Part shown: positions 1-41,556 of the stretch, piece after piece
How the letters are laid out: each line of letters opens with the position of its first letter
Position numbering within the stretch: position 1 is the first letter of the stretch
Assembly (NCBI GenBank): GCA_946407095.1
Contig: CAMJMR010000022.1
Coordinates: 1 to 41,556 of the forward strand
Length of the DNA stretch: 41,556 nucleotides
Reading direction: 5' to 3'
Origin: an uncultured Selenomonadales bacterium
GTDB lineage: Bacteria; Bacillota; Negativicutes; Selenomonadales; Selenomonadaceae
Notes under the pieces: model-generated
Databases searched by the model: none
Told to the model about the DNA's origin: nothing
What the model saw: only the letters and a program-made list of their open reading frames with translations
Position numbers and translations under genes: made by a program

Positions 1-262
1 CAGCCGCCTTGGCAGGAGCCGCCGCTTTGACTTCAGCAGGTTTGACATCCTCAGCAGCCTTGGCAGGAGCCGCCGCTTTGACTTCAGCAGGTTTGACATC
101 CTCGGCCGCCTTGGCAGGAGCCGCCGCTTTGACTTCAGCAGGTTTGACATCCTCAGCCGCCTTGGCAGGAGCCGCCGCTTTGACTTCAGCAGGTTTGACA
201 TCCTCGGCCGCCTTGGCAGGAGCCGTTGCTTTGACTTCAGCAGGTTTGACATCCTCGGCCGC
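1..262 (-). repeat. 51-bp in-frame tandem repeat coding for the trigger factor tail
   Basis: Five consecutive 51-bp units are visible, with the internal motif GGCAGGAG recurring at 11, 62, 113, 164 and 215. Units differ by only a few bases, and the array continues past the window edge. Each unit codes for 17 residues, so copy-number change keeps the reading frame. Confidence 0.95.
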
Positions 263-1561
263 AGCCTTAGCCATTATCGCGCTGTTGTCAAGGATGAATT
301 TCATTGCCTTGCGACGGAGAATGTTGCTCGCCATAATCTCAAATTGACCGTTGTCACGCAGATATTTCGCGATTTGCTTGGGCGGCGTGTGGTACATTTG
401 CGCCATTATCGCGACTTCGTAGTTGAGGTCTTCGGGCGTGACGGAAATTTTTTCGGCGATACCGACTTGTTCAAGCAAGATGTCCGTCAGAAGATTTTTC
501 TTTGCCGATTCGCGATAGTTTTCGCGCAGGCTGTCCATAGTGGTGCCCGTAAACGCCATGTATTGTTCGAGATTCATGCCTTGCGTCTGAAGTTGCACGT
601 CCAAGTCGTTAATCATTTGCGCAATGCGATTTTCAACCATGACGGGCGGCAAATCGATTTTCATGTTGGCGACCGCCTTGTCGATTATCGCTTGGCGTTG
701 ATTTTCGGCGGCGCGGCGTTCGGCGTTCGCCTCCATGTTCTTGCGAATGTCCGCCTTGTATTCGTCGAGCGTCTGGAAGGTGCTGACTTTCTTTACGAAT
801 TCGTCGTTGAGTTCGGGCAGTTCGCGGTGCTTTATGCTGTTGATTTTGCAAGCGAATTCGGCATCTCTGCCCGCCACGTCCTTGGAATGATAATCGTCGG
901 GGAAAGTGACTTTGATTGTGCGTTCCTCGCCGACCTTCGCGCCGATAAGTTGTTCTTCAAAGTCGCCGATAAATTTATGCGCGCCTATTTCCAACGGGGC
1001 GTCTTTGGCCTCGCCGCCCTTGAACTTTTCGCCGTTAATCGTGCCGGTATAGTCCAGCGTGATGAAATCGCCGTCGACAATCGCGTCGCCCTCCGCCGCG
1101 TCAATCAGGTTGGCGTGGTGGCCGCGCAGAGCCTCAAGCTGTTTGGCAACGTCTTCGTCGGTGACGGGCTCAACGACTTTTTCCGCGTCGAGATTTTTAT
1201 ATTCGCCGAGTTCAACCTTCGGGAAGGGCGTAAACGTCAACGTGAAGACGAAATCCTTGCCCTCTTCGTTGGTGAGGACGTTGGCTTTGTTTTCGCTTAC
1301 GGGCACCAATCCCAGAGTCTTAAGAGCCGCGCGCGTGGATCTTTGCAAGAGCGCATTGCTTGCCTCGTCGATAATCGCGTCCTTGCCGAGTTGCCGCTCA
1401 AGAATCGCCAAAGGGGCTTTGCCCTTGCGGAAGCCGGGGATGTTCACGCGGTCGCCGAGCATCTTTGTTGCCTGCTTAATCGCCTTGGAAAATTCCGCAG
1501 CGTCCTCCGTGACGGTCAGTTCAATGTTGTAATCGTCTATCTTCTTTTGGGTGAGTTTCAA
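1..1561 (-). CDS. tig: Trigger factor (ribosome-associated chaperone/prolyl isomerase), C-terminal end outside the window
   Basis: Trigger factor binds the ribosome at the tunnel exit and helps nascent proteins fold. About 520 codons are visible. The N-terminal domain holds the ribosome-docking motif GFRKGKAP. An FKBP-type isomerase domain follows (motif GDFITLDYTGTI, about residues 155-245), then the helical C-terminal domain to about residue 432. After that comes an unusual tail of near-identical 17-residue units (AEDVKPAEVKAAAPAKA), still repeating at the window edge; ordinary trigger factors end near residue 430. The TTG start at 1559-1561 is chosen because GGAGG lies 8 nt upstream. The tail is Ala/Lys/Glu/Pro-rich and probably disordered. 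The clpP/clpX genes that often follow tig would lie outside the window. Confidence 0.95.
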   Translation of the reverse strand, partial: MKLTQKKIDDYNIELTVTEDAAEFSKAIKQATKMLGDRVNIPGFRKGKAPLAILERQLGKDAIIDEASNALLQRSTRAALKTLGLVPVSENKANVLTNEEGKDFVFTLTFTPFPKVELGEYKNLDAEKVVEPVTDEDVAKQLEALRGHHANLIDAAEGDAIVDGDFITLDYTGTINGEKFKGGEAKDAPLEIGAHKFIGDFEEQLIGAKVGEERTIKVTFPDDYHSKDVAGRDAEFACKINSIKHRELPELNDEFVKKVSTFQTLDEYKADIRKNMEANAERRAAENQRQAIIDKAVANMKIDLPPVMVENRIAQMINDLDVQLQTQGMNLEQYMAFTGTTMDSLRENYRESAKKNLLTDILLEQVGIAEKISVTPEDLNYEVAIMAQMYHTPPKQIAKYLRDNGQFEIMASNILRRKAMKFILDNSAIMAKAAAEDVKPAEVKATAPAKAAEDVKPAEVKAAAPAKAAEDVKPAEVKAAAPAKAAEDVKPAEVKAAAPAKAAEDVKPAEVKAAAPAKAA

Positions 1562-1598
1562 AATTTCAACCTCCTGTTCGTTATGCAATGCGGCATTT

Positions 1599-1627
1599 AT
1601 ACTAGCACAGCGCGCAAAAAATTACAA
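1599..1627 (-). promoter_or_regulatory. Probable sigma-70-type promoter of tig
   Basis: Read on the minus strand there is TTGTAA, a 17-nt spacer, then TAGTAT, about 40 nt upstream of the tig start. It lies just downstream of the ABC ATPase stop, so tig probably has its own promoter. Confidence 0.5.
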
Positions 1628-1635
1628 GTTATCCT

Positions 1636-2346
1636 TTAAAAGCGGCTTGTCAGCGCGATAAAAGTTTCTTCCAACGAATGCCCCGCGCAGAGTTTTTCCG
1701 TCGAATCCAATGCCGCCAACTTTCCGCCGTCCAAAATCGCCACGCGGTCGCACAGAGCCTCCGCCTCCTCAATGTAATGCGTCGTCAAGACGATTGTAAT
1801 TCCCTGCGCCTTCAAGTTTCGTATCAGCTCCCAAATTTTGCGGCGAACTTGCGGGTCAAGTGCAACGGTCGGCTCGTCGAGGAAAAGGATTTGCGGCTTA
1901 TGAATCAGCGAGCGGACGATAAGCAAGCGTCGTTTCATGCCGCCCGACAATTCCCGAACGAACGAACGCCGAACTTTTTCCAGCTCCACGAATTTTAACA
2001 GCTCGTCAATTCGCGCAAGCCGCGCAGGTTGCGGCAAGTGATACAAGCGCGCATGAAGTTCAAGATTTTCCTCAACCGTCAAGTCTTGGTCGAAGTTGAG
2101 ATGTTGCGGCACAAGACCGAGGAGACTTTTGACGAAAAGTTCATTGCCGACAATCGGTCGTCCCGCGAAAAAAATTTCGCCCGCCGTCGGCTTGAGTTGA
2201 AGCGTCAGCATTTTGATTGTCGTGGTCTTGCCCGCGCCGTTCTTGCCCAAAAGCCCGAAGACTTCGCCGCGATGAATTTCAAAGCTCAGCCCGTCGACGG
2301 CCTTGACTTCCCCGAAAAATTTTTTCAAGCCGACAAGTTCAATCAC
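1636..2346 (-). CDS. ABC-2-type transporter ATP-binding protein
   Basis: A 236-residue ATPase of the drug/polysaccharide-export (CcmA-like) group, which energises a separate ABC-2 membrane permease. Walker A is GKNGAGKT (34-41). The signature LSGGMKRR and Walker B ILFLDEPTVALD follow in normal order, with a switch His in LTTHY. The GTG start at 2344-2346 sits 7 nt after GGAGGG and gives the usual family N-terminus; an upstream ATG lacks a ribosome-binding site. No permease gene is adjacent, because tig follows on the same strand, so its partner must be elsewhere. Substrate unknown. It is divergent from the LysR regulator, which may control it. Confidence 0.85.
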   Translation of the reverse strand: MIELVGLKKFFGEVKAVDGLSFEIHRGEVFGLLGKNGAGKTTTIKMLTLQLKPTAGEIFFAGRPIVGNELFVKSLLGLVPQHLNFDQDLTVEENLELHARLYHLPQPARLARIDELLKFVELEKVRRSFVRELSGGMKRRLLIVRSLIHKPQILFLDEPTVALDPQVRRKIWELIRNLKAQGITIVLTTHYIEEAEALCDRVAILDGGKLAALDSTEKLCAGHSLEETFIALTSRF

Positions 2347-2367
2347 AGTTGTCCCTCCAAAAAGCAG

Positions 2368-2396
2368 TTGCAAGGCTAATTTTTACGGTGTAGAAT
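2368..2396 (+). promoter_or_regulatory. Probable promoter of the lysR-type gene
   Basis: TTGCAA (2368-2373), 17-nt spacer, TAGAAT (2391-2396), about 60 nt before the regulator start. The -35 box lies just upstream of the divergent ABC ATPase start. Confidence 0.5.
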
Positions 2397-2409
2397 ATAA
2401 ATCGCAATT

Positions 2410-2438
2410 ATTGTAACCAAATTTTACGGGCTCTTCAA
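2410..2438 (-). promoter_or_regulatory. Probable promoter of the ABC ATPase gene
   Basis: On the minus strand: TTGAAG, 17-nt spacer, TACAAT. It lies within the 110-bp divergent intergenic region shared with the LysR gene, the usual place for LysR-type control. Confidence 0.45.
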
Positions 2439-2457
2439 ATCAAAGGAAGTGACGCAA

Positions 2458-3336
2458 ATGGAGCTGAGACAACTGGAGTATTTTCAGATGGCAAGCCGTT
2501 TGAAAAACATCACCCGCGCCGCAAGGAAACTTCGAGTATCGCAGCCGAACATCACCGTAGCAATAAAAAAATTGGAGGCGGAGCTTGGCGTCCAGCTTTT
2601 CGACCGCAGCCAAAAGCAACTGACCTTGACGCCGGAAGGCAGAGTGTTCCTCAAGCGAATCGAAGTCGCGCTGAGGAATATCGACGACGCAATCTTGGAA
2701 GTCAACGACTACAAGCAACTGCAGAAGGGCACAATCAAAATCGGAATCCCGCCGATGATGGGCGCGTATCTCTTCCCGAAAGTGTTTTCCGGTTTCCGCC
2801 GCCTTCACCCAAAGCTCGACGTGATGCTTTACGAAGAGGGCTCGCTTACCATTCGCGAAAAGCTCGAAAGTGACGAATTGGACTTCGGCATTATACTCGT
2901 CCCCGACTTCACGCCGAATCTCAACGTCCTAAGGATGACGCGCAATCAGCTGATGGTTTGCGTGGCGCAAGACAGTTTGCTCGCCTATAACGCCGCAATC
3001 ACGCCGCAAGACATTGCCGATTCGGATTTGATTATGATGAAAGAGGGCTCGTATCTGCGCGAAGTCGTTCAAAACAAATTGTCCGCGCTGAAAATCGTGC
3101 CGCGCACCGTCCTTGAGTCGGGGCAAATCGTCACGATAAAGGGGCTCGTCGCGCACAAGGTCGGGATAGCCTTCCTGCTTGACTTCATCTGCAATGACTC
3201 GCCCGATATCAAAGCCGTGCCGTTTCAAGAGCCGATTTTCGTCGACATAGGGCTCGCGTGGAAGAAAGACCGCTACGTTTCCAAAGCCGCGCAGGCGTTC
3301 ATAGATTTTTGCAAGAGCTTGGGGGGCAATGACTAG
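2458..3336 (+). CDS. LysR-family transcriptional regulator
   Basis: A 292-residue LysR-type regulator. Residues 1-60 form the winged helix-turn-helix (MELRQLEYF, then the recognition region with VSQPNITVAIKKLE). A linker helix leads to the periplasmic-binding-protein-like effector domain (about 90-290). The ATG at 2458 is preferred because AAGGAAG lies 8 nt upstream; a GTG at 2449 is in frame but overlaps the ribosome-binding site. LysR regulators usually act on the divergent neighbour, here the ABC ATPase, and may also affect the SGNH hydrolase gene that overlaps its 3' end. The effector cannot be read from sequence. Confidence 0.9.
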   Translation: MELRQLEYFQMASRLKNITRAARKLRVSQPNITVAIKKLEAELGVQLFDRSQKQLTLTPEGRVFLKRIEVALRNIDDAILEVNDYKQLQKGTIKIGIPPMMGAYLFPKVFSGFRRLHPKLDVMLYEEGSLTIREKLESDELDFGIILVPDFTPNLNVLRMTRNQLMVCVAQDSLLAYNAAITPQDIADSDLIMMKEGSYLREVVQNKLSALKIVPRTVLESGQIVTIKGLVAHKVGIAFLLDFICNDSPDIKAVPFQEPIFVDIGLAWKKDRYVSKAAQAFIDFCKSLGGND

Positions 3337-3337
3337 C

Positions 3338-4273
3338 ATGAAAAAATTTTTGCCGTTGATAATGTCGGCGTGCGTTTTGTTCGGCGGCGGAGCTGTCGAG
3401 GCGAAAAAATTCCCGCCGCCCGTCCTCACCGCCGAATTTGAGCAAATGGACTTCGCGCAACTTTACCCGACGTACTCTTGGGAACCGATACCGAAAACGG
3501 AATTCTATCAGGTGCAAGTGGTCAAGGTGGAGGCGGCGCGCGACAAAATCGTTCGCGAACTGCTAAACACCGAGGCTTTCAACCGCGTGACGGATTGGAC
3601 GCCGTTTACGGAGGCGGGCGAATACTATTGGCAAGTGCGCGTCGTCGACAAGAATCACAAACCTTTAAGCGATTGGTCGGAGAAAAAATTTTTCACGGTG
3701 ACTGCGCCCGTCAAGTTCGCGGCGTTCGGCGACAGCATTACTCACGGCGGCGCGGCTTACATTCCCGCTGGGCAGCTTTCTTGCCAATGGGAAACGTACA
3801 GCTCGGTGCCGATAAAAAATCTAGCTCGCAGCGGCGATACCACTCAAATGTTGCTTGACCGCTTCGATAGGGATGTTTTGCCCTTCAAGCCGCAAGTGTT
3901 GGTTATCATGGCGGGAATCAACGACATTCGCCTGAGCGCGGACGCCGCCGCCGTCATAAAAAATCTTGAGGCGATTCGCGACAAATGCCTCGCCAACGAC
4001 ATAACGCCCGTCTTTTGCACGCTGACTTCCATGAATCCCGAAATCATTCACACGCGCGGCATTCCGCTGACGGACGGCGATTGGCGCGAAGCTCGCGAAA
4101 GGATAAATTTCTGGATAATGCACACGCCGTATTTCGTCGATGTTGCGCCCGCGCTGACCGACGACAAGGGTTACTTGCGCGCTGAACTGACTCCCGACGG
4201 CTTGCACCCCGCCCTGCGCGGCAAGAAGATTATCGGGGAGGCAGTTGCCGCTTACCTGACGAAAAATTTTTAG
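3338..4273 (+). CDS. Secreted SGNH/GDSL-family hydrolase
   Basis: A 311-residue exported esterase/lipase-type protein. Residues 1-22 are a Sec signal peptide (MKKFLPLIMSACVLFGGG then AVEA). Residues 25-120 look like a beta-sandwich (fibronectin III-like) accessory domain. The SGNH domain follows with block I GDS near 131-133, block III GIND near 192-195 and block V DGLHP near 287-291, giving the Ser-Asp-His catalytic set. The ATG at 3338 is preferred over 3329 because it places the G-rich ribosome-binding site about 11 nt upstream and starts at the signal peptide. It overlaps or abuts the LysR gene. Substrate unknown; deacetylation of cell-wall or polysaccharide material is common in the family. 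Confidence 0.88.
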   Translation: MKKFLPLIMSACVLFGGGAVEAKKFPPPVLTAEFEQMDFAQLYPTYSWEPIPKTEFYQVQVVKVEAARDKIVRELLNTEAFNRVTDWTPFTEAGEYYWQVRVVDKNHKPLSDWSEKKFFTVTAPVKFAAFGDSITHGGAAYIPAGQLSCQWETYSSVPIKNLARSGDTTQMLLDRFDRDVLPFKPQVLVIMAGINDIRLSADAAAVIKNLEAIRDKCLANDITPVFCTLTSMNPEIIHTRGIPLTDGDWREARERINFWIMHTPYFVDVAPALTDDKGYLRAELTPDGLHPALRGKKIIGEAVAAYLTKNF

Positions 4274-4335
4274 GGGCTGTTGGTAAAATTTTTCCAAAGA
4301 CCACTTCGACAGCAATATCTTCGCGAAAAAAATTT

Positions 4336-4365
4336 ATCCCCGTCAAATGTGGCGAGGATTTTTTT
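4336..4365. terminator. Bidirectional rho-independent terminator
   Basis: Stem ATCC.CG.C pairs with G.CG.GGAT around the loop AAATG, followed by seven T on the plus strand and by a T-run on the minus strand. It lies between the convergent SGNH hydrolase and chromate transporter genes. Confidence 0.7.
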
Positions 4366-4366
4366 A

Positions 4367-4927
4367 TCACTCGTATTTTTTGTCGCGCATAAGGAAGAAG
4401 CCGATAACGCCGTCAATGGCAACGAGCAACATGATATTCACACCGAAGAACAGATTCGCAACGAAGGTGCCGAGGATTATCGCAATGGGCAACAAAAGTT
4501 TTTTGGAGAATTGTTTTTTTAGCAAGTCAATCGCCACGTTCAAAAGCAGAGCGGTTGCGCCGCACTGCATACCCTTCAGGACGAGCTGAACGTATTCGTT
4601 GGAGGCGACCAAGTCGTAGAATGTGGCGACGATTGTGATGATAATCAGCGGCGGCAGGACGGTTGCGAACATCCCCGTCAAGGCACCCGCCACGCCCACC
4701 ATTCGATAGCCCAGCATGATAGCCGTGTTCACCGCCATAATGCCCGGCGTCGATTGCGCGATGGCCACCATGTTGAGCGTCTCCTCGTCGGTTATCCAAT
4801 GGTACTCGTCGACGTACTTGGCCTTGAGCAGCGGAATTATGACGTAGCCGCCGCCGACCGTGAACATGCTCACGATAAACGTCGACTTGAACAGCAGCCA
4901 ATAAAAATTTTTGTCAGTCTTAATCAA
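4367..4927 (-). CDS. Chromate transporter family protein, single-domain (CHR)
   Basis: A 186-residue hydrophobic protein of the CHR family with the conserved N-terminal motif GGGYVIIPLL and about five or six membrane segments. Single-domain CHR proteins normally work as a pair coded side by side to export chromate or a related anion. The TTG start at 4925-4927 is chosen because AAGGA lies 7 nt upstream and the product then begins at the family N-terminus. The in-frame extension farther upstream runs into a structured repeat and has no ribosome-binding site, so it is rejected. The likely partner half is at 8223-8789 on the opposite strand. The real substrate is uncertain. Confidence 0.88.
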   Translation of the reverse strand: MIKTDKNFYWLLFKSTFIVSMFTVGGGYVIIPLLKAKYVDEYHWITDEETLNMVAIAQSTPGIMAVNTAIMLGYRMVGVAGALTGMFATVLPPLIIITIVATFYDLVASNEYVQLVLKGMQCGATALLLNVAIDLLKKQFSKKLLLPIAIILGTFVANLFFGVNIMLLVAIDGVIGFFLMRDKKYE

Positions 4928-4971
4928 AGCAGAATCCTTTCCGTCAAAAAATTTTGCGCCGCGTAGTTTTT

Positions 4972-5132
4972 GGGGCGCGCATGGACGCGCGCCCGCCGGC
5001 AACAGAAACAGGGATGTTTCTTTGCCGGCACAGTCGGCTTCGGGTTGCGCGGGAGTTGCGGCAGTGGTCGGCAACCGCCCCTGCGAGGCGAATTTCTTTG
5101 CTACTTTCTTTCTTCGTTGAAAGAAAGTAGAT
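4972..5132. repeat. Structured intergenic repeat, family 1, copy A
   Basis: Three strong hairpins occur in order. They are GGGCGCGC/GCGCGCCC around ATGGAC (about 4973-4994), a 15-bp stem beginning GCCGGCAA (4995-5029), and CTACTTTCTTTC/GAAAGAAAGTAG around TTCGTT (5101-5130). A CGCCCCTGCGAGGCG segment precedes the last hairpin. Copies B, C and D at 9016, 23092 and 32004 share this order. Confidence 0.85.
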
Positions 5133-5158
5133 TCCAATCATTAAAAGCTGTCTTTGCG

Positions 5159-5186
5159 CCCTTTTGCTTAGCAAACGAAAGGGCAG
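5159..5186. other. Stem-loop downstream of the acetyltransferase gene
   Basis: GCCCTTT pairs with AAAGGGC around a 13-nt loop just past the maa-like stop. There is no clear T-run, so it may be an RNA-stabilising or weak termination hairpin. Confidence 0.4.
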
Positions 5187-5194
5187 CCCGCCGC

Positions 5195-5773
5195 TCATAC
5201 AAGCAAGGTCTCCAGTCCGATTTTCTTCACGACCCGCGCAGGATTGCCGAACGCCATAACGTTATCGGGAATGTCTTTCGTGACGAGCGACTTCGCGCCG
5301 ATAACCGAGCCGCTGCCAATCTTGACGCCGGGCAAAATCGTGACATCGCCGCCAATCCACACGTCGTCACCTATCACAATCGGCTTTGCCATTTCGAGCC
5401 CTTCGGCACGTTTGAGCGCGTCGAGCGGATGAATCGCCGTGTAGAAGTTGCAATTCGGTCCGACGAAAACTTTCTTGCCGAGGCGAATCTCCGCGCAGTC
5501 CATGAGGTAGCAGTTGTGATTGAGGAAAGTGCCCGCGCCCAAGTAAACGTTGTAACCGTAATCGACCATGAAGGGCGAGAGAATTTCAACCGCCTCCGCG
5601 TCGACGTTCGGCAAAATTTCGCGCAAAATCTTCCGCCGCCGATTCAATTCCTGCATACGCGTCAAGTTCAGCTCCAAACACAAATCTTTGACCGTAGCCC
5701 GCTCAACAATCAACCGTTCGTCGAAGTTGGCGTCGTACCATTGCCCCGCAAGCATTTTTTCCTTTTCCGTCAA
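5195..5773 (-). CDS. Maltose/galactoside-type O-acetyltransferase
   Basis: A 192-residue member of the Maa/LacA/NodL group, which transfers acetyl from acetyl-CoA to a sugar hydroxyl in the cytoplasm. The N-terminal helical cap begins LTEKEKMLAGQWYD, very like Maa. A left-handed beta-helix of hexapeptide repeats follows (VWIGGDVTILPGVKIGSGS, then VIGAKSLV) with the usual ending NPARVVKKI. The catalytic His is in NHNCY or AIHPL. The TTG start at 5771-5773 matches the family N-terminus and has GAGGAG 10 nt upstream; an upstream GTG and TTG are too close to that site. It is transcribed from a strong promoter divergent from the glycosyltransferase operon. The sugar acceptor is unknown. Confidence 0.9.
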   Translation of the reverse strand: MTEKEKMLAGQWYDANFDERLIVERATVKDLCLELNLTRMQELNRRRKILREILPNVDAEAVEILSPFMVDYGYNVYLGAGTFLNHNCYLMDCAEIRLGKKVFVGPNCNFYTAIHPLDALKRAEGLEMAKPIVIGDDVWIGGDVTILPGVKIGSGSVIGAKSLVTKDIPDNVMAFGNPARVVKKIGLETLLV

Positions 5774-5802
5774 AACGTTCACGCTCCTCAAAAATTTTTT
5801 TC

Positions 5803-5831
5803 ATTATAGCGAATTCGCCTTGACGAATCAA
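5803..5831 (-). promoter_or_regulatory. Promoter of the acetyltransferase gene
   Basis: Minus strand TTGATT, 17-nt spacer, perfect TATAAT. Its -35 box overlaps the -35 region of the divergent promoter at 5820-5848. Confidence 0.7.
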
Positions 5832-5848
5832 AGCCTGCTGTCTAAAAT
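5820..5848 (+). promoter_or_regulatory. Promoter of the DUF4422/ecfT/chromate transporter operon
   Basis: TTGACG (5820-5825), 17-nt spacer, TAAAAT (5843-5848), 22 nt before the DUF4422 gene. The two -35 boxes on opposite strands share bases, so the polymerases should compete. Confidence 0.65.
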
Positions 5849-5870
5849 TTTCGGCAAAGGGGGAATCCTT

Positions 5871-7373
5871 ATGGCTACTTACGTTCCGCGAGTGTTGCTT
5901 TGCGGCGACGCGGAAGAGTTCAGGAAAATCATAGGCGACAAGCCCGTCGAAGTGGTGGGGCAAGTAGAATTCGCTTGGGCGGGCGACGATGCGGCAAAAT
6001 TATTTTTCGACGGACACGAATTGACGGGCGAAGGGCTCAACCAACTGCTTGACGGCGCGGCGGAATATTTACTCTTCAACGACCCGCTTGAGCATAAAGC
6101 TTACCTTGAAACCTACCCGATGAACACGCAGATTCTGACGGCGGACGTCTTTGCAAAAAAATTTCGCGACGGATTCTTTTCGCTCGAATTGCTGTATTCC
6201 ATATCGGGGCTGCTTGTACAAGAAAATTTTTCGGGACGCGTCCTCGATTTTGATTGTTGCTTCGCCAAACTCGATTGTCGGGCGCGAATCAACTTCAACT
6301 TTGCGCTCGACGGCTTTGCAGAAAATTTCGGCGGCGAACTCTTCCCGATTACGGAAAACCTTTACGGAAAAATTTATCGGACGTTCGACGAATGCCGCTA
6401 TCACATTTTCGACGCGATTGTCCTGGCGAAGGAACGCACGCCCGAAGAATTCATGAACACGCTCGCCGCGACCGACGCCCTAAGCGGAAAAATTTTTGCC
6501 TTCATAAGGCGTTACTCCGTCCTTGAAAATTGGATTTACGCCTCGAAAGATATTTTCGCTCACGTCACGCGCTTTAATGAGCGCAACGGCGCATGGTATC
6601 TGATTGAAAAGAAAATGCCGCCCGCCGATTTGATCGTCTACGTCGTCACGCACAAGGACGCGCAACTGCCCGCCCTGCCCGAAGGCTACCGATTCATCCA
6701 CGCGGGTCACGCACTCGCCGCGCAGGACTTCGGCTATCTCGGCGACGACACCGGCGACAATATCAGCGCGTTAAATCACTACCTCGACGAAGCCACCGCG
6801 CTCTATTGGATTTGGAAGAACACCAAGCACACGCACGTTGGACTTATCCACTACCGCCGATTTTTCACCGCTGAAGCCCAAGAAACTTTCGACGCGACGA
6901 AAATCCTAAGCAAGGATGAAATTCTGCGGCTCCTCGGCGAATACGATATCATCGTTCAAGAAGAATACCTAAGGGAACGCAATCAGCTTGAGCTTATCCT
7001 CATCTCGACGGGACAGCCCGATTTGATAAGAATCACCGAAATGGTTATCCGCAAGCACTTGGCGAAGGCGCAACCCGATTATCTCGACGCCTACGACGCC
7101 GTGATTAACGGCTTTACGCTTTTCATTTGCGGAATCCACATCACGCGCCGAAATATCTTCGACGCCTATTGCCAATGGCTGTTCTCCTTCCTGCTCGACG
7201 CGACGATTGAACTGCGCGACAAAATTAGAGTCGGCGACATAAAGCTTGAGGAAATGCCGCACGTCTATTCGCGAATCGTCGGGCACTTCGCCGAAAGAAT
7301 GCTGACCGTTTGGCTCACGAAAAATCATTTGCGAATCAAAACTTTGCCCGTAATGTATCGCGAAAACGTTTAA
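5871..7373 (+). CDS. DUF4422 family protein (probable glycosyltransferase)
   Basis: A 500-residue cytoplasmic protein. The C-terminal half, from about residue 250 (IVYVVTHKDA), matches the DUF4422 family by its pattern HKD..., then DDTGDNIS, YWIWKN and HVGLIHYRRFF. That family is found in capsule and polysaccharide loci and resembles GT-A glycosyltransferases. The N-terminal 240 residues (starting MATYVPRVLLCGDAEEF) are a separate alpha/beta domain I do not recognise. The ATG at 5871 has GGGGG 8 nt upstream. It is first in an operon with ecfT (9-bp gap) and a chromate transporter half. Function as a sugar transferase is inferred from family context; donor and acceptor are unknown. Confidence 0.8.
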   Translation: MATYVPRVLLCGDAEEFRKIIGDKPVEVVGQVEFAWAGDDAAKLFFDGHELTGEGLNQLLDGAAEYLLFNDPLEHKAYLETYPMNTQILTADVFAKKFRDGFFSLELLYSISGLLVQENFSGRVLDFDCCFAKLDCRARINFNFALDGFAENFGGELFPITENLYGKIYRTFDECRYHIFDAIVLAKERTPEEFMNTLAATDALSGKIFAFIRRYSVLENWIYASKDIFAHVTRFNERNGAWYLIEKKMPPADLIVYVVTHKDAQLPALPEGYRFIHAGHALAAQDFGYLGDDTGDNISALNHYLDEATALYWIWKNTKHTHVGLIHYRRFFTAEAQETFDATKILSKDEILRLLGEYDIIVQEEYLRERNQLELILISTGQPDLIRITEMVIRKHLAKAQPDYLDAYDAVINGFTLFICGIHITRRNIFDAYCQWLFSFLLDATIELRDKIRVGDIKLEEMPHVYSRIVGHFAERMLTVWLTKNHLRIKTLPVMYRENV

Positions 7374-7382
7374 GGACTCGGA

Positions 7383-8189
7383 ATGCTAAAGGATATAACG
7401 CTCGGACAATTTTTCCCCGGCAATTCGATACTTCACCGCCTCGACCCGCGCACGAAAATAATTTCCCTGTTCGCGCTGATAATCGCAATTTTCGCGGCGC
7501 AAGGGTGGACGGCTTACCTTTTGCTGACGGGCGTGACGACGGGCTTGGTTTTGCTGTCGAAGGTGCCGCCGCTTATCGTTTTGAAGTCAATCAAGCCGCT
7601 CGCCTGGATAATCTTGTTCACGTTGCTTATTCACTTCGTAAGCCACGACGGCGAAGTCTTGGCGAAAGTTTACGTCTTCAAGGTGACGACGGAGGGAATC
7701 GTCTACGGCTTGCAGATAAGCTTGCGGCTGGTGCTTTTGATAGTGCTGTCGAGCTTGCTGACGTTCACGACTTCGCCGTTGCAGCTGACCGACGCCACGG
7801 AAAAACTTTTGTCGCCGCTTGCGAAAATCGGCGTGCCCGCTCACGAATTGGCAATGATGATGACGATAGCGATTCGATTCGTGCCGACGCTTTTGGAGGA
7901 GACCGACAAGATAATCAAGGCGCAAAAGTCGCGCGGGCTTGACTTCGATTCGGGCGGCCTAATCAAACGAATGCGGGCGATGGTGCCGATATTGGTGCCT
8001 TTGTTCCTGTCTAGCTTCAGACGCGCCGACGATTTGGCGATGGCAATGGAGGCGCGGTGCTATCGCGGCGGCGAAGGGCGCACTCACATGAAACGGCTCA
8101 CCTTGACGCGAAAAGACTTCTGCGCGGCGGGTGTCGTGGTTTTAATCTGCGCGGTCGTCGTCTTTGCCACGTTAAAGTTATCGGGCTAG
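7383..8189 (+). CDS. ecfT: Energy-coupling factor transporter transmembrane protein EcfT
   Basis: A 268-residue membrane protein that couples ATP hydrolysis by EcfA1/EcfA2 to a vitamin-binding S component. It starts with the typical region FFPGNSILHRLDPRTK, has several membrane segments, and carries the two coupling-helix arginine motifs in QKSRGLDF and MEARCYRGG. The ribosome-binding site AAGGA precedes the ATG. Normally it follows ecfA1-ecfA2, but neither ATPase nor an S component is nearby, so the ATPases must be coded elsewhere. The last 40 residues add a membrane segment after a basic stretch. Confidence 0.93.
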   Translation: MLKDITLGQFFPGNSILHRLDPRTKIISLFALIIAIFAAQGWTAYLLLTGVTTGLVLLSKVPPLIVLKSIKPLAWIILFTLLIHFVSHDGEVLAKVYVFKVTTEGIVYGLQISLRLVLLIVLSSLLTFTTSPLQLTDATEKLLSPLAKIGVPAHELAMMMTIAIRFVPTLLEETDKIIKAQKSRGLDFDSGGLIKRMRAMVPILVPLFLSSFRRADDLAMAMEARCYRGGEGRTHMKRLTLTRKDFCAAGVVVLICAVVVFATLKLSG

Positions 8190-8222
8190 CAATGCGCGAC
8201 TTCAATTATGAGGAGGCACGAC

Positions 8223-8789
8223 GTGATTTATTGGCTTTTGTTTTTTGAGTTCGCGAAGATAAGCTTGGTGTGCGTGGGCGGCGGCTACGCGTCAATGCCT
8301 TTGATTCAAGCGGCGGTCGTCGACACCTACCACTGGCTGAGCTTGAGCGAATTCATTGACATTTTCACGATATCGCAAATGACGCCCGGTCCGATTGGCA
8401 TAAATGCGGCGACGTTCGCGGGCATGAAGATTGCGGGGCTTGGCGGAGCGATTTGCGCGACGGCGGGCTTCGTGACGCCGAGTATTTTCCTGTGCATTGC
8501 GCTGGCGAAGATTATTTTCAAGTACGGCGACTTGGGCGCGATTCACGGCATTTTGAACGGCTTGCGCCCTGCGGTCATGGCGTTAATCGCGGCGGCTTGC
8601 GTGAGCTTCGTCCTGCTTGCCGTGTGGAATGCCGAATCGATGCCCGAAGATTTTTCCGCCACGTTCGATTGGAAGGGCGCAGTGATTTTAATCGGAGCGT
8701 TGGCGGCGGTGCGAATGAAAATCGGCGTGATTAAAGTTTTGCTCGCAAGCGGCGCGGCGGGTTTGCTATTGGGGATGGTGGCAACGTGA
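8223..8789 (+). CDS. Chromate transporter family protein, single-domain (CHR)
   Basis: A 188-residue membrane protein with the CHR hallmark GGGYASMPLIQAAVVD followed by QMTPGPIGIN. It is the likely second half of the pair with the minus-strand gene at 4367-4927; the two halves are normally adjacent. The GTG start at 8223 has GAGGAGG 6 nt upstream; an ATG at 8208 lies upstream of that site. The stop codon falls inside the palindrome GCAACGTGACGTTGC of an intergenic repeat, so the last residues (VAT) come from the repeat. Confidence 0.88.
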   Translation: MIYWLLFFEFAKISLVCVGGGYASMPLIQAAVVDTYHWLSLSEFIDIFTISQMTPGPIGINAATFAGMKIAGLGGAICATAGFVTPSIFLCIALAKIIFKYGDLGAIHGILNGLRPAVMALIAAACVSFVLLAVWNAESMPEDFSATFDWKGAVILIGALAAVRMKIGVIKVLLASGAAGLLLGMVAT

Positions 8790-8876
8790 CGTTGCATCCA
8801 GATAGCGCGCCGTGTCGTCCGACAATTCAAAGGTTTTCGCCGCGCCGATACGCAACGCTGCGCATTGCTAGTTTCG
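8780..8876. repeat. Palindromic intergenic repeat, family 2, copy at the chromate transporter 3' end
   Basis: It begins with GGCAACGTGACGTTGC (perfect arms GCAACG/CGTTGC). It then shares with 20450-20527 the blocks GCGCGCCGTG.CGTCCG, CGCCGCGCCGATACG and CTAGT.TC. Its first 24 bases recur at 9147-9170. Confidence 0.7.
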
Positions 8877-8903
8877 TAAATTTTTTTAGGATGGTGATTT
8901 GAT

Positions 8904-8981
8904 TTGGGCGACGCGATAATTTTGGCGATGGTCGTCTGCATGGTTTTTTACACGTTCGGCGACGAAATTTTTACCGAATAG
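8904..8981 (+). CDS. Possible 25-residue hydrophobic microprotein
   Basis: A TTG-started frame after AGGATGGTGAT codes for 25 residues: a hydrophobic core (AIILAMVVCMVFY) and an acidic end (GDEIFTE), like a single-span membrane peptide. It lies between two repeat elements in a stretch with no other gene. It could be chance; there is no homology information. Confidence 0.25.
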   Translation: MGDAIILAMVVCMVFYTFGDEIFTE

Positions 8982-9015
8982 GATGTGTTGGCAAGGAAAA
9001 CGTTGCAGAGGATGA

Positions 9016-9268
9016 GGGCGCGCATGGACGCGCGCCCGCCGCGACTTCGATGCCGGAAGCATCGATAGCGGCACGAGTGGCTGACCGGGACGCGGGCGTT
9101 GCGGCAGTGGTCGGTATCCGCCCCACGCGTAGTGGTGGCTTTCTTTGGCAACGTGACGTTGCATCCAGATGGCGCGTTGAAAGTCGTTGACGGCTTAAGG
9201 GTGGATGCCGCGTCCCAGCTGTTCCCCCGCTTTCAAAGCGGGTCTTTCGCCAGTGAAAGAAAGTAGAT
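9016..9268. repeat. Structured intergenic repeat, family 1, copy B, interrupted by a family 2 element
   Basis: The first hairpin (9016-9037) is identical to that of copy A. A second hairpin has arms CGATGC/GCATCG. The block GTTGCGGCAGTGGTCGG is shared with copy A, and CCGCCCCACGCGTAGTGG with inverted copy C. The terminal hairpin keeps its right arm GAAAGAAAGTAG, but the left arm is split by the insertion at 9147-9243. It ends 35 nt before the yfcE start. Confidence 0.8.
9147..9243. repeat. Family 2 element nested inside copy B
   Basis: It begins GGCAACGTGACGTTGCATCC as at 8780 and ends with the hairpin CCGCTTTCAAAGCGG. The reverse complement of that end (CCGCTTTGAAAGCGG, then GGAACAGC) resembles the starts at 14661 and 20431. 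Removing it restores a continuous terminal hairpin for copy B. Confidence 0.6.
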
Positions 9269-9302
9269 GCTAAACACAAACTTTGCAAAGGAGAGCTTTA
9301 TC

Positions 9303-9869
9303 ATGAAACTTGCTGTTATCAGCGACACGCACGGCTACGCAGACCGCGTTGCCCTGGCTATGGAAAAATTTTTCACGGGCGCGGAGTTGATTCTTCACGC
9401 GGGCGACGTCCTCAATCACGGGGCGCGCAATCCCAACTTCAGAGGCGAAGACTACAATCCGCAAAAGCTCGTTCCGCTTCTCAACGGCTCGAAAATCCCG
9501 CTGGTTATCGCACGCGGCAACGGCGACAGCGAATTGGACGACGACGTTTTGGAAACGCCTCTTGCGCCCTACGCGCACGTCTTCGCCAACGGCAAGCGCA
9601 TCGTCATCAATCACGGGCATTGGTTGCCGACCGACGCCGATAAGGACAAAATGGCGGCTCACTTCCGCGCAGATATTTTTATCACGGGTCACATCCACAA
9701 GCCCGTTTTGGAGCGGCGCAACGGCATTATCTTCCTCAACCCCGGCACGGTCAGCCCGCACCTTTCCAATCAGCCCGAAAAGCGCACAAGCGTTGCGACG
9801 ATTGACGACGACAAAATTCAAATCTTCGACCTCGACAGCGGCGAAGTGCTGATGAGTCTGGACGTTTAA
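9303..9869 (+). CDS. yfcE: YfcE/MJ0936-type phosphodiesterase
   Basis: A 188-residue calcineurin-like metallophosphoesterase. The metal ligands are in order: SDTHG near residue 7, HAGDV near 36-40, GNGD near 67, NHGHW, and the closing TGHIHKP. Length and motif order fit YfcE-type phosphodiesterases, which cleave artificial phosphodiesters; the natural substrate is unclear. The ATG at 9303 has AAGGAGAG 7 nt upstream. It precedes hisH by 15 nt, so the two are probably cotranscribed. Confidence 0.9.
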   Translation: MKLAVISDTHGYADRVALAMEKFFTGAELILHAGDVLNHGARNPNFRGEDYNPQKLVPLLNGSKIPLVIARGNGDSELDDDVLETPLAPYAHVFANGKRIVINHGHWLPTDADKDKMAAHFRADIFITGHIHKPVLERRNGIIFLNPGTVSPHLSNQPEKRTSVATIDDDKIQIFDLDSGEVLMSLDV

Positions 9870-9884
9870 GCGGAGGCGGGCGAC

Positions 9885-10484
9885 GTGTTGGCGTTGATTG
9901 ATTACGGCGTGGGGAACCTTTACAGCGTGGCGAAGGCGTTGGCTTATGTCGGCGGCGACGTGACGATTACGAGCGCGGCGGAGGATATTGAACGCGCCGG
10001 GAAATTGATTTTGCCGGGAGTCGGCGCGTTCGGCGACTGCATGAAAAATCTTGAGGCGACGGGCTTGATTCCTACGATTTTGCGCGAAGTGCAGGCGGGC
10101 AAGCCGATTCTTGGGATTTGCGTCGGTTTGCAGATTATGTTCGCGGGCAGCGAGGAAAGTCCGAATGTCGACGGGCTGAAGATATTCGGCGGGCGCGTGA
10201 GGAAAATCTGCGCGGACGGCTTGAAGATACCGCACATGGGCTGGAACTCTGTCCGCTTCGGCGAATCGAAACTTTTTGCGGGCTTGCGCGGCGAGCCTTA
10301 CTTTTATTTCGTGCACAGCTATCACGCCGCCCCCGCCGATACGAATTTGATTGCGGCGACGACCACTTACGGCGAAACCGTCACGGCGGCTCTTGAGCGG
10401 GATAACATTTTCGCGACGCAATTTCACCCCGAAAAGTCGGGCGACGTCGGCTTGCGCGTCTTGAAAAATTTCCTCGACGCTTGA
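9885..10484 (+). CDS. hisH: Imidazole glycerol phosphate synthase glutaminase subunit HisH
   Basis: A 199-residue class I glutamine amidotransferase that feeds ammonia to HisF in histidine synthesis. The N-terminus is IDYGVGNLYSV, the nucleophile is Cys in GICVGLQIMF, and His/Glu come from FATQFHPEKSGDVG. The motif PHMGWN is typical of HisH. The GTG start at 9885 has GGAGG 8 nt upstream. No other his gene is within the window, so hisH is detached from hisF and the rest of the pathway here. The McrB-like gene begins 12 nt after its stop. Confidence 0.95.
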   Translation: MLALIDYGVGNLYSVAKALAYVGGDVTITSAAEDIERAGKLILPGVGAFGDCMKNLEATGLIPTILREVQAGKPILGICVGLQIMFAGSEESPNVDGLKIFGGRVRKICADGLKIPHMGWNSVRFGESKLFAGLRGEPYFYFVHSYHAAPADTNLIAATTTYGETVTAALERDNIFATQFHPEKSGDVGLRVLKNFLDA

Positions 10485-10496
10485 GGAGGCGGGCGC

Positions 10497-10628
10497 ATGG
10501 CTTATCAGCGGAAAGCAGGCGACAACAGAACCTTTTGGCGCGTTAATCACGGCGCGGGGCATTTTTCAATCGAAGACTGAGCTTTTTTCCTCGAACAAAG
10601 AGTCATTGTCGTTGCCGGCACTTTTGAA
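10497..10628 (+). pseudogene. 5' part of the McrB-like gene, cut by an in-frame TGA
   Basis: An ATG at 10497 preceded by GAGGAGG at ideal distance opens 27 codons (MAYQRKAGDNRTFWRVNHGA...) and stops at TGA 10578-10580. Reading on in the same frame gives 16 sense codons that join the McrB-like frame at 10629 without any shift. The pieces together resemble a PUA/EVE-like N-terminal reader domain. The simplest view is a nonsense mutation in the original N-terminus. Confidence 0.7.
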
Positions 10629-11894
10629 GTGGAAAAGCTTACGGCAATGCGGCGCGACGATTATTTTTACCTTCACCACGGAAACAAATCGGTGGGCGGT
10701 CAAGGACTAAAGTTAATCGGACAAATTACGGACAATGCGCCGACTTCTTGCCCGACAAGGGACGGCTGGTATCAGCGTCGTTACAAAATAATTTTTCCTG
10801 CGGACGGCGTGCCGTTAGCGGGAAAATTTTATTACGGCGCGGAAAAAGGTTACGCACCAAATTTTTTGGGCAATTCGGGAAACGCGACGATTTACGAAAT
10901 TCCACAGGCGCAAGCCGCCGACTTTGAGCGAGATATCCTGCGCCCGTTCTTCGGCATTGGGATAACAGATTTTCCCGACTTGTGGCGAGAAAATCCTTTG
11001 CCGTTCGACGAGCCGCCGCCGAAGATTTTTCCGCTCAATCAAATTCTTTATGGAACTCCGGGCACAGGCAAAACTTATATGACGCGAGCCTACGCCGTGG
11101 CTGTCTGCAGAAACCAACCGCTTGGCGACGTGCAAACCATTTCCGCCAACTACGAGGCGATTAAGCGCGACTTCAATCAGCTCCGCGCCGACGGGCGCAT
11201 TGCCTTCGTGACGTTCCATCAAAGCTACGGCTACGAAGAATTCATCGAGGGCATTAAGCCGACCGTCACGAGCGGCAACATTGCCTACGAAGTCAAGGCG
11301 GGCGTCTTCAAGAAATTTTGCGACGAGACGCGTTATGAATCGGGCAATGTCGTTTTCATAATCGACGAGATAAATCGCGGGAACATATCAAAAATTTTCG
11401 GCGAGCTGATAACACTGATTGAAGACGACAAGCGCAACGAACTTTCCGTGACGTTGCCCTATTCTCAAGACGAATTCAGCATCCCGCGCAACGTTTACAT
11501 CTTGGGCACGATGAACACCGCCGACCGCTCAATCGCCTTGCTGGACAGTGCATTGCGCCGCCGCTTCGACTTTATCGAAATGATGCCGCGCCCCGACCTT
11601 TTGCCCGCCGACGTCGAAGGCGTCAACCTTCAAGCCGTGCTAAAGGAACTCAACGCGCGAATCGAAATGCTCCTCGACCGCGAACACACCATAGGGCACG
11701 CCTACCTTATCGGCTGCAAGTCAATCGCCGCCGTTGCCAAAGTTTTCCGCAACAAGATTATTCCGCTGTTGCAAGAATATTTTTTCGACGACTACGAACA
11801 AATTCAACAGGTGCTGGGCGATAAGATTGTCAGCCTCAATCCCTACCGAATCAATCACGACGCCCTAAACGACGCCGCAACTTACACGCTATGA
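10629..11894 (+). CDS. mcrB: McrB-like AAA+ GTPase subunit of a modified-DNA restriction system
   Basis: A 421-residue AAA+ protein related to McrB, the GTP-driven motor that works with McrC to cut DNA carrying modified cytosine. Walker A is GTPGTGKT near residues 141-148. Walker B and the McrB-type segment [15 protein letters not shown] lie near 240-254, and the signature GTMNTADRS near 293 is followed by LRRRFDF. The N-terminal 130 residues look like a modified-base reader domain, but the first 44 codons are separated by the TGA at 10578. The GTG at 10629 lacks a good ribosome-binding site, so this form may be poorly made. Its stop overlaps mcrC by 4 bp. Confidence 0.85.
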
Positions 11895-13048
11895 TAACGA
11901 TACGCGAATACGAAAAAATTTTTCCCGCCGATTGTCCCTGCTTCGACGAGCTTAGCAAGTTCGCCGTGGCAGGCGATTTTTTAAGCTTGGGTTGGCAACG
12001 CGACGGCGGCGCATACGTTCAAGCAAAAAATTACGTCGGCGTGATTCGCTTGCCGAGCGGCTGGCAGATTGAAATTCTGCCGAAGATTTACGCTTGCGAC
12101 GACGTTGGCAACCTGCGCGGGCTGGTCGTCGATATGTTGCGCAGTCTGGACGAGTTCGCCGGCAAAACTTTCCTCAACGCCGACTTGGACACGGCGCGCC
12201 TCAACCTCTACGAAATTTTTGTCCGCGCCTACTTGGAAATGGTTTTCGACCTCGTCAAGCGCGGGCTCAAGGCGTCATACGTTTTGCGCGAAGACAATCT
12301 GAATTTTTTCAAGGGCAAGCTCTTGGTAAGCGAAACCCTCCGCCGCAACTTTGCTCATCGCGAAAAATTTTTCGTTGCCTTCGACGAATACGGCTTCGAC
12401 TGCCCCGAACACCGCTTGATTAAGGCGACGCTCCTTAAGCTCCTGCGCGGCAACGTCGACAGAAAAAAGTTTCGCCTCGCGAACAGATTGCTTGCCGTGT
12501 TCGATTCGATTAAGGTGTCGGCCGATTATCGGAAAGATTTTGCGGCGACCGCTGTCGACAAACAAAATCGCGCTTACAACGTCGTGATGGCGTGGACGAA
12601 AATTTTCCTCGCCGACAAAAGCTTTACGGTCTTCGCGGGCAAGTCAGACGCCGTGGCGTTGCTTTTCCCTATGGAAAGGCTGTTTGAGGCTTACGTGGCG
12701 CATCACGCCCGAAAAAATTTTTCCGACCGCTTTACCGTCAAGATTCAAGTTGCGGAAAAATTTCTCTTCGACACGCCGCGCAGATTCGCACTCAAGCCCG
12801 ACATTCTCCTAAGCGACGACGAAACGATTATCCTCGACACAAAGTGGAAGTCCGCGCCCACGGCGGACGATATGTATCAAATGTTCGCCTACGCCACGCG
12901 CTACGCCGCGAAGAAAGTTTTCCTGCTTTGCCCGCGCAGTGCCGACGAAAATATTTCCTACCGCTCGGACGACGGGCTTGTCGTGACGGTTTTTCACGTC
13001 GACCTGCTTGATACGGGCGCAAGCTTAAAAAAACTTTTTTTGACATGA
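11891..13048 (+). CDS. mcrC: McrC-like nuclease subunit
   Basis: A 385-residue partner of the McrB-like GTPase. The N-terminal domain binds the motor. The C-terminal PD-(D/E)XK nuclease has its acidic pair and lysine in KPDILL near 301-306 and ILDTKWK near 314-320, which fits McrC. The ATG overlaps the mcrB stop (ATGA), so translation is probably coupled. Gene order mcrB-mcrC is standard. The frame is intact, unlike its partner. The system lies between hisH and smpB, both core genes, suggesting a horizontally acquired island. Confidence 0.9.
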
Positions 13049-13063
13049 CAGGCATGACTTTAA

Positions 13064-13219
13064 AGTTGGCGCGCAGGAGACAATCCCGAATGCGTTTATT
13101 CCGTCACAGTTTTCAACGGCGAGCCTTTCGTCGACGACTTGGTCAACGCAAAAATTTTCCTCGACGGCAAATCAATCGCCGAGGGCGAGGCGGATATTGA
13201 CGTAGAATTTTATACGTGA
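13064..13219 (+). pseudogene. 3' remnant of a paralogue of the zinc-ribbon gene at 13903
   Basis: An open frame without a start codon codes for a C-terminal tail matching that of the 13903-14640 protein: NAKIFLDGKSIAEGEADI here against NAPIFPDGKSIVEAQAEI there. Only about 50 residues remain. It follows the mcrC stop directly and runs into the DUF4417 fragment, so a deletion has probably joined two gene ends. Confidence 0.6.
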
Positions 13220-13671
13220 CGGTAATTGTACCTGAGTCTGTCCGCGCGGCGGGCTTTGCAGGCGAGTCTTCGTGGGAATGGTGTTTTGACGGCTTGCCGC
13301 TCAATTCTACTGTTGCCGTCACAACGAATTGCCTCGGACGCGACCGCGAAACTCACAGGCTTTTTGTCGGCGGGATAAATGCCATGGTCAAAAAAATTCA
13401 CCCGACTGCCATTGTCGTTTGCGGCAAAGTCCCCGCTTGGCTCCCGAAAAGGCATCCTGACATTCAAATCGTTCACATTCCGAGTTACAGCGAGATGTGG
13501 CATGCGCGGGCAAAAAGAAAATTAAAGGGCGGTTACGGCGGCGAAAGCGGCAAAGCTCGACGGGAAAAAGACGGTTGCTATTACGACAGCAGTGTTGACA
13601 AGGTAACTGACCACAACGCCATCATTGCGGCAGAATATTACATCGATTTTGGTAGTATCCAGGCAAATTAA
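13216..13671 (+). pseudogene. DUF4417-like protein, N-terminally truncated
   Basis: About 151 residues resemble the C-terminal half of DUF4417 proteins, a family frequent in phages and mobile regions with no known activity. The recognisable part is WEWCFDGLPLNSTVAV, then RETHRLFVGGINAMVKKI and PTAIVVCGKVP. Complete members carry roughly 100 more N-terminal residues; here the frame is closed by a TGA at 13198-13200 just upstream. The GTG at 13216 has no convincing ribosome-binding site. It is probably a decaying gene. Confidence 0.55.
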
Positions 13672-13891
13672 GCATGCGAACAGGCAAATTGAATCGGAAC
13701 ACTCAAAATATCCCGAAGACAAACGGTTGCCCGCAAAAATTGTCCTCATATCCTTTCATGCCGACTTGGAAGTTGGTTTCCGTGTCATTTCTAAAGGTTA
13801 TCAAGAGGCAAAACGTAAAAATCACGTTCATTTTCCTGTTGAATTTTGGTTTAACGGCGAATCCAGCATGGAAATTCGTGTTTTAGAATAG
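13625..13891 (+). CDS. Small hypothetical protein or gene remnant
   Basis: A frame of 88 codons opening at a TTG inside the DUF4417 fragment and ending 12 nt before the zinc-ribbon gene. The C-terminal part (FHADLEVGFRVISKGYQ...HVHFPVEFWFNG) reads like real protein, but there is no convincing start or ribosome-binding site and no family I recognise. The stretch is more AT-rich than its surroundings. It may be the 3' end of a longer, deleted gene. Confidence 0.3.
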   Translation: MRQNITSILVVSRQIKHANRQIESEHSKYPEDKRLPAKIVLISFHADLEVGFRVISKGYQEAKRKNHVHFPVEFWFNGESSMEIRVLE

Positions 13892-13902
13892 GGGGATTTG
13901 TT

Positions 13903-14640
13903 ATGGCTGTTTTTGGGTGCCATTTTTGCGGAGAAAGGCTTTACTATCACGGTGAACCGGAAGGTGATGTGCCCGTTGAACATTATTTTTGTACGTTAGA
14001 CAAATGGCACGAACTTGAGGCGGAAAATTTGACCGCTGACTGGTTGGAAATGGAGCACGAAGAATCTTTCTTATACGCTTGGCGGTGTTGGCGGTGCGGC
14101 TCGTTCTTGTTTTCTGCTGATTATATTCATTTTATCGGAACTTACACGCCCAAAGATGAATTTTCTTCCGAGCCAATGAAGGAGCCGTTTGAATTCGGCC
14201 CTTTCTGGAACGATTTTCAGTGGTTTGACATAACCGAGAACAGTACGCCCGCGTCCGAAGTCCTTACAAGGTATCCCGACAATCTCTGGTTCGCGAAAAA
14301 CGATGACGAGTTGCGCTTTTACGCCGACGAGGCGCGCACAAATTGCGTCGCGCAGTTCAGACGGCTCAAGGTTGTTCTTCCAATCACTGTGCAGACAATG
14401 TCGCTTAAATCTTTCAAGAAAATGCTTGCCTCTTGGGATGATATACAATTTCGTTACCACAGCAAATATTATAATTACAACTTCATGCGCGAAGACGACG
14501 GCATCAATATTTATCGCGGCTTAGGTAATGAGCAAATCGTCTATCACGCCGCGACCTTTGACGTCGACGAAATTATCAACGCGCCAATTTTTCCCGACGG
14601 CAAGTCAATCGTCGAGGCTCAAGCCGAAATTGAATTGTGA
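13903..14640 (+). CDS. Zinc-ribbon hypothetical protein
   Basis: A 245-residue protein I do not recognise. Residues 6-9 (CHFC) and 62-65 (CWRC) form two CxxC knuckles that probably bind one zinc ion, with a Trp/Glu-rich insert between them. The rest has no membrane segment or signal peptide. The ATG at 13903 has AGGGGG 8 nt upstream. Its C-terminal tail is duplicated in the remnant at 13064-13219, so at least two related genes once stood here. A link to restriction or to an unknown conflict function is only suggested by location beside McrBC. Confidence 0.7.
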   Translation: MAVFGCHFCGERLYYHGEPEGDVPVEHYFCTLDKWHELEAENLTADWLEMEHEESFLYAWRCWRCGSFLFSADYIHFIGTYTPKDEFSSEPMKEPFEFGPFWNDFQWFDITENSTPASEVLTRYPDNLWFAKNDDELRFYADEARTNCVAQFRRLKVVLPITVQTMSLKSFKKMLASWDDIQFRYHSKYYNYNFMREDDGINIYRGLGNEQIVYHAATFDVDEIINAPIFPDGKSIVEAQAEIEL

Positions 14641-14658
14641 TTAAGCCTGTCCGCACGG

Positions 14659-14683
14659 CGGCCGCTTTAAAAGCGGCGGAATA
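14659..14683. repeat. Partial family 2 palindrome
   Basis: GCCGCTTTAAAAGCGGC forms a near-perfect hairpin followed by GGAATAG. The same block (CCGCTTTAAAAGCGGCGGAA) recurs at 20431. Confidence 0.65.
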
Positions 14684-14721
14684 GATAACGCGTTGACAAC
14701 GTTCGATAACTTCAGCCAGTC

Positions 14722-14769
14722 GCCGCGCCTCTGCGCGAAAATTTAAATCCGTCAACGAGGCGGTTTTTT
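14722..14769 (+). terminator. Probable terminator after the zinc-ribbon gene
   Basis: CCGCGCCTC can pair with GAGGCGG across a 25-nt loop that holds a smaller GC hairpin. Seven T follow at once. Confidence 0.45.
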
Positions 14770-14782
14770 TATTGTCCAAAAT

Positions 14783-14817
14783 CTTGTCCCTAATCCCTTG
14801 TCCCTTGTCCCTTTAAC
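14783..14817. repeat. Heptanucleotide tandem repeat (CTTGTCC units)
   Basis: Units read CTTGTCC, CTAATCC, CTTGTCC, CTTGTCC, CTTTAAC in direct 7-bp register. The array overlaps the smpB promoter. Confidence 0.6.
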
Positions 14818-14826
14818 TGCTATCAT
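14798..14826 (+). promoter_or_regulatory. Possible smpB promoter built partly from the heptamer repeat
   Basis: TTGTCC (14798-14803), 17-nt spacer, TATCAT (14821-14826). The start codon is only 18 nt downstream, so the leader would be very short. Confidence 0.4.
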
Positions 14827-14844
14827 TGCGCCGAGGTGATTGGT

Positions 14845-15309
14845 ATGAAGAAGGACGAGATAAAAATCGCGTGCGAGAATCGGAAGGCGCGTCACGATTA
14901 TTTTATTCACGAGACTTACGAGGCGGGCATCGAACTCAAAGGCACGGAAGTCAAAAGCTTGCGGGCGGGCAAGGCGAATCTTCGCGACAGCTACGCCGAA
15001 GTCAAGGACGGCGAAATTTTCGTCGAACACATGCACATAAGCCCATATGAGCAGGGAAATATTTTTAATCACGAGCCCTTGAGACGACGCCGCTTACTCT
15101 TGCACAAGCGAGAAATTTTAAAACTCTTCGGGCAGACGCGCGAAAAAGGTTTCACGCTGATTCCGCTGAAGGTCTACTTCAAAAAAGGTCGGGCGAAAAT
15201 GGAATTGGCATTGGCGAGCGGCAAGCACAACTACGACAAACGCGCCGCCCTCCACGAAAAATCTGCCAAGCGAGACATCGAACGGGCACTCAAGGAGCGG
15301 TCGAAGTGA
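14845..15309 (+). CDS. smpB: SsrA-binding protein SmpB
   Basis: A 154-residue partner of tmRNA in rescue of stalled ribosomes. Diagnostic segments are [38 protein letters not shown] and HNYDKR near the C-terminus, followed by a basic tail. The ATG at 14845 has GAGGTGAT just upstream and gives the normal length; an in-frame ATG at 14836 overlaps that site. The tmRNA gene ssrA, which can lie close by, was not seen in the window. Its stop overlaps the start of the ChW-repeat gene. Confidence 0.96.
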
Positions 15310-15842
15310 TTAGAAAAATTTTCGCCGCCGTGATTCTTACGGCAATGCTTTTCTTCGCGCGGGAAGCCGCCGCCTACGAAGGCATCACTTATCAAGCGAA
15401 CGTCGAAGGGCTGGGCTGGATGCAACCCGTCAAGGACGGCGAGATTGTCGGCACCACCGGGCAAGCGCGGCGCATGGAGGCTTTGATTATCGAATTCGAC
15501 GGCGGCATAAAATATCGCGCACACGTTCAGAATGTCGGTTGGCAAAAGTGGAGCTACGCGGGCGAGGCAACGGGCACCGTCGGCAAGAATCTGCGCATGG
15601 AGGCCGTTCAGATTGAATTGGTCGGCAGGACGGCGCAATACTTCAACGTCTACTATCGGGCGCACGTCGAGAATATCGGTTGGCTGGGCTGGGCTAAAAA
15701 CGGCGAACCTGCCGGCACGGCGGGCGCAGGCTTGCGGCTGGAGGCTCTGCAGATTTTGCTGGTCGATAAGGAAGACACTTTCGAGACGGGCGGCGATAAG
15801 GCTGCTTTCTATCAAAAAGTCGTGAACGCGCCGCAGGTTTGA
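15306..15842 (+). CDS. Secreted protein with three ChW (hydrophobic W) repeats
   Basis: A 178-residue exported protein. Residues 1-23 are a signal peptide ([18 protein letters not shown], then REAAA). Three repeats follow at about 24-66, 68-111 and 114-158, each with a Y.A.V...GW...V..GE..GT.G...R.EAL/V core. This matches the clostridial hydrophobic W repeat, thought to bind polysaccharide or protein on the cell surface. The GTG start overlaps the smpB stop (GTGA) and has AAGGAGC 7 nt upstream. The protein is little more than the repeats, so a binding role is more likely than an enzymatic one. Confidence 0.85.
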
Positions 15843-15843
15843 C

Positions 15844-17409
15844 ATGGACATTTTAAAACGTTACGACGAGGCTCTGACGCTCTACAAGGCGCGGAAGTTC
15901 AAAGCGGCATTGGCGATAGTCGACGAGCTGAAAACCGCCGCGCCCGATTGGAAAAAGTCATTCCTGCTGGAGGCTTACATTCGCCGCGAACAAGAAGAAT
16001 TCATCAAGGAATTCGACGCGCTGACGAAACTTTTGCCGCGCTTCAAGCTCACTTCGCCCGAAGAAAAAAAATTGGCGGCCGATGCGCTAAGCTTGTTCGG
16101 CTCTGTCAATCGCGTCTTAGGCAACGTCGAGGATTCGGTCGAAAGCTTCAAGCTGTCGGCACTGTTCGAGCGCGATAAAGTCAAGACCTGCGCGGAGATA
16201 AGCAATGCGCTTTTCGCGGCGAACAGTTCGGAAAAATTTTCCGCCGCCGATTTCCGAGCCCTTTACGCCGAGTACAAAAAATATTCCGCCGACATCAAGC
16301 CCTACCCGCGAAAGTTCTACGCGCATGACAGAATTCGCGTGGGCTTTTTGTCGTCCGATTTTCAATGGCACGTCGTCATGGCGTGGAGTTGGGCTCTGCT
16401 GACCGAGCTTGACCGAAAAAAATTCGCCGTCTACTGCTATTCGAGCGTCGAGACGCCCGACAAAGTCACGAAACATTTTCAATCGACGGCTGACGTTTGG
16501 CGCGATATTCTCAAGCTGAACGACGCCAAGGCCGCCGAGCTGATTCGCGAGGACGAAATTGACATCCTGTTCGATTTGGCGGGGCACACTTCGGGCAATC
16601 GCCTGCGCGTCGCGGCGTATCGCCCTGCCTCCGTGCAAGTGTCGGGTATCGGCTACATGAACAGCACCGGGCTTGACGCCATGGATTATTTCCTGTCGGA
16701 CGTGCATTGCGCGGGCAAGTCGTCGCCCTACTTCACCGAAAAGCTTATCCTGTTGCCGAGCAGCCACATTTGCTACGAGCCGCCCACCAAGCTTGAGCCT
16801 GCCGCCGAGCCGCCTTGCCTGTCGAAAGGTTACGTGACATTCGGCAGCTTTAATCAGTTCGGCAAGGTTACCGATTCGATTTTGCGGGCGTGGAAAAAAA
16901 TTCTTGACGCCGTGCCCGCGAGCCGTTTGATTCTCAAGCACAGCATTTTCAATCGCGCGGAGGGCAAAGCGTTCGTCGGCGAGCGGCTGAAACATTTCGG
17001 CTTCGACGCGGCGCGGGTCGAAATGCGCGGCTACACGGCGAATCATCTTGCCGAATACGCGGACGTTGACATCGCGCTGGACACTTTTCCGTACACTGGC
17101 GGAGTCACGACGTGCGAGGCGTTGTATATGGGCGTGCCCGTCGTTAGTCTTTACGGCGAACGTCACGGGACGCGCTTCGGCTTGAGCCTTTTGGCTAACG
17201 TCGGGCTTGAGGAGTTGGCAGTTGATTCTTACGAGGCTTACATTGAGCGGGCGATTGACTTGGCGGGCGATTGGGAACTGCTTGCCGTGCTAAGGAAAAA
17301 TCTGCGCGGCATGATGAGACGTTCGCCGCTGATGGATTCGGCAAGCTACGTTCGCGCCGTCGAGGAGGCTTTCGTCGCAATCCTCGCACAAAGGGAGGAA
17401 CTTTCATGA
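15844..17409 (+). CDS. SPINDLY/OGT-type protein glycosyltransferase (GT41)
   Basis: A 521-residue protein of the O-linked GlcNAc transferase family. Residues 1-150 are helical and TPR-like. The catalytic region starts near 160 (RIRVGFLSSDFQWH) and includes DILFDLAGHTSGNRL, QVSGIGYMNSTGLDAMDYF and TFGSFNQFGKV. The UDP-sugar-binding end holds DIALDTFPYTGGVTTCEAL and GVPVV. Bacterial members modify surface proteins such as flagellins or adhesins. The ATG follows the ChW gene after one base, and the stop overlaps the lptA-like start, so the three genes are one transcript. The acceptor is unknown. Confidence 0.9.
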   Translation: MDILKRYDEALTLYKARKFKAALAIVDELKTAAPDWKKSFLLEAYIRREQEEFIKEFDALTKLLPRFKLTSPEEKKLAADALSLFGSVNRVLGNVEDSVESFKLSALFERDKVKTCAEISNALFAANSSEKFSAADFRALYAEYKKYSADIKPYPRKFYAHDRIRVGFLSSDFQWHVVMAWSWALLTELDRKKFAVYCYSSVETPDKVTKHFQSTADVWRDILKLNDAKAAELIREDEIDILFDLAGHTSGNRLRVAAYRPASVQVSGIGYMNSTGLDAMDYFLSDVHCAGKSSPYFTEKLILLPSSHICYEPPTKLEPAAEPPCLSKGYVTFGSFNQFGKVTDSILRAWKKILDAVPASRLILKHSIFNRAEGKAFVGERLKHFGFDAARVEMRGYTANHLAEYADVDIALDTFPYTGGVTTCEALYMGVPVVSLYGERHGTRFGLSLLANVGLEELAVDSYEAYIERAIDLAGDWELLAVLRKNLRGMMRRSPLMDSASYVRAVEEAFVAILAQREELS

Positions 17410-17987
17410 GGACTTTAAAATTTTTCGCGTTGGTGTTGCTGATTGTCGTCGCCGCGCAGGGCAGAGCTTTCGCCGCCATGCCCGAAATATCGGCGGGCGA
17501 AATGTACTTTGACATTTTCAAGGGCGTTTACGTTTTGAAAGGCAATGTGCACGTCGCGGCGGACAATCACGGCTTCAAGGCGAAGATAACGGCGGACGAG
17601 GCTCAAGTCAGCGTCACCAAGCAAAAATGTTGGGCGTCGGGGCACGTGAAGTTGACGCAGGAAAGCATCACGTTCAGCTGCGATAAGGCCTACCTGCAAT
17701 GGCAAACGCGCACAGCCGAAGTCACGGGCGCGGTCAAGTTCGCCAACAAAAAAAGCGTCGCGATAACATCGGACACTGCGGTTTTCAATTGGCAAGACAA
17801 GATTGTCGACTTCTACGGCAAAGTCACGGTCAAGGCTGAAAAGAAACTCAAGTTCGCCGAAGGCGTCAAGCTCGACGGCAAAAACTATCAGCACGTCCGC
17901 TACAACGTCGTCGAAGACACAATCCTTGCGCTCGATAAAGATTTCGACGCGCCAGAAATTAAAATCCCCGCCGTTGAGGAAGAGTGA
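17406..17987 (+). CDS. LptA/OstA-like periplasmic protein
   Basis: A 193-residue exported protein. Residues 1-23 are a signal peptide (MRTLKFFALVLLIVVAAQ, then GRAFA). The remainder is a repeated beta-strand pattern like the OstA/LptA domain that carries lipopolysaccharide across the periplasm: GVYVLKGNVHVAA, KITADEAQVSV, ASGHVKLTQES, AEVTGAVKFANK. The ATG at 17406 has GGGAGG 7 nt upstream and overlaps the glycosyltransferase stop. The other lpt genes are not adjacent, so it could be a paralogue. Its presence supports an outer membrane, as in Negativicutes. Confidence 0.75.
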   Translation: MRTLKFFALVLLIVVAAQGRAFAAMPEISAGEMYFDIFKGVYVLKGNVHVAADNHGFKAKITADEAQVSVTKQKCWASGHVKLTQESITFSCDKAYLQWQTRTAEVTGAVKFANKKSVAITSDTAVFNWQDKIVDFYGKVTVKAEKKLKFAEGVKLDGKNYQHVRYNVVEDTILALDKDFDAPEIKIPAVEEE

Positions 17988-18004
17988 CAGCCTCCGCCGA
18001 ATCA

Positions 18005-18040
18005 AAAAGCCCCTCCGATATGGAAGGGCTTAATTTTTTT
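18005..18040. terminator. Bidirectional rho-independent terminator
   Basis: AAGCCCCTCC pairs with GGAAGGGCTT around GATAT (one mismatch). A T-run follows on the plus strand and five T on the minus strand. It separates the convergent lptA-like and ABC exporter genes. Confidence 0.85.
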
Positions 18041-18049
18041 GCGGAAGTG

Positions 18050-19774
18050 TCAAGCGGCGGCGTTCGTCGAAAGATTGTAGTAGACGCCGCGTTGAGCCAT
18101 AAGATATTCGTGGGTGCCTTCCTCGGTTATGTTGCCGTGTTCAAGGACAAGAATTCTGTTTGAGGCGCGGACGGTCTGCAGGCGGTGCGCAACGGTTATG
18201 GTCGTGCGGTTTTCGGACAGCTTTTGCATGGCGCGCTGGATTTGCCGCTCGGTCTCGTTGTCAAGGGCACTGGTCGCCTCGTCCAGGATTAAAATTTTCG
18301 GATTGCGCAGGAACATGCGGGCGATGGCAATACGTTGTTTCTGTCCACCGCTCAGCTTGACGCCGCGCTCGCCTATGAAGGTGTCGTAGCCGTTCGGAAG
18401 CGCGCTTATGAAGTCGTGCGCCTCGGCAAGTTTCGCCGCCTCGAAAATTTCCTCGTCGGTAGCGTCTTCGCGCCCGTAAGCAATGTTATCGCGGACGCTC
18501 GCGCTGAAAAGGAACGTGTCTTGCTGAATCATTCCGACTTCGCGGCGGAGGCTGTCAGTCTTCACGGTTTTGATGTCGCGCCCGTTGATTGAAATTTTCC
18601 CGCCGTCAAGGTCGTACATTCCCAAAAGCAGCTCGCAAAGGGTGGTTTTGCCGCCGCCGGTCATGCCGACTATCCCGACGTGTTCGCCCGCCGCTATGCT
18701 AAGGTTGAAGTCGCGGAAAATCGGCGCGTTGCCCTCGTAGCCGAAATTCACGTGCGAAAATTCGACTTCGGCCGCGCCCTCCAATTCGGCCACGCGTTCG
18801 GCGGAAAGTTCGCTTGACTCGGGCAGACTCATCATTTCGCGATAACGTTCGACGCCCGCCATGCCGCGCTGATAAACTTCCGTCAACATCATCAGCTGAA
18901 AGACGGGGCGCATGCAAAGCATCATGTACAGCAGGAAGGCAACCAGGTCGCTGATTGACATCAGCCCGAAACTTATCAGCGCGCCGCCGAGGACGATTAT
19001 CGTCAAGTTCATGACGTTGGAAAAAAAATTTATGCCGCCGTGGAGCTTGCCGACCGTGCGGAAGGAATTTTCTTGCACCGACAAAAGATTTTCGCCTGCG
19101 CGGAGCATTTTGCCGAGTTCCTTGTCTTCGCAGCTGAAAATCTTCACGAGGCGAATTCCTTGCAGGCTTTCCGATATTTGCCCGCTTAAATCGCCCGTAT
19201 TTTCGCGCGCCCGCATGAACATGCGCTTCATGTCCATGTTGAGCTTGAACGTCGACAAAGTTTTGAGCAGCAACAGCGCAGTCACGATTGCGGCGAGTTG
19301 CCAGTTGAGGTAGAACAGCAACGCGACCGAGCCGAGCAAAGTTATCGAACAGGTTATGAACAGGTGAGGGATTGCGAACATGAGCCCGCCGACTTCCGAA
19401 ATGTCATTGACGAGCCGCGACAGCAGTTGTCCGCTCTGCGCGTTGTCGTAGAAGGAATAGCCCATCCTCAACATGTGGCGGAAAAGTTTTTCGCGCATGG
19501 TGAATTCGATTTTCGCGCCCATGCCGCGCCCGACGACTTCGACTTTGTAGTTGAGCCAGTAATTGGCGGCGTAGATGACCAACAGCGCGCCAGCCGTCAA
19601 AATCATTTCGGACGATATGCCGTGCGGCAAAAGTTCATCCATGACGCGCCGAATCAGCATCGGCGACAGCAGTCCGAGACCCGCGCAGATTAGCGAGCCG
19701 ATTACCACGAACGAAAACGCTTTCTTGTGCGCCGCGTAGCTTTCCGCGAAAAAGTTCAGTCTGTCCTTGACCAT
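18050..19774 (-). CDS. ABC exporter, fused membrane and ATPase domains (MsbA-like)
   Basis: A 574-residue half-exporter that should work as a homodimer, moving lipids or drugs. The first 310 residues form six membrane helices. The ATPase has Walker A GMTGGGKT, signature LSGGQKQRIAIARM, Walker B ILILDEATSALD and the H-loop in VAHRLQTV. The ATG at 19774 has GGGAGGG upstream. It lies 55 nt after marR on the same strand, so it is probably under MarR control, as is common for drug-exporting ABC proteins in Firmicutes. The fusion type suggests multidrug or lipid export; substrate unproven. Confidence 0.92.
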   Translation of the reverse strand: MVKDRLNFFAESYAAHKKAFSFVVIGSLICAGLGLLSPMLIRRVMDELLPHGISSEMILTAGALLVIYAANYWLNYKVEVVGRGMGAKIEFTMREKLFRHMLRMGYSFYDNAQSGQLLSRLVNDISEVGGLMFAIPHLFITCSITLLGSVALLFYLNWQLAAIVTALLLLKTLSTFKLNMDMKRMFMRARENTGDLSGQISESLQGIRLVKIFSCEDKELGKMLRAGENLLSVQENSFRTVGKLHGGINFFSNVMNLTIIVLGGALISFGLMSISDLVAFLLYMMLCMRPVFQLMMLTEVYQRGMAGVERYREMMSLPESSELSAERVAELEGAAEVEFSHVNFGYEGNAPIFRDFNLSIAAGEHVGIVGMTGGGKTTLCELLLGMYDLDGGKISINGRDIKTVKTDSLRREVGMIQQDTFLFSASVRDNIAYGREDATDEEIFEAAKLAEAHDFISALPNGYDTFIGERGVKLSGGQKQRIAIARMFLRNPKILILDEATSALDNETERQIQRAMQKLSENRTTITVAHRLQTVRASNRILVLEHGNITEEGTHEYLMAQRGVYYNLSTNAAA

Positions 19775-19798
19775 CGAAAAAATCCCTCCCGCCTGTTC

Positions 19799-19826
19799 AA
19801 TGCGTAATGCGTAATGCGCAATGACG
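19799..19826. repeat. Heptanucleotide tandem repeat (AATGCGY units)
   Basis: AATGCGT, AATGCGT, AATGCGC, AATGACG in direct register between marR and the ABC exporter gene. The same unit recurs at 25552-25568. Confidence 0.65.
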
Positions 19827-19829
19827 ACG

Positions 19830-20288
19830 TTAAACGTAAAAGTCTTCTTCCGTGTTTTCCCTTTGGATTTGCTCTTCCAGCCGTTTGGAAATTTTTTCCA
19901 GCGACTTTGCAAGTTCGGCGCGCTCCTTCGCGTTGAGGTCGACGAACAGCTCTTCATACTCCGGCTTCTGCAAGTGGAAGGTTTCGCCCTTTTCGGTCAG
20001 TTCCACAATCAGCGCGCGTTTGTCCGTCTGCGAATGATACCGCTTGATGTAGCCGTGCGCTTCGAGCTTCTGCAACAGCTCACCCAAGGATTGCGGGCGA
20101 ATGTCCAAGTTTATGCCGAGTTCCTTCTGCTTAATGCAACGAATTTGCCGCAACGCCGACAAGATACGCCCTTGCCCCTGTCGCGGGTCGAGCCCTCCGA
20201 AATTTTTCCCGTACCACGTCATGTGATAGCGGTGCATTAGGTGATACGCGTCCAAATACGTTTCAATCAAATTTTTCTGCTCTGCCAT
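19830..20288 (-). CDS. MarR-family transcriptional regulator
   Basis: A 152-residue winged-helix repressor. The DNA-binding part is LGINLDIRPQSLGELLQKLE and the wing GYIKRYHSQTDKRALIVEL, a good MarR pattern, with helices at both ends for dimerisation. The ATG at 20288 has GAGGAGG 7 nt upstream; an in-frame TTG two codons earlier is too close to it. It is first in an operon with the ABC exporter. Its own promoter is overlapped by an inverted repeat (20311-20349), so autorepression released by a toxic ligand is likely. Confidence 0.92.
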   Translation of the reverse strand: MAEQKNLIETYLDAYHLMHRYHMTWYGKNFGGLDPRQGQGRILSALRQIRCIKQKELGINLDIRPQSLGELLQKLEAHGYIKRYHSQTDKRALIVELTEKGETFHLQKPEYEELFVDLNAKERAELAKSLEKISKRLEEQIQRENTEEDFYV

Positions 20289-20310
20289 ATCCAAGCCTCC
20301 TCAAAAAAAT

Positions 20311-20359
20311 TTAAAGTACTATGCACCAAAATGATACACAGTACCTTAAAGCTCGTCAA
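20311..20359 (-). promoter_or_regulatory. marR promoter with overlapping inverted-repeat operator
   Basis: Minus strand TTGACG, 17-nt spacer, TATCAT (promoter spans 20331-20359). Two 13-bp arms, TTAAAGTACTATG (20311-20323) and CACAGTACCTTAA (20337-20349), match at 11 of 13 positions as an inverted repeat and flank the -10 box. This is a classic arrangement for repression. Confidence 0.75.
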
Positions 20360-20404
20360 TATGGTTTGGAAGTTTTAACCGCAATTTTAAACGCGCCAAG
20401 CCGC

Positions 20405-20429
20405 CGTTAAGGGCTGAACTGAACTTTGA
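20405..20429. repeat. 25-bp direct repeat, left copy
   Basis: CGTTAAGGGCTGAACTGAAC plus CTTGA-like ending (25 bp ending TTTGA) is identical to 20598-20622, which is the 3' end of the penicillin-binding protein gene. The two copies enclose a family 2 element. Confidence 0.9.
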
Positions 20430-20527
20430 GCCGCTTTAAAAGCGGCGGAACAGCAAGCGCGCCGTGCCGTCCGTAAGTCAAACGTTATCGCCGCGCCGAT
20501 ACGAAATGCCTGCGCATTTCTAGTCTC
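20430..20527. repeat. Palindromic intergenic repeat, family 2, copy beside the PBP gene
   Basis: It begins with hairpin CCGCTTTAAAAGCGG and then carries GCGCGCCGTGCCGTCCG, CGCCGCGCCGATACG and the hairpin GAAATGC/GCATTTC before CTAGTCTC. It is colinear with 8795-8876. The remaining bases up to 20597 show no gene. Confidence 0.75.
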
Positions 20528-20597
20528 ACAACTTAAGCAACGTAAAGGCGAATAAATTCCTTGTCACATCATGATTGTATCAACACGCTCCAGCTGT

Positions 20598-20622
20598 CGT
20601 TAAGGGCTGAACTGAACTTTGA
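20598..20622. repeat. 25-bp direct repeat, right copy (PBP gene 3' end)
   Basis: Contains the stop codon and last codons of the penicillin-binding protein. Identical to 20405-20429. Confidence 0.9.
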
Positions 20623-22636
20623 CGGTCGTGCCCTTGTCGACGATTTCGCCCGCGCCGATGCTCTGACTGACCGCGAAGCCCGAACCTTCCGCCGCGAAGC
20701 CGATGCCCGCCTCGTTGGCAAGCCGTGCCGCCTCCCGAATGCTTTTGCCGTAGAAATTCGGGACGCGTGACGAATTGTCGGCAATGGGCGGCGGAATTTC
20801 TTCGGGCGCGGGTGTCGACGGCGCAACTTCCTTAGGCGTCTCTCTTTGCGGCATTCCTTGAATCGAAGCGTCACCTTCGCCAACATCCTCGTCCAATTCG
20901 TCGGCGTCTATGCTAAGCGGCGCGTCGCTGGGCTCAATCCTCAAGTAGCGGAAGACTTGCGAAAAAATTCGGCTCGCTACGGGCGCGGCGATTTGTCCGC
21001 CGTAAAAAGCTCCGTAGGGCTCGTCAATCACGACAAGCAACGCGATTTGCGGGCTCTCGACGGGCGCGAAGCCGCAAAACGACGCGATATACTTGCCGTC
21101 GGTGTAGCCCCAACCGTCCTCGTTGACTTTCTGCGCGGTGCCCGTCTTGCCGGCTATCCTGTAGCCGCGAACAGTAGCCTTGCGTCCGCCGCCCGTCGCC
21201 ACGACTTGTTCAAGCAAGCCGACCAAAGTTTTATCTGTCGCGCTGTCAATCGTGCGCCTGACTTCCTCGACGTGCGTTTCGGAATACGTCGTGCCGTTCG
21301 CGTTCTTAATCGACTTGACGATATGCGGCTTGAGCAGAATGCCGTCGTTGGCAATGGCGCAAAAGGCCGTGATGAGTTGCAGCGGCGTGACGGCTATGCT
21401 TTGCCCGATAGCCATCGTCGCAATGTCGGAGTCAACCATTTCGTCGGGCGCGTACAGAATGCCGATTTCCTCGCCGGGAAGTTCAATGCCCGTCGGGTCG
21501 CCGAAGCCGAACAGCCTCGCGTAGCGAATGAGTTTTTCCGCGCCCAGCTCGTAGCCGAAAATGGCGAAGCCCGTGTTCAACGACTGCTTAACCACGTCGG
21601 CGAACGTCACATAGCCGAAGCTCGCGCCGTTCCAGTTCTGAATCTCTTTGCCCGAAAACATGACCTTGCCAGGGTCGGCGAAGGGCTGATTGGGTGCAAC
21701 AATGCCCTCCTGCAACAACGCGCCCGCCACTACCGCCTTGAACGTCGAACCTGGCTCGTAAATGTAGGACACCGCGCGATTTTTCCAAACTTCGGGGTCG
21801 TAGTCCCAAAAGCGATTGGGATTGTAGCTCGGACGATTAGCCATCGCCAAAATCTCGCCCGTGCGCGGATCCATTGCCACACACGTTATCGCAAGCGGGC
21901 TGTTCTCCGCCATAGCGCGGTCAAGCTCCTGTTCGACGATAAACTGAATCGCGCTGTCAATCGTCAGCTGAATCGTCTTGCACCTGTCGCCCTGGTAGCC
22001 GTGTTGAGAAAAAATCGACTCCAGAATCGGTCTGTCCTGCGTGTCGGCGTAGATGAACGACTCGGTGACTTCGCCCTTGATGTACTTGTCCAAAGCCTGT
22101 TCGATGCCGTCAAGCCCCTTGTCGTCGGTGCCCACGAAGCCCAAAACATTGGCGGCAAGCACGTCGTTGGGATAGTAGCGTTTCGCCTCGTCGCGGAAGC
22201 CCAAGCAGACGGCGTAACCCTTTTCGCGAATCAGCACGCGAATCGCCTCGTATTCCGACTGCTCAAGCCGCCGCTTAACCCAAGAGAAGCCGCCGCCGAC
22301 CGCGATATCTTCCAAGATGTCAGCCTCGGTCTTGCCGACAAGCGGTGCCAAGTCCTTCGCCAACTGCGCGGGGTTTTCGACGTGATTGGGGTCGACGAAC
22401 AGCGATTTGGTCATGGTGCTAACCGCCAATTCGCGCCCGTTCCTGTCGACAATCGCGCCGCGCGGTGATTGAACGGAATAATCGTGCCCGACTTGCCAAC
22501 GCATCCTTTCGGCAAGCTCACTGCCTTGAACGAGTTGCAGCCAGCCGTAGCGGAAGACGACCACGCCCATCAGCCCAAGCAAAACCATTACCAGCCGCGT
22601 GATTCGCCCTTGAACAAATGCGCGGTCCTTTTTCAT
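20600..22636 (-). CDS. Class B penicillin-binding protein (transpeptidase) with PASTA domain
   Basis: A 678-residue peptidoglycan transpeptidase of the FtsI/SpoVD group. Residues 14-38 are the membrane anchor. The dimerisation region begins near 55 (SPRGAIVDRNGREL). The catalytic motifs are STFK (Ser297, Lys300), SLN (352-354) and KTG (497-499). A linker rich in Asp/Glu/Pro leads to one C-terminal PASTA repeat (from about 630, VPNFYGKSIREAA). A single PASTA domain favours the SpoVD-type branch. The ATG overlaps the stop of the upstream membrane-protein gene (ATGA), implying coupling. The mur/mra genes that often follow are absent. Confidence 0.92.
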   Translation of the reverse strand: MKKDRAFVQGRITRLVMVLLGLMGVVVFRYGWLQLVQGSELAERMRWQVGHDYSVQSPRGAIVDRNGRELAVSTMTKSLFVDPNHVENPAQLAKDLAPLVGKTEADILEDIAVGGGFSWVKRRLEQSEYEAIRVLIREKGYAVCLGFRDEAKRYYPNDVLAANVLGFVGTDDKGLDGIEQALDKYIKGEVTESFIYADTQDRPILESIFSQHGYQGDRCKTIQLTIDSAIQFIVEQELDRAMAENSPLAITCVAMDPRTGEILAMANRPSYNPNRFWDYDPEVWKNRAVSYIYEPGSTFKAVVAGALLQEGIVAPNQPFADPGKVMFSGKEIQNWNGASFGYVTFADVVKQSLNTGFAIFGYELGAEKLIRYARLFGFGDPTGIELPGEEIGILYAPDEMVDSDIATMAIGQSIAVTPLQLITAFCAIANDGILLKPHIVKSIKNANGTTYSETHVEEVRRTIDSATDKTLVGLLEQVVATGGGRKATVRGYRIAGKTGTAQKVNEDGWGYTDGKYIASFCGFAPVESPQIALLVVIDEPYGAFYGGQIAAPVASRIFSQVFRYLRIEPSDAPLSIDADELDEDVGEGDASIQGMPQRETPKEVAPSTPAPEEIPPPIADNSSRVPNFYGKSIREAARLANEAGIGFAAEGSGFAVSQSIGAGEIVDKGTTVKVQFSP

Positions 22637-23037
22637 TTAGCAAGCGTCCCTGCCGCCAATATCGCGGTGACGATTGCGCAAACTCCGGAATTCCACACTG
22701 TCTCTGCCAGCTCCTTAAATCCTGCCAAGCTTCTTGCCGAGCCTTGACTTGCGCTCAACGTGTCGATTACCTTCCCTGCGAAAGCGAACACGTCCACGCC
22801 GAGCGATAATAACCAAAACACCGCTATCATTACCGCCACGACTTTCACGCCCGTTTCCGACGAAAAATTTATCACTGCCGCGCAGGTCAGCTTGAATGCG
22901 ATAAACGCCGTCGCTATCGTGATGAAGTTCGACCAATCGCGCGGGTTCGGGATGAGGAATTGAAAGATTATCAGCAACAAAATCGTCGACGCAGCGTATG
23001 ACAAAAGCCCTGCCGGTATGCCTACTGCTTCGCGCAT
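22633..23037 (-). CDS. Small integral membrane protein of unknown function
   Basis: A 134-residue protein with about four hydrophobic segments (around 8-28, 38-58, 66-86 and 115-132). I do not recognise a family. The ATG has AAGGTGAT 6 nt upstream, and the stop overlaps the start of the penicillin-binding protein gene. In division loci this position is usually taken by FtsL, a single-span protein; this one has too many spans and no coiled coil, so it is not a normal FtsL. A supporting role in cell-wall synthesis is suggested only by coupling. Confidence 0.7.
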   Translation of the reverse strand: MREAVGIPAGLLSYAASTILLLIIFQFLIPNPRDWSNFITIATAFIAFKLTCAAVINFSSETGVKVVAVMIAVFWLLSLGVDVFAFAGKVIDTLSASQGSARSLAGFKELAETVWNSGVCAIVTAILAAGTLAK

Positions 23038-23091
23038 GAAGAATCACCTTAAACTTTCGTTGCGTTGCGAGGGTTTGTTGGCAGTTTTTAA

Positions 23092-23253
23092 CTAACTTTC
23101 TTTGACCGGGCAAAGAAAGTAGCAAAGAAACCCGCCACTACGCGTGGGGCGGATATCAATCGTGGACGAAGTGTCCGCGCTACCCGAAGCCGTGTGTGCG
23201 CCGCTACTTCGCATCACGCTCAGTACGCGGCGCGGCCGCCGTCCTTGGCGGCC
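23092..23253. repeat. Structured intergenic repeat, family 1, copy C (inverted)
   Basis: The reverse complement carries the same order as the other copies: hairpin GGCCGCC/GGCGGCC around AAGGAC, then CCGCCCCACGCGTAGTGG (as in B), TTTCTTTG, then the terminal hairpin CTACTTTCTTTG/CAAAGAAAG around CCCGGT, with one base inserted in the right arm. It lies between telA and the membrane protein gene; 23254-23292 shows no gene. Confidence 0.8.
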
Positions 23254-23292
23254 TCGTCCCCTGCAACGTCTTCGTTATTTTACCAACAGTCC

Positions 23293-24456
23293 CTAATTGG
23301 CTGCTCTCGTTGCGTTTTGGAGGAGCGTGTCTTTGAGCCGCCCTTCAATCGCAAGAAGTTCTTTTTCGGCGGCTTGACGTTTCTGCCGTCCTTCCTGCTG
23401 AATGCGCAACGTCTCTTGAATCGTCGAAATTAAATCCTCGTTGACTTTCTTGACGGTGTCGATGTCGACGATGCCGCGCTCGTTCGCCTTCGCCGTGTCG
23501 ATTGAGTTTTGCTTGAGCATTTCGGCGTTGCGGCGGAGGAGGTCGTTGGTGGCGTCGCTTACCATGCGCTGAAGTTCAATCGTCTCTTTCTGGCGCGATA
23601 AGCCCAACGCAATGACCAGCTGATTTTTCCAGAGCGGAATGGTGTGGTAAATGGCGGATTGCACGCGGTCGATTAGGACGCGGTCGTTGTTCTGAATCAA
23701 ACGGATTTGCGGCGCGGTTTGAATCGCCAACGTCTTGCTTAGCTTGAGGTCGTGAATTTTTTTCTCGAAGCGGTCGACGCTTTGTTCAAAGTCGCTGACG
23801 ACTTGCACGGCCATAGGGTCGCCCGACGCCGTCGCCTGTTCGCGAAGCTTGGGCAGTGTCACGTTGCGAATCTCGTCAAGCTTTTCCTCCCCGGCGCGAA
23901 TGTACAGCTGCAACTGCTTGAAGTACTCAAGATTTTTCTGATAGAGCGTGTCGAACATGACGACATCCTCCATCATTTTGACTTTGGAATTTTCGAGCCC
24001 CGCTTGAATCTTTTCGACTTGCACCGACAGCTTGTCGTAGCTTTGCATGACATCTTCGGCCTTGTTGACGAGCTTGCCGACAATCGGGATGTTGCTTAGG
24101 AAGCCGCCGCTTTTCTTTGTCACGTCGAAGCCCTTGACTTTGCCGACGAGCTCATTGAGCAGGACGCCGACTTCGCCTGCGTCCTTGGCGCGCACCTTGG
24201 CGAGAATGCTGTCCGAGAATTGCGCGATTTCCTTTTGCGCGGGCGAGCCGAAACTTAACGGCGTGCTTGAGTCCATTAAGTCGATGCCGTCCTTGATTGA
24301 GTTGACTTTGGCGAGTTCTTCGGGCGAAAGCGTTTCGATTTGTTGAGTGACTTTCGCGATTTCCTTTTCGGGTTCGACGGGCTTGTCGTCCTTGGCGGGC
24401 TCCGAGGCGGCCGCCTTCTTTTTGGCCATCAAGTCTGCAAGGTTTATGTCTGCCAT
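23293..24456 (-). CDS. telA: TelA family toxic-anion resistance protein
   Basis: A 387-residue cytoplasmic, largely coiled-coil protein of the TelA/KlaA family, linked to tellurite and other stress resistance. Recognisable segments are VGKLVNKAEDVMQSYDKLSV, LYQKNLEYFKQLQLYI and IPLWKNQLVIALGLSRQ. It starts at an ATG with AAAGGAG upstream. It follows xpaC by 33 nt on the same strand, the usual pairing in Firmicutes. The molecular activity of TelA is unknown; envelope-stress roles are proposed for the family. Confidence 0.92.
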   Translation of the reverse strand: MADINLADLMAKKKAAASEPAKDDKPVEPEKEIAKVTQQIETLSPEELAKVNSIKDGIDLMDSSTPLSFGSPAQKEIAQFSDSILAKVRAKDAGEVGVLLNELVGKVKGFDVTKKSGGFLSNIPIVGKLVNKAEDVMQSYDKLSVQVEKIQAGLENSKVKMMEDVVMFDTLYQKNLEYFKQLQLYIRAGEEKLDEIRNVTLPKLREQATASGDPMAVQVVSDFEQSVDRFEKKIHDLKLSKTLAIQTAPQIRLIQNNDRVLIDRVQSAIYHTIPLWKNQLVIALGLSRQKETIELQRMVSDATNDLLRRNAEMLKQNSIDTAKANERGIVDIDTVKKVNEDLISTIQETLRIQQEGRQKRQAAEKELLAIEGRLKDTLLQNATRAAN

Positions 24457-24489
24457 TTAAATGAGCTCCTTTCGTTTCAAGGTTGCGAG

Positions 24490-25476
24490 TTAGCGGCGAT
24501 TACGCTTGTCGCGTTTCCCGCGTCCCTTGTCCCTCACGTATTGGTCGTAAAAATCTTCGACGGGCATGAACAGGTAGCGAATGCCTTCAACGAGACTTAT
24601 CCACATGGGCAAGGTCGTCCAGCTTAGCAGGAAGTAAATCACGCCCTGAAGAGTTTTGCCTTGATAAAATTTGTGCGCGCCGAACGAGCCGAGGAAAATC
24701 GCCAACGCGGATTGAATGAGTTTGGTCTGAACGATTTGCGGGCGGTCTTCTTCGGGGAAGGGCGGCAGTTCTTCCGGATGAGCGTCGACTTCGCCGCGCC
24801 GCCTGCGCTGAATGCCTTGCGGGAAAAATTTCCGCGGCGGCTCCGATTCAATCGGTCTGTCGAGCAAATCGGTATCGATTCGGACGTTGCCGTATTCGTC
24901 GACTTGCCCCACGTCAATCGTTTTGGTCTTGATGCCTTCGGCGTTGAGCTGTTGCTCCATGACTTTGAGTTCGGCGTCGGCGGAAATGATTTGGTCGTTT
25001 AGGATGTGTTCAAACTGGTCTTGATAGGCTTCGTCGAGCGCGTTGAGCATTTGTTTCATGCGCGTCTTCAAGTCCTGAACTTTATCCGTCGACAGCTCCG
25101 TGTCTTCCAGCTCCCGATATTGCTTGACGATTTTGACGGCGCGGTCTTGATAGTAGTCAATGAACTTGTACGCCAGCGCGATTCGTTCGGGATTTTTTTC
25201 CAGGTGGTTCAAAAGATTTTTCGCTGTCCGTTGCAAGCGGCGCAGTTGCGTCGAAAGTTCGCGGTCGGTGATGATTGTCCGCGCCTCCTCCAAGTAGTTA
25301 TAATCTGCGGTCGCCTTGTCGAAGTTTTCTTGTAAGTATTGAGCCCTTTCCGCCTCCAGCTCCGTCAAATCCAGTTGCGGCGTCCGATTTTTTTTCCAAT
25401 CCCAAAAAGCTTTGCCGCCGAATATCACTCCCGTCGTCATCAAAATCACTATCAGATAGTTTAGCACGTCGTCCAA
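24490..25476 (-). CDS. xpaC: XpaC-like protein with C-terminal TM2 domain
   Basis: A 328-residue membrane protein. Residues 1-22 form one membrane segment, followed by a long helical region typical of XpaC (5-bromo-4-chloroindolyl phosphate hydrolysis protein), the usual TelA partner. Residues 265-315 are a TM2 domain (LGSFGAHKFYQGKTLQGVIY), an addition not present in ordinary XpaC. The TTG start at 25474-25476 has GGAGG 8 nt upstream; the longer upstream frame has no ribosome-binding site. The C-terminus is basic (RDKGRGKRDKRNRR) and its DNA contains CTTGTCC-like heptamers. Real function unknown, probably envelope stress with TelA. Confidence 0.8.
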   Translation of the reverse strand: MDDVLNYLIVILMTTGVIFGGKAFWDWKKNRTPQLDLTELEAERAQYLQENFDKATADYNYLEEARTIITDRELSTQLRRLQRTAKNLLNHLEKNPERIALAYKFIDYYQDRAVKIVKQYRELEDTELSTDKVQDLKTRMKQMLNALDEAYQDQFEHILNDQIISADAELKVMEQQLNAEGIKTKTIDVGQVDEYGNVRIDTDLLDRPIESEPPRKFFPQGIQRRRRGEVDAHPEELPPFPEEDRPQIVQTKLIQSALAIFLGSFGAHKFYQGKTLQGVIYFLLSWTTLPMWISLVEGIRYLFMPVEDFYDQYVRDKGRGKRDKRNRR

Positions 25477-25514
25477 AGCTTGCACCTCCCGCCGAGTAAA
25501 AATTTTCCGCGCAG

Positions 25515-25543
25515 ATTGTACCATAAATATTTCAGGCTTGCAC
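25515..25543 (-). promoter_or_regulatory. Probable promoter of xpaC-telA
   Basis: Minus strand extended -10 TGGTACAAT with a weak -35 (GTGCAA) 17 nt upstream, about 40 nt before the xpaC start. Confidence 0.45.
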
Positions 25544-25551
25544 GATTTTTT

Positions 25552-25568
25552 AATGCGCAATGCGCAAT
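25552..25568. repeat. Heptanucleotide tandem repeat (AATGCGC units)
   Basis: AATGCGC, AATGCGC, then AATG in direct register. The unit is the same as at 19799-19826. Confidence 0.55.
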
Positions 25569-25575
25569 GTTACGG

Positions 25576-25632
25576 TGCAAAAAAAATCCCCCGCGCAGAT
25601 TCGCAGGAGATTGATTCGCAGGGAATTTTTTA
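25576..25632 (-). terminator. Probable terminator of the ndk/galM operon
   Basis: Read on the minus strand, TCCCTGCG can pair with CGCGGGGGA across a loop with two TGCGAATC units, followed by eight T. It lies just past the epimerase stop. Confidence 0.6.
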
Positions 25633-25651
25633 TTTGCCCGAAGACAACGAT

Positions 25652-26530
25652 TCAGTTATTGACGATAAAGCTTATTCCGCTTTCAAAGGTTTCGCCGACG
25701 CCGAGGCAGTGAATGCCTTCCTTGTCCTTTAGGTCGCCGGTAAAGTCGTCGTAGTCGGCGTGCCCGTGCCAAGGCTCAATGCAGACGAACGGCGCACCGC
25801 CCTGCGCGGGCGTCCAGATGCCCCAATACGGGAAGCCTTTGGCGCGAATGGTCAACGACTTGTGGCTTTTGCGCGAGCAGACGGAAATTTCGTCGGACTT
25901 GAGGTCGTCGAAGACAAGCGCGTCGCCCTTGAACATTTCGTAGTTCAAATCCAACTCCGTGCCGTCAAGCGTGGGAATCCGTTCGCGGAGCAGGGTGCCG
26001 TCGGCCGTCAGCGGGAGGCGCGAAGATTTTTCGGGCTTGTTGAACTTCAAGTAGCAGTCGGTGAAATTTTCTCTGTAGGCAATCGGACAGCAAATCGCGG
26101 GGTGCGCGCCGATTGAAAAGTAAATCGGCTTGTCGTCGACGTTGATAACCTTCCACATGAATTTGAGCTCGTTGCCGACAAGCTCGAACGAAATTTCCAT
26201 GCGGAACCTGTAAGGGTAAACCTTGAGCGTCACGGCATTGGCCTCCAACGCGAAGGTCAAGGCATTGGCGGTAGCGTCGACAAGCCAGAAATTACTTGTG
26301 CGGGCAAAGCCGTGTTGCGGCAGGTAGAATTCTTCACCCTCGGCGCGATATTTGCCGTCGACGAGTTTGCCGACAATCGGGAAGAGAATCGGCGAAGAGT
26401 ACTTCCACCAAGTCGGGTTGCTGTCGAAAAGGTATTCGGTGCCGTCGTTGAGGGCGGTTAGCGATTTGAGTTCCGCGCCGCGCTCGGCAACCGCGATTTT
26501 GAGCACGTCGTTTTGAATCTTGTGAAGCAT
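25652..26530 (-). CDS. Aldose 1-epimerase family protein (GalM/LacX-like)
   Basis: A 292-residue beta-sandwich protein of the mutarotase superfamily, which interconverts alpha and beta sugar anomers. Conserved segments are the ILFPIVGKL start, PQHGFAR with the first catalytic His, SIGAHPAICCP with the second, and CIEPWHGHADYDD with the probable catalytic Glu. The pattern is closest to LacX/YeaD-type members, whose substrates may be sugar phosphates. The ATG has GGGGAGG upstream. It is last in the operon, 15 nt after ndk. Confidence 0.88.
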   Translation of the reverse strand: MLHKIQNDVLKIAVAERGAELKSLTALNDGTEYLFDSNPTWWKYSSPILFPIVGKLVDGKYRAEGEEFYLPQHGFARTSNFWLVDATANALTFALEANAVTLKVYPYRFRMEISFELVGNELKFMWKVINVDDKPIYFSIGAHPAICCPIAYRENFTDCYLKFNKPEKSSRLPLTADGTLLRERIPTLDGTELDLNYEMFKGDALVFDDLKSDEISVCSRKSHKSLTIRAKGFPYWGIWTPAQGGAPFVCIEPWHGHADYDDFTGDLKDKEGIHCLGVGETFESGISFIVNN

Positions 26531-26545
26531 TGCAATTCCTCCCCG

Positions 26546-26962
26546 TCAATCGAAAATTTCATACGCGCCGAAGAAAATCGGAATTTCGCGCGCCGCGCTT
26601 GCCTCGCTGTCGGAGGCGTGCACGGCGTTTTTGGTTTTGTCCTCGGCGTAGAGTTTGCGAATCGTGCCGTCGGCAGCCTCGGCAGGATTGGTCGCGCCGT
26701 TGAGCTCGCGGACTTTTTTAATCACGTCGTCGCCCGCCAAGACCACAGCCATAATCGGCGCACTCGTCATGAAGTCAACCAGCGCGGGATAATACGAACG
26801 TCCGATGTGTTCGGCGTAGTGTTTCGCGGCAAGAGCGGGCGTCATGCGCATGACTTTCGCCGCCAAGATTTTGAAGCCCGCCTCCTCATAAAGCTTGAGA
26901 ATCGCGCCCGCGTGACCTTTGCCGAACGCGTCGGGCTTGATGAGCACCAAAGTTTTTTCCAT
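26546..26962 (-). CDS. ndk: Nucleoside diphosphate kinase
   Basis: A 138-residue enzyme that moves phosphate between NTPs and NDPs. It starts METLVLIKPDAF-like (MEKTLVLIKPDAFGKG) and has the phospho-His site NAVHASDS and the usual end AAREIPIFFG. The ATG has AAGGAG 7 nt upstream. Ndk is normally a lone core gene; here it lies inside an operon with nucleotide-sugar-type genes (12-bp gap to the opine dehydrogenase), where it could supply CTP or another NTP for the nucleotidyltransferase. That link is inference. Confidence 0.97.
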   Translation of the reverse strand: MEKTLVLIKPDAFGKGHAGAILKLYEEAGFKILAAKVMRMTPALAAKHYAEHIGRSYYPALVDFMTSAPIMAVVLAGDDVIKKVRELNGATNPAEAADGTIRKLYAEDKTKNAVHASDSEASAAREIPIFFGAYEIFD

Positions 26963-26974
26963 AAAGTTTTCTCC

Positions 26975-28051
26975 TTAATAAAATTTATAAATGTCTTCCG
27001 CAGAGTTTATTCCGTAGTCGCTAAGTTTGACGGCGCGGGTAAAATTTCCTGTCTTGCGCCGGTACCAATTCATGACCGCGTTCATGGTCGGCGAATTCAA
27101 TTTCAGTGTCTCGGCGAACTGCAAGAGAAGGTCCAGGCCGAATTCAAAATCACACTTGAAATATCTGTTGTCGAAGTCGGGACGCCAACCGTCGGCAGTC
27201 TGTTTCATCGGCGAAAGAATTTTGCTTAAGGACGGAATGCCCCGCAACTTTTTCGTCAAGGCGGGAACGGTGTCGCTCTCGTAGTGAACTTTCAGCGAAA
27301 CCACGTCGCTCAAGTCAAATTCAGGCAACGCCCGACAAATCGCTTGAACTTCGTCGTCAAGCTTGAATAAAGTGTCGGAGGCCTCGTCATTCCACGCCGC
27401 GTAGAAAGGCTCGTTGTGCTCGAAAGCCGAATCCGACTGCCCGAACATGGCGTAAAGCCTTGACGTGTGCAGGACGGGATTTGACGGCGTCAACGTTATC
27501 GACAAATAATTTCCCGAAGCCGCGCAGGGAACGACGAAAAGTTTTTCCATATCGCGAACGACCGCCGCAACTTCCTTGCCGCGAAACGCCGCCAAGCTTA
27601 TCGACGACTTTCGCTCAAACCAAACGCTTTTGCCGTACTGCTTGAGGCGGGCGATATAAGGCACGCGCTTGAAGCCGAAAAGCTCCGCGCCGCGTTTCAA
27701 AAGCGGTTGCAGTAAAAATTCTGCGCCGCCGAAGCCCGGAATCATTACGAGTTTCGTTTTGTCGTCGACGAAGGGCGCAACTCTATCCGCGAAGGCGGCT
27801 TGAACATGCGACGGCAACGTCACGAAAACATAATCGACGGAATCAAACGCCTCCGCTGCTTCTGACGTTACCAAATTCAAATCGGCGTTAAATTCCTGCG
27901 CGGGCTCCCCATAATTGCTGACCGACGCAAAAATTTTTCTTTGCCAATCTTGCGGGCGTGAAGTCAAGACGTTGACCGAATGATTTTTCGCGGCGAAGTC
28001 GACAGCCATAGCCGTGCCGAGGTTTCCGCCGCCGACAATGCAAATCTTCAC
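26975..28051 (-). CDS. NAD(P)-dependent octopine/nopaline (opine) dehydrogenase family protein
   Basis: A 358-residue oxidoreductase. The N-terminal Rossmann fold has the nucleotide motif GGGNLGTAMA (residues 7-16). The C-terminal helical domain has SNPVLHTSRLYAMFG, with the conserved His, typical of opine dehydrogenases, which reductively join an amino acid and a keto acid. It overlaps the aminotransferase gene by 4 bp and is followed 12 nt later by ndk. Beside a nucleotidyltransferase and an aminotransferase it probably makes or modifies a secondary amine on a cell-surface or exported compound. The exact substrates cannot be read. Confidence 0.85.
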   Translation of the reverse strand: MKICIVGGGNLGTAMAVDFAAKNHSVNVLTSRPQDWQRKIFASVSNYGEPAQEFNADLNLVTSEAAEAFDSVDYVFVTLPSHVQAAFADRVAPFVDDKTKLVMIPGFGGAEFLLQPLLKRGAELFGFKRVPYIARLKQYGKSVWFERKSSISLAAFRGKEVAAVVRDMEKLFVVPCAASGNYLSITLTPSNPVLHTSRLYAMFGQSDSAFEHNEPFYAAWNDEASDTLFKLDDEVQAICRALPEFDLSDVVSLKVHYESDTVPALTKKLRGIPSLSKILSPMKQTADGWRPDFDNRYFKCDFEFGLDLLLQFAETLKLNSPTMNAVMNWYRRKTGNFTRAVKLSDYGINSAEDIYKFY

Positions 28052-29151
28052 GCCGACAGCTCCTTTCTCAGCGCGGCAAGCAATTTGTCGTTATCCTCTG
28101 CCGCCCGCACGGCAAGGCGCAGATAATTCTTGCCCGAAACTTTTGCCGACAAGTCTTTGACGAAAATGTTGTGACCGATTAAAAGCCGCTTGCAGAGTTC
28201 CTTGGACGAAATTTTTCCGACAAGTTCAACCATGATGAAATTCGCTTGAGACGGCACGACGCGCACGCCCGAAATTTTTTCCAGCTCGGCGGCAAAACGT
28301 TTGCGTTCTTCGCGGAGGCGGCGGAGCGATTCGGCATAGGCGCGCTTGTACTTTTCAAAAATCTGCATATAGAATTCGGCGAACGAATTGATATTCCAAA
28401 TGGCAACGTCCTTTTTCAGCGCGGCGATAAGATTTTCGTCGCCCGACGCCAAAACGCCCAAGCGCAATCCGCCGATGCCGTGAGACTTCGACAGGCTCTT
28501 CATTACGCAAAGATGTTTGTTCGCGCTCAAAATTTTTTTCTCAATCAGCGTCGCGTCCTCGTCGGCGAAGTCTGCAAAGCTCTCGTCGACAATCAGCCGA
28601 ATATTTTTTTCCGCCGCCCAATTAATCAGCCGAATCAGCTCAAGTTTCGGAATGAAGTTGCCCGAAGGATTGTCGGGGTTGACGACGACCAGCACGCTTA
28701 TCTCTTGCTCGCCGAAGAAATTTATCAGCTCGGCGGCAGTGTAGGAAAAATTTTCGTTCGACGGCGCGAAGTAAATCGATTCGGCTTTGTCGTAGCGGTT
28801 GGGATATTCCTCGAACGTCGGGCGCACGAAACCGATTTTGCCGGAAAGACGTTGCAAGAGATCTTTAATCAGCTCGGCGGCGCCGTTGCCGACCAAAATA
28901 TTTTCTTCGTGAACGCCAAAATTTTTCGCCGCAAGCAAAGAGTTGACCCTCATGCCCGAAGGATATTGCGTCAAGAGTTTCGCGGCGTTGGCGGTAATTT
29001 CTTCGACAAGCCTCTGCGGCGGGAAGTAGGGATTAACCGAATAGCAAAAGTCAATCATCTTGGGATAACGCCAGTAGCCGCCGTAACGCCCTTGAATGCG
29101 CGCAAGCTTCTCGTCGGCGTCGGGCGCGAAAATCGATTCGGCGATGTCCAA
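28048..29151 (-). CDS. HisC/CobD-like PLP aminotransferase, probably the C-terminal half of a frame-split fusion
   Basis: A fold-type I aminotransferase of 367 residues from a TTG. Key motifs are VNPDNPSGNF, DESFADF and SLSKSHGIGGLRLG with the PLP-binding Lys. The C-terminus is ANFIMVEL...NYLRLAV. It resembles histidinol-phosphate and threonine-phosphate (CobD) enzymes. The frame is open upstream of 29151 and gives KTLHWYEIDDIQDLDIAE, a sequence normal for the end of a nucleotidyltransferase domain. So the natural protein is a nucleotidyltransferase-aminotransferase fusion broken at the 10-G tract 29198-29207. The visible start has no clear ribosome-binding site. An alternative is separate translation by reinitiation. 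Confidence 0.85.
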   Translation of the reverse strand: MDIAESIFAPDADEKLARIQGRYGGYWRYPKMIDFCYSVNPYFPPQRLVEEITANAAKLLTQYPSGMRVNSLLAAKNFGVHEENILVGNGAAELIKDLLQRLSGKIGFVRPTFEEYPNRYDKAESIYFAPSNENFSYTAAELINFFGEQEISVLVVVNPDNPSGNFIPKLELIRLINWAAEKNIRLIVDESFADFADEDATLIEKKILSANKHLCVMKSLSKSHGIGGLRLGVLASGDENLIAALKKDVAIWNINSFAEFYMQIFEKYKRAYAESLRRLREERKRFAAELEKISGVRVVPSQANFIMVELVGKISSKELCKRLLIGHNIFVKDLSAKVSGKNYLRLAVRAAEDNDKLLAALRKELSA

Positions 29152-29888
29152 ATCTTGAATGTCGTCGATTTCGTACCAGTGCAGAGTCTTGCAAAATCCC
29201 CCCCCCCTACGCGTATGGTATCCAGCCGCTTGGCGCGAATCTCCGGCTCGTCAAGAATCATGATGACGCGCAGAACTTGTTCGTAATATTCGTTGTCGCC
29301 CAGGGCTGTTGAGTAGGCGTCGAGGAAGGGCACGTAAATGTTTTCCGAGAAATGCCGCCCGAATTTGTAAATGTTGACGGTCTTGTAGCAGTCGGCGGTG
29401 TCTTTGAAGTTGAAATCCTTGCCCGAAATGAACTTGTCGATTTTGTCGTCGGCGGTGATTTTTATGCAAGTGCCGTCCATCCAGCTTTCGTACTTGTCGA
29501 CGAGCGCGAGCGTGTCACGCGGGTCGTTGAGCAGTTCCTCAAGCAAGCTGTCTTCAAAAATCAAATCGGACTCAAGCAAAAGCGTATCTTCCTTGCAAAG
29601 ATAATCCTTCGCCAGAAACAGCGAGTAGATATTGTTCGTCTTGTCGTAAATGGGATTGTTGACGTATACAATCGGCGTTTGAATGTCGAGCGTGGCGATG
29701 TATTCAATCAGCTTTTGCCCTTGATAGCCGACGACGACAACAATGCGCGACAGGTGTTGCTTTTCGAGCTGATGAAGCATTCGGTCAATCAGCGTGACGC
29801 CGTTGACTTTGACCATGCATTTGGTATTGTCCTGCGTCAATTCTTTCAGTCGTTTGCCCATGCCCGCGGCGAGAATAATCGCTTGCAT
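29055..29888 (-). CDS. Nucleotidyltransferase (phosphocholine-cytidylyltransferase-like), frameshifted at its 3' end
   Basis: A 277-residue frame. The first 225 residues are a GT-A fold NTP transferase: LAAGMGKRLKELTQDNTKCM (nucleotide and Lys motif), then VVVVGYQGQ, LLLESDLIF with the metal Asp, and GDNEYYEQV. After the codons GTA GGG GGG GGG the frame reads out of phase and the last 45 residues are meaningless overlap with the aminotransferase gene. A change from 10 to 11 or 8 G would fuse both domains into a protein of about 600 residues. The ATG directly follows the methyltransferase stop. Related enzymes activate choline- or amino-alcohol phosphates with CTP; the substrate here is unknown. 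Confidence 0.85.
   Translation of the reverse strand: MQAIILAAGMGKRLKELTQDNTKCMVKVNGVTLIDRMLHQLEKQHLSRIVVVVGYQGQKLIEYIATLDIQTPIVYVNNPIYDKTNNIYSLFLAKDYLCKEDTLLLESDLIFEDSLLEELLNDPRDTLALVDKYESWMDGTCIKITADDKIDKFISGKDFNFKDTADCYKTVNIYKFGRHFSENIYVPFLDAYSTALGDNEYYEQVLRVIMILDEPEIRAKRLDTIRVGGGDFARLCTGTKSTTFKIWTSPNRFSRPTPTRSLRAFKGVTAATGVIPR
29198..29207 (-). repeat. 10-G homopolymer tract in coding sequence (phase-variation candidate)
   Basis: Ten consecutive C on the plus strand (G on the coding strand), far longer than any other G/C run noticed in the window. It sits exactly where the nucleotidyltransferase and aminotransferase frames part. Confidence 0.9.
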
Positions 29889-30434
29889 TTAATCGAGTCT
29901 CCTTTCCATGAAGCAATGATAGGTAAAGAGAGCGTTGCCGTAGCCTTCCAAGTCATTTTTCGTGAAGCGAATCGAAAGATTGTGACGGGCGGCGAAGTCC
30001 TCAAAGAACCTGCGCGGGTAAAAAAGTTTCGGCAAATCTTTGTAGCGTTCGTCGTAATCGGCTATCGTCTGCCGGCGGTGATTCATGTGGACTTCCTCAA
30101 GGTCTTTGTCGTAGGTGCCGAGCACGGCGACGGAGCGGCGGCTCTTTTGCAACATTTTTTCCAAGACGCGTTCGGCATAGTTGAAGTCGTTGAAGTAAGG
30201 AAAGACGCCGTTTGAAAAGACCGCGTCGTATTTTTTGTCGGTCGGCAATTCGTCCGCGCCCGCGCAGATAATTTCGCCGAGCTTGTCGGCAGGGATAACC
30301 TTTTTGGCAATGTCAATCAGCGTCGACGAATAATCGAGCCCGCCGACTTCAAAGCCGTCACGGGCGAAAAGGTAAAGATTCGCGCCCGCGCCGCAGCCGA
30401 CTTCAAACACATTGCCAACCCCACGCACGGTCAA
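29889..30434 (-). CDS. SAM-dependent methyltransferase (class I), main part
   Basis: A 181-residue frame from a TTG. It has the SAM-binding loop FEVGCGAGANLYLF, the acidic ribose residue in VGGLDYSS, and DAVFSNGVFPYFND as motif IV. The C-terminus (about 140-180) looks complete. Fifty codons of the true N-terminus are cut off by a TAA at 30453-30455 in the same frame (see next entry). As shown it lacks the N-terminal helix that normally closes over SAM and has no proper ribosome-binding site. Its stop is followed at once by the nucleotidyltransferase ATG. The target, possibly the product of this operon, is unknown. Confidence 0.8.
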   Translation of the reverse strand: MTVRGVGNVFEVGCGAGANLYLFARDGFEVGGLDYSSTLIDIAKKVIPADKLGEIICAGADELPTDKKYDAVFSNGVFPYFNDFNYAERVLEKMLQKSRRSVAVLGTYDKDLEEVHMNHRRQTIADYDERYKDLPKLFYPRRFFEDFAARHNLSIRFTKNDLEGYGNALFTYHCFMERRLD

Positions 30435-30605
30435 TGCGGCCTTAGTGTTTTCTTATTGGCGAAGGAGCGATTCAACGGAAGGACCGTCGTTCACGTCGAA
30501 GCCGTCAATGCGCTTTAGTTCGACGAAGACAGCGCGATAATCCTGCGCGTCGACGTTGCCGAGAGTGTCCTTGCGGCTTTCCCAAATCTTTTTCCAGTTG
30601 TTCAT
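30435..30605 (-). pseudogene. 5' part of the methyltransferase gene, ended by an in-frame TAA
   Basis: An ATG at 30605 with GGAGG upstream opens 50 codons (MNNWKKIWESRKDTL...) ending at TAA 30453-30455. The same frame continues into the methyltransferase at 30434 with sensible sequence (ENTKAAL). The N-terminus MNNWKKIWESR is typical of such methyltransferases, so this is one gene with a single nonsense codon. Confidence 0.75.
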
Positions 30606-30696
30606 AATTCAGCCTCCAATTCTTTTGACTTCGCGGCTTTAGGTTTTAGCACCCGAAATATTTTAACACGCTTTGTCCGCAGTGCCTAATTCCTTA

Positions 30697-31965
30697 TCAC
30701 AGATAATCCCAAGGGCTGACGGGCTCGCCGTTGACGCGAACTTCAAAGTGGCAGTGCGGCCCCGTCGAGTTGCCGGTTGAGCCGCAATAGGCGACGACTT
30801 GCCCTTGACTGACTTGCTGGCCGACGCCGACCGCCAAGCTTTCATTGTGGCCGTAAAGCGTGACGATGCCGCCGCCGTGGTCAATCATAATCGTGTTGCC
30901 GTAGCCGCCAATCCAACCCGCCTCAATCACGACGCCGCTTTGCGCCGCGCAGATGGGCAAGCCGTAATCGCCGCCGATGTCAAGCCCGCTGTGGAACCTT
31001 GCGCTGCCGAAGATGGGATGCGTGCGCCAACCGAATTCGGACGTTATCGGTCCGCTTAACGGCCAAGTCATGCTGCCGCCGTAGCTCTGCATGACGTAGC
31101 CGCCGCCGTCGTCTCCGAAGTCAACGACTTCCACATTGCCCGATTGAGCCGCCGCTTGCCGTTGAGCCTCCAGTTCCGCCTGCCGCCGAGCCGCTTCAGC
31201 CGCCTCCGCCTGCCGACGACGTTCCTCCTCCTTTTCCAAAATCAGCCGCTGAACTTCCGCGCTTGACGCCATCATTTCGTCGTACTGCCTGTCGTAAACG
31301 TCCTTGTCGTTTTGCATTAAGTCTATCAGTGCTTGTTGCTTTGCCGCCTTTTCGAGCTTTATGTCCTTGGCCTCCTCCGCCTTTGCCGCCAATTCCGTTT
31401 GAATGCGCTTGTCCGCTTCCAACTGCTTGCCGACTTCCTTAATCTGCGTCTGATAAGCCAAAACGTCCGCCACCAGCTCCGAATCGCGAATTATGACGCG
31501 CTTAAGCAAATCCATTCGCGTCAAGAAGTCTCCGAAGTCCTGCGCGCCGAACAGCACGTCCAGATAAGAAATTTGCCCGTTGATGTAGATGTCGCGCACT
31601 CGCTTTTCAAGGACGGCGTGCTTTTCGTTGAGTTCTTGAGTGACTTCGGCAAGCTTGGTTTCGTTCTCGCCGATGCGGTAAACGGTTTCGTCAAGGGCGA
31701 CCTGTCGCTCTTCGTAGACGGCTGTGGCCTGCGCGGCGTCTTCGTCGAGTTGACGCTTGAACTCGGACACCGAATCGATTTTGCCCTGAATCAGCTCCGC
31801 CGCTTGGCGCGCACGTTCGGCCGCCTCCTCGTAGCTTGCCTTTTCCGATTCGAGCTGTTCAATTTCGTCGACCTCTTCGGCGTCGTCCTCGTCGTCGGCA
31901 AAAGCGGGCGAAGTCAGCAGAAAAGTTATCGTCGCCAACAATATCAAAAATTTTTTCAAAGCCAA
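30697..31965 (-). CDS. EnvC-like murein hydrolase activator / M23 peptidase
   Basis: A 422-residue exported protein. Residues 1-23 are a signal peptide (MALKKFLILLATITFLLTS...). Residues 30-270 are a long coiled coil. A short Gly-rich linker leads to the LytM/M23 domain with zinc ligands in RFHSGLDIGG and GPHCHFEV, and PWDYL at the C-terminus. All four M23 metal/catalytic residues seem present, so unlike E. coli EnvC it may be an active endopeptidase. It lies downstream of ftsX, the usual partner that recruits it. The TTG start follows GAGG; an in-frame TTG two codons later is also possible. The gap to ftsX is 251 bp and holds repeat copy D. Confidence 0.9.
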   Translation of the reverse strand: MALKKFLILLATITFLLTSPAFADDEDDAEEVDEIEQLESEKASYEEAAERARQAAELIQGKIDSVSEFKRQLDEDAAQATAVYEERQVALDETVYRIGENETKLAEVTQELNEKHAVLEKRVRDIYINGQISYLDVLFGAQDFGDFLTRMDLLKRVIIRDSELVADVLAYQTQIKEVGKQLEADKRIQTELAAKAEEAKDIKLEKAAKQQALIDLMQNDKDVYDRQYDEMMASSAEVQRLILEKEEERRRQAEAAEAARRQAELEAQRQAAAQSGNVEVVDFGDDGGGYVMQSYGGSMTWPLSGPITSEFGWRTHPIFGSARFHSGLDIGGDYGLPICAAQSGVVIEAGWIGGYGNTIMIDHGGGIVTLYGHNESLAVGVGQQVSQGQVVAYCGSTGNSTGPHCHFEVRVNGEPVSPWDYL

Positions 31966-32003
31966 TCAAACCTCATTCCAAACTGACACGCCGCGAATTT
32001 TGA

Positions 32004-32168
32004 GGCCGTCATGGATGACGGCCGCCGGCAACAAAAACATGGAAGTTTTTTTGCCGGCACAAGCGGTTTCGGGTAGGCGCAACGTTTCGTCGACGACGGA
32101 TTAACGCCCCTGCGAGGCGCCTTTTCTTTTTGCTACTTTTTCTTTGGGCGTGCAAAGAAAAAGTAGAT
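32004..32168. repeat. Structured intergenic repeat, family 1, copy D
   Basis: Hairpin GGCCGTC/GACGGCC around ATGGAT, then a stem of about 15 bp beginning GCCGGCAA (32024-32058), CGCCCCTGCGAGGCG as in copy A, and the terminal hairpin CTACTTTTTCTTTG/CAAAGAAAAAGTAG around GGCGTG (32133-32166). Stem bases differ from copy A on both sides. Confidence 0.85.
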
Positions 32169-32216
32169 TTAAACAAATAATTCTTTGAGACTTTTCTTGC
32201 GCGGGAAGAAAGGGCA

Positions 32217-33104
32217 CTAAACCTCCATAAAGCGCTTGAGCGAAACCGTGCTGCCCAATATCCCGATAAAAATGCCCGCGCCGATTAGTGCTATCGTCAA
32301 GTAGTGCATGAACGGATATTGCTCAACCATCGGGAAAAACGTCAGCGATTCGTAGATTTTGTCAATCATCGCCGAATAGAAACTGCGCAGCGTCAATGCG
32401 CTCACGCCGCCGCCGATTGTGCCCAATGCCACGCCCTCCAATATGAACGGCCAGCGAATGAACCAATCGGTCGCGCCGACGTATTTCATAATCGCGATTT
32501 CCTTGCGCCGCGCGAAGACCGTCAAGCGGATCGTGTTCGAGATTATGAAGATCGTCGCGAAAAGCAACAGTGCCATCAAAATCACGCCGAACAGTCTCAT
32601 AAGGTGCGTAAGCTCAAAAAGATTTTCCGCCACGTCCTGCCCGTATTTGACTTCGTCGACGCCGTAAAGGTCGGCGATAGCCGCAGCGGTTTTCTTGACA
32701 TCGGCGGCAGATTTGACCGTCACGAGGAAGGCATTGGGCAAAGGATTCGCTTCGCCCAGCGCGTCCAAGATTTTTTTGTTTTCGCCGAGCCGTTCGCGCA
32801 AAATCTTCAAAGCCTGTTCGCGCGGCACGTATTCGATTGCCGAGACGCTCTTCAAGTCGCGAGTCATGCGTTCGATTTCCTTGCGCCCCTCTTCGGGCAA
32901 GTTGTCGTTTATGTAGACGGAAATTTGAACTTGACTTTCGAGCGAAGCCGCCATTTTGTTGATATTCATGACGAGAATCAAAAAGACGCCCAGCACGAAC
33001 AGCGAGACCGCCACCGTGCCGATTGAGGCGAAAGTCATCCAGCGATTGCGTATCATCGAGACAAGCACTTCGCGGAAATAATATTCCACCGTTTGAATCT
33101 TCAT
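32217..33104 (-). CDS. ftsX: Cell division protein FtsX
   Basis: A 295-residue membrane protein that transmits signals from the FtsE ATPase to murein hydrolase activators. Helix 1 is near residues 22-44. The extracellular domain follows, with EYVPREQALKILRE near 95-108. Three further helices begin near 170, ending with the conserved FtsX segment IMKYVGATDWFIRWPFILEG. The ATG has GGGAGTG upstream. In nearly all Firmicutes ftsE lies immediately upstream, but here the next upstream gene is a divergent macrodomain gene, so ftsE is elsewhere or missing. The EnvC-like gene downstream is the expected partner. Confidence 0.95.
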   Translation of the reverse strand: MKIQTVEYYFREVLVSMIRNRWMTFASIGTVAVSLFVLGVFLILVMNINKMAASLESQVQISVYINDNLPEEGRKEIERMTRDLKSVSAIEYVPREQALKILRERLGENKKILDALGEANPLPNAFLVTVKSAADVKKTAAAIADLYGVDEVKYGQDVAENLFELTHLMRLFGVILMALLLFATIFIISNTIRLTVFARRKEIAIMKYVGATDWFIRWPFILEGVALGTIGGGVSALTLRSFYSAMIDKIYESLTFFPMVEQYPFMHYLTIALIGAGIFIGILGSTVSLKRFMEV

Positions 33105-33133
33105 TCAACCACTCCCAAAAGCTGATTCGATTG

Positions 33134-33162
33134 ATTATAGCATAAAAAATATTTCGGCGTAA
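33134..33162 (-). promoter_or_regulatory. Probable ftsX promoter
   Basis: Minus-strand extended -10 TGCTATAAT, with a weak -35 (TTACGC) 17 nt upstream, about 30 nt before the ftsX start. Confidence 0.6.
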
Positions 33163-33175
33163 AAACCTTTGCAAG

Positions 33176-33201
33176 AAAAAACCCCGTCGGCTGCGGCGGG
33201 G
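33176..33201 (-). terminator. Terminator-like hairpin upstream of the ftsX promoter
   Basis: On the minus strand CCCCGCCGCAGCCGACGGGG folds into a GC-rich hairpin followed by six T. No minus-strand gene ends here, since the macrodomain gene runs the other way. It may be the end of a lost upstream gene such as ftsE, or block antisense transcription. Confidence 0.6.
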
Positions 33202-33253
33202 AATGGCAAAATTTTTCGTCGAGCTTATAATCTTGGCGAAGGGAGGATTTTTT

Positions 33254-33751
33254 ATGTCACTGGAACTTTTGAGCGCGGACATCACGCGGCTTGAAGTAGA
33301 TGCGGTAGTCAACGCGGCGAACACGAATTTGTTGGCGGGCGGCGGAGTTTGCGGCGCGATTTTCAGAGCGGCAGGTCGTCAAGAACTTCAGGCGGCTTGC
33401 GATAAGCTTGCGCCGATTCAGACGGGCGAGGCCGTCATAACGCCGGGATTCAACTTGCCCGCGAAATTCATCATCCACACGGCGGGTCCGATTTGGTACG
33501 GCGGTCAGCGCGGCGAGGAAAATCTTTTGCGAGCCTGCTACACCAACAGCTTGCGCCTTGCCGCCGAACACGACTTGAAAAGCGTCGCCTTCCCGCTGAT
33601 TTCGAGCGGCATTTACGGTTACCCGCCGCCCGCCGCGCTTGCCGTCGCCGTCAAAGCCATTAAAGACTTTCTAAGCGAACAAGACATTGCCGTTACCTTG
33701 ACGGTCTTGGACAAGAAACTTTTAAGCGAAGCGTTGGCAAACTTCACTTGA
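33254..33751 (+). CDS. Macrodomain protein (O-acetyl-ADP-ribose deacetylase-like)
   Basis: A 165-residue single-domain protein of the MacroD/YmdB group, which removes acetyl or ADP-ribose groups. Conserved segments are [51 protein letters not shown] and the phosphate loop [11 protein letters not shown]. The ATG at 33254 has GGGAGG 8 nt upstream; the open frame extends upstream but without a good start. It is alone on its strand, and its last 8 bases overlap the convergent M48 gene. Stress or NAD-metabolite clean-up is a likely role. Confidence 0.93.
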
Positions 33752-34862
33752 TTTCGTTGAGGCGGTCGGCAATAACCTGCGCGGGCTCGTCGCCTTCAAG
33801 CGGCGTGATAATCGGCTGATTGCCCAGCATGACGGTGCCGTTTTGGACGGTCGCCTCCTGTTTGTTCAAGCCCTTGTGATAGGCAACCGCCAAGTTCCCC
33901 AAGACGAAATACGAACGCTCCGCGCTTGACATATCGGCGGAGGGCGCAACCTTTATGAAAGTTTTCTTGTTAACGGTAACAATTCCGTTCGCTGCCGTGA
34001 CGTGCTTGCCGCTGTACTCGAAAAGCTTCTTGACGTAAGCGTCGCGGCGTTTATCGCTTTCGGGGTGGTCGTTGGGGTTGAAAAACTTTTCCAAGTCCGA
34101 ACGCTTGCTTTTGCTGCTGTCCATCTCGGCGAATTTCTGCATGACCGCCGCGCAGGCTCCGGGGTTGTAATTGGTGTGCAACATGTATTCCAAGCTGCAA
34201 AGGTCGGCCTCGCTCTCGAACTTCCTGCTGCCGTGCGCCACCGATTGATTGAGCAAAGCTTTCGTCATCAGCGAAGTCAGCGCGCCGCCGCCGACAGTGC
34301 CGCTTACAGCCGTGCCCGCCAAGTTCGCCATAACGTATTTTTGGAGGGCTTTCTTCTGTCCTTTGGCGACGTGGTCTTTTTGCCCGTGACCCATTTCGTG
34401 CCCGACAATCGCGGCAATTTCGTCCTCGTTCTTGATTTGCTTGAACGTGCCGACATTAACCATCATGACGCGCCCCATTGAGCAGGCGGCGTTGACGTTT
34501 TCGTCATTGGAAATGAAATACAGATACGGCTTGTCCTTGACGGTCTTATCGACGGCGGACGCGCCTTCAGTCAAATTCGCCATGACTCTGTCGAGCATTG
34601 CGTTGTATGCGGGATCTTCGCAGACGCCGTGTTCTTTGCGGAAGCTGTTGTAAAGTTCTTGGCGTCCCGCCTCGGTTTCGTTGAAGTGTCGAATTCTGGC
34701 GTTTATCTCCGCGTTTAAGGCCGCACTTTCCGCGCCGATTTGAATGGCCGCGCCGATAAGGTCTGCAGCCGATGCCGATGCCGTGGCGGGCGTTCCGAAG
34801 ATAAGCGAAAAGCTTGTGACGGCCGCCGCCGTCAACGATAAAAATTTTTTCTTTAGGCTCAT
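33744..34862 (-). CDS. M48 family metallopeptidase (secreted or lipid-exposed)
   Basis: A 372-residue exported zinc protease. Residues 1-30 are a signal peptide ([18 protein letters not shown]...). The zinc site is [10 protein letters not shown] near 155-164, with the third ligand Glu in [11 protein letters not shown]. The region between carries Gly-rich helices. The C-terminal 70 residues form a small extra domain. It resembles LoiP/BepA-like periplasmic proteases that handle damaged envelope proteins. The ATG has GGAGGAGG upstream. Its 3' end overlaps the macrodomain gene tail to tail. Confidence 0.88.
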
Positions 34863-34894
34863 GAAGATTTGCCTCCTCCGATAAAATTTTCGTC

Positions 34895-34923
34895 ATGATA
34901 GCAAAAAACATTGCAAGGAACAA
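34895..34923 (-). promoter_or_regulatory. Probable promoter of the M48 peptidase gene
   Basis: Minus strand TTGTTC, 17-nt spacer, TATCAT, about 33 nt before the start codon. Confidence 0.5.
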
Positions 34924-34940
34924 GCCCGCTCCTGCTCACA

Positions 34941-34984
34941 AAAAAATCTGCCGAGGACAATTCCCTCGACAGATAATTTTTTTT
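34941..34984. terminator. Rho-independent terminator after the DUF262/DUF1524 gene
   Basis: TCTG.CGAGG pairs with CCTCG.CAGA around ACAATTC. A run of A lies on one side and eight T on the other, so it can work in both directions. It would end minus-strand transcripts just past 34994. Confidence 0.8.
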
Positions 34985-34993
34985 ATTCGACGT

Positions 34994-35698
34994 TTACCAT
35001 TTGAAAGCGTCCAAAATTTCTTCGATGAGTTCCTGCGTCCGCGATTGAATTTGTTGCGCGTCCCAAGTCGTTTGCTTGCAGATGTATGAGTTCAAGCCGT
35101 CGTGCAAAGGACTTTTCTTGTAATACTTCAGCTTTTCGGCGAAAGGCTTGTTACCGAGTTGCGGATTGTAAGCCGTAAGAGTCAGGTTGCCGAGCTTGTT
35201 GACGTTGTCGGCGTGAATGGTTTCAGCCTCCGCCGCGTCGTCGGCAAGCATTTTTTTCCATTCGGGCGTCGGCTCTTGCGGCAAGACGTGTTCGATAGTC
35301 CAGTTGTAAATTTCCCGCTTATCGTGTTTGATTTTCGCCCAAAAGTCGGGCGATTCTTTTCCGAGGTGCTTTTCAGCCAACTTAATCAACGCGAATCGGA
35401 TTGCTTCATTCGTCCCGTCAGGGTCGTAGACGTTGCCGCGCAGGCTTGCCGAAAATCTTTCGCCGTCGTCGTATCCTTTCAGCCAATCGGTCAGCTTTTC
35501 GCAAATCGCCGCGCCGATGTAATTCTCGCGCTCGATTTCGTCTATGAAGTCGATAAAAATCTTGTCCAATCTGTTGGCGGGCGGATAGTCCGTGAAACTG
35601 CGCCTCACGAAAAATTTTATCAGCTGCCGAACAATCTTTTCAAAATCGCCGGCGGCAAGGTTGAGCGTCGCCCCGTTCCTCACCAGATACAAAAGCAA
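34994..35698 (-). CDS. DUF1524 (HNH-like nuclease) half of a GmrSD-type protein
   Basis: A 234-residue frame carrying the GmrD-like DUF1524 nuclease domain. The catalytic core is WTIEHVLPQEP near 130-140, with the partner NKLGNLTLTAYNP near 165-178, an HNH/His-Me-type pattern. It has no plausible start or ribosome-binding site. The frame continues upstream without shift (SYTLLLYLVRNG, preceded by INGAT) to a TGA at 35723-35725 that ends the DUF262 gene. Together the two frames give about 614 codons, the normal size for a fused GmrSD/DUF262-DUF1524 protein. So it is probably the 3' half of one gene cut by a nonsense codon. Confidence 0.8.
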   Translation of the reverse strand: MLLYLVRNGATLNLAAGDFEKIVRQLIKFFVRRSFTDYPPANRLDKIFIDFIDEIERENYIGAAICEKLTDWLKGYDDGERFSASLRGNVYDPDGTNEAIRFALIKLAEKHLGKESPDFWAKIKHDKREIYNWTIEHVLPQEPTPEWKKMLADDAAEAETIHADNVNKLGNLTLTAYNPQLGNKPFAEKLKYYKKSPLHDGLNSYICKQTTWDAQQIQSRTQELIEEILDAFKW

Positions 35699-35722
35699 GG
35701 TGTAGGACGTCGCTCCGTTGAT

Positions 35723-36838
35723 TCACGCCAAATCTCGATAAGCATTGGTCAGCGGCTGCGATGTTTCTTCGCGCCCTTGAATTTGCGGGTAGATGGCGGC
35801 GCATTCCTTTATCTGCTCGAAAACGCGCGTCGAATCAAGCTTTATCATTTCCTCATAGCATTTAAAGAGATTGGCGCGCTTGCCTTCGGGGAATTTCTCT
35901 TTCGGCTCCCAAGTCGTCCTGCAGGCATTGTAGCTTTGGCGGAAAAATCTTTCTTGCTCGACGCCCGAAACTTCCTTGCCGTCCAAGCTGATGACCTTGT
36001 TCCAAATCAAAACGTCCCATTCGTTGCGGCGCGTCTTGTAATTGGCGGCGGCGTCACTTTTCAAGGCGGCGAAGAGACGATTTTTAATCAAGTCCGTTAT
36101 CGTGAGCGGTGCGCCGCGATTGTTGAGCACCTCGAAGAGCGTATTCGCGCTTGCGTGTGAGTCGGCCGTTATCACGACAAGCCGCGCAGAGTTCAACTTT
36201 TTCAAAATGCCGATTATGCGCTTGACCTGTTGCGCGGGGTCGTCTTTGTATTCGCCGTTGTCGCCGTTTGCGTATTCGGCAATGCTTTTCTTGAAGTACT
36301 CGTAAGCCTTCGTGATTAAGCGGCGGCGGTCGGGCTTATCGCCGATAAGTTTGCAGCCAAGCTCGTCCTTCGTGACGACGCCCGCCGTAATCAGAATGCG
36401 AAAATAATCTTGAACGTTGCCGACGTTTTGCGGGAAAAGGCGCGCCTGATATTTGCCGTTGGAAGTTTCTATCAGCAATGAACGTTTTATCTGCGAAAGT
36501 CTGTCCGTACCTGCCTTGCGGGCGTTAAGAGCCTCGTGAATGGCGGCAAGAAACAGACTCAGCGTCGTCAAGCGTTGTTGCCTGTCGACGACTTCATAAA
36601 CGGTATAATCGTCCGTCAACGCCGAATCATTGTGCGCGCAGATTATTGCGCCGACGAAATAGCCGCTGTCGTTGTCGATTATGTCGCCGAAAAGTGCCTC
36701 CCAATTTTCCTTTCGCCATACGTAAGGACGCTGATAGTTGGGGATTTTGAAAAGAATTTGCTCGCTGTCTATCCCTTCCGCGAACAATTTCGACTCCGTC
36801 AGACCGTATGCTTGCGCTTCCATTTTAATGAATGCCAA
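35723..36838 (-). CDS. DUF262 (GmrS/ParB-like NTPase) half of a GmrSD-type modified-DNA restriction protein
   Basis: A 371-residue frame. The DUF262 domain has KIPNYQRPYVW near 31-41 and VVDRQQRLTTL near 83-93. The family motif is normally DGQQR; here Gly is replaced by Arg86, which may harm nucleotide use. GmrSD proteins use NTP hydrolysis to cut DNA with glucosylated or otherwise modified bases. The TTG start at 36836-36838 has GGAGG 8 nt upstream; a longer upstream frame lacks one. The product ends at an in-frame TGA before the DUF1524 nuclease part. It follows the phosphoesterase operon by 63 bp on the same strand and could be cotranscribed. Confidence 0.82.
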   Translation of the reverse strand: MAFIKMEAQAYGLTESKLFAEGIDSEQILFKIPNYQRPYVWRKENWEALFGDIIDNDSGYFVGAIICAHNDSALTDDYTVYEVVDRQQRLTTLSLFLAAIHEALNARKAGTDRLSQIKRSLLIETSNGKYQARLFPQNVGNVQDYFRILITAGVVTKDELGCKLIGDKPDRRRLITKAYEYFKKSIAEYANGDNGEYKDDPAQQVKRIIGILKKLNSARLVVITADSHASANTLFEVLNNRGAPLTITDLIKNRLFAALKSDAAANYKTRRNEWDVLIWNKVISLDGKEVSGVEQERFFRQSYNACRTTWEPKEKFPEGKRANLFKCYEEMIKLDSTRVFEQIKECAAIYPQIQGREETSQPLTNAYRDLA

Positions 36839-36901
36839 CTTCGTCACCTCCCACTGGGGGCAGTTTAGCAAAAAAGTTTTCGGGCGGCAATGAATCGCTT
36901 A

Positions 36902-37390
36902 TCACGGCAAAGATAAATTGTATCGCGCGCCGTACTTCAAAAGCCGCCGCCGATAACGCTTAATTTTGTCGAAGACGCTTTCCAATCGCTCCGCGCCGCG
37001 GCATATCGCCAAGTACAGCGGAAAAATTTTTTCGGGGCAAATGTTCAGCGGATGACAGTTAAACCACGGCGTCAAGGTTCCGTCGGGATTTATGCTTTCC
37101 ACTTCGCGCCGAAAAATTTTCAGCTCCCGCGCGCTCCAATCAGCGGGGCAAGCCGAATCGAAAAAGCAAATCTTGTAAGTCAACGCGCCGCCCGACAGCC
37201 GCCGAATCGACGCCGAGACCTGCGCGGGCTCCGTGTACCAGTTTTGGAAGGCGGGCGCTTTGTCGGCAAAAAAATTCCCCGGAAGGTTGACGCATTCGCC
37301 GACGAACAAAATTTTTCCGCCGACGTGTGACAACATCTCCGGGTGCCTGTCAAAGTGAGCGATGCCCTCGAATCCGTTCTTCGCCGTCAT
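36902..37390 (-). CDS. Hypothetical protein, last gene of the MoxR operon
   Basis: A 162-residue protein I do not recognise. It has no membrane segment. Scattered Cys and His (GECVNLPG, FDSACPADW, FNCHPLNICPEKIFPLY) might bind metal. The C-terminus is basic (KIKRYRRRLLKYGARYNL). The ATG at 37390 nearly overlaps the phosphoesterase stop, so the two are translationally coupled. A longer frame upstream runs antisense-like through the neighbour and is rejected. Role probably tied to the phosphoesterase. Confidence 0.65.
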   Translation of the reverse strand: MTAKNGFEGIAHFDRHPEMLSHVGGKILFVGECVNLPGNFFADKAPAFQNWYTEPAQVSASIRRLSGGALTYKICFFDSACPADWSARELKIFRREVESINPDGTLTPWFNCHPLNICPEKIFPLYLAICRGAERLESVFDKIKRYRRRLLKYGARYNLSLP

Positions 37391-37391
37391 T

Positions 37392-38156
37392 TCAAGCCGT
37401 CCACTCCGAAAATTTTTTAATCGTCTGAAGAAATTCCTGCTTGCCGATTTTCCCTTCGATGTAGCGGACGGCGTGCCGCCAAAGCCGATACTTATAGCGC
37501 GCCGCATTGTACGGGGCATTGTCCATAATGGCGTAGCACTCCGCCAAGCGCGCCTTCGACTGCAAGAAAATCGTTTTGCCGAAGCCGTCGTAAAAATCTT
37601 TGTTGCCGGGCTTGCCGATAGCATTTTGTCCGAGGCGCATCATTTCGTTGAGGGTCGGCTGCTTGTTTTTAATCACGAGCTTTTTCAAGCCGCCGATAAA
37701 ATTTTCGTCCAATGCAAGCGGCTTGTAGCCCATGTGCTCAATCGACAGCGGCAAGTACAGGCGCGTGTCGTCGTAGACCGCAAGATTGTGTTGGTGCCCG
37801 TGAATGTTTATGTCGCAGTCGTGATTGAACTTCGGGCGGTGCGAAAACAAAATGATGAGGTTGTTCAAGTCGATGACCAGCTCTTCGACGACGAGGGCGA
37901 ATCCGCAGGCGACGTAAAAATCGTAGGGCTTCTTGTCGTGGTTGCCTCTGATTAAAATTTTTTTGCCGCGCCACTTGCCGAGCCGTTCAATCCGTTTTTC
38001 GTCGAAGGAAACGTCTCCCAAGTGAATCACGGTGTCGGTGTCGGTTACGGTCGCGTTCCAGTTGTTTTCAATCAGCGTCTCGAAGTTGTCGGGGCGGTTG
38101 CAATACTTCTTTATGTTTTCGTGACCAAGGTGCGTGTCGGGAATTACGTAAATCAA
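37392..38156 (-). CDS. Calcineurin-like metallophosphoesterase
   Basis: A 254-residue phosphoesterase. The metal-binding motifs are complete: PDTHLGHENIKKYC near 6-19, HLGDVSF near 45-51, LIRGNHDKKP near 68-77, FSHRP near 104 and NIHGHQHN near 116-123. Phage-like single-domain relatives end near residue 165; this one has 85 more, mostly helical residues that may bind RNA or a partner. The TTG start has GGAGG 8 nt upstream. It is gene 4 of the operon. Substrate unknown; nucleic-acid or cyclic-nucleotide cleavage would fit a defence role but is not shown. Confidence 0.9.
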   Translation of the reverse strand: MIYVIPDTHLGHENIKKYCNRPDNFETLIENNWNATVTDTDTVIHLGDVSFDEKRIERLGKWRGKKILIRGNHDKKPYDFYVACGFALVVEELVIDLNNLIILFSHRPKFNHDCDINIHGHQHNLAVYDDTRLYLPLSIEHMGYKPLALDENFIGGLKKLVIKNKQPTLNEMMRLGQNAIGKPGNKDFYDGFGKTIFLQSKARLAECYAIMDNAPYNAARYKYRLWRHAVRYIEGKIGKQEFLQTIKKFSEWTA

Positions 38157-38177
38157 TTTCTGTTCCTCCGTAACATT

Positions 38178-38588
38178 TCAAATACAGCTCCACTGATAGT
38201 CAAAAATCCGCTTGTACATGCTGCCGTTGACAATCTCGCCCTTGTATCGCCGAAGTTTGCGCTCCGCCTCACGCCGCAACCCTTTGACGTTATACGAATA
38301 GCGCACAAAGTGATGCCGCTCGTTGTTGTAGCTGATTCTGCCCAAGCCGCCCCAACAGCAAGTCAGATACAGCAGCCACGCGCCGCGATAATTGCACGCC
38401 TCGTAAAGGGCGTAACATTCGTCGTAATCCTTTTGCCCGCCGATTTTGCAAGACTGTCCGACGGTGCATATGCGCCAATGCCTGCGATTCTCCCACTGCT
38501 TGCGCCGATGTGAATTTTGAGTACTGCGCGGCTTTTCTTGCGGGATTATCGTTTCGGCAATCGCCGCGTCCAATTCTTCAACCGTCAT
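38178..38588 (-). CDS. Hypothetical protein of the MoxR operon
   Basis: A 136-residue protein with no family I can name. The N-terminal 25 residues form a possible helix (TVEELDAAIAETI). The middle has many Cys and aromatic residues (CYALYEACNYRGAWLLYL, then TCCWGG), and the C-terminus is basic (LRREAERKLRRYKG). It is cytoplasmic by composition. The ATG at 38588 has GAGG 6 nt upstream; a GTG at 38600 overlapping the previous stop (GTGA) is an alternative. The gap to the phosphoesterase is 21 bp. Confidence 0.65.
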   Translation of the reverse strand: MTVEELDAAIAETIIPQEKPRSTQNSHRRKQWENRRHWRICTVGQSCKIGGQKDYDECYALYEACNYRGAWLLYLTCCWGGLGRISYNNERHHFVRYSYNVKGLRREAERKLRRYKGEIVNGSMYKRIFDYQWSCI

Positions 38589-38596
38589 AGGCAACC

Positions 38597-40411
38597 TCAC
38601 TCATGAAAGTAAAAAATTTTGCTGCGGGCGGTGAAGGGCAGATGATGACCGCGCGGAATCAGATAGGCGTGCTCTCGGCGAACAGTCAAATCTTTTTCAA
38701 TCCACCCGTCCGTTATAATCAAAATCGGCGCGTCCTTTGGAAAGTCTTTCGCGTCCGTCAACAAATCGACGGCAGGCTGTAACTTCGTGCCTCCGCGACC
38801 TTGCACCTCGACTTTGCCCGCGATATCTTCGGGCGACAAATAGCCCGCGTCGTAAGCGTCGGCGTCACAGAAAACGACTCTGGCGCAGGGCACGTCCTTT
38901 GCCGCCGAATAGCTTGCAATCGCGCCCAAAGCGTAGCCTATCAACTTGGCGGGCATTGAGCCGGAAGTGTCTATGACGACGCCGAACGTCCTGCTGTACT
39001 CGGAAAGTTGCGCGGGGAAGTAGCGCGGGCGCGGTATGTCGGGCGTACTGCCTTGCCGCCTGCTCGGTCTGGCGTATGTCATTTGCTTTTGAAGCGGCAG
39101 AAAGTAAACGTCAAACCACTTGCCAAGCTCCACGTCCCAAGGTATCGGCGGCATTGCCAACGCCCGAATTTCCTCAATCAAGCCGGCGGGAATGGTGCCG
39201 CGCTTATTTTCGGTGTGATATTCCAATCCGTTTTGCAACGCGCTCTTGTAAAACTCGTCGGGCGCAGTCTTGGGCTTGTTGCCGAACGTTGCCGTCGATT
39301 CGGTTATGATATCGCCCTTGCTCCAGCCGCGCAGGGTTTGCAGCTTGGAATACTTTTTCAAATCGGCGACAAGCTTGTCGTAAATTTCCTCCGCCGAAAC
39401 GTTTTTCAAGCTCTCGTCGTAGAGGACGCCTTCGGGCATTTTGCCGACCTGCATCTCGTTCAGCCAGCCGTTGATGACGAAATCGCAAGCGACGTTCCAA
39501 AGGTATGAATCGCGACCTTGCCGCCGCTCGTGGTGCTGAAGTCCCGCGTGCAAAAATTCATGCGCAAGGACGAACTTCAACTCCTCGAAGCGCAAGCCGG
39601 CAGCGGGATTCACGTAAATTTCGCTTTTGGTGACGTTGACTGCCGCCACGCGAATTTCGTTGCGCCAACAAAAAGTCTGGTCTTCGATGACTTTGAAACC
39701 CGCCGCCAAGCCGCCCAGCAAAGGATAATGATTCATAAACCATTCGGCGGCCTTTTCCGAGTCCGTGTCGTTGCCCGCCGCCTTGCGATAATGACCGCCG
39801 ACTTCGCCGACCGTTTGCGAAACCGAATGCGCCAATGCCGCCGAGAACGCCTCCGTAAAATGATTCACTTCGCGCTTGTCGTTGCCGTTGCCGACGGTCT
39901 TCATATCTTCGCGGTAGGGCGCGGCCGTCCCGAAATGATAATCGCCGAGACTTTTCCCCTGCGCCTCCAAAAAATTGTAAATCTGAACTTCGTCGTTCTT
40001 GGGCGCGTTGAAGGCGTCAATCGAATCAAAGGGCGGCGTCCCGATTTTTATGTCCGACAAAAATTTTGCAACGTAAATGTCGCAAGCCATGTTCCAAAGC
40101 TGTTTGTTACAAGGCTTGGGCATTCTGTCGGCGTCGAAGTGCCCGAACGCCAAATGCAATACGCAATGCGCAACGACGTATTCCCATTCGCTTGCGTTGA
40201 GGCGATAGTCTTTGTTCAGGAAAATTCGTCCGTCGCTCTGAACAATCGCCGCGCAGTCCTTGCCGAGGACGTTATTCTCCACCCTGCGTAAGCTGATATA
40301 CGACCTGTCGAACATTTCGCTGAAAATCCTGTTGCCGTAAAGAAGCGCGTTTATCCCCTTGTCGAGCGGCGTTTCGAGAATTTTTTTTGCGACGTTGAAA
40401 TTTTTCGCCAT
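38597..40411 (-). CDS. DUF2201-type protein: duplicated metallopeptidase-like domain plus VWA-like domain
   Basis: A 604-residue partner of the MoxR ATPase. Two related metallopeptidase-like segments are seen. The first has VVAHCVLHLAFGH near 80-91, where the catalytic Glu is Cys, then LWNMACDIYVAKFL. The second has LAHEFLHAGLQHHER near 282-296, an intact HExxH, then LWNVACDFVINGWL. The C-terminal third is the VWA-like domain with the metal site DTSGSMP near 480, and GRGGTKLQPAVD and ITDGW behind it. The ATG at 40411 has AAGGAG 9 nt upstream; its 5' end overlaps the moxR stop region. Such MoxR/VWA pairs act as chaperone-like remodellers. Confidence 0.88.
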   Translation of the reverse strand: MAKNFNVAKKILETPLDKGINALLYGNRIFSEMFDRSYISLRRVENNVLGKDCAAIVQSDGRIFLNKDYRLNASEWEYVVAHCVLHLAFGHFDADRMPKPCNKQLWNMACDIYVAKFLSDIKIGTPPFDSIDAFNAPKNDEVQIYNFLEAQGKSLGDYHFGTAAPYREDMKTVGNGNDKREVNHFTEAFSAALAHSVSQTVGEVGGHYRKAAGNDTDSEKAAEWFMNHYPLLGGLAAGFKVIEDQTFCWRNEIRVAAVNVTKSEIYVNPAAGLRFEELKFVLAHEFLHAGLQHHERRQGRDSYLWNVACDFVINGWLNEMQVGKMPEGVLYDESLKNVSAEEIYDKLVADLKKYSKLQTLRGWSKGDIITESTATFGNKPKTAPDEFYKSALQNGLEYHTENKRGTIPAGLIEEIRALAMPPIPWDVELGKWFDVYFLPLQKQMTYARPSRRQGSTPDIPRPRYFPAQLSEYSRTFGVVIDTSGSMPAKLIGYALGAIASYSAAKDVPCARVVFCDADAYDAGYLSPEDIAGKVEVQGRGGTKLQPAVDLLTDAKDFPKDAPILIITDGWIEKDLTVRREHAYLIPRGHHLPFTARSKIFYFHE

Positions 40412-40413
40412 GC

Positions 40414-41481
40414 TCAAGCACTCCTTGCGAGGCGGGGCAAATCGCGCACGATTTCCATGAGAAACCAGTTCGGCAAAACTTTTTCCTCTTCGTCGGAAAT
40501 GACCATCTGCGCCAACTCGTAATTGATTCGGGACAACTCTTTAATCAAGGTTTTGGCTCTGTGAACGAAATATTGCATTGCCTTGTTCAAGTCGTGCTTT
40601 TTGGCGGGCAAGTCGTGCAACAACCGCGCTCTGAAGGTTTGCGCCAGGAAATAAAGCGTGTCGCGTTCTTCGGGCTTCTCCGGCCATTTTTGCGTGCCTT
40701 TGATTATGTCGTTGAGCAAATATTTGTTGTCGACGTTTTTGCTGAAGGCAATGAACAAGCCCGCGTGTTTGGCGGAAACGGCTCCATAAGTCAGGACGCG
40801 CAAGAGTTCGGGCGAAAATTTTTCTTGCTCCTCTCCGACGTGATATTGATAAAGGGCGTCGCTAAGCATGTGCCAAGAACGCGGCGTTGAGTAGGGCTCC
40901 TCGGTTTTGGGCGGCTCCGTGAACAAGTGGTCGGGGCGTTGCGTTATGTAGTCCAAAACCCAAGGGTGCAGATTGTTTTCGTAAGCCCAATTCAGCCACG
41001 CCTTTGCATCGGGGACAAGCTGGACGTGAAACATCCGATTGACCAACGCCGACGACATGGTTTTGACTATCGCGCCGTCTTGAGTGCGATTGCCCGCGCC
41101 TATCACGACGCTGCCTTTCGGCAAGTGGTATTCGCCGATTCGCCGCTCGTGAATCAAACTGTAAAAGGCCTTCTGCACTTCCTGCGAACAGGCATTCAAT
41201 TCGTCCAGAAACAAGACGTAGGGCTCGGTGCGCGCTATCATCTTCGGCGGCAAGAATTCAGACGTATTCCCGCGAATTTGCGGGATGCCGATGATGTCTT
41301 CGGGCGCGAGTTGGCTGCCAAGCAAGGACACGCACGGCAAGCCGACTTCCTCCGCGAATTTTTCCACGATAGCCGACTTCCCGATGCCGGGCGAACCCCA
41401 AATAAAAATCGGGCGGCTCGGCGAAAGATTCACCAGCAAATCCAACAATTCGCTTTGATTCACACTGTAGGGCAAATTCAT
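40414..41481 (-). CDS. MoxR-family AAA+ ATPase
   Basis: A 355-residue AAA+ protein. Walker A is GSPGIGKS (29-36), Walker B YVLFLDELNA near 88-97, sensor 1 in VVIGAGNRTQD, and an arginine finger in SSALVNRMFHVQL. The C-terminal lid extends to the end (residues 200-355). MoxR proteins work with VWA-domain partners, here the DUF2201 gene that follows with overlap. The ATG has GGAAAGGA 7 nt upstream. Upstream bases 41482-41556 are AT-rich (possible -10 TATCAC) and probably hold the operon promoter. Confidence 0.9.
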   Translation of the reverse strand: MNLPYSVNQSELLDLLVNLSPSRPIFIWGSPGIGKSAIVEKFAEEVGLPCVSLLGSQLAPEDIIGIPQIRGNTSEFLPPKMIARTEPYVLFLDELNACSQEVQKAFYSLIHERRIGEYHLPKGSVVIGAGNRTQDGAIVKTMSSALVNRMFHVQLVPDAKAWLNWAYENNLHPWVLDYITQRPDHLFTEPPKTEEPYSTPRSWHMLSDALYQYHVGEEQEKFSPELLRVLTYGAVSAKHAGLFIAFSKNVDNKYLLNDIIKGTQKWPEKPEERDTLYFLAQTFRARLLHDLPAKKHDLNKAMQYFVHRAKTLIKELSRINYELAQMVISDEEEKVLPNWFLMEIVRDLPRLARSA

Positions 41482-41556
41482 AATCGATTCCTTTCCGTTT
41501 TCCCCTAGGAACTGTGGACAAAAAGTGATAAAATATATTTCGGGTGAAACAAAATG

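Follow-up and report, generated by a model that had tools for sequence, protein, structure and literature searches.

The four repeats in the window (the whole stretch of 41,556 nucleotides analysed here) are members of a high-copy mobile-element family of rumen Quinella-like bacteria, and the members of this family appear, from the way their sequences vary, to fold as RNA. The last hairpin of the element is, judged by its covariation, half of an H-type pseudoknot whose loop X' pairs with an upstream segment X, and the strand L1 between X and the stem is predicted to occupy the groove of the S2 double helix as a third strand. As a best guess, the element is a mobile RNA in which the GGA loop would bind CsrA and the pseudoknot would block exonucleases; to the whole proposal, a genus-wide, high-copy mobile structured RNA with a CsrA-docking hairpin and an exonuclease-blocking triple-helix pseudoknot, we assign a probability of about 0.5.

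The family and its copies in the window

The copies consist of two hairpins (HP1 and HP2) followed by the pseudoknot:

4973..5132, plus strand: copy A; HP1 4973-4994, HP2 4995-5029, pseudoknot 5089-5130 (X CGAA 5089-5092, L1 TTTCTTTG 5093-5100, S2a 5101-5112, loop with X' TTCG 5113-5118, S2b 5119-5130)
9016..9268, plus strand: copy B; HP1 9016-9037, HP2 9038-9072, X TGGC 9136-9139, L1 9140-9147, loop with X' GCCA 9249-9254, S2b 9255-9266
23091..23253, minus strand: copy C; HP1 23234-23253, HP2 23198-23233, pseudoknot about 23095-23134 (minus strand; X CGGG, X' CCCG)
32004..32168, plus strand: copy D, between ftsX and an envC-like gene; HP1 32004-32023, HP2 32024-32058, pseudoknot 32117-32166 (X GCGCC 32117-32121, L1 32122-32132, S2a 32133-32145, loop 32146-32153, S2b 32154-32166)

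All four copies claimed by the first-pass annotation were found at their places with the stems given for them. The HP1 arms are GGGCGCGC/GCGCGCCC in copies A and B, GGCCGCC/GGCGGCC in copy C and GGCCGTC/GACGGCC in copy D, and they enclose ATGGA or AAGGA. The closing pair of the last stem is C-G in copy A and G-C in C and D, and this stem is two pairs longer in D, all as had been described. Copy B departs from the description: its last hairpin is interrupted by about 100 bases inserted after L1, with most of S2a replaced; locus L145 and the ftsX site of L032 carry the inserted module too. The 3' arm of copy C carries one extra base.

The further claim of a multi-copy, largely intergenic family with a conserved fold was borne out by copy counts and stem covariation. 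A covariance-model search gave 49 full-model matches in a sample of 441,556 bases, 17% of the window's genome, from which hundreds of copies per genome are extrapolated, and matches were found in 27 of 37 genomes from the genus and in 0 of 23 from other families. The exact terminal hairpin occurred 129 times in the 2,596,808-base genome versus 0 times for a reversed-pattern control, and the resemblance of the four copies is therefore not due to chance.

For the 37 cores of the window's own genome, gene overlap was absent in 31, at most 28 bases in two and 128-163 bases in four, according to a gene caller that misjudged a neighbour of copy A. With a laxer caller 20 of the 37 were overlap-free, most overlaps being short frames called inside the elements, and a greedy caller placed an ORF over 14 of the 37 pseudoknots.

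Folding of HP1 and HP2

Among 33 distinct HP1 sequences from many species, picked beforehand for at least 5 of 7 pairs, 99.1% of cells were paired and covariation was 0.685, compared with 0.184 +/- 0.027 after shuffling and at most 0.188 in slid registers; the pairs are nearly all Watson-Crick. In 36 of 37 elements of the window's genome and in 41 of 48 others, the pseudoknot is preceded by a hairpin that forms 5 or more of 7 pairs around an ANGGAY loop (itself a search requirement). The HP1-HP2 segments of the four window copies had folding z-scores of -4.5 to -7.4, and the last-hairpin segments, folded without the pseudoknot, gave weaker values (-2.9 for A, -1.3 for C and -2.5 for D). RNAalifold recovered just 7 pairs from a 34-copy alignment, because MAFFT misregistered stems of unequal length.

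The pseudoknot and its predicted third strand

Sequence comparison supports a fold in which a single strand forms HP1 (a stem around ANGGAY), HP2 (a stem around GGA or GUGA) and the 3' H-type pseudoknot, S1 being X paired with the loop segment X', mostly over 4-6 bp, and S2 a stem of 10-14 bp with a 3' arm mostly of A and G. L1, of the type UUUCUUU, can be aligned in parallel with this purine arm, as U.A-U and C+.G-C triples need.

Several results argue for the S1 pairing. Both sides vary with compensation in 4 of 6 S1 pairs, and covariation over the whole pseudoknot was 0.155 versus 0.094 +/- 0.008 (0 of 500 shuffles) and at most 0.095 in slid registers. For 61 distinct X-X' combinations, drawn from 89 elements mostly of the genus, the mean pairing run was 4.0 versus 2.69 +/- 0.10 when shuffled (0 of 5000), and 46 from viral contigs gave 3.91 versus 2.57 +/- 0.13 (0 of 3000). 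A short variant, with X ACATG and loop GCGCC, does not show the pairing, and neither do copies from genus g23 and from G230, which have runs of 1-3.

The U-rich strand between X and the stem matches the S2 purine arm in parallel register, which is the rule for a pyrimidine-motif triple helix built of U.A-U and C+.G-C triples. The 3' run of the third strand equals that of the purine arm in 86 of 89 elements, and two of the three exceptions (L225 and L241) are rows apparently read on the wrong strand. When only asymmetric cases are considered, the parallel reading fits 57 of 59 and a direct-repeat reading of L1, which we rejected, fits 0 of 59. Furthermore, G-T mismatches outnumber A-C mismatches (30 versus 5), favouring one strand folding as RNA, although part of the S1 G-T excess reflects a conserved U that faces a conserved G, mismatches of other kinds occur and the copies are not independent. 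The element would act as RNA made from the pyrimidine-loop strand. In the loci scanned, no Rfam family covers the knot, and titles and abstract openings in the literature yielded no described pseudoknot of this type.

Mobility and a possible selfish-DNA explanation

Terminal inverted repeats (TIRs) are found at and near the window copies:

23280..23295, minus strand: left TIR of the MITE holding copy C, TAGGGACTGTTGGTAA
23069..23084, plus strand: right TIR of the same MITE, degenerate, GAGGGTTTGTTGGCAG
4271..4286, plus strand: solitary TIR, TAGGGGCTGTTGGTAA, belonging to the same IS/MITE family; it lies some 700 bases upstream of copy A, with no element core seen there

The TIR search gave 146 matches versus 0 for its control. 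TIRs were present at both ends of 7 of the 37 own cores, at one end of 12 and at neither end of 18, while 0.2% of random positions have them at both ends. Paired TIRs are flanked by TA at both ends where the ends are exact, TA being the target of the IS5 family, and the TIRs match those of an IS5-family element in the window's own genome. A TIR-bounded segment (G000, C6:1939-2795) holds at C6:2397-2720 a transposase homologue with 72% identity to a relative's transposase, which itself matches DUF4096 of the IS4/5 family. These results support the view that some copies sit as internal cargo inside MITEs that have an IS5-family TIR and a TA target, and the suggestion of mobile non-autonomous repeats thus stands for the copies inside such transposons; with a TIR at only 19 of the 37 cores, 'MITE' does not cover all of them. 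Copies inside such transposons resemble IS5-family MITEs in their TIRs, TA target and matching genomic IS; the family differs from these MITEs in carrying a conserved three-part fold that is also found without these TIRs. Such an element would spread as cargo, since it does little harm between genes.

The ftsX site of copy D lacks the element in 42 of the 43 relatives used (43 of 52 loci, L025-L076, nine having been dropped because of a contig end or another gene next to the site). The remaining one, L032, has an interrupted, copy-B-like element that was found by reading the sequence; a pattern test with a positive control gave 0 of 43 and missed it.

An explanation by selfish DNA alone, in the form of an IS5-family MITE without an RNA role and with palindromes maintained for the sake of transposition or kept uniform by template-switch correction, would account for the TIRs, the TA target, the matching IS, the largely intergenic and strand-neutral placement and the nearly complete Watson-Crick pairing of HP1. 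We nevertheless regard it as unlikely, if the strongest of the alternatives, because 18 of 37 cores have no TIRs, the same pseudoknot occurs in other contexts (viral contigs, Pseudoalteromonas, Ilyobacter and Paraburkholderia), and G-T exceeds A-C. In addition, neither the S1 pairing nor the parallel third strand is palindromic, and palindrome correction explains neither of them.

Orientation and neighbouring genes

Another alternative is an element acting at transcript ends, either as a terminator or as a REP/BIME-like 3' mRNA stabiliser for neighbouring genes. Between co-directional genes, copies lie in the same direction in 39 cases and in the opposite one in 37 (30 and 21 when a better gene caller was applied to the own and genus copies), and the lack of a clear strand preference argues that most copies are not cis elements of their neighbours. 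It is true that convergent gene pairs exceed divergent ones at the copies (26 versus 9, or 13 versus 7 for own and genus copies with the better caller), that many copies have a U-rich tract after a G+C-rich hairpin, and that terminator scans flag sites inside copies A and C. Against this, terminator-like sites were not enriched over shuffles (8 versus 9.0 and 12 versus 18.4), and 5 of the 37 own copies (6 of 37 with the earlier caller) lie between divergent genes. The first-pass suggestion of a transcript-end or processing signal of neighbouring genes finds no support in the neutral orientation or, overall, in the terminator scans, and we consider such a role for the family rather improbable. 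The promoter-like sites listed include none on the element strand directly 5' of a window copy.

Least probable of all is a structure at the level of DNA, in which single- or double-stranded DNA would form a hairpin or an H-DNA triplex that serves replication, recombination or transposition. Under established triplex rules the mirror rule is also compatible with a purine-motif triplex formed by the opposite strand, and placement is strand-neutral, but X-X' pairing needs one folded strand, the G-T versus A-C asymmetry favours one strand, and no Y1_Tnp transposase was found in the 89% complete genome. For the same genome (G000), the lack of a Y1_Tnp (PF01797) match led us to reject REP/BIME elements with a RAYT.

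Relation to TwoAYGGAY RNA and CsrA

The first-pass annotation knew of no matching named family. A named relative does exist, TwoAYGGAY RNA (RF01731), although the window stays below its cut-off: an Rfam scan of the window gave no match at gathering cut-offs, including that of RF01731 (43 bits). A permissive scan of 4900-9400 gave a single hit, to RF00223 (E 0.12); it lies on the minus strand at 8586-8663 and overlaps neither copy A nor copy B. Among relatives, RF01731 reached E <= 0.001 in 4 of 60 genomes and exceeded its cut-off in 0 of 60, in a scan with stricter filters that scored at most 38 candidates per genome; the nine sub-cut-off matches are in 4 genomes of the window's genus, and eight cover the hairpin part only. 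In L272, from Pseudoalteromonas, an RF01731 match above the cut-off (56.7 bits) ends where the pseudoknot begins.

The likeness to TwoAYGGAY lies in adjacent hairpins with AYGGAY-type loops in a C-ANGGAY-G context, for HP2 only in part, and in frequent multiple copies. Unlike TwoAYGGAY, the window family does not have the long outer stem, none closing both hairpins having been seen in the element cores read, and has the pseudoknot on its 3' side instead, which was found in 0 of 30 TwoAYGGAY loci of other Bacillota. Its HP2 also differs, often having GUGA instead of GGA: the HP2 loop contains GGA in 20 of 32 own copies but in only 6 of 35 copies of other species, which weakens a two-site CsrA model.

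For the unexplained TwoAYGGAY class (Weinberg 2010, PMC2864571) a CsrA hypothesis has been put forward (PMC4333381). By analogy with that proposal, the ANGGA hairpin may dock an RNA-binding protein, most likely CsrA. The csrA gene is present in 33 of 37 genomes of the genus, and also in genomes without element matches.

Viral and distant occurrences and known triplex RNAs

Patterns encoding the parallel rule gave 38 matches in 36 loci of viral contigs (13, 17 and 8 per pattern), whereas mis-registered control patterns gave 0, 0 and 0 in the same contigs and a control with C replaced by T gave 0. Of 54 viral and plasmid elements, only 5 have HP1 alongside the pseudoknot. Of seven plasmid records, three were examined. 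We think it somewhat more probable than the full proposal that an RNA class crossing bacterial phyla and phages has gone unrecognised: a compact H-type pseudoknot, locked by a pyrimidine-motif triplex, that would serve as a module of mobile elements, joined in the Quinella genus and in Pseudoalteromonas to hairpins of the TwoAYGGAY type, would reach hundreds of copies per genome and would work as a bacterial counterpart of the eukaryotic ENE and telomerase triplexes. If so, a triple-helix RNA motif is widespread in bacteria and phages and, since its third strand is legible from sequence alone, can be searched for everywhere; the so far unexplained TwoAYGGAY gains a relative with many natural variants; and both the CsrA hypothesis and triplex-protected bacterial RNA become directly testable.

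Compact bacterial pseudoknots stabilised by triples are known from the SAM-II and preQ1 riboswitches, which are single regulatory leaders binding a metabolite, unlike the dispersed, mobile and high-copy window family with its longer polypyrimidine third strand. Telomerase RNA pseudoknots have the H-type layout with a parallel third strand. The K. lactis telomerase RNA pseudoknot, with its pyrimidine-motif triple helix (cited in PMC4689454), has a pyrimidine-rich triplex in a pseudoknot like the one predicted for the window family, whereas the window elements are bacterial or from phages, have no link to telomerase, and have a third strand read purely from covariation. The ENE, as described in PMC12501189, occurs in eukaryotes and viruses, for example in a plant retrotransposon, and forms an RNA triplex in which U-rich internal loops pair with the poly(A) tail; the window family likewise has a U-rich strand and a predicted triplex in a mobile-element RNA, but its triplex partner is a local hairpin. 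In the same way as ENE triplexes protect their RNAs, the triple-helix pseudoknot might serve as a roadblock to 3' exonucleases. Finally, L274 has matches below the cut-off to Bp1_684 (RF02421), a predicted Burkholderia sRNA (37.3 and 27.7 versus 44); the Rfam model of Bp1_684 omits X, L1 and the 5' arm, and its consensus starts with the 3' arm of such a pseudoknot stem, AGAAAAGUGACC.

Copies of the element in its own genome

We conclude, with a probability of about 0.85, that the four repeats of the window (copies A to D) are copies of a mobile element in which GGA-type hairpins are combined with a triplex-matching pseudoknot, and that this element most likely folds as RNA. The first-pass annotation had claimed a new-looking family of multi-hairpin intergenic elements with compensatory stem changes, and the positions and stems that it gave for all four copies were borne out by reading the sequence; the last hairpin of copy B is split by about 100 inserted bases. 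The genome to which the window belongs (as contig C22) has 2,596,808 bases and is 89% complete; the relatives of its FtsX ('Quinella sp. 1Q7', 89% identity, and '2Q5', 82%, beside rumen Selenomonadaceae) suggest a Quinella-like member of the Selenomonadaceae as the host. A covariance-model search, which the annotation had proposed, was run with a model made from 11 copies (E <= 0.01) on 441,556 bases (20 stretches of 20 kb and the window) and gave 72 matches, of which 49 cover the whole model and nearly all of the partial ones are the palindromic last hairpin on the opposite strand. Over the whole genome, a strict last-hairpin pattern was matched 129 times, compared with 0 for the reversed control.

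Hairpins, pseudoknot and third strand

The first hairpin (HP1) is 99.1% paired among 33 distinct sequences, with both-side changes at 5 of 7 pairs and a covariation of 0.685, compared with 0.184 +/- 0.027 for shuffles and no more than 0.188 for slid versions. When its search demanded an ANGGAY loop, HP1 was present in 36/37 copies from the window's genome, 41/48 others and 5/54 viral or plasmid elements. The second hairpin (HP2) carries GGA in 20 of 32 own copies, compared with 6 of 35 in other species, the remainder having mostly GUGA.

The 3' part reads, in 5' to 3' order, X, a pyrimidine strand (L1), S2a, a loop containing X', and S2b, with X complementary to X'. For 61 distinct combinations out of 89 elements, the longest Watson-Crick X-X' run had a mean of 4.0, compared with 2.69 +/- 0.10 for shuffled partners (0/5000), and reached at least 4 bp in 45; the types include CGAA/TTCG, CGAG/CTCG, CGGG/CCCG, TGGC/GCCA, GCGG/CCGC, CACC/GGTG, TGCC/GGCA and TGTC/GACA. 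Among 21 equal-length sequences, this X-X' stem (S1) had both-side changes at 4 of 6 pairs, and the covariation of the whole pseudoknot was 0.155, compared with 0.094 +/- 0.008 for shuffles and no more than 0.095 for slid versions. The pairing fails in a short variant (X ACATG, loop GCGCC).

L1 mirrors S2a rather than repeating it, and thus would lie parallel to S2b with U facing A and C facing G. The last run of L1 equals that of S2b in 86/89 elements, and the parallel arrangement fits 57 of the 59 asymmetric elements; the direct-repeat reading of L1 fits 0 of the 59. In an independent test set, the 2.9 million viral contigs of IMG/VR, parallel-register patterns matched 13, 17 and 8 stretches (36 distinct loci), whereas wrong-register controls of equal composition gave 0, 0 and 0 matches, as did (0) a pattern with the C of L1 changed to T. 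A symmetric pattern matched 29 stretches, partly the same elements. These scans set no X-X' pairing condition, yet the pairing is there: the mean viral X-X' run was 3.91, compared with 2.57 +/- 0.13 (0/3000 shuffles), with at least 4 bp in 24 of 46 distinct combinations, a set that predates the third parallel scan (8 stretches). At the sequence level, the L1/S2b register together with X-X' pairing is the signature of an H-type pseudoknot with a pyrimidine-motif triple helix.

If the L1 strand folds as RNA, one-sided changes on it should give more G-T than A-C, and 30 G-T were found compared with 5 A-C (S1, the outer part of the last-hairpin stem S2, and HP1), along with other mismatch types. 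The weight of this excess is moderate, because in S1 part of it stems from a conserved U that faces a conserved G, and because the copies are related to one another; the asymmetry thus argues moderately for folding as RNA.

Taxonomic range and known relatives

Among the matches listed, the covariance model found the element in 27 of 60 relatives, all from the window's genus (27/37, own genome included), and in 0 of 23 genomes of other families; at most 48 candidates were scored per genome. Another genus of the Selenomonadaceae (g23), outside that set, was searched by pattern: three of its genomes had the pseudoknot, and the loci read there contain HP1, HP2 and the short form. In other species the stem sequences differ and the layout is kept. 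One pattern class occurred in 5 of 398 Bacillota genomes (the window's own, three of g23 and G230); X-X' runs are only 1-3 in the g23 and G230 copies, where the pairing fails. A 57-base query matched seven plasmid records; X-X' runs of 4-5 are present in the three that were opened, from Pseudoalteromonas, Ilyobacter (Fusobacteriota) and Paraburkholderia.

The annotation knew of no named family for these repeats. By the cut-off of Rfam this holds in the window's genus, where matches to TwoAYGGAY RNA (RF01731) are weak and none exceeds it; however, TwoAYGGAY is kin. A Pseudoalteromonas locus (L272) has a match of 56.7 bits (cut-off 43) that ends at the pseudoknot start, and on its opposite strand two further matches (43.1 and 34.1) have pseudoknots about 50 and 210 bases 3'. 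From this locus and the weak matches together, the window-type elements are therefore kin of TwoAYGGAY and non-members by Rfam's test. TwoAYGGAY was found in 50/398 Bacillota genomes at E <= 0.001 (above cut-off in 33), and none of 30 such loci fetched had the pseudoknot; in the ones read, a long outer stem takes its place. Several copies are often present in one of these 50 genomes, up to the limit of 6 candidates scored in each, a pattern more in keeping with a repeat element than with a lone sRNA gene.

CsrA is proposed as the binder of TwoAYGGAY in PMC4333381. The presence of csrA in the window's genome and in 33/37 genomes of the genus is compatible with candidate CsrA binding; that the element works as a CsrA-docking, exonuclease-resistant RNA is a tentative reading and, on its own, less likely than not.

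Bp1_684, a predicted Burkholderia sRNA, starts at the 3' arm of a pseudoknot stem of this type; in locus L274 (about 996-1040, minus strand, and 1501-1545, plus strand) that start apparently falls mid-pseudoknot. Because the family appears to begin there, the Rfam model may be 5'-truncated.

Position relative to genes and mobility

With codon-usage gene calling (coding fraction 0.877), 31 of 37 cores (HP1, HP2 and pseudoknot) had no gene overlap, two overlapped by at most 28 bases and four by 128-163 bases; under a laxer caller that admits short frames, 20 of 37 were free of overlap. Greedy ORF calling gave a gene on either side of 111 of 130 elements; of these, 39 had the orientation of both neighbours, 37 were opposite to both, 26 lay between convergent and 9 between divergent genes, and a better caller gave 30, 21, 13 and 7 for 78 own and other-species copies (7 without a neighbour). 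By these counts, most copies are not strand-specific elements of an adjoining gene. Where copy D sits, with ftsX on one side and an envC-like gene on the other, the element is absent in 42 of the 43 relatives used; the exception (L032) has an interrupted, copy-B-like element.

In three near-identical copies the ends are exact: the left one reads TAGGGTCTGTTGG, the right one CCAACAGCCC(C)TA or CCAACAGCCCTTA. This terminal inverted repeat (TIR; at most 1 mismatch) was matched 146 times in the genome, compared with 0 in the control, and most pairs in the loci read are spaced by about 240-320 bases. The pair at C6:1939-2795 surrounds a frame 72% identical to a relative's transposase, which matches DUF4096 of the IS4/5 family. 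Both TIRs flank 7 of the 37 cores (random positions, 0.2%), one flanks 12 and none flanks 18; what is conserved is therefore the RNA-like core, with the non-autonomous transposon (MITE) as one of its carriers. Modules are shuffled among cores, with one HP2 type combined with three or four HP1 types.

IS ends are found at the ends of many contigs, as a collapsed multi-copy IS would lead one to expect. Two distinct ones, TAGGGGTTGTTGGTAAATTAAAAG and TAGGGACTGTGGACAA-like, were seen at C4, C5, C17 and C27, and also at C16, C69, C87 and C91; because two different IS ends sit there, IS copies probably broke the assembly.

The insertion module of copy B (GCAACGTGACGTTGCATCCAG..., window 9148-9243) is found again within the last hairpin of several copies, also in loci L145 and L150, and in a relative (L032) that has it at the same ftsX junction; it ends near a CCGCTT..AAGCGGG hairpin in copy B, L145 and L032. 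The element is often followed by one more hairpin that resembles GCCCTTTTGCTTAGCAAACGAAAGGGC or CTTTCTTGCGCGGGAAGAAAGG, as in the right flanks of copy A, copy D and several own copies. At the contig start (window 9-347), a reading frame consists of near-perfect repeats of LTSAGLTSSAALAGAAA.
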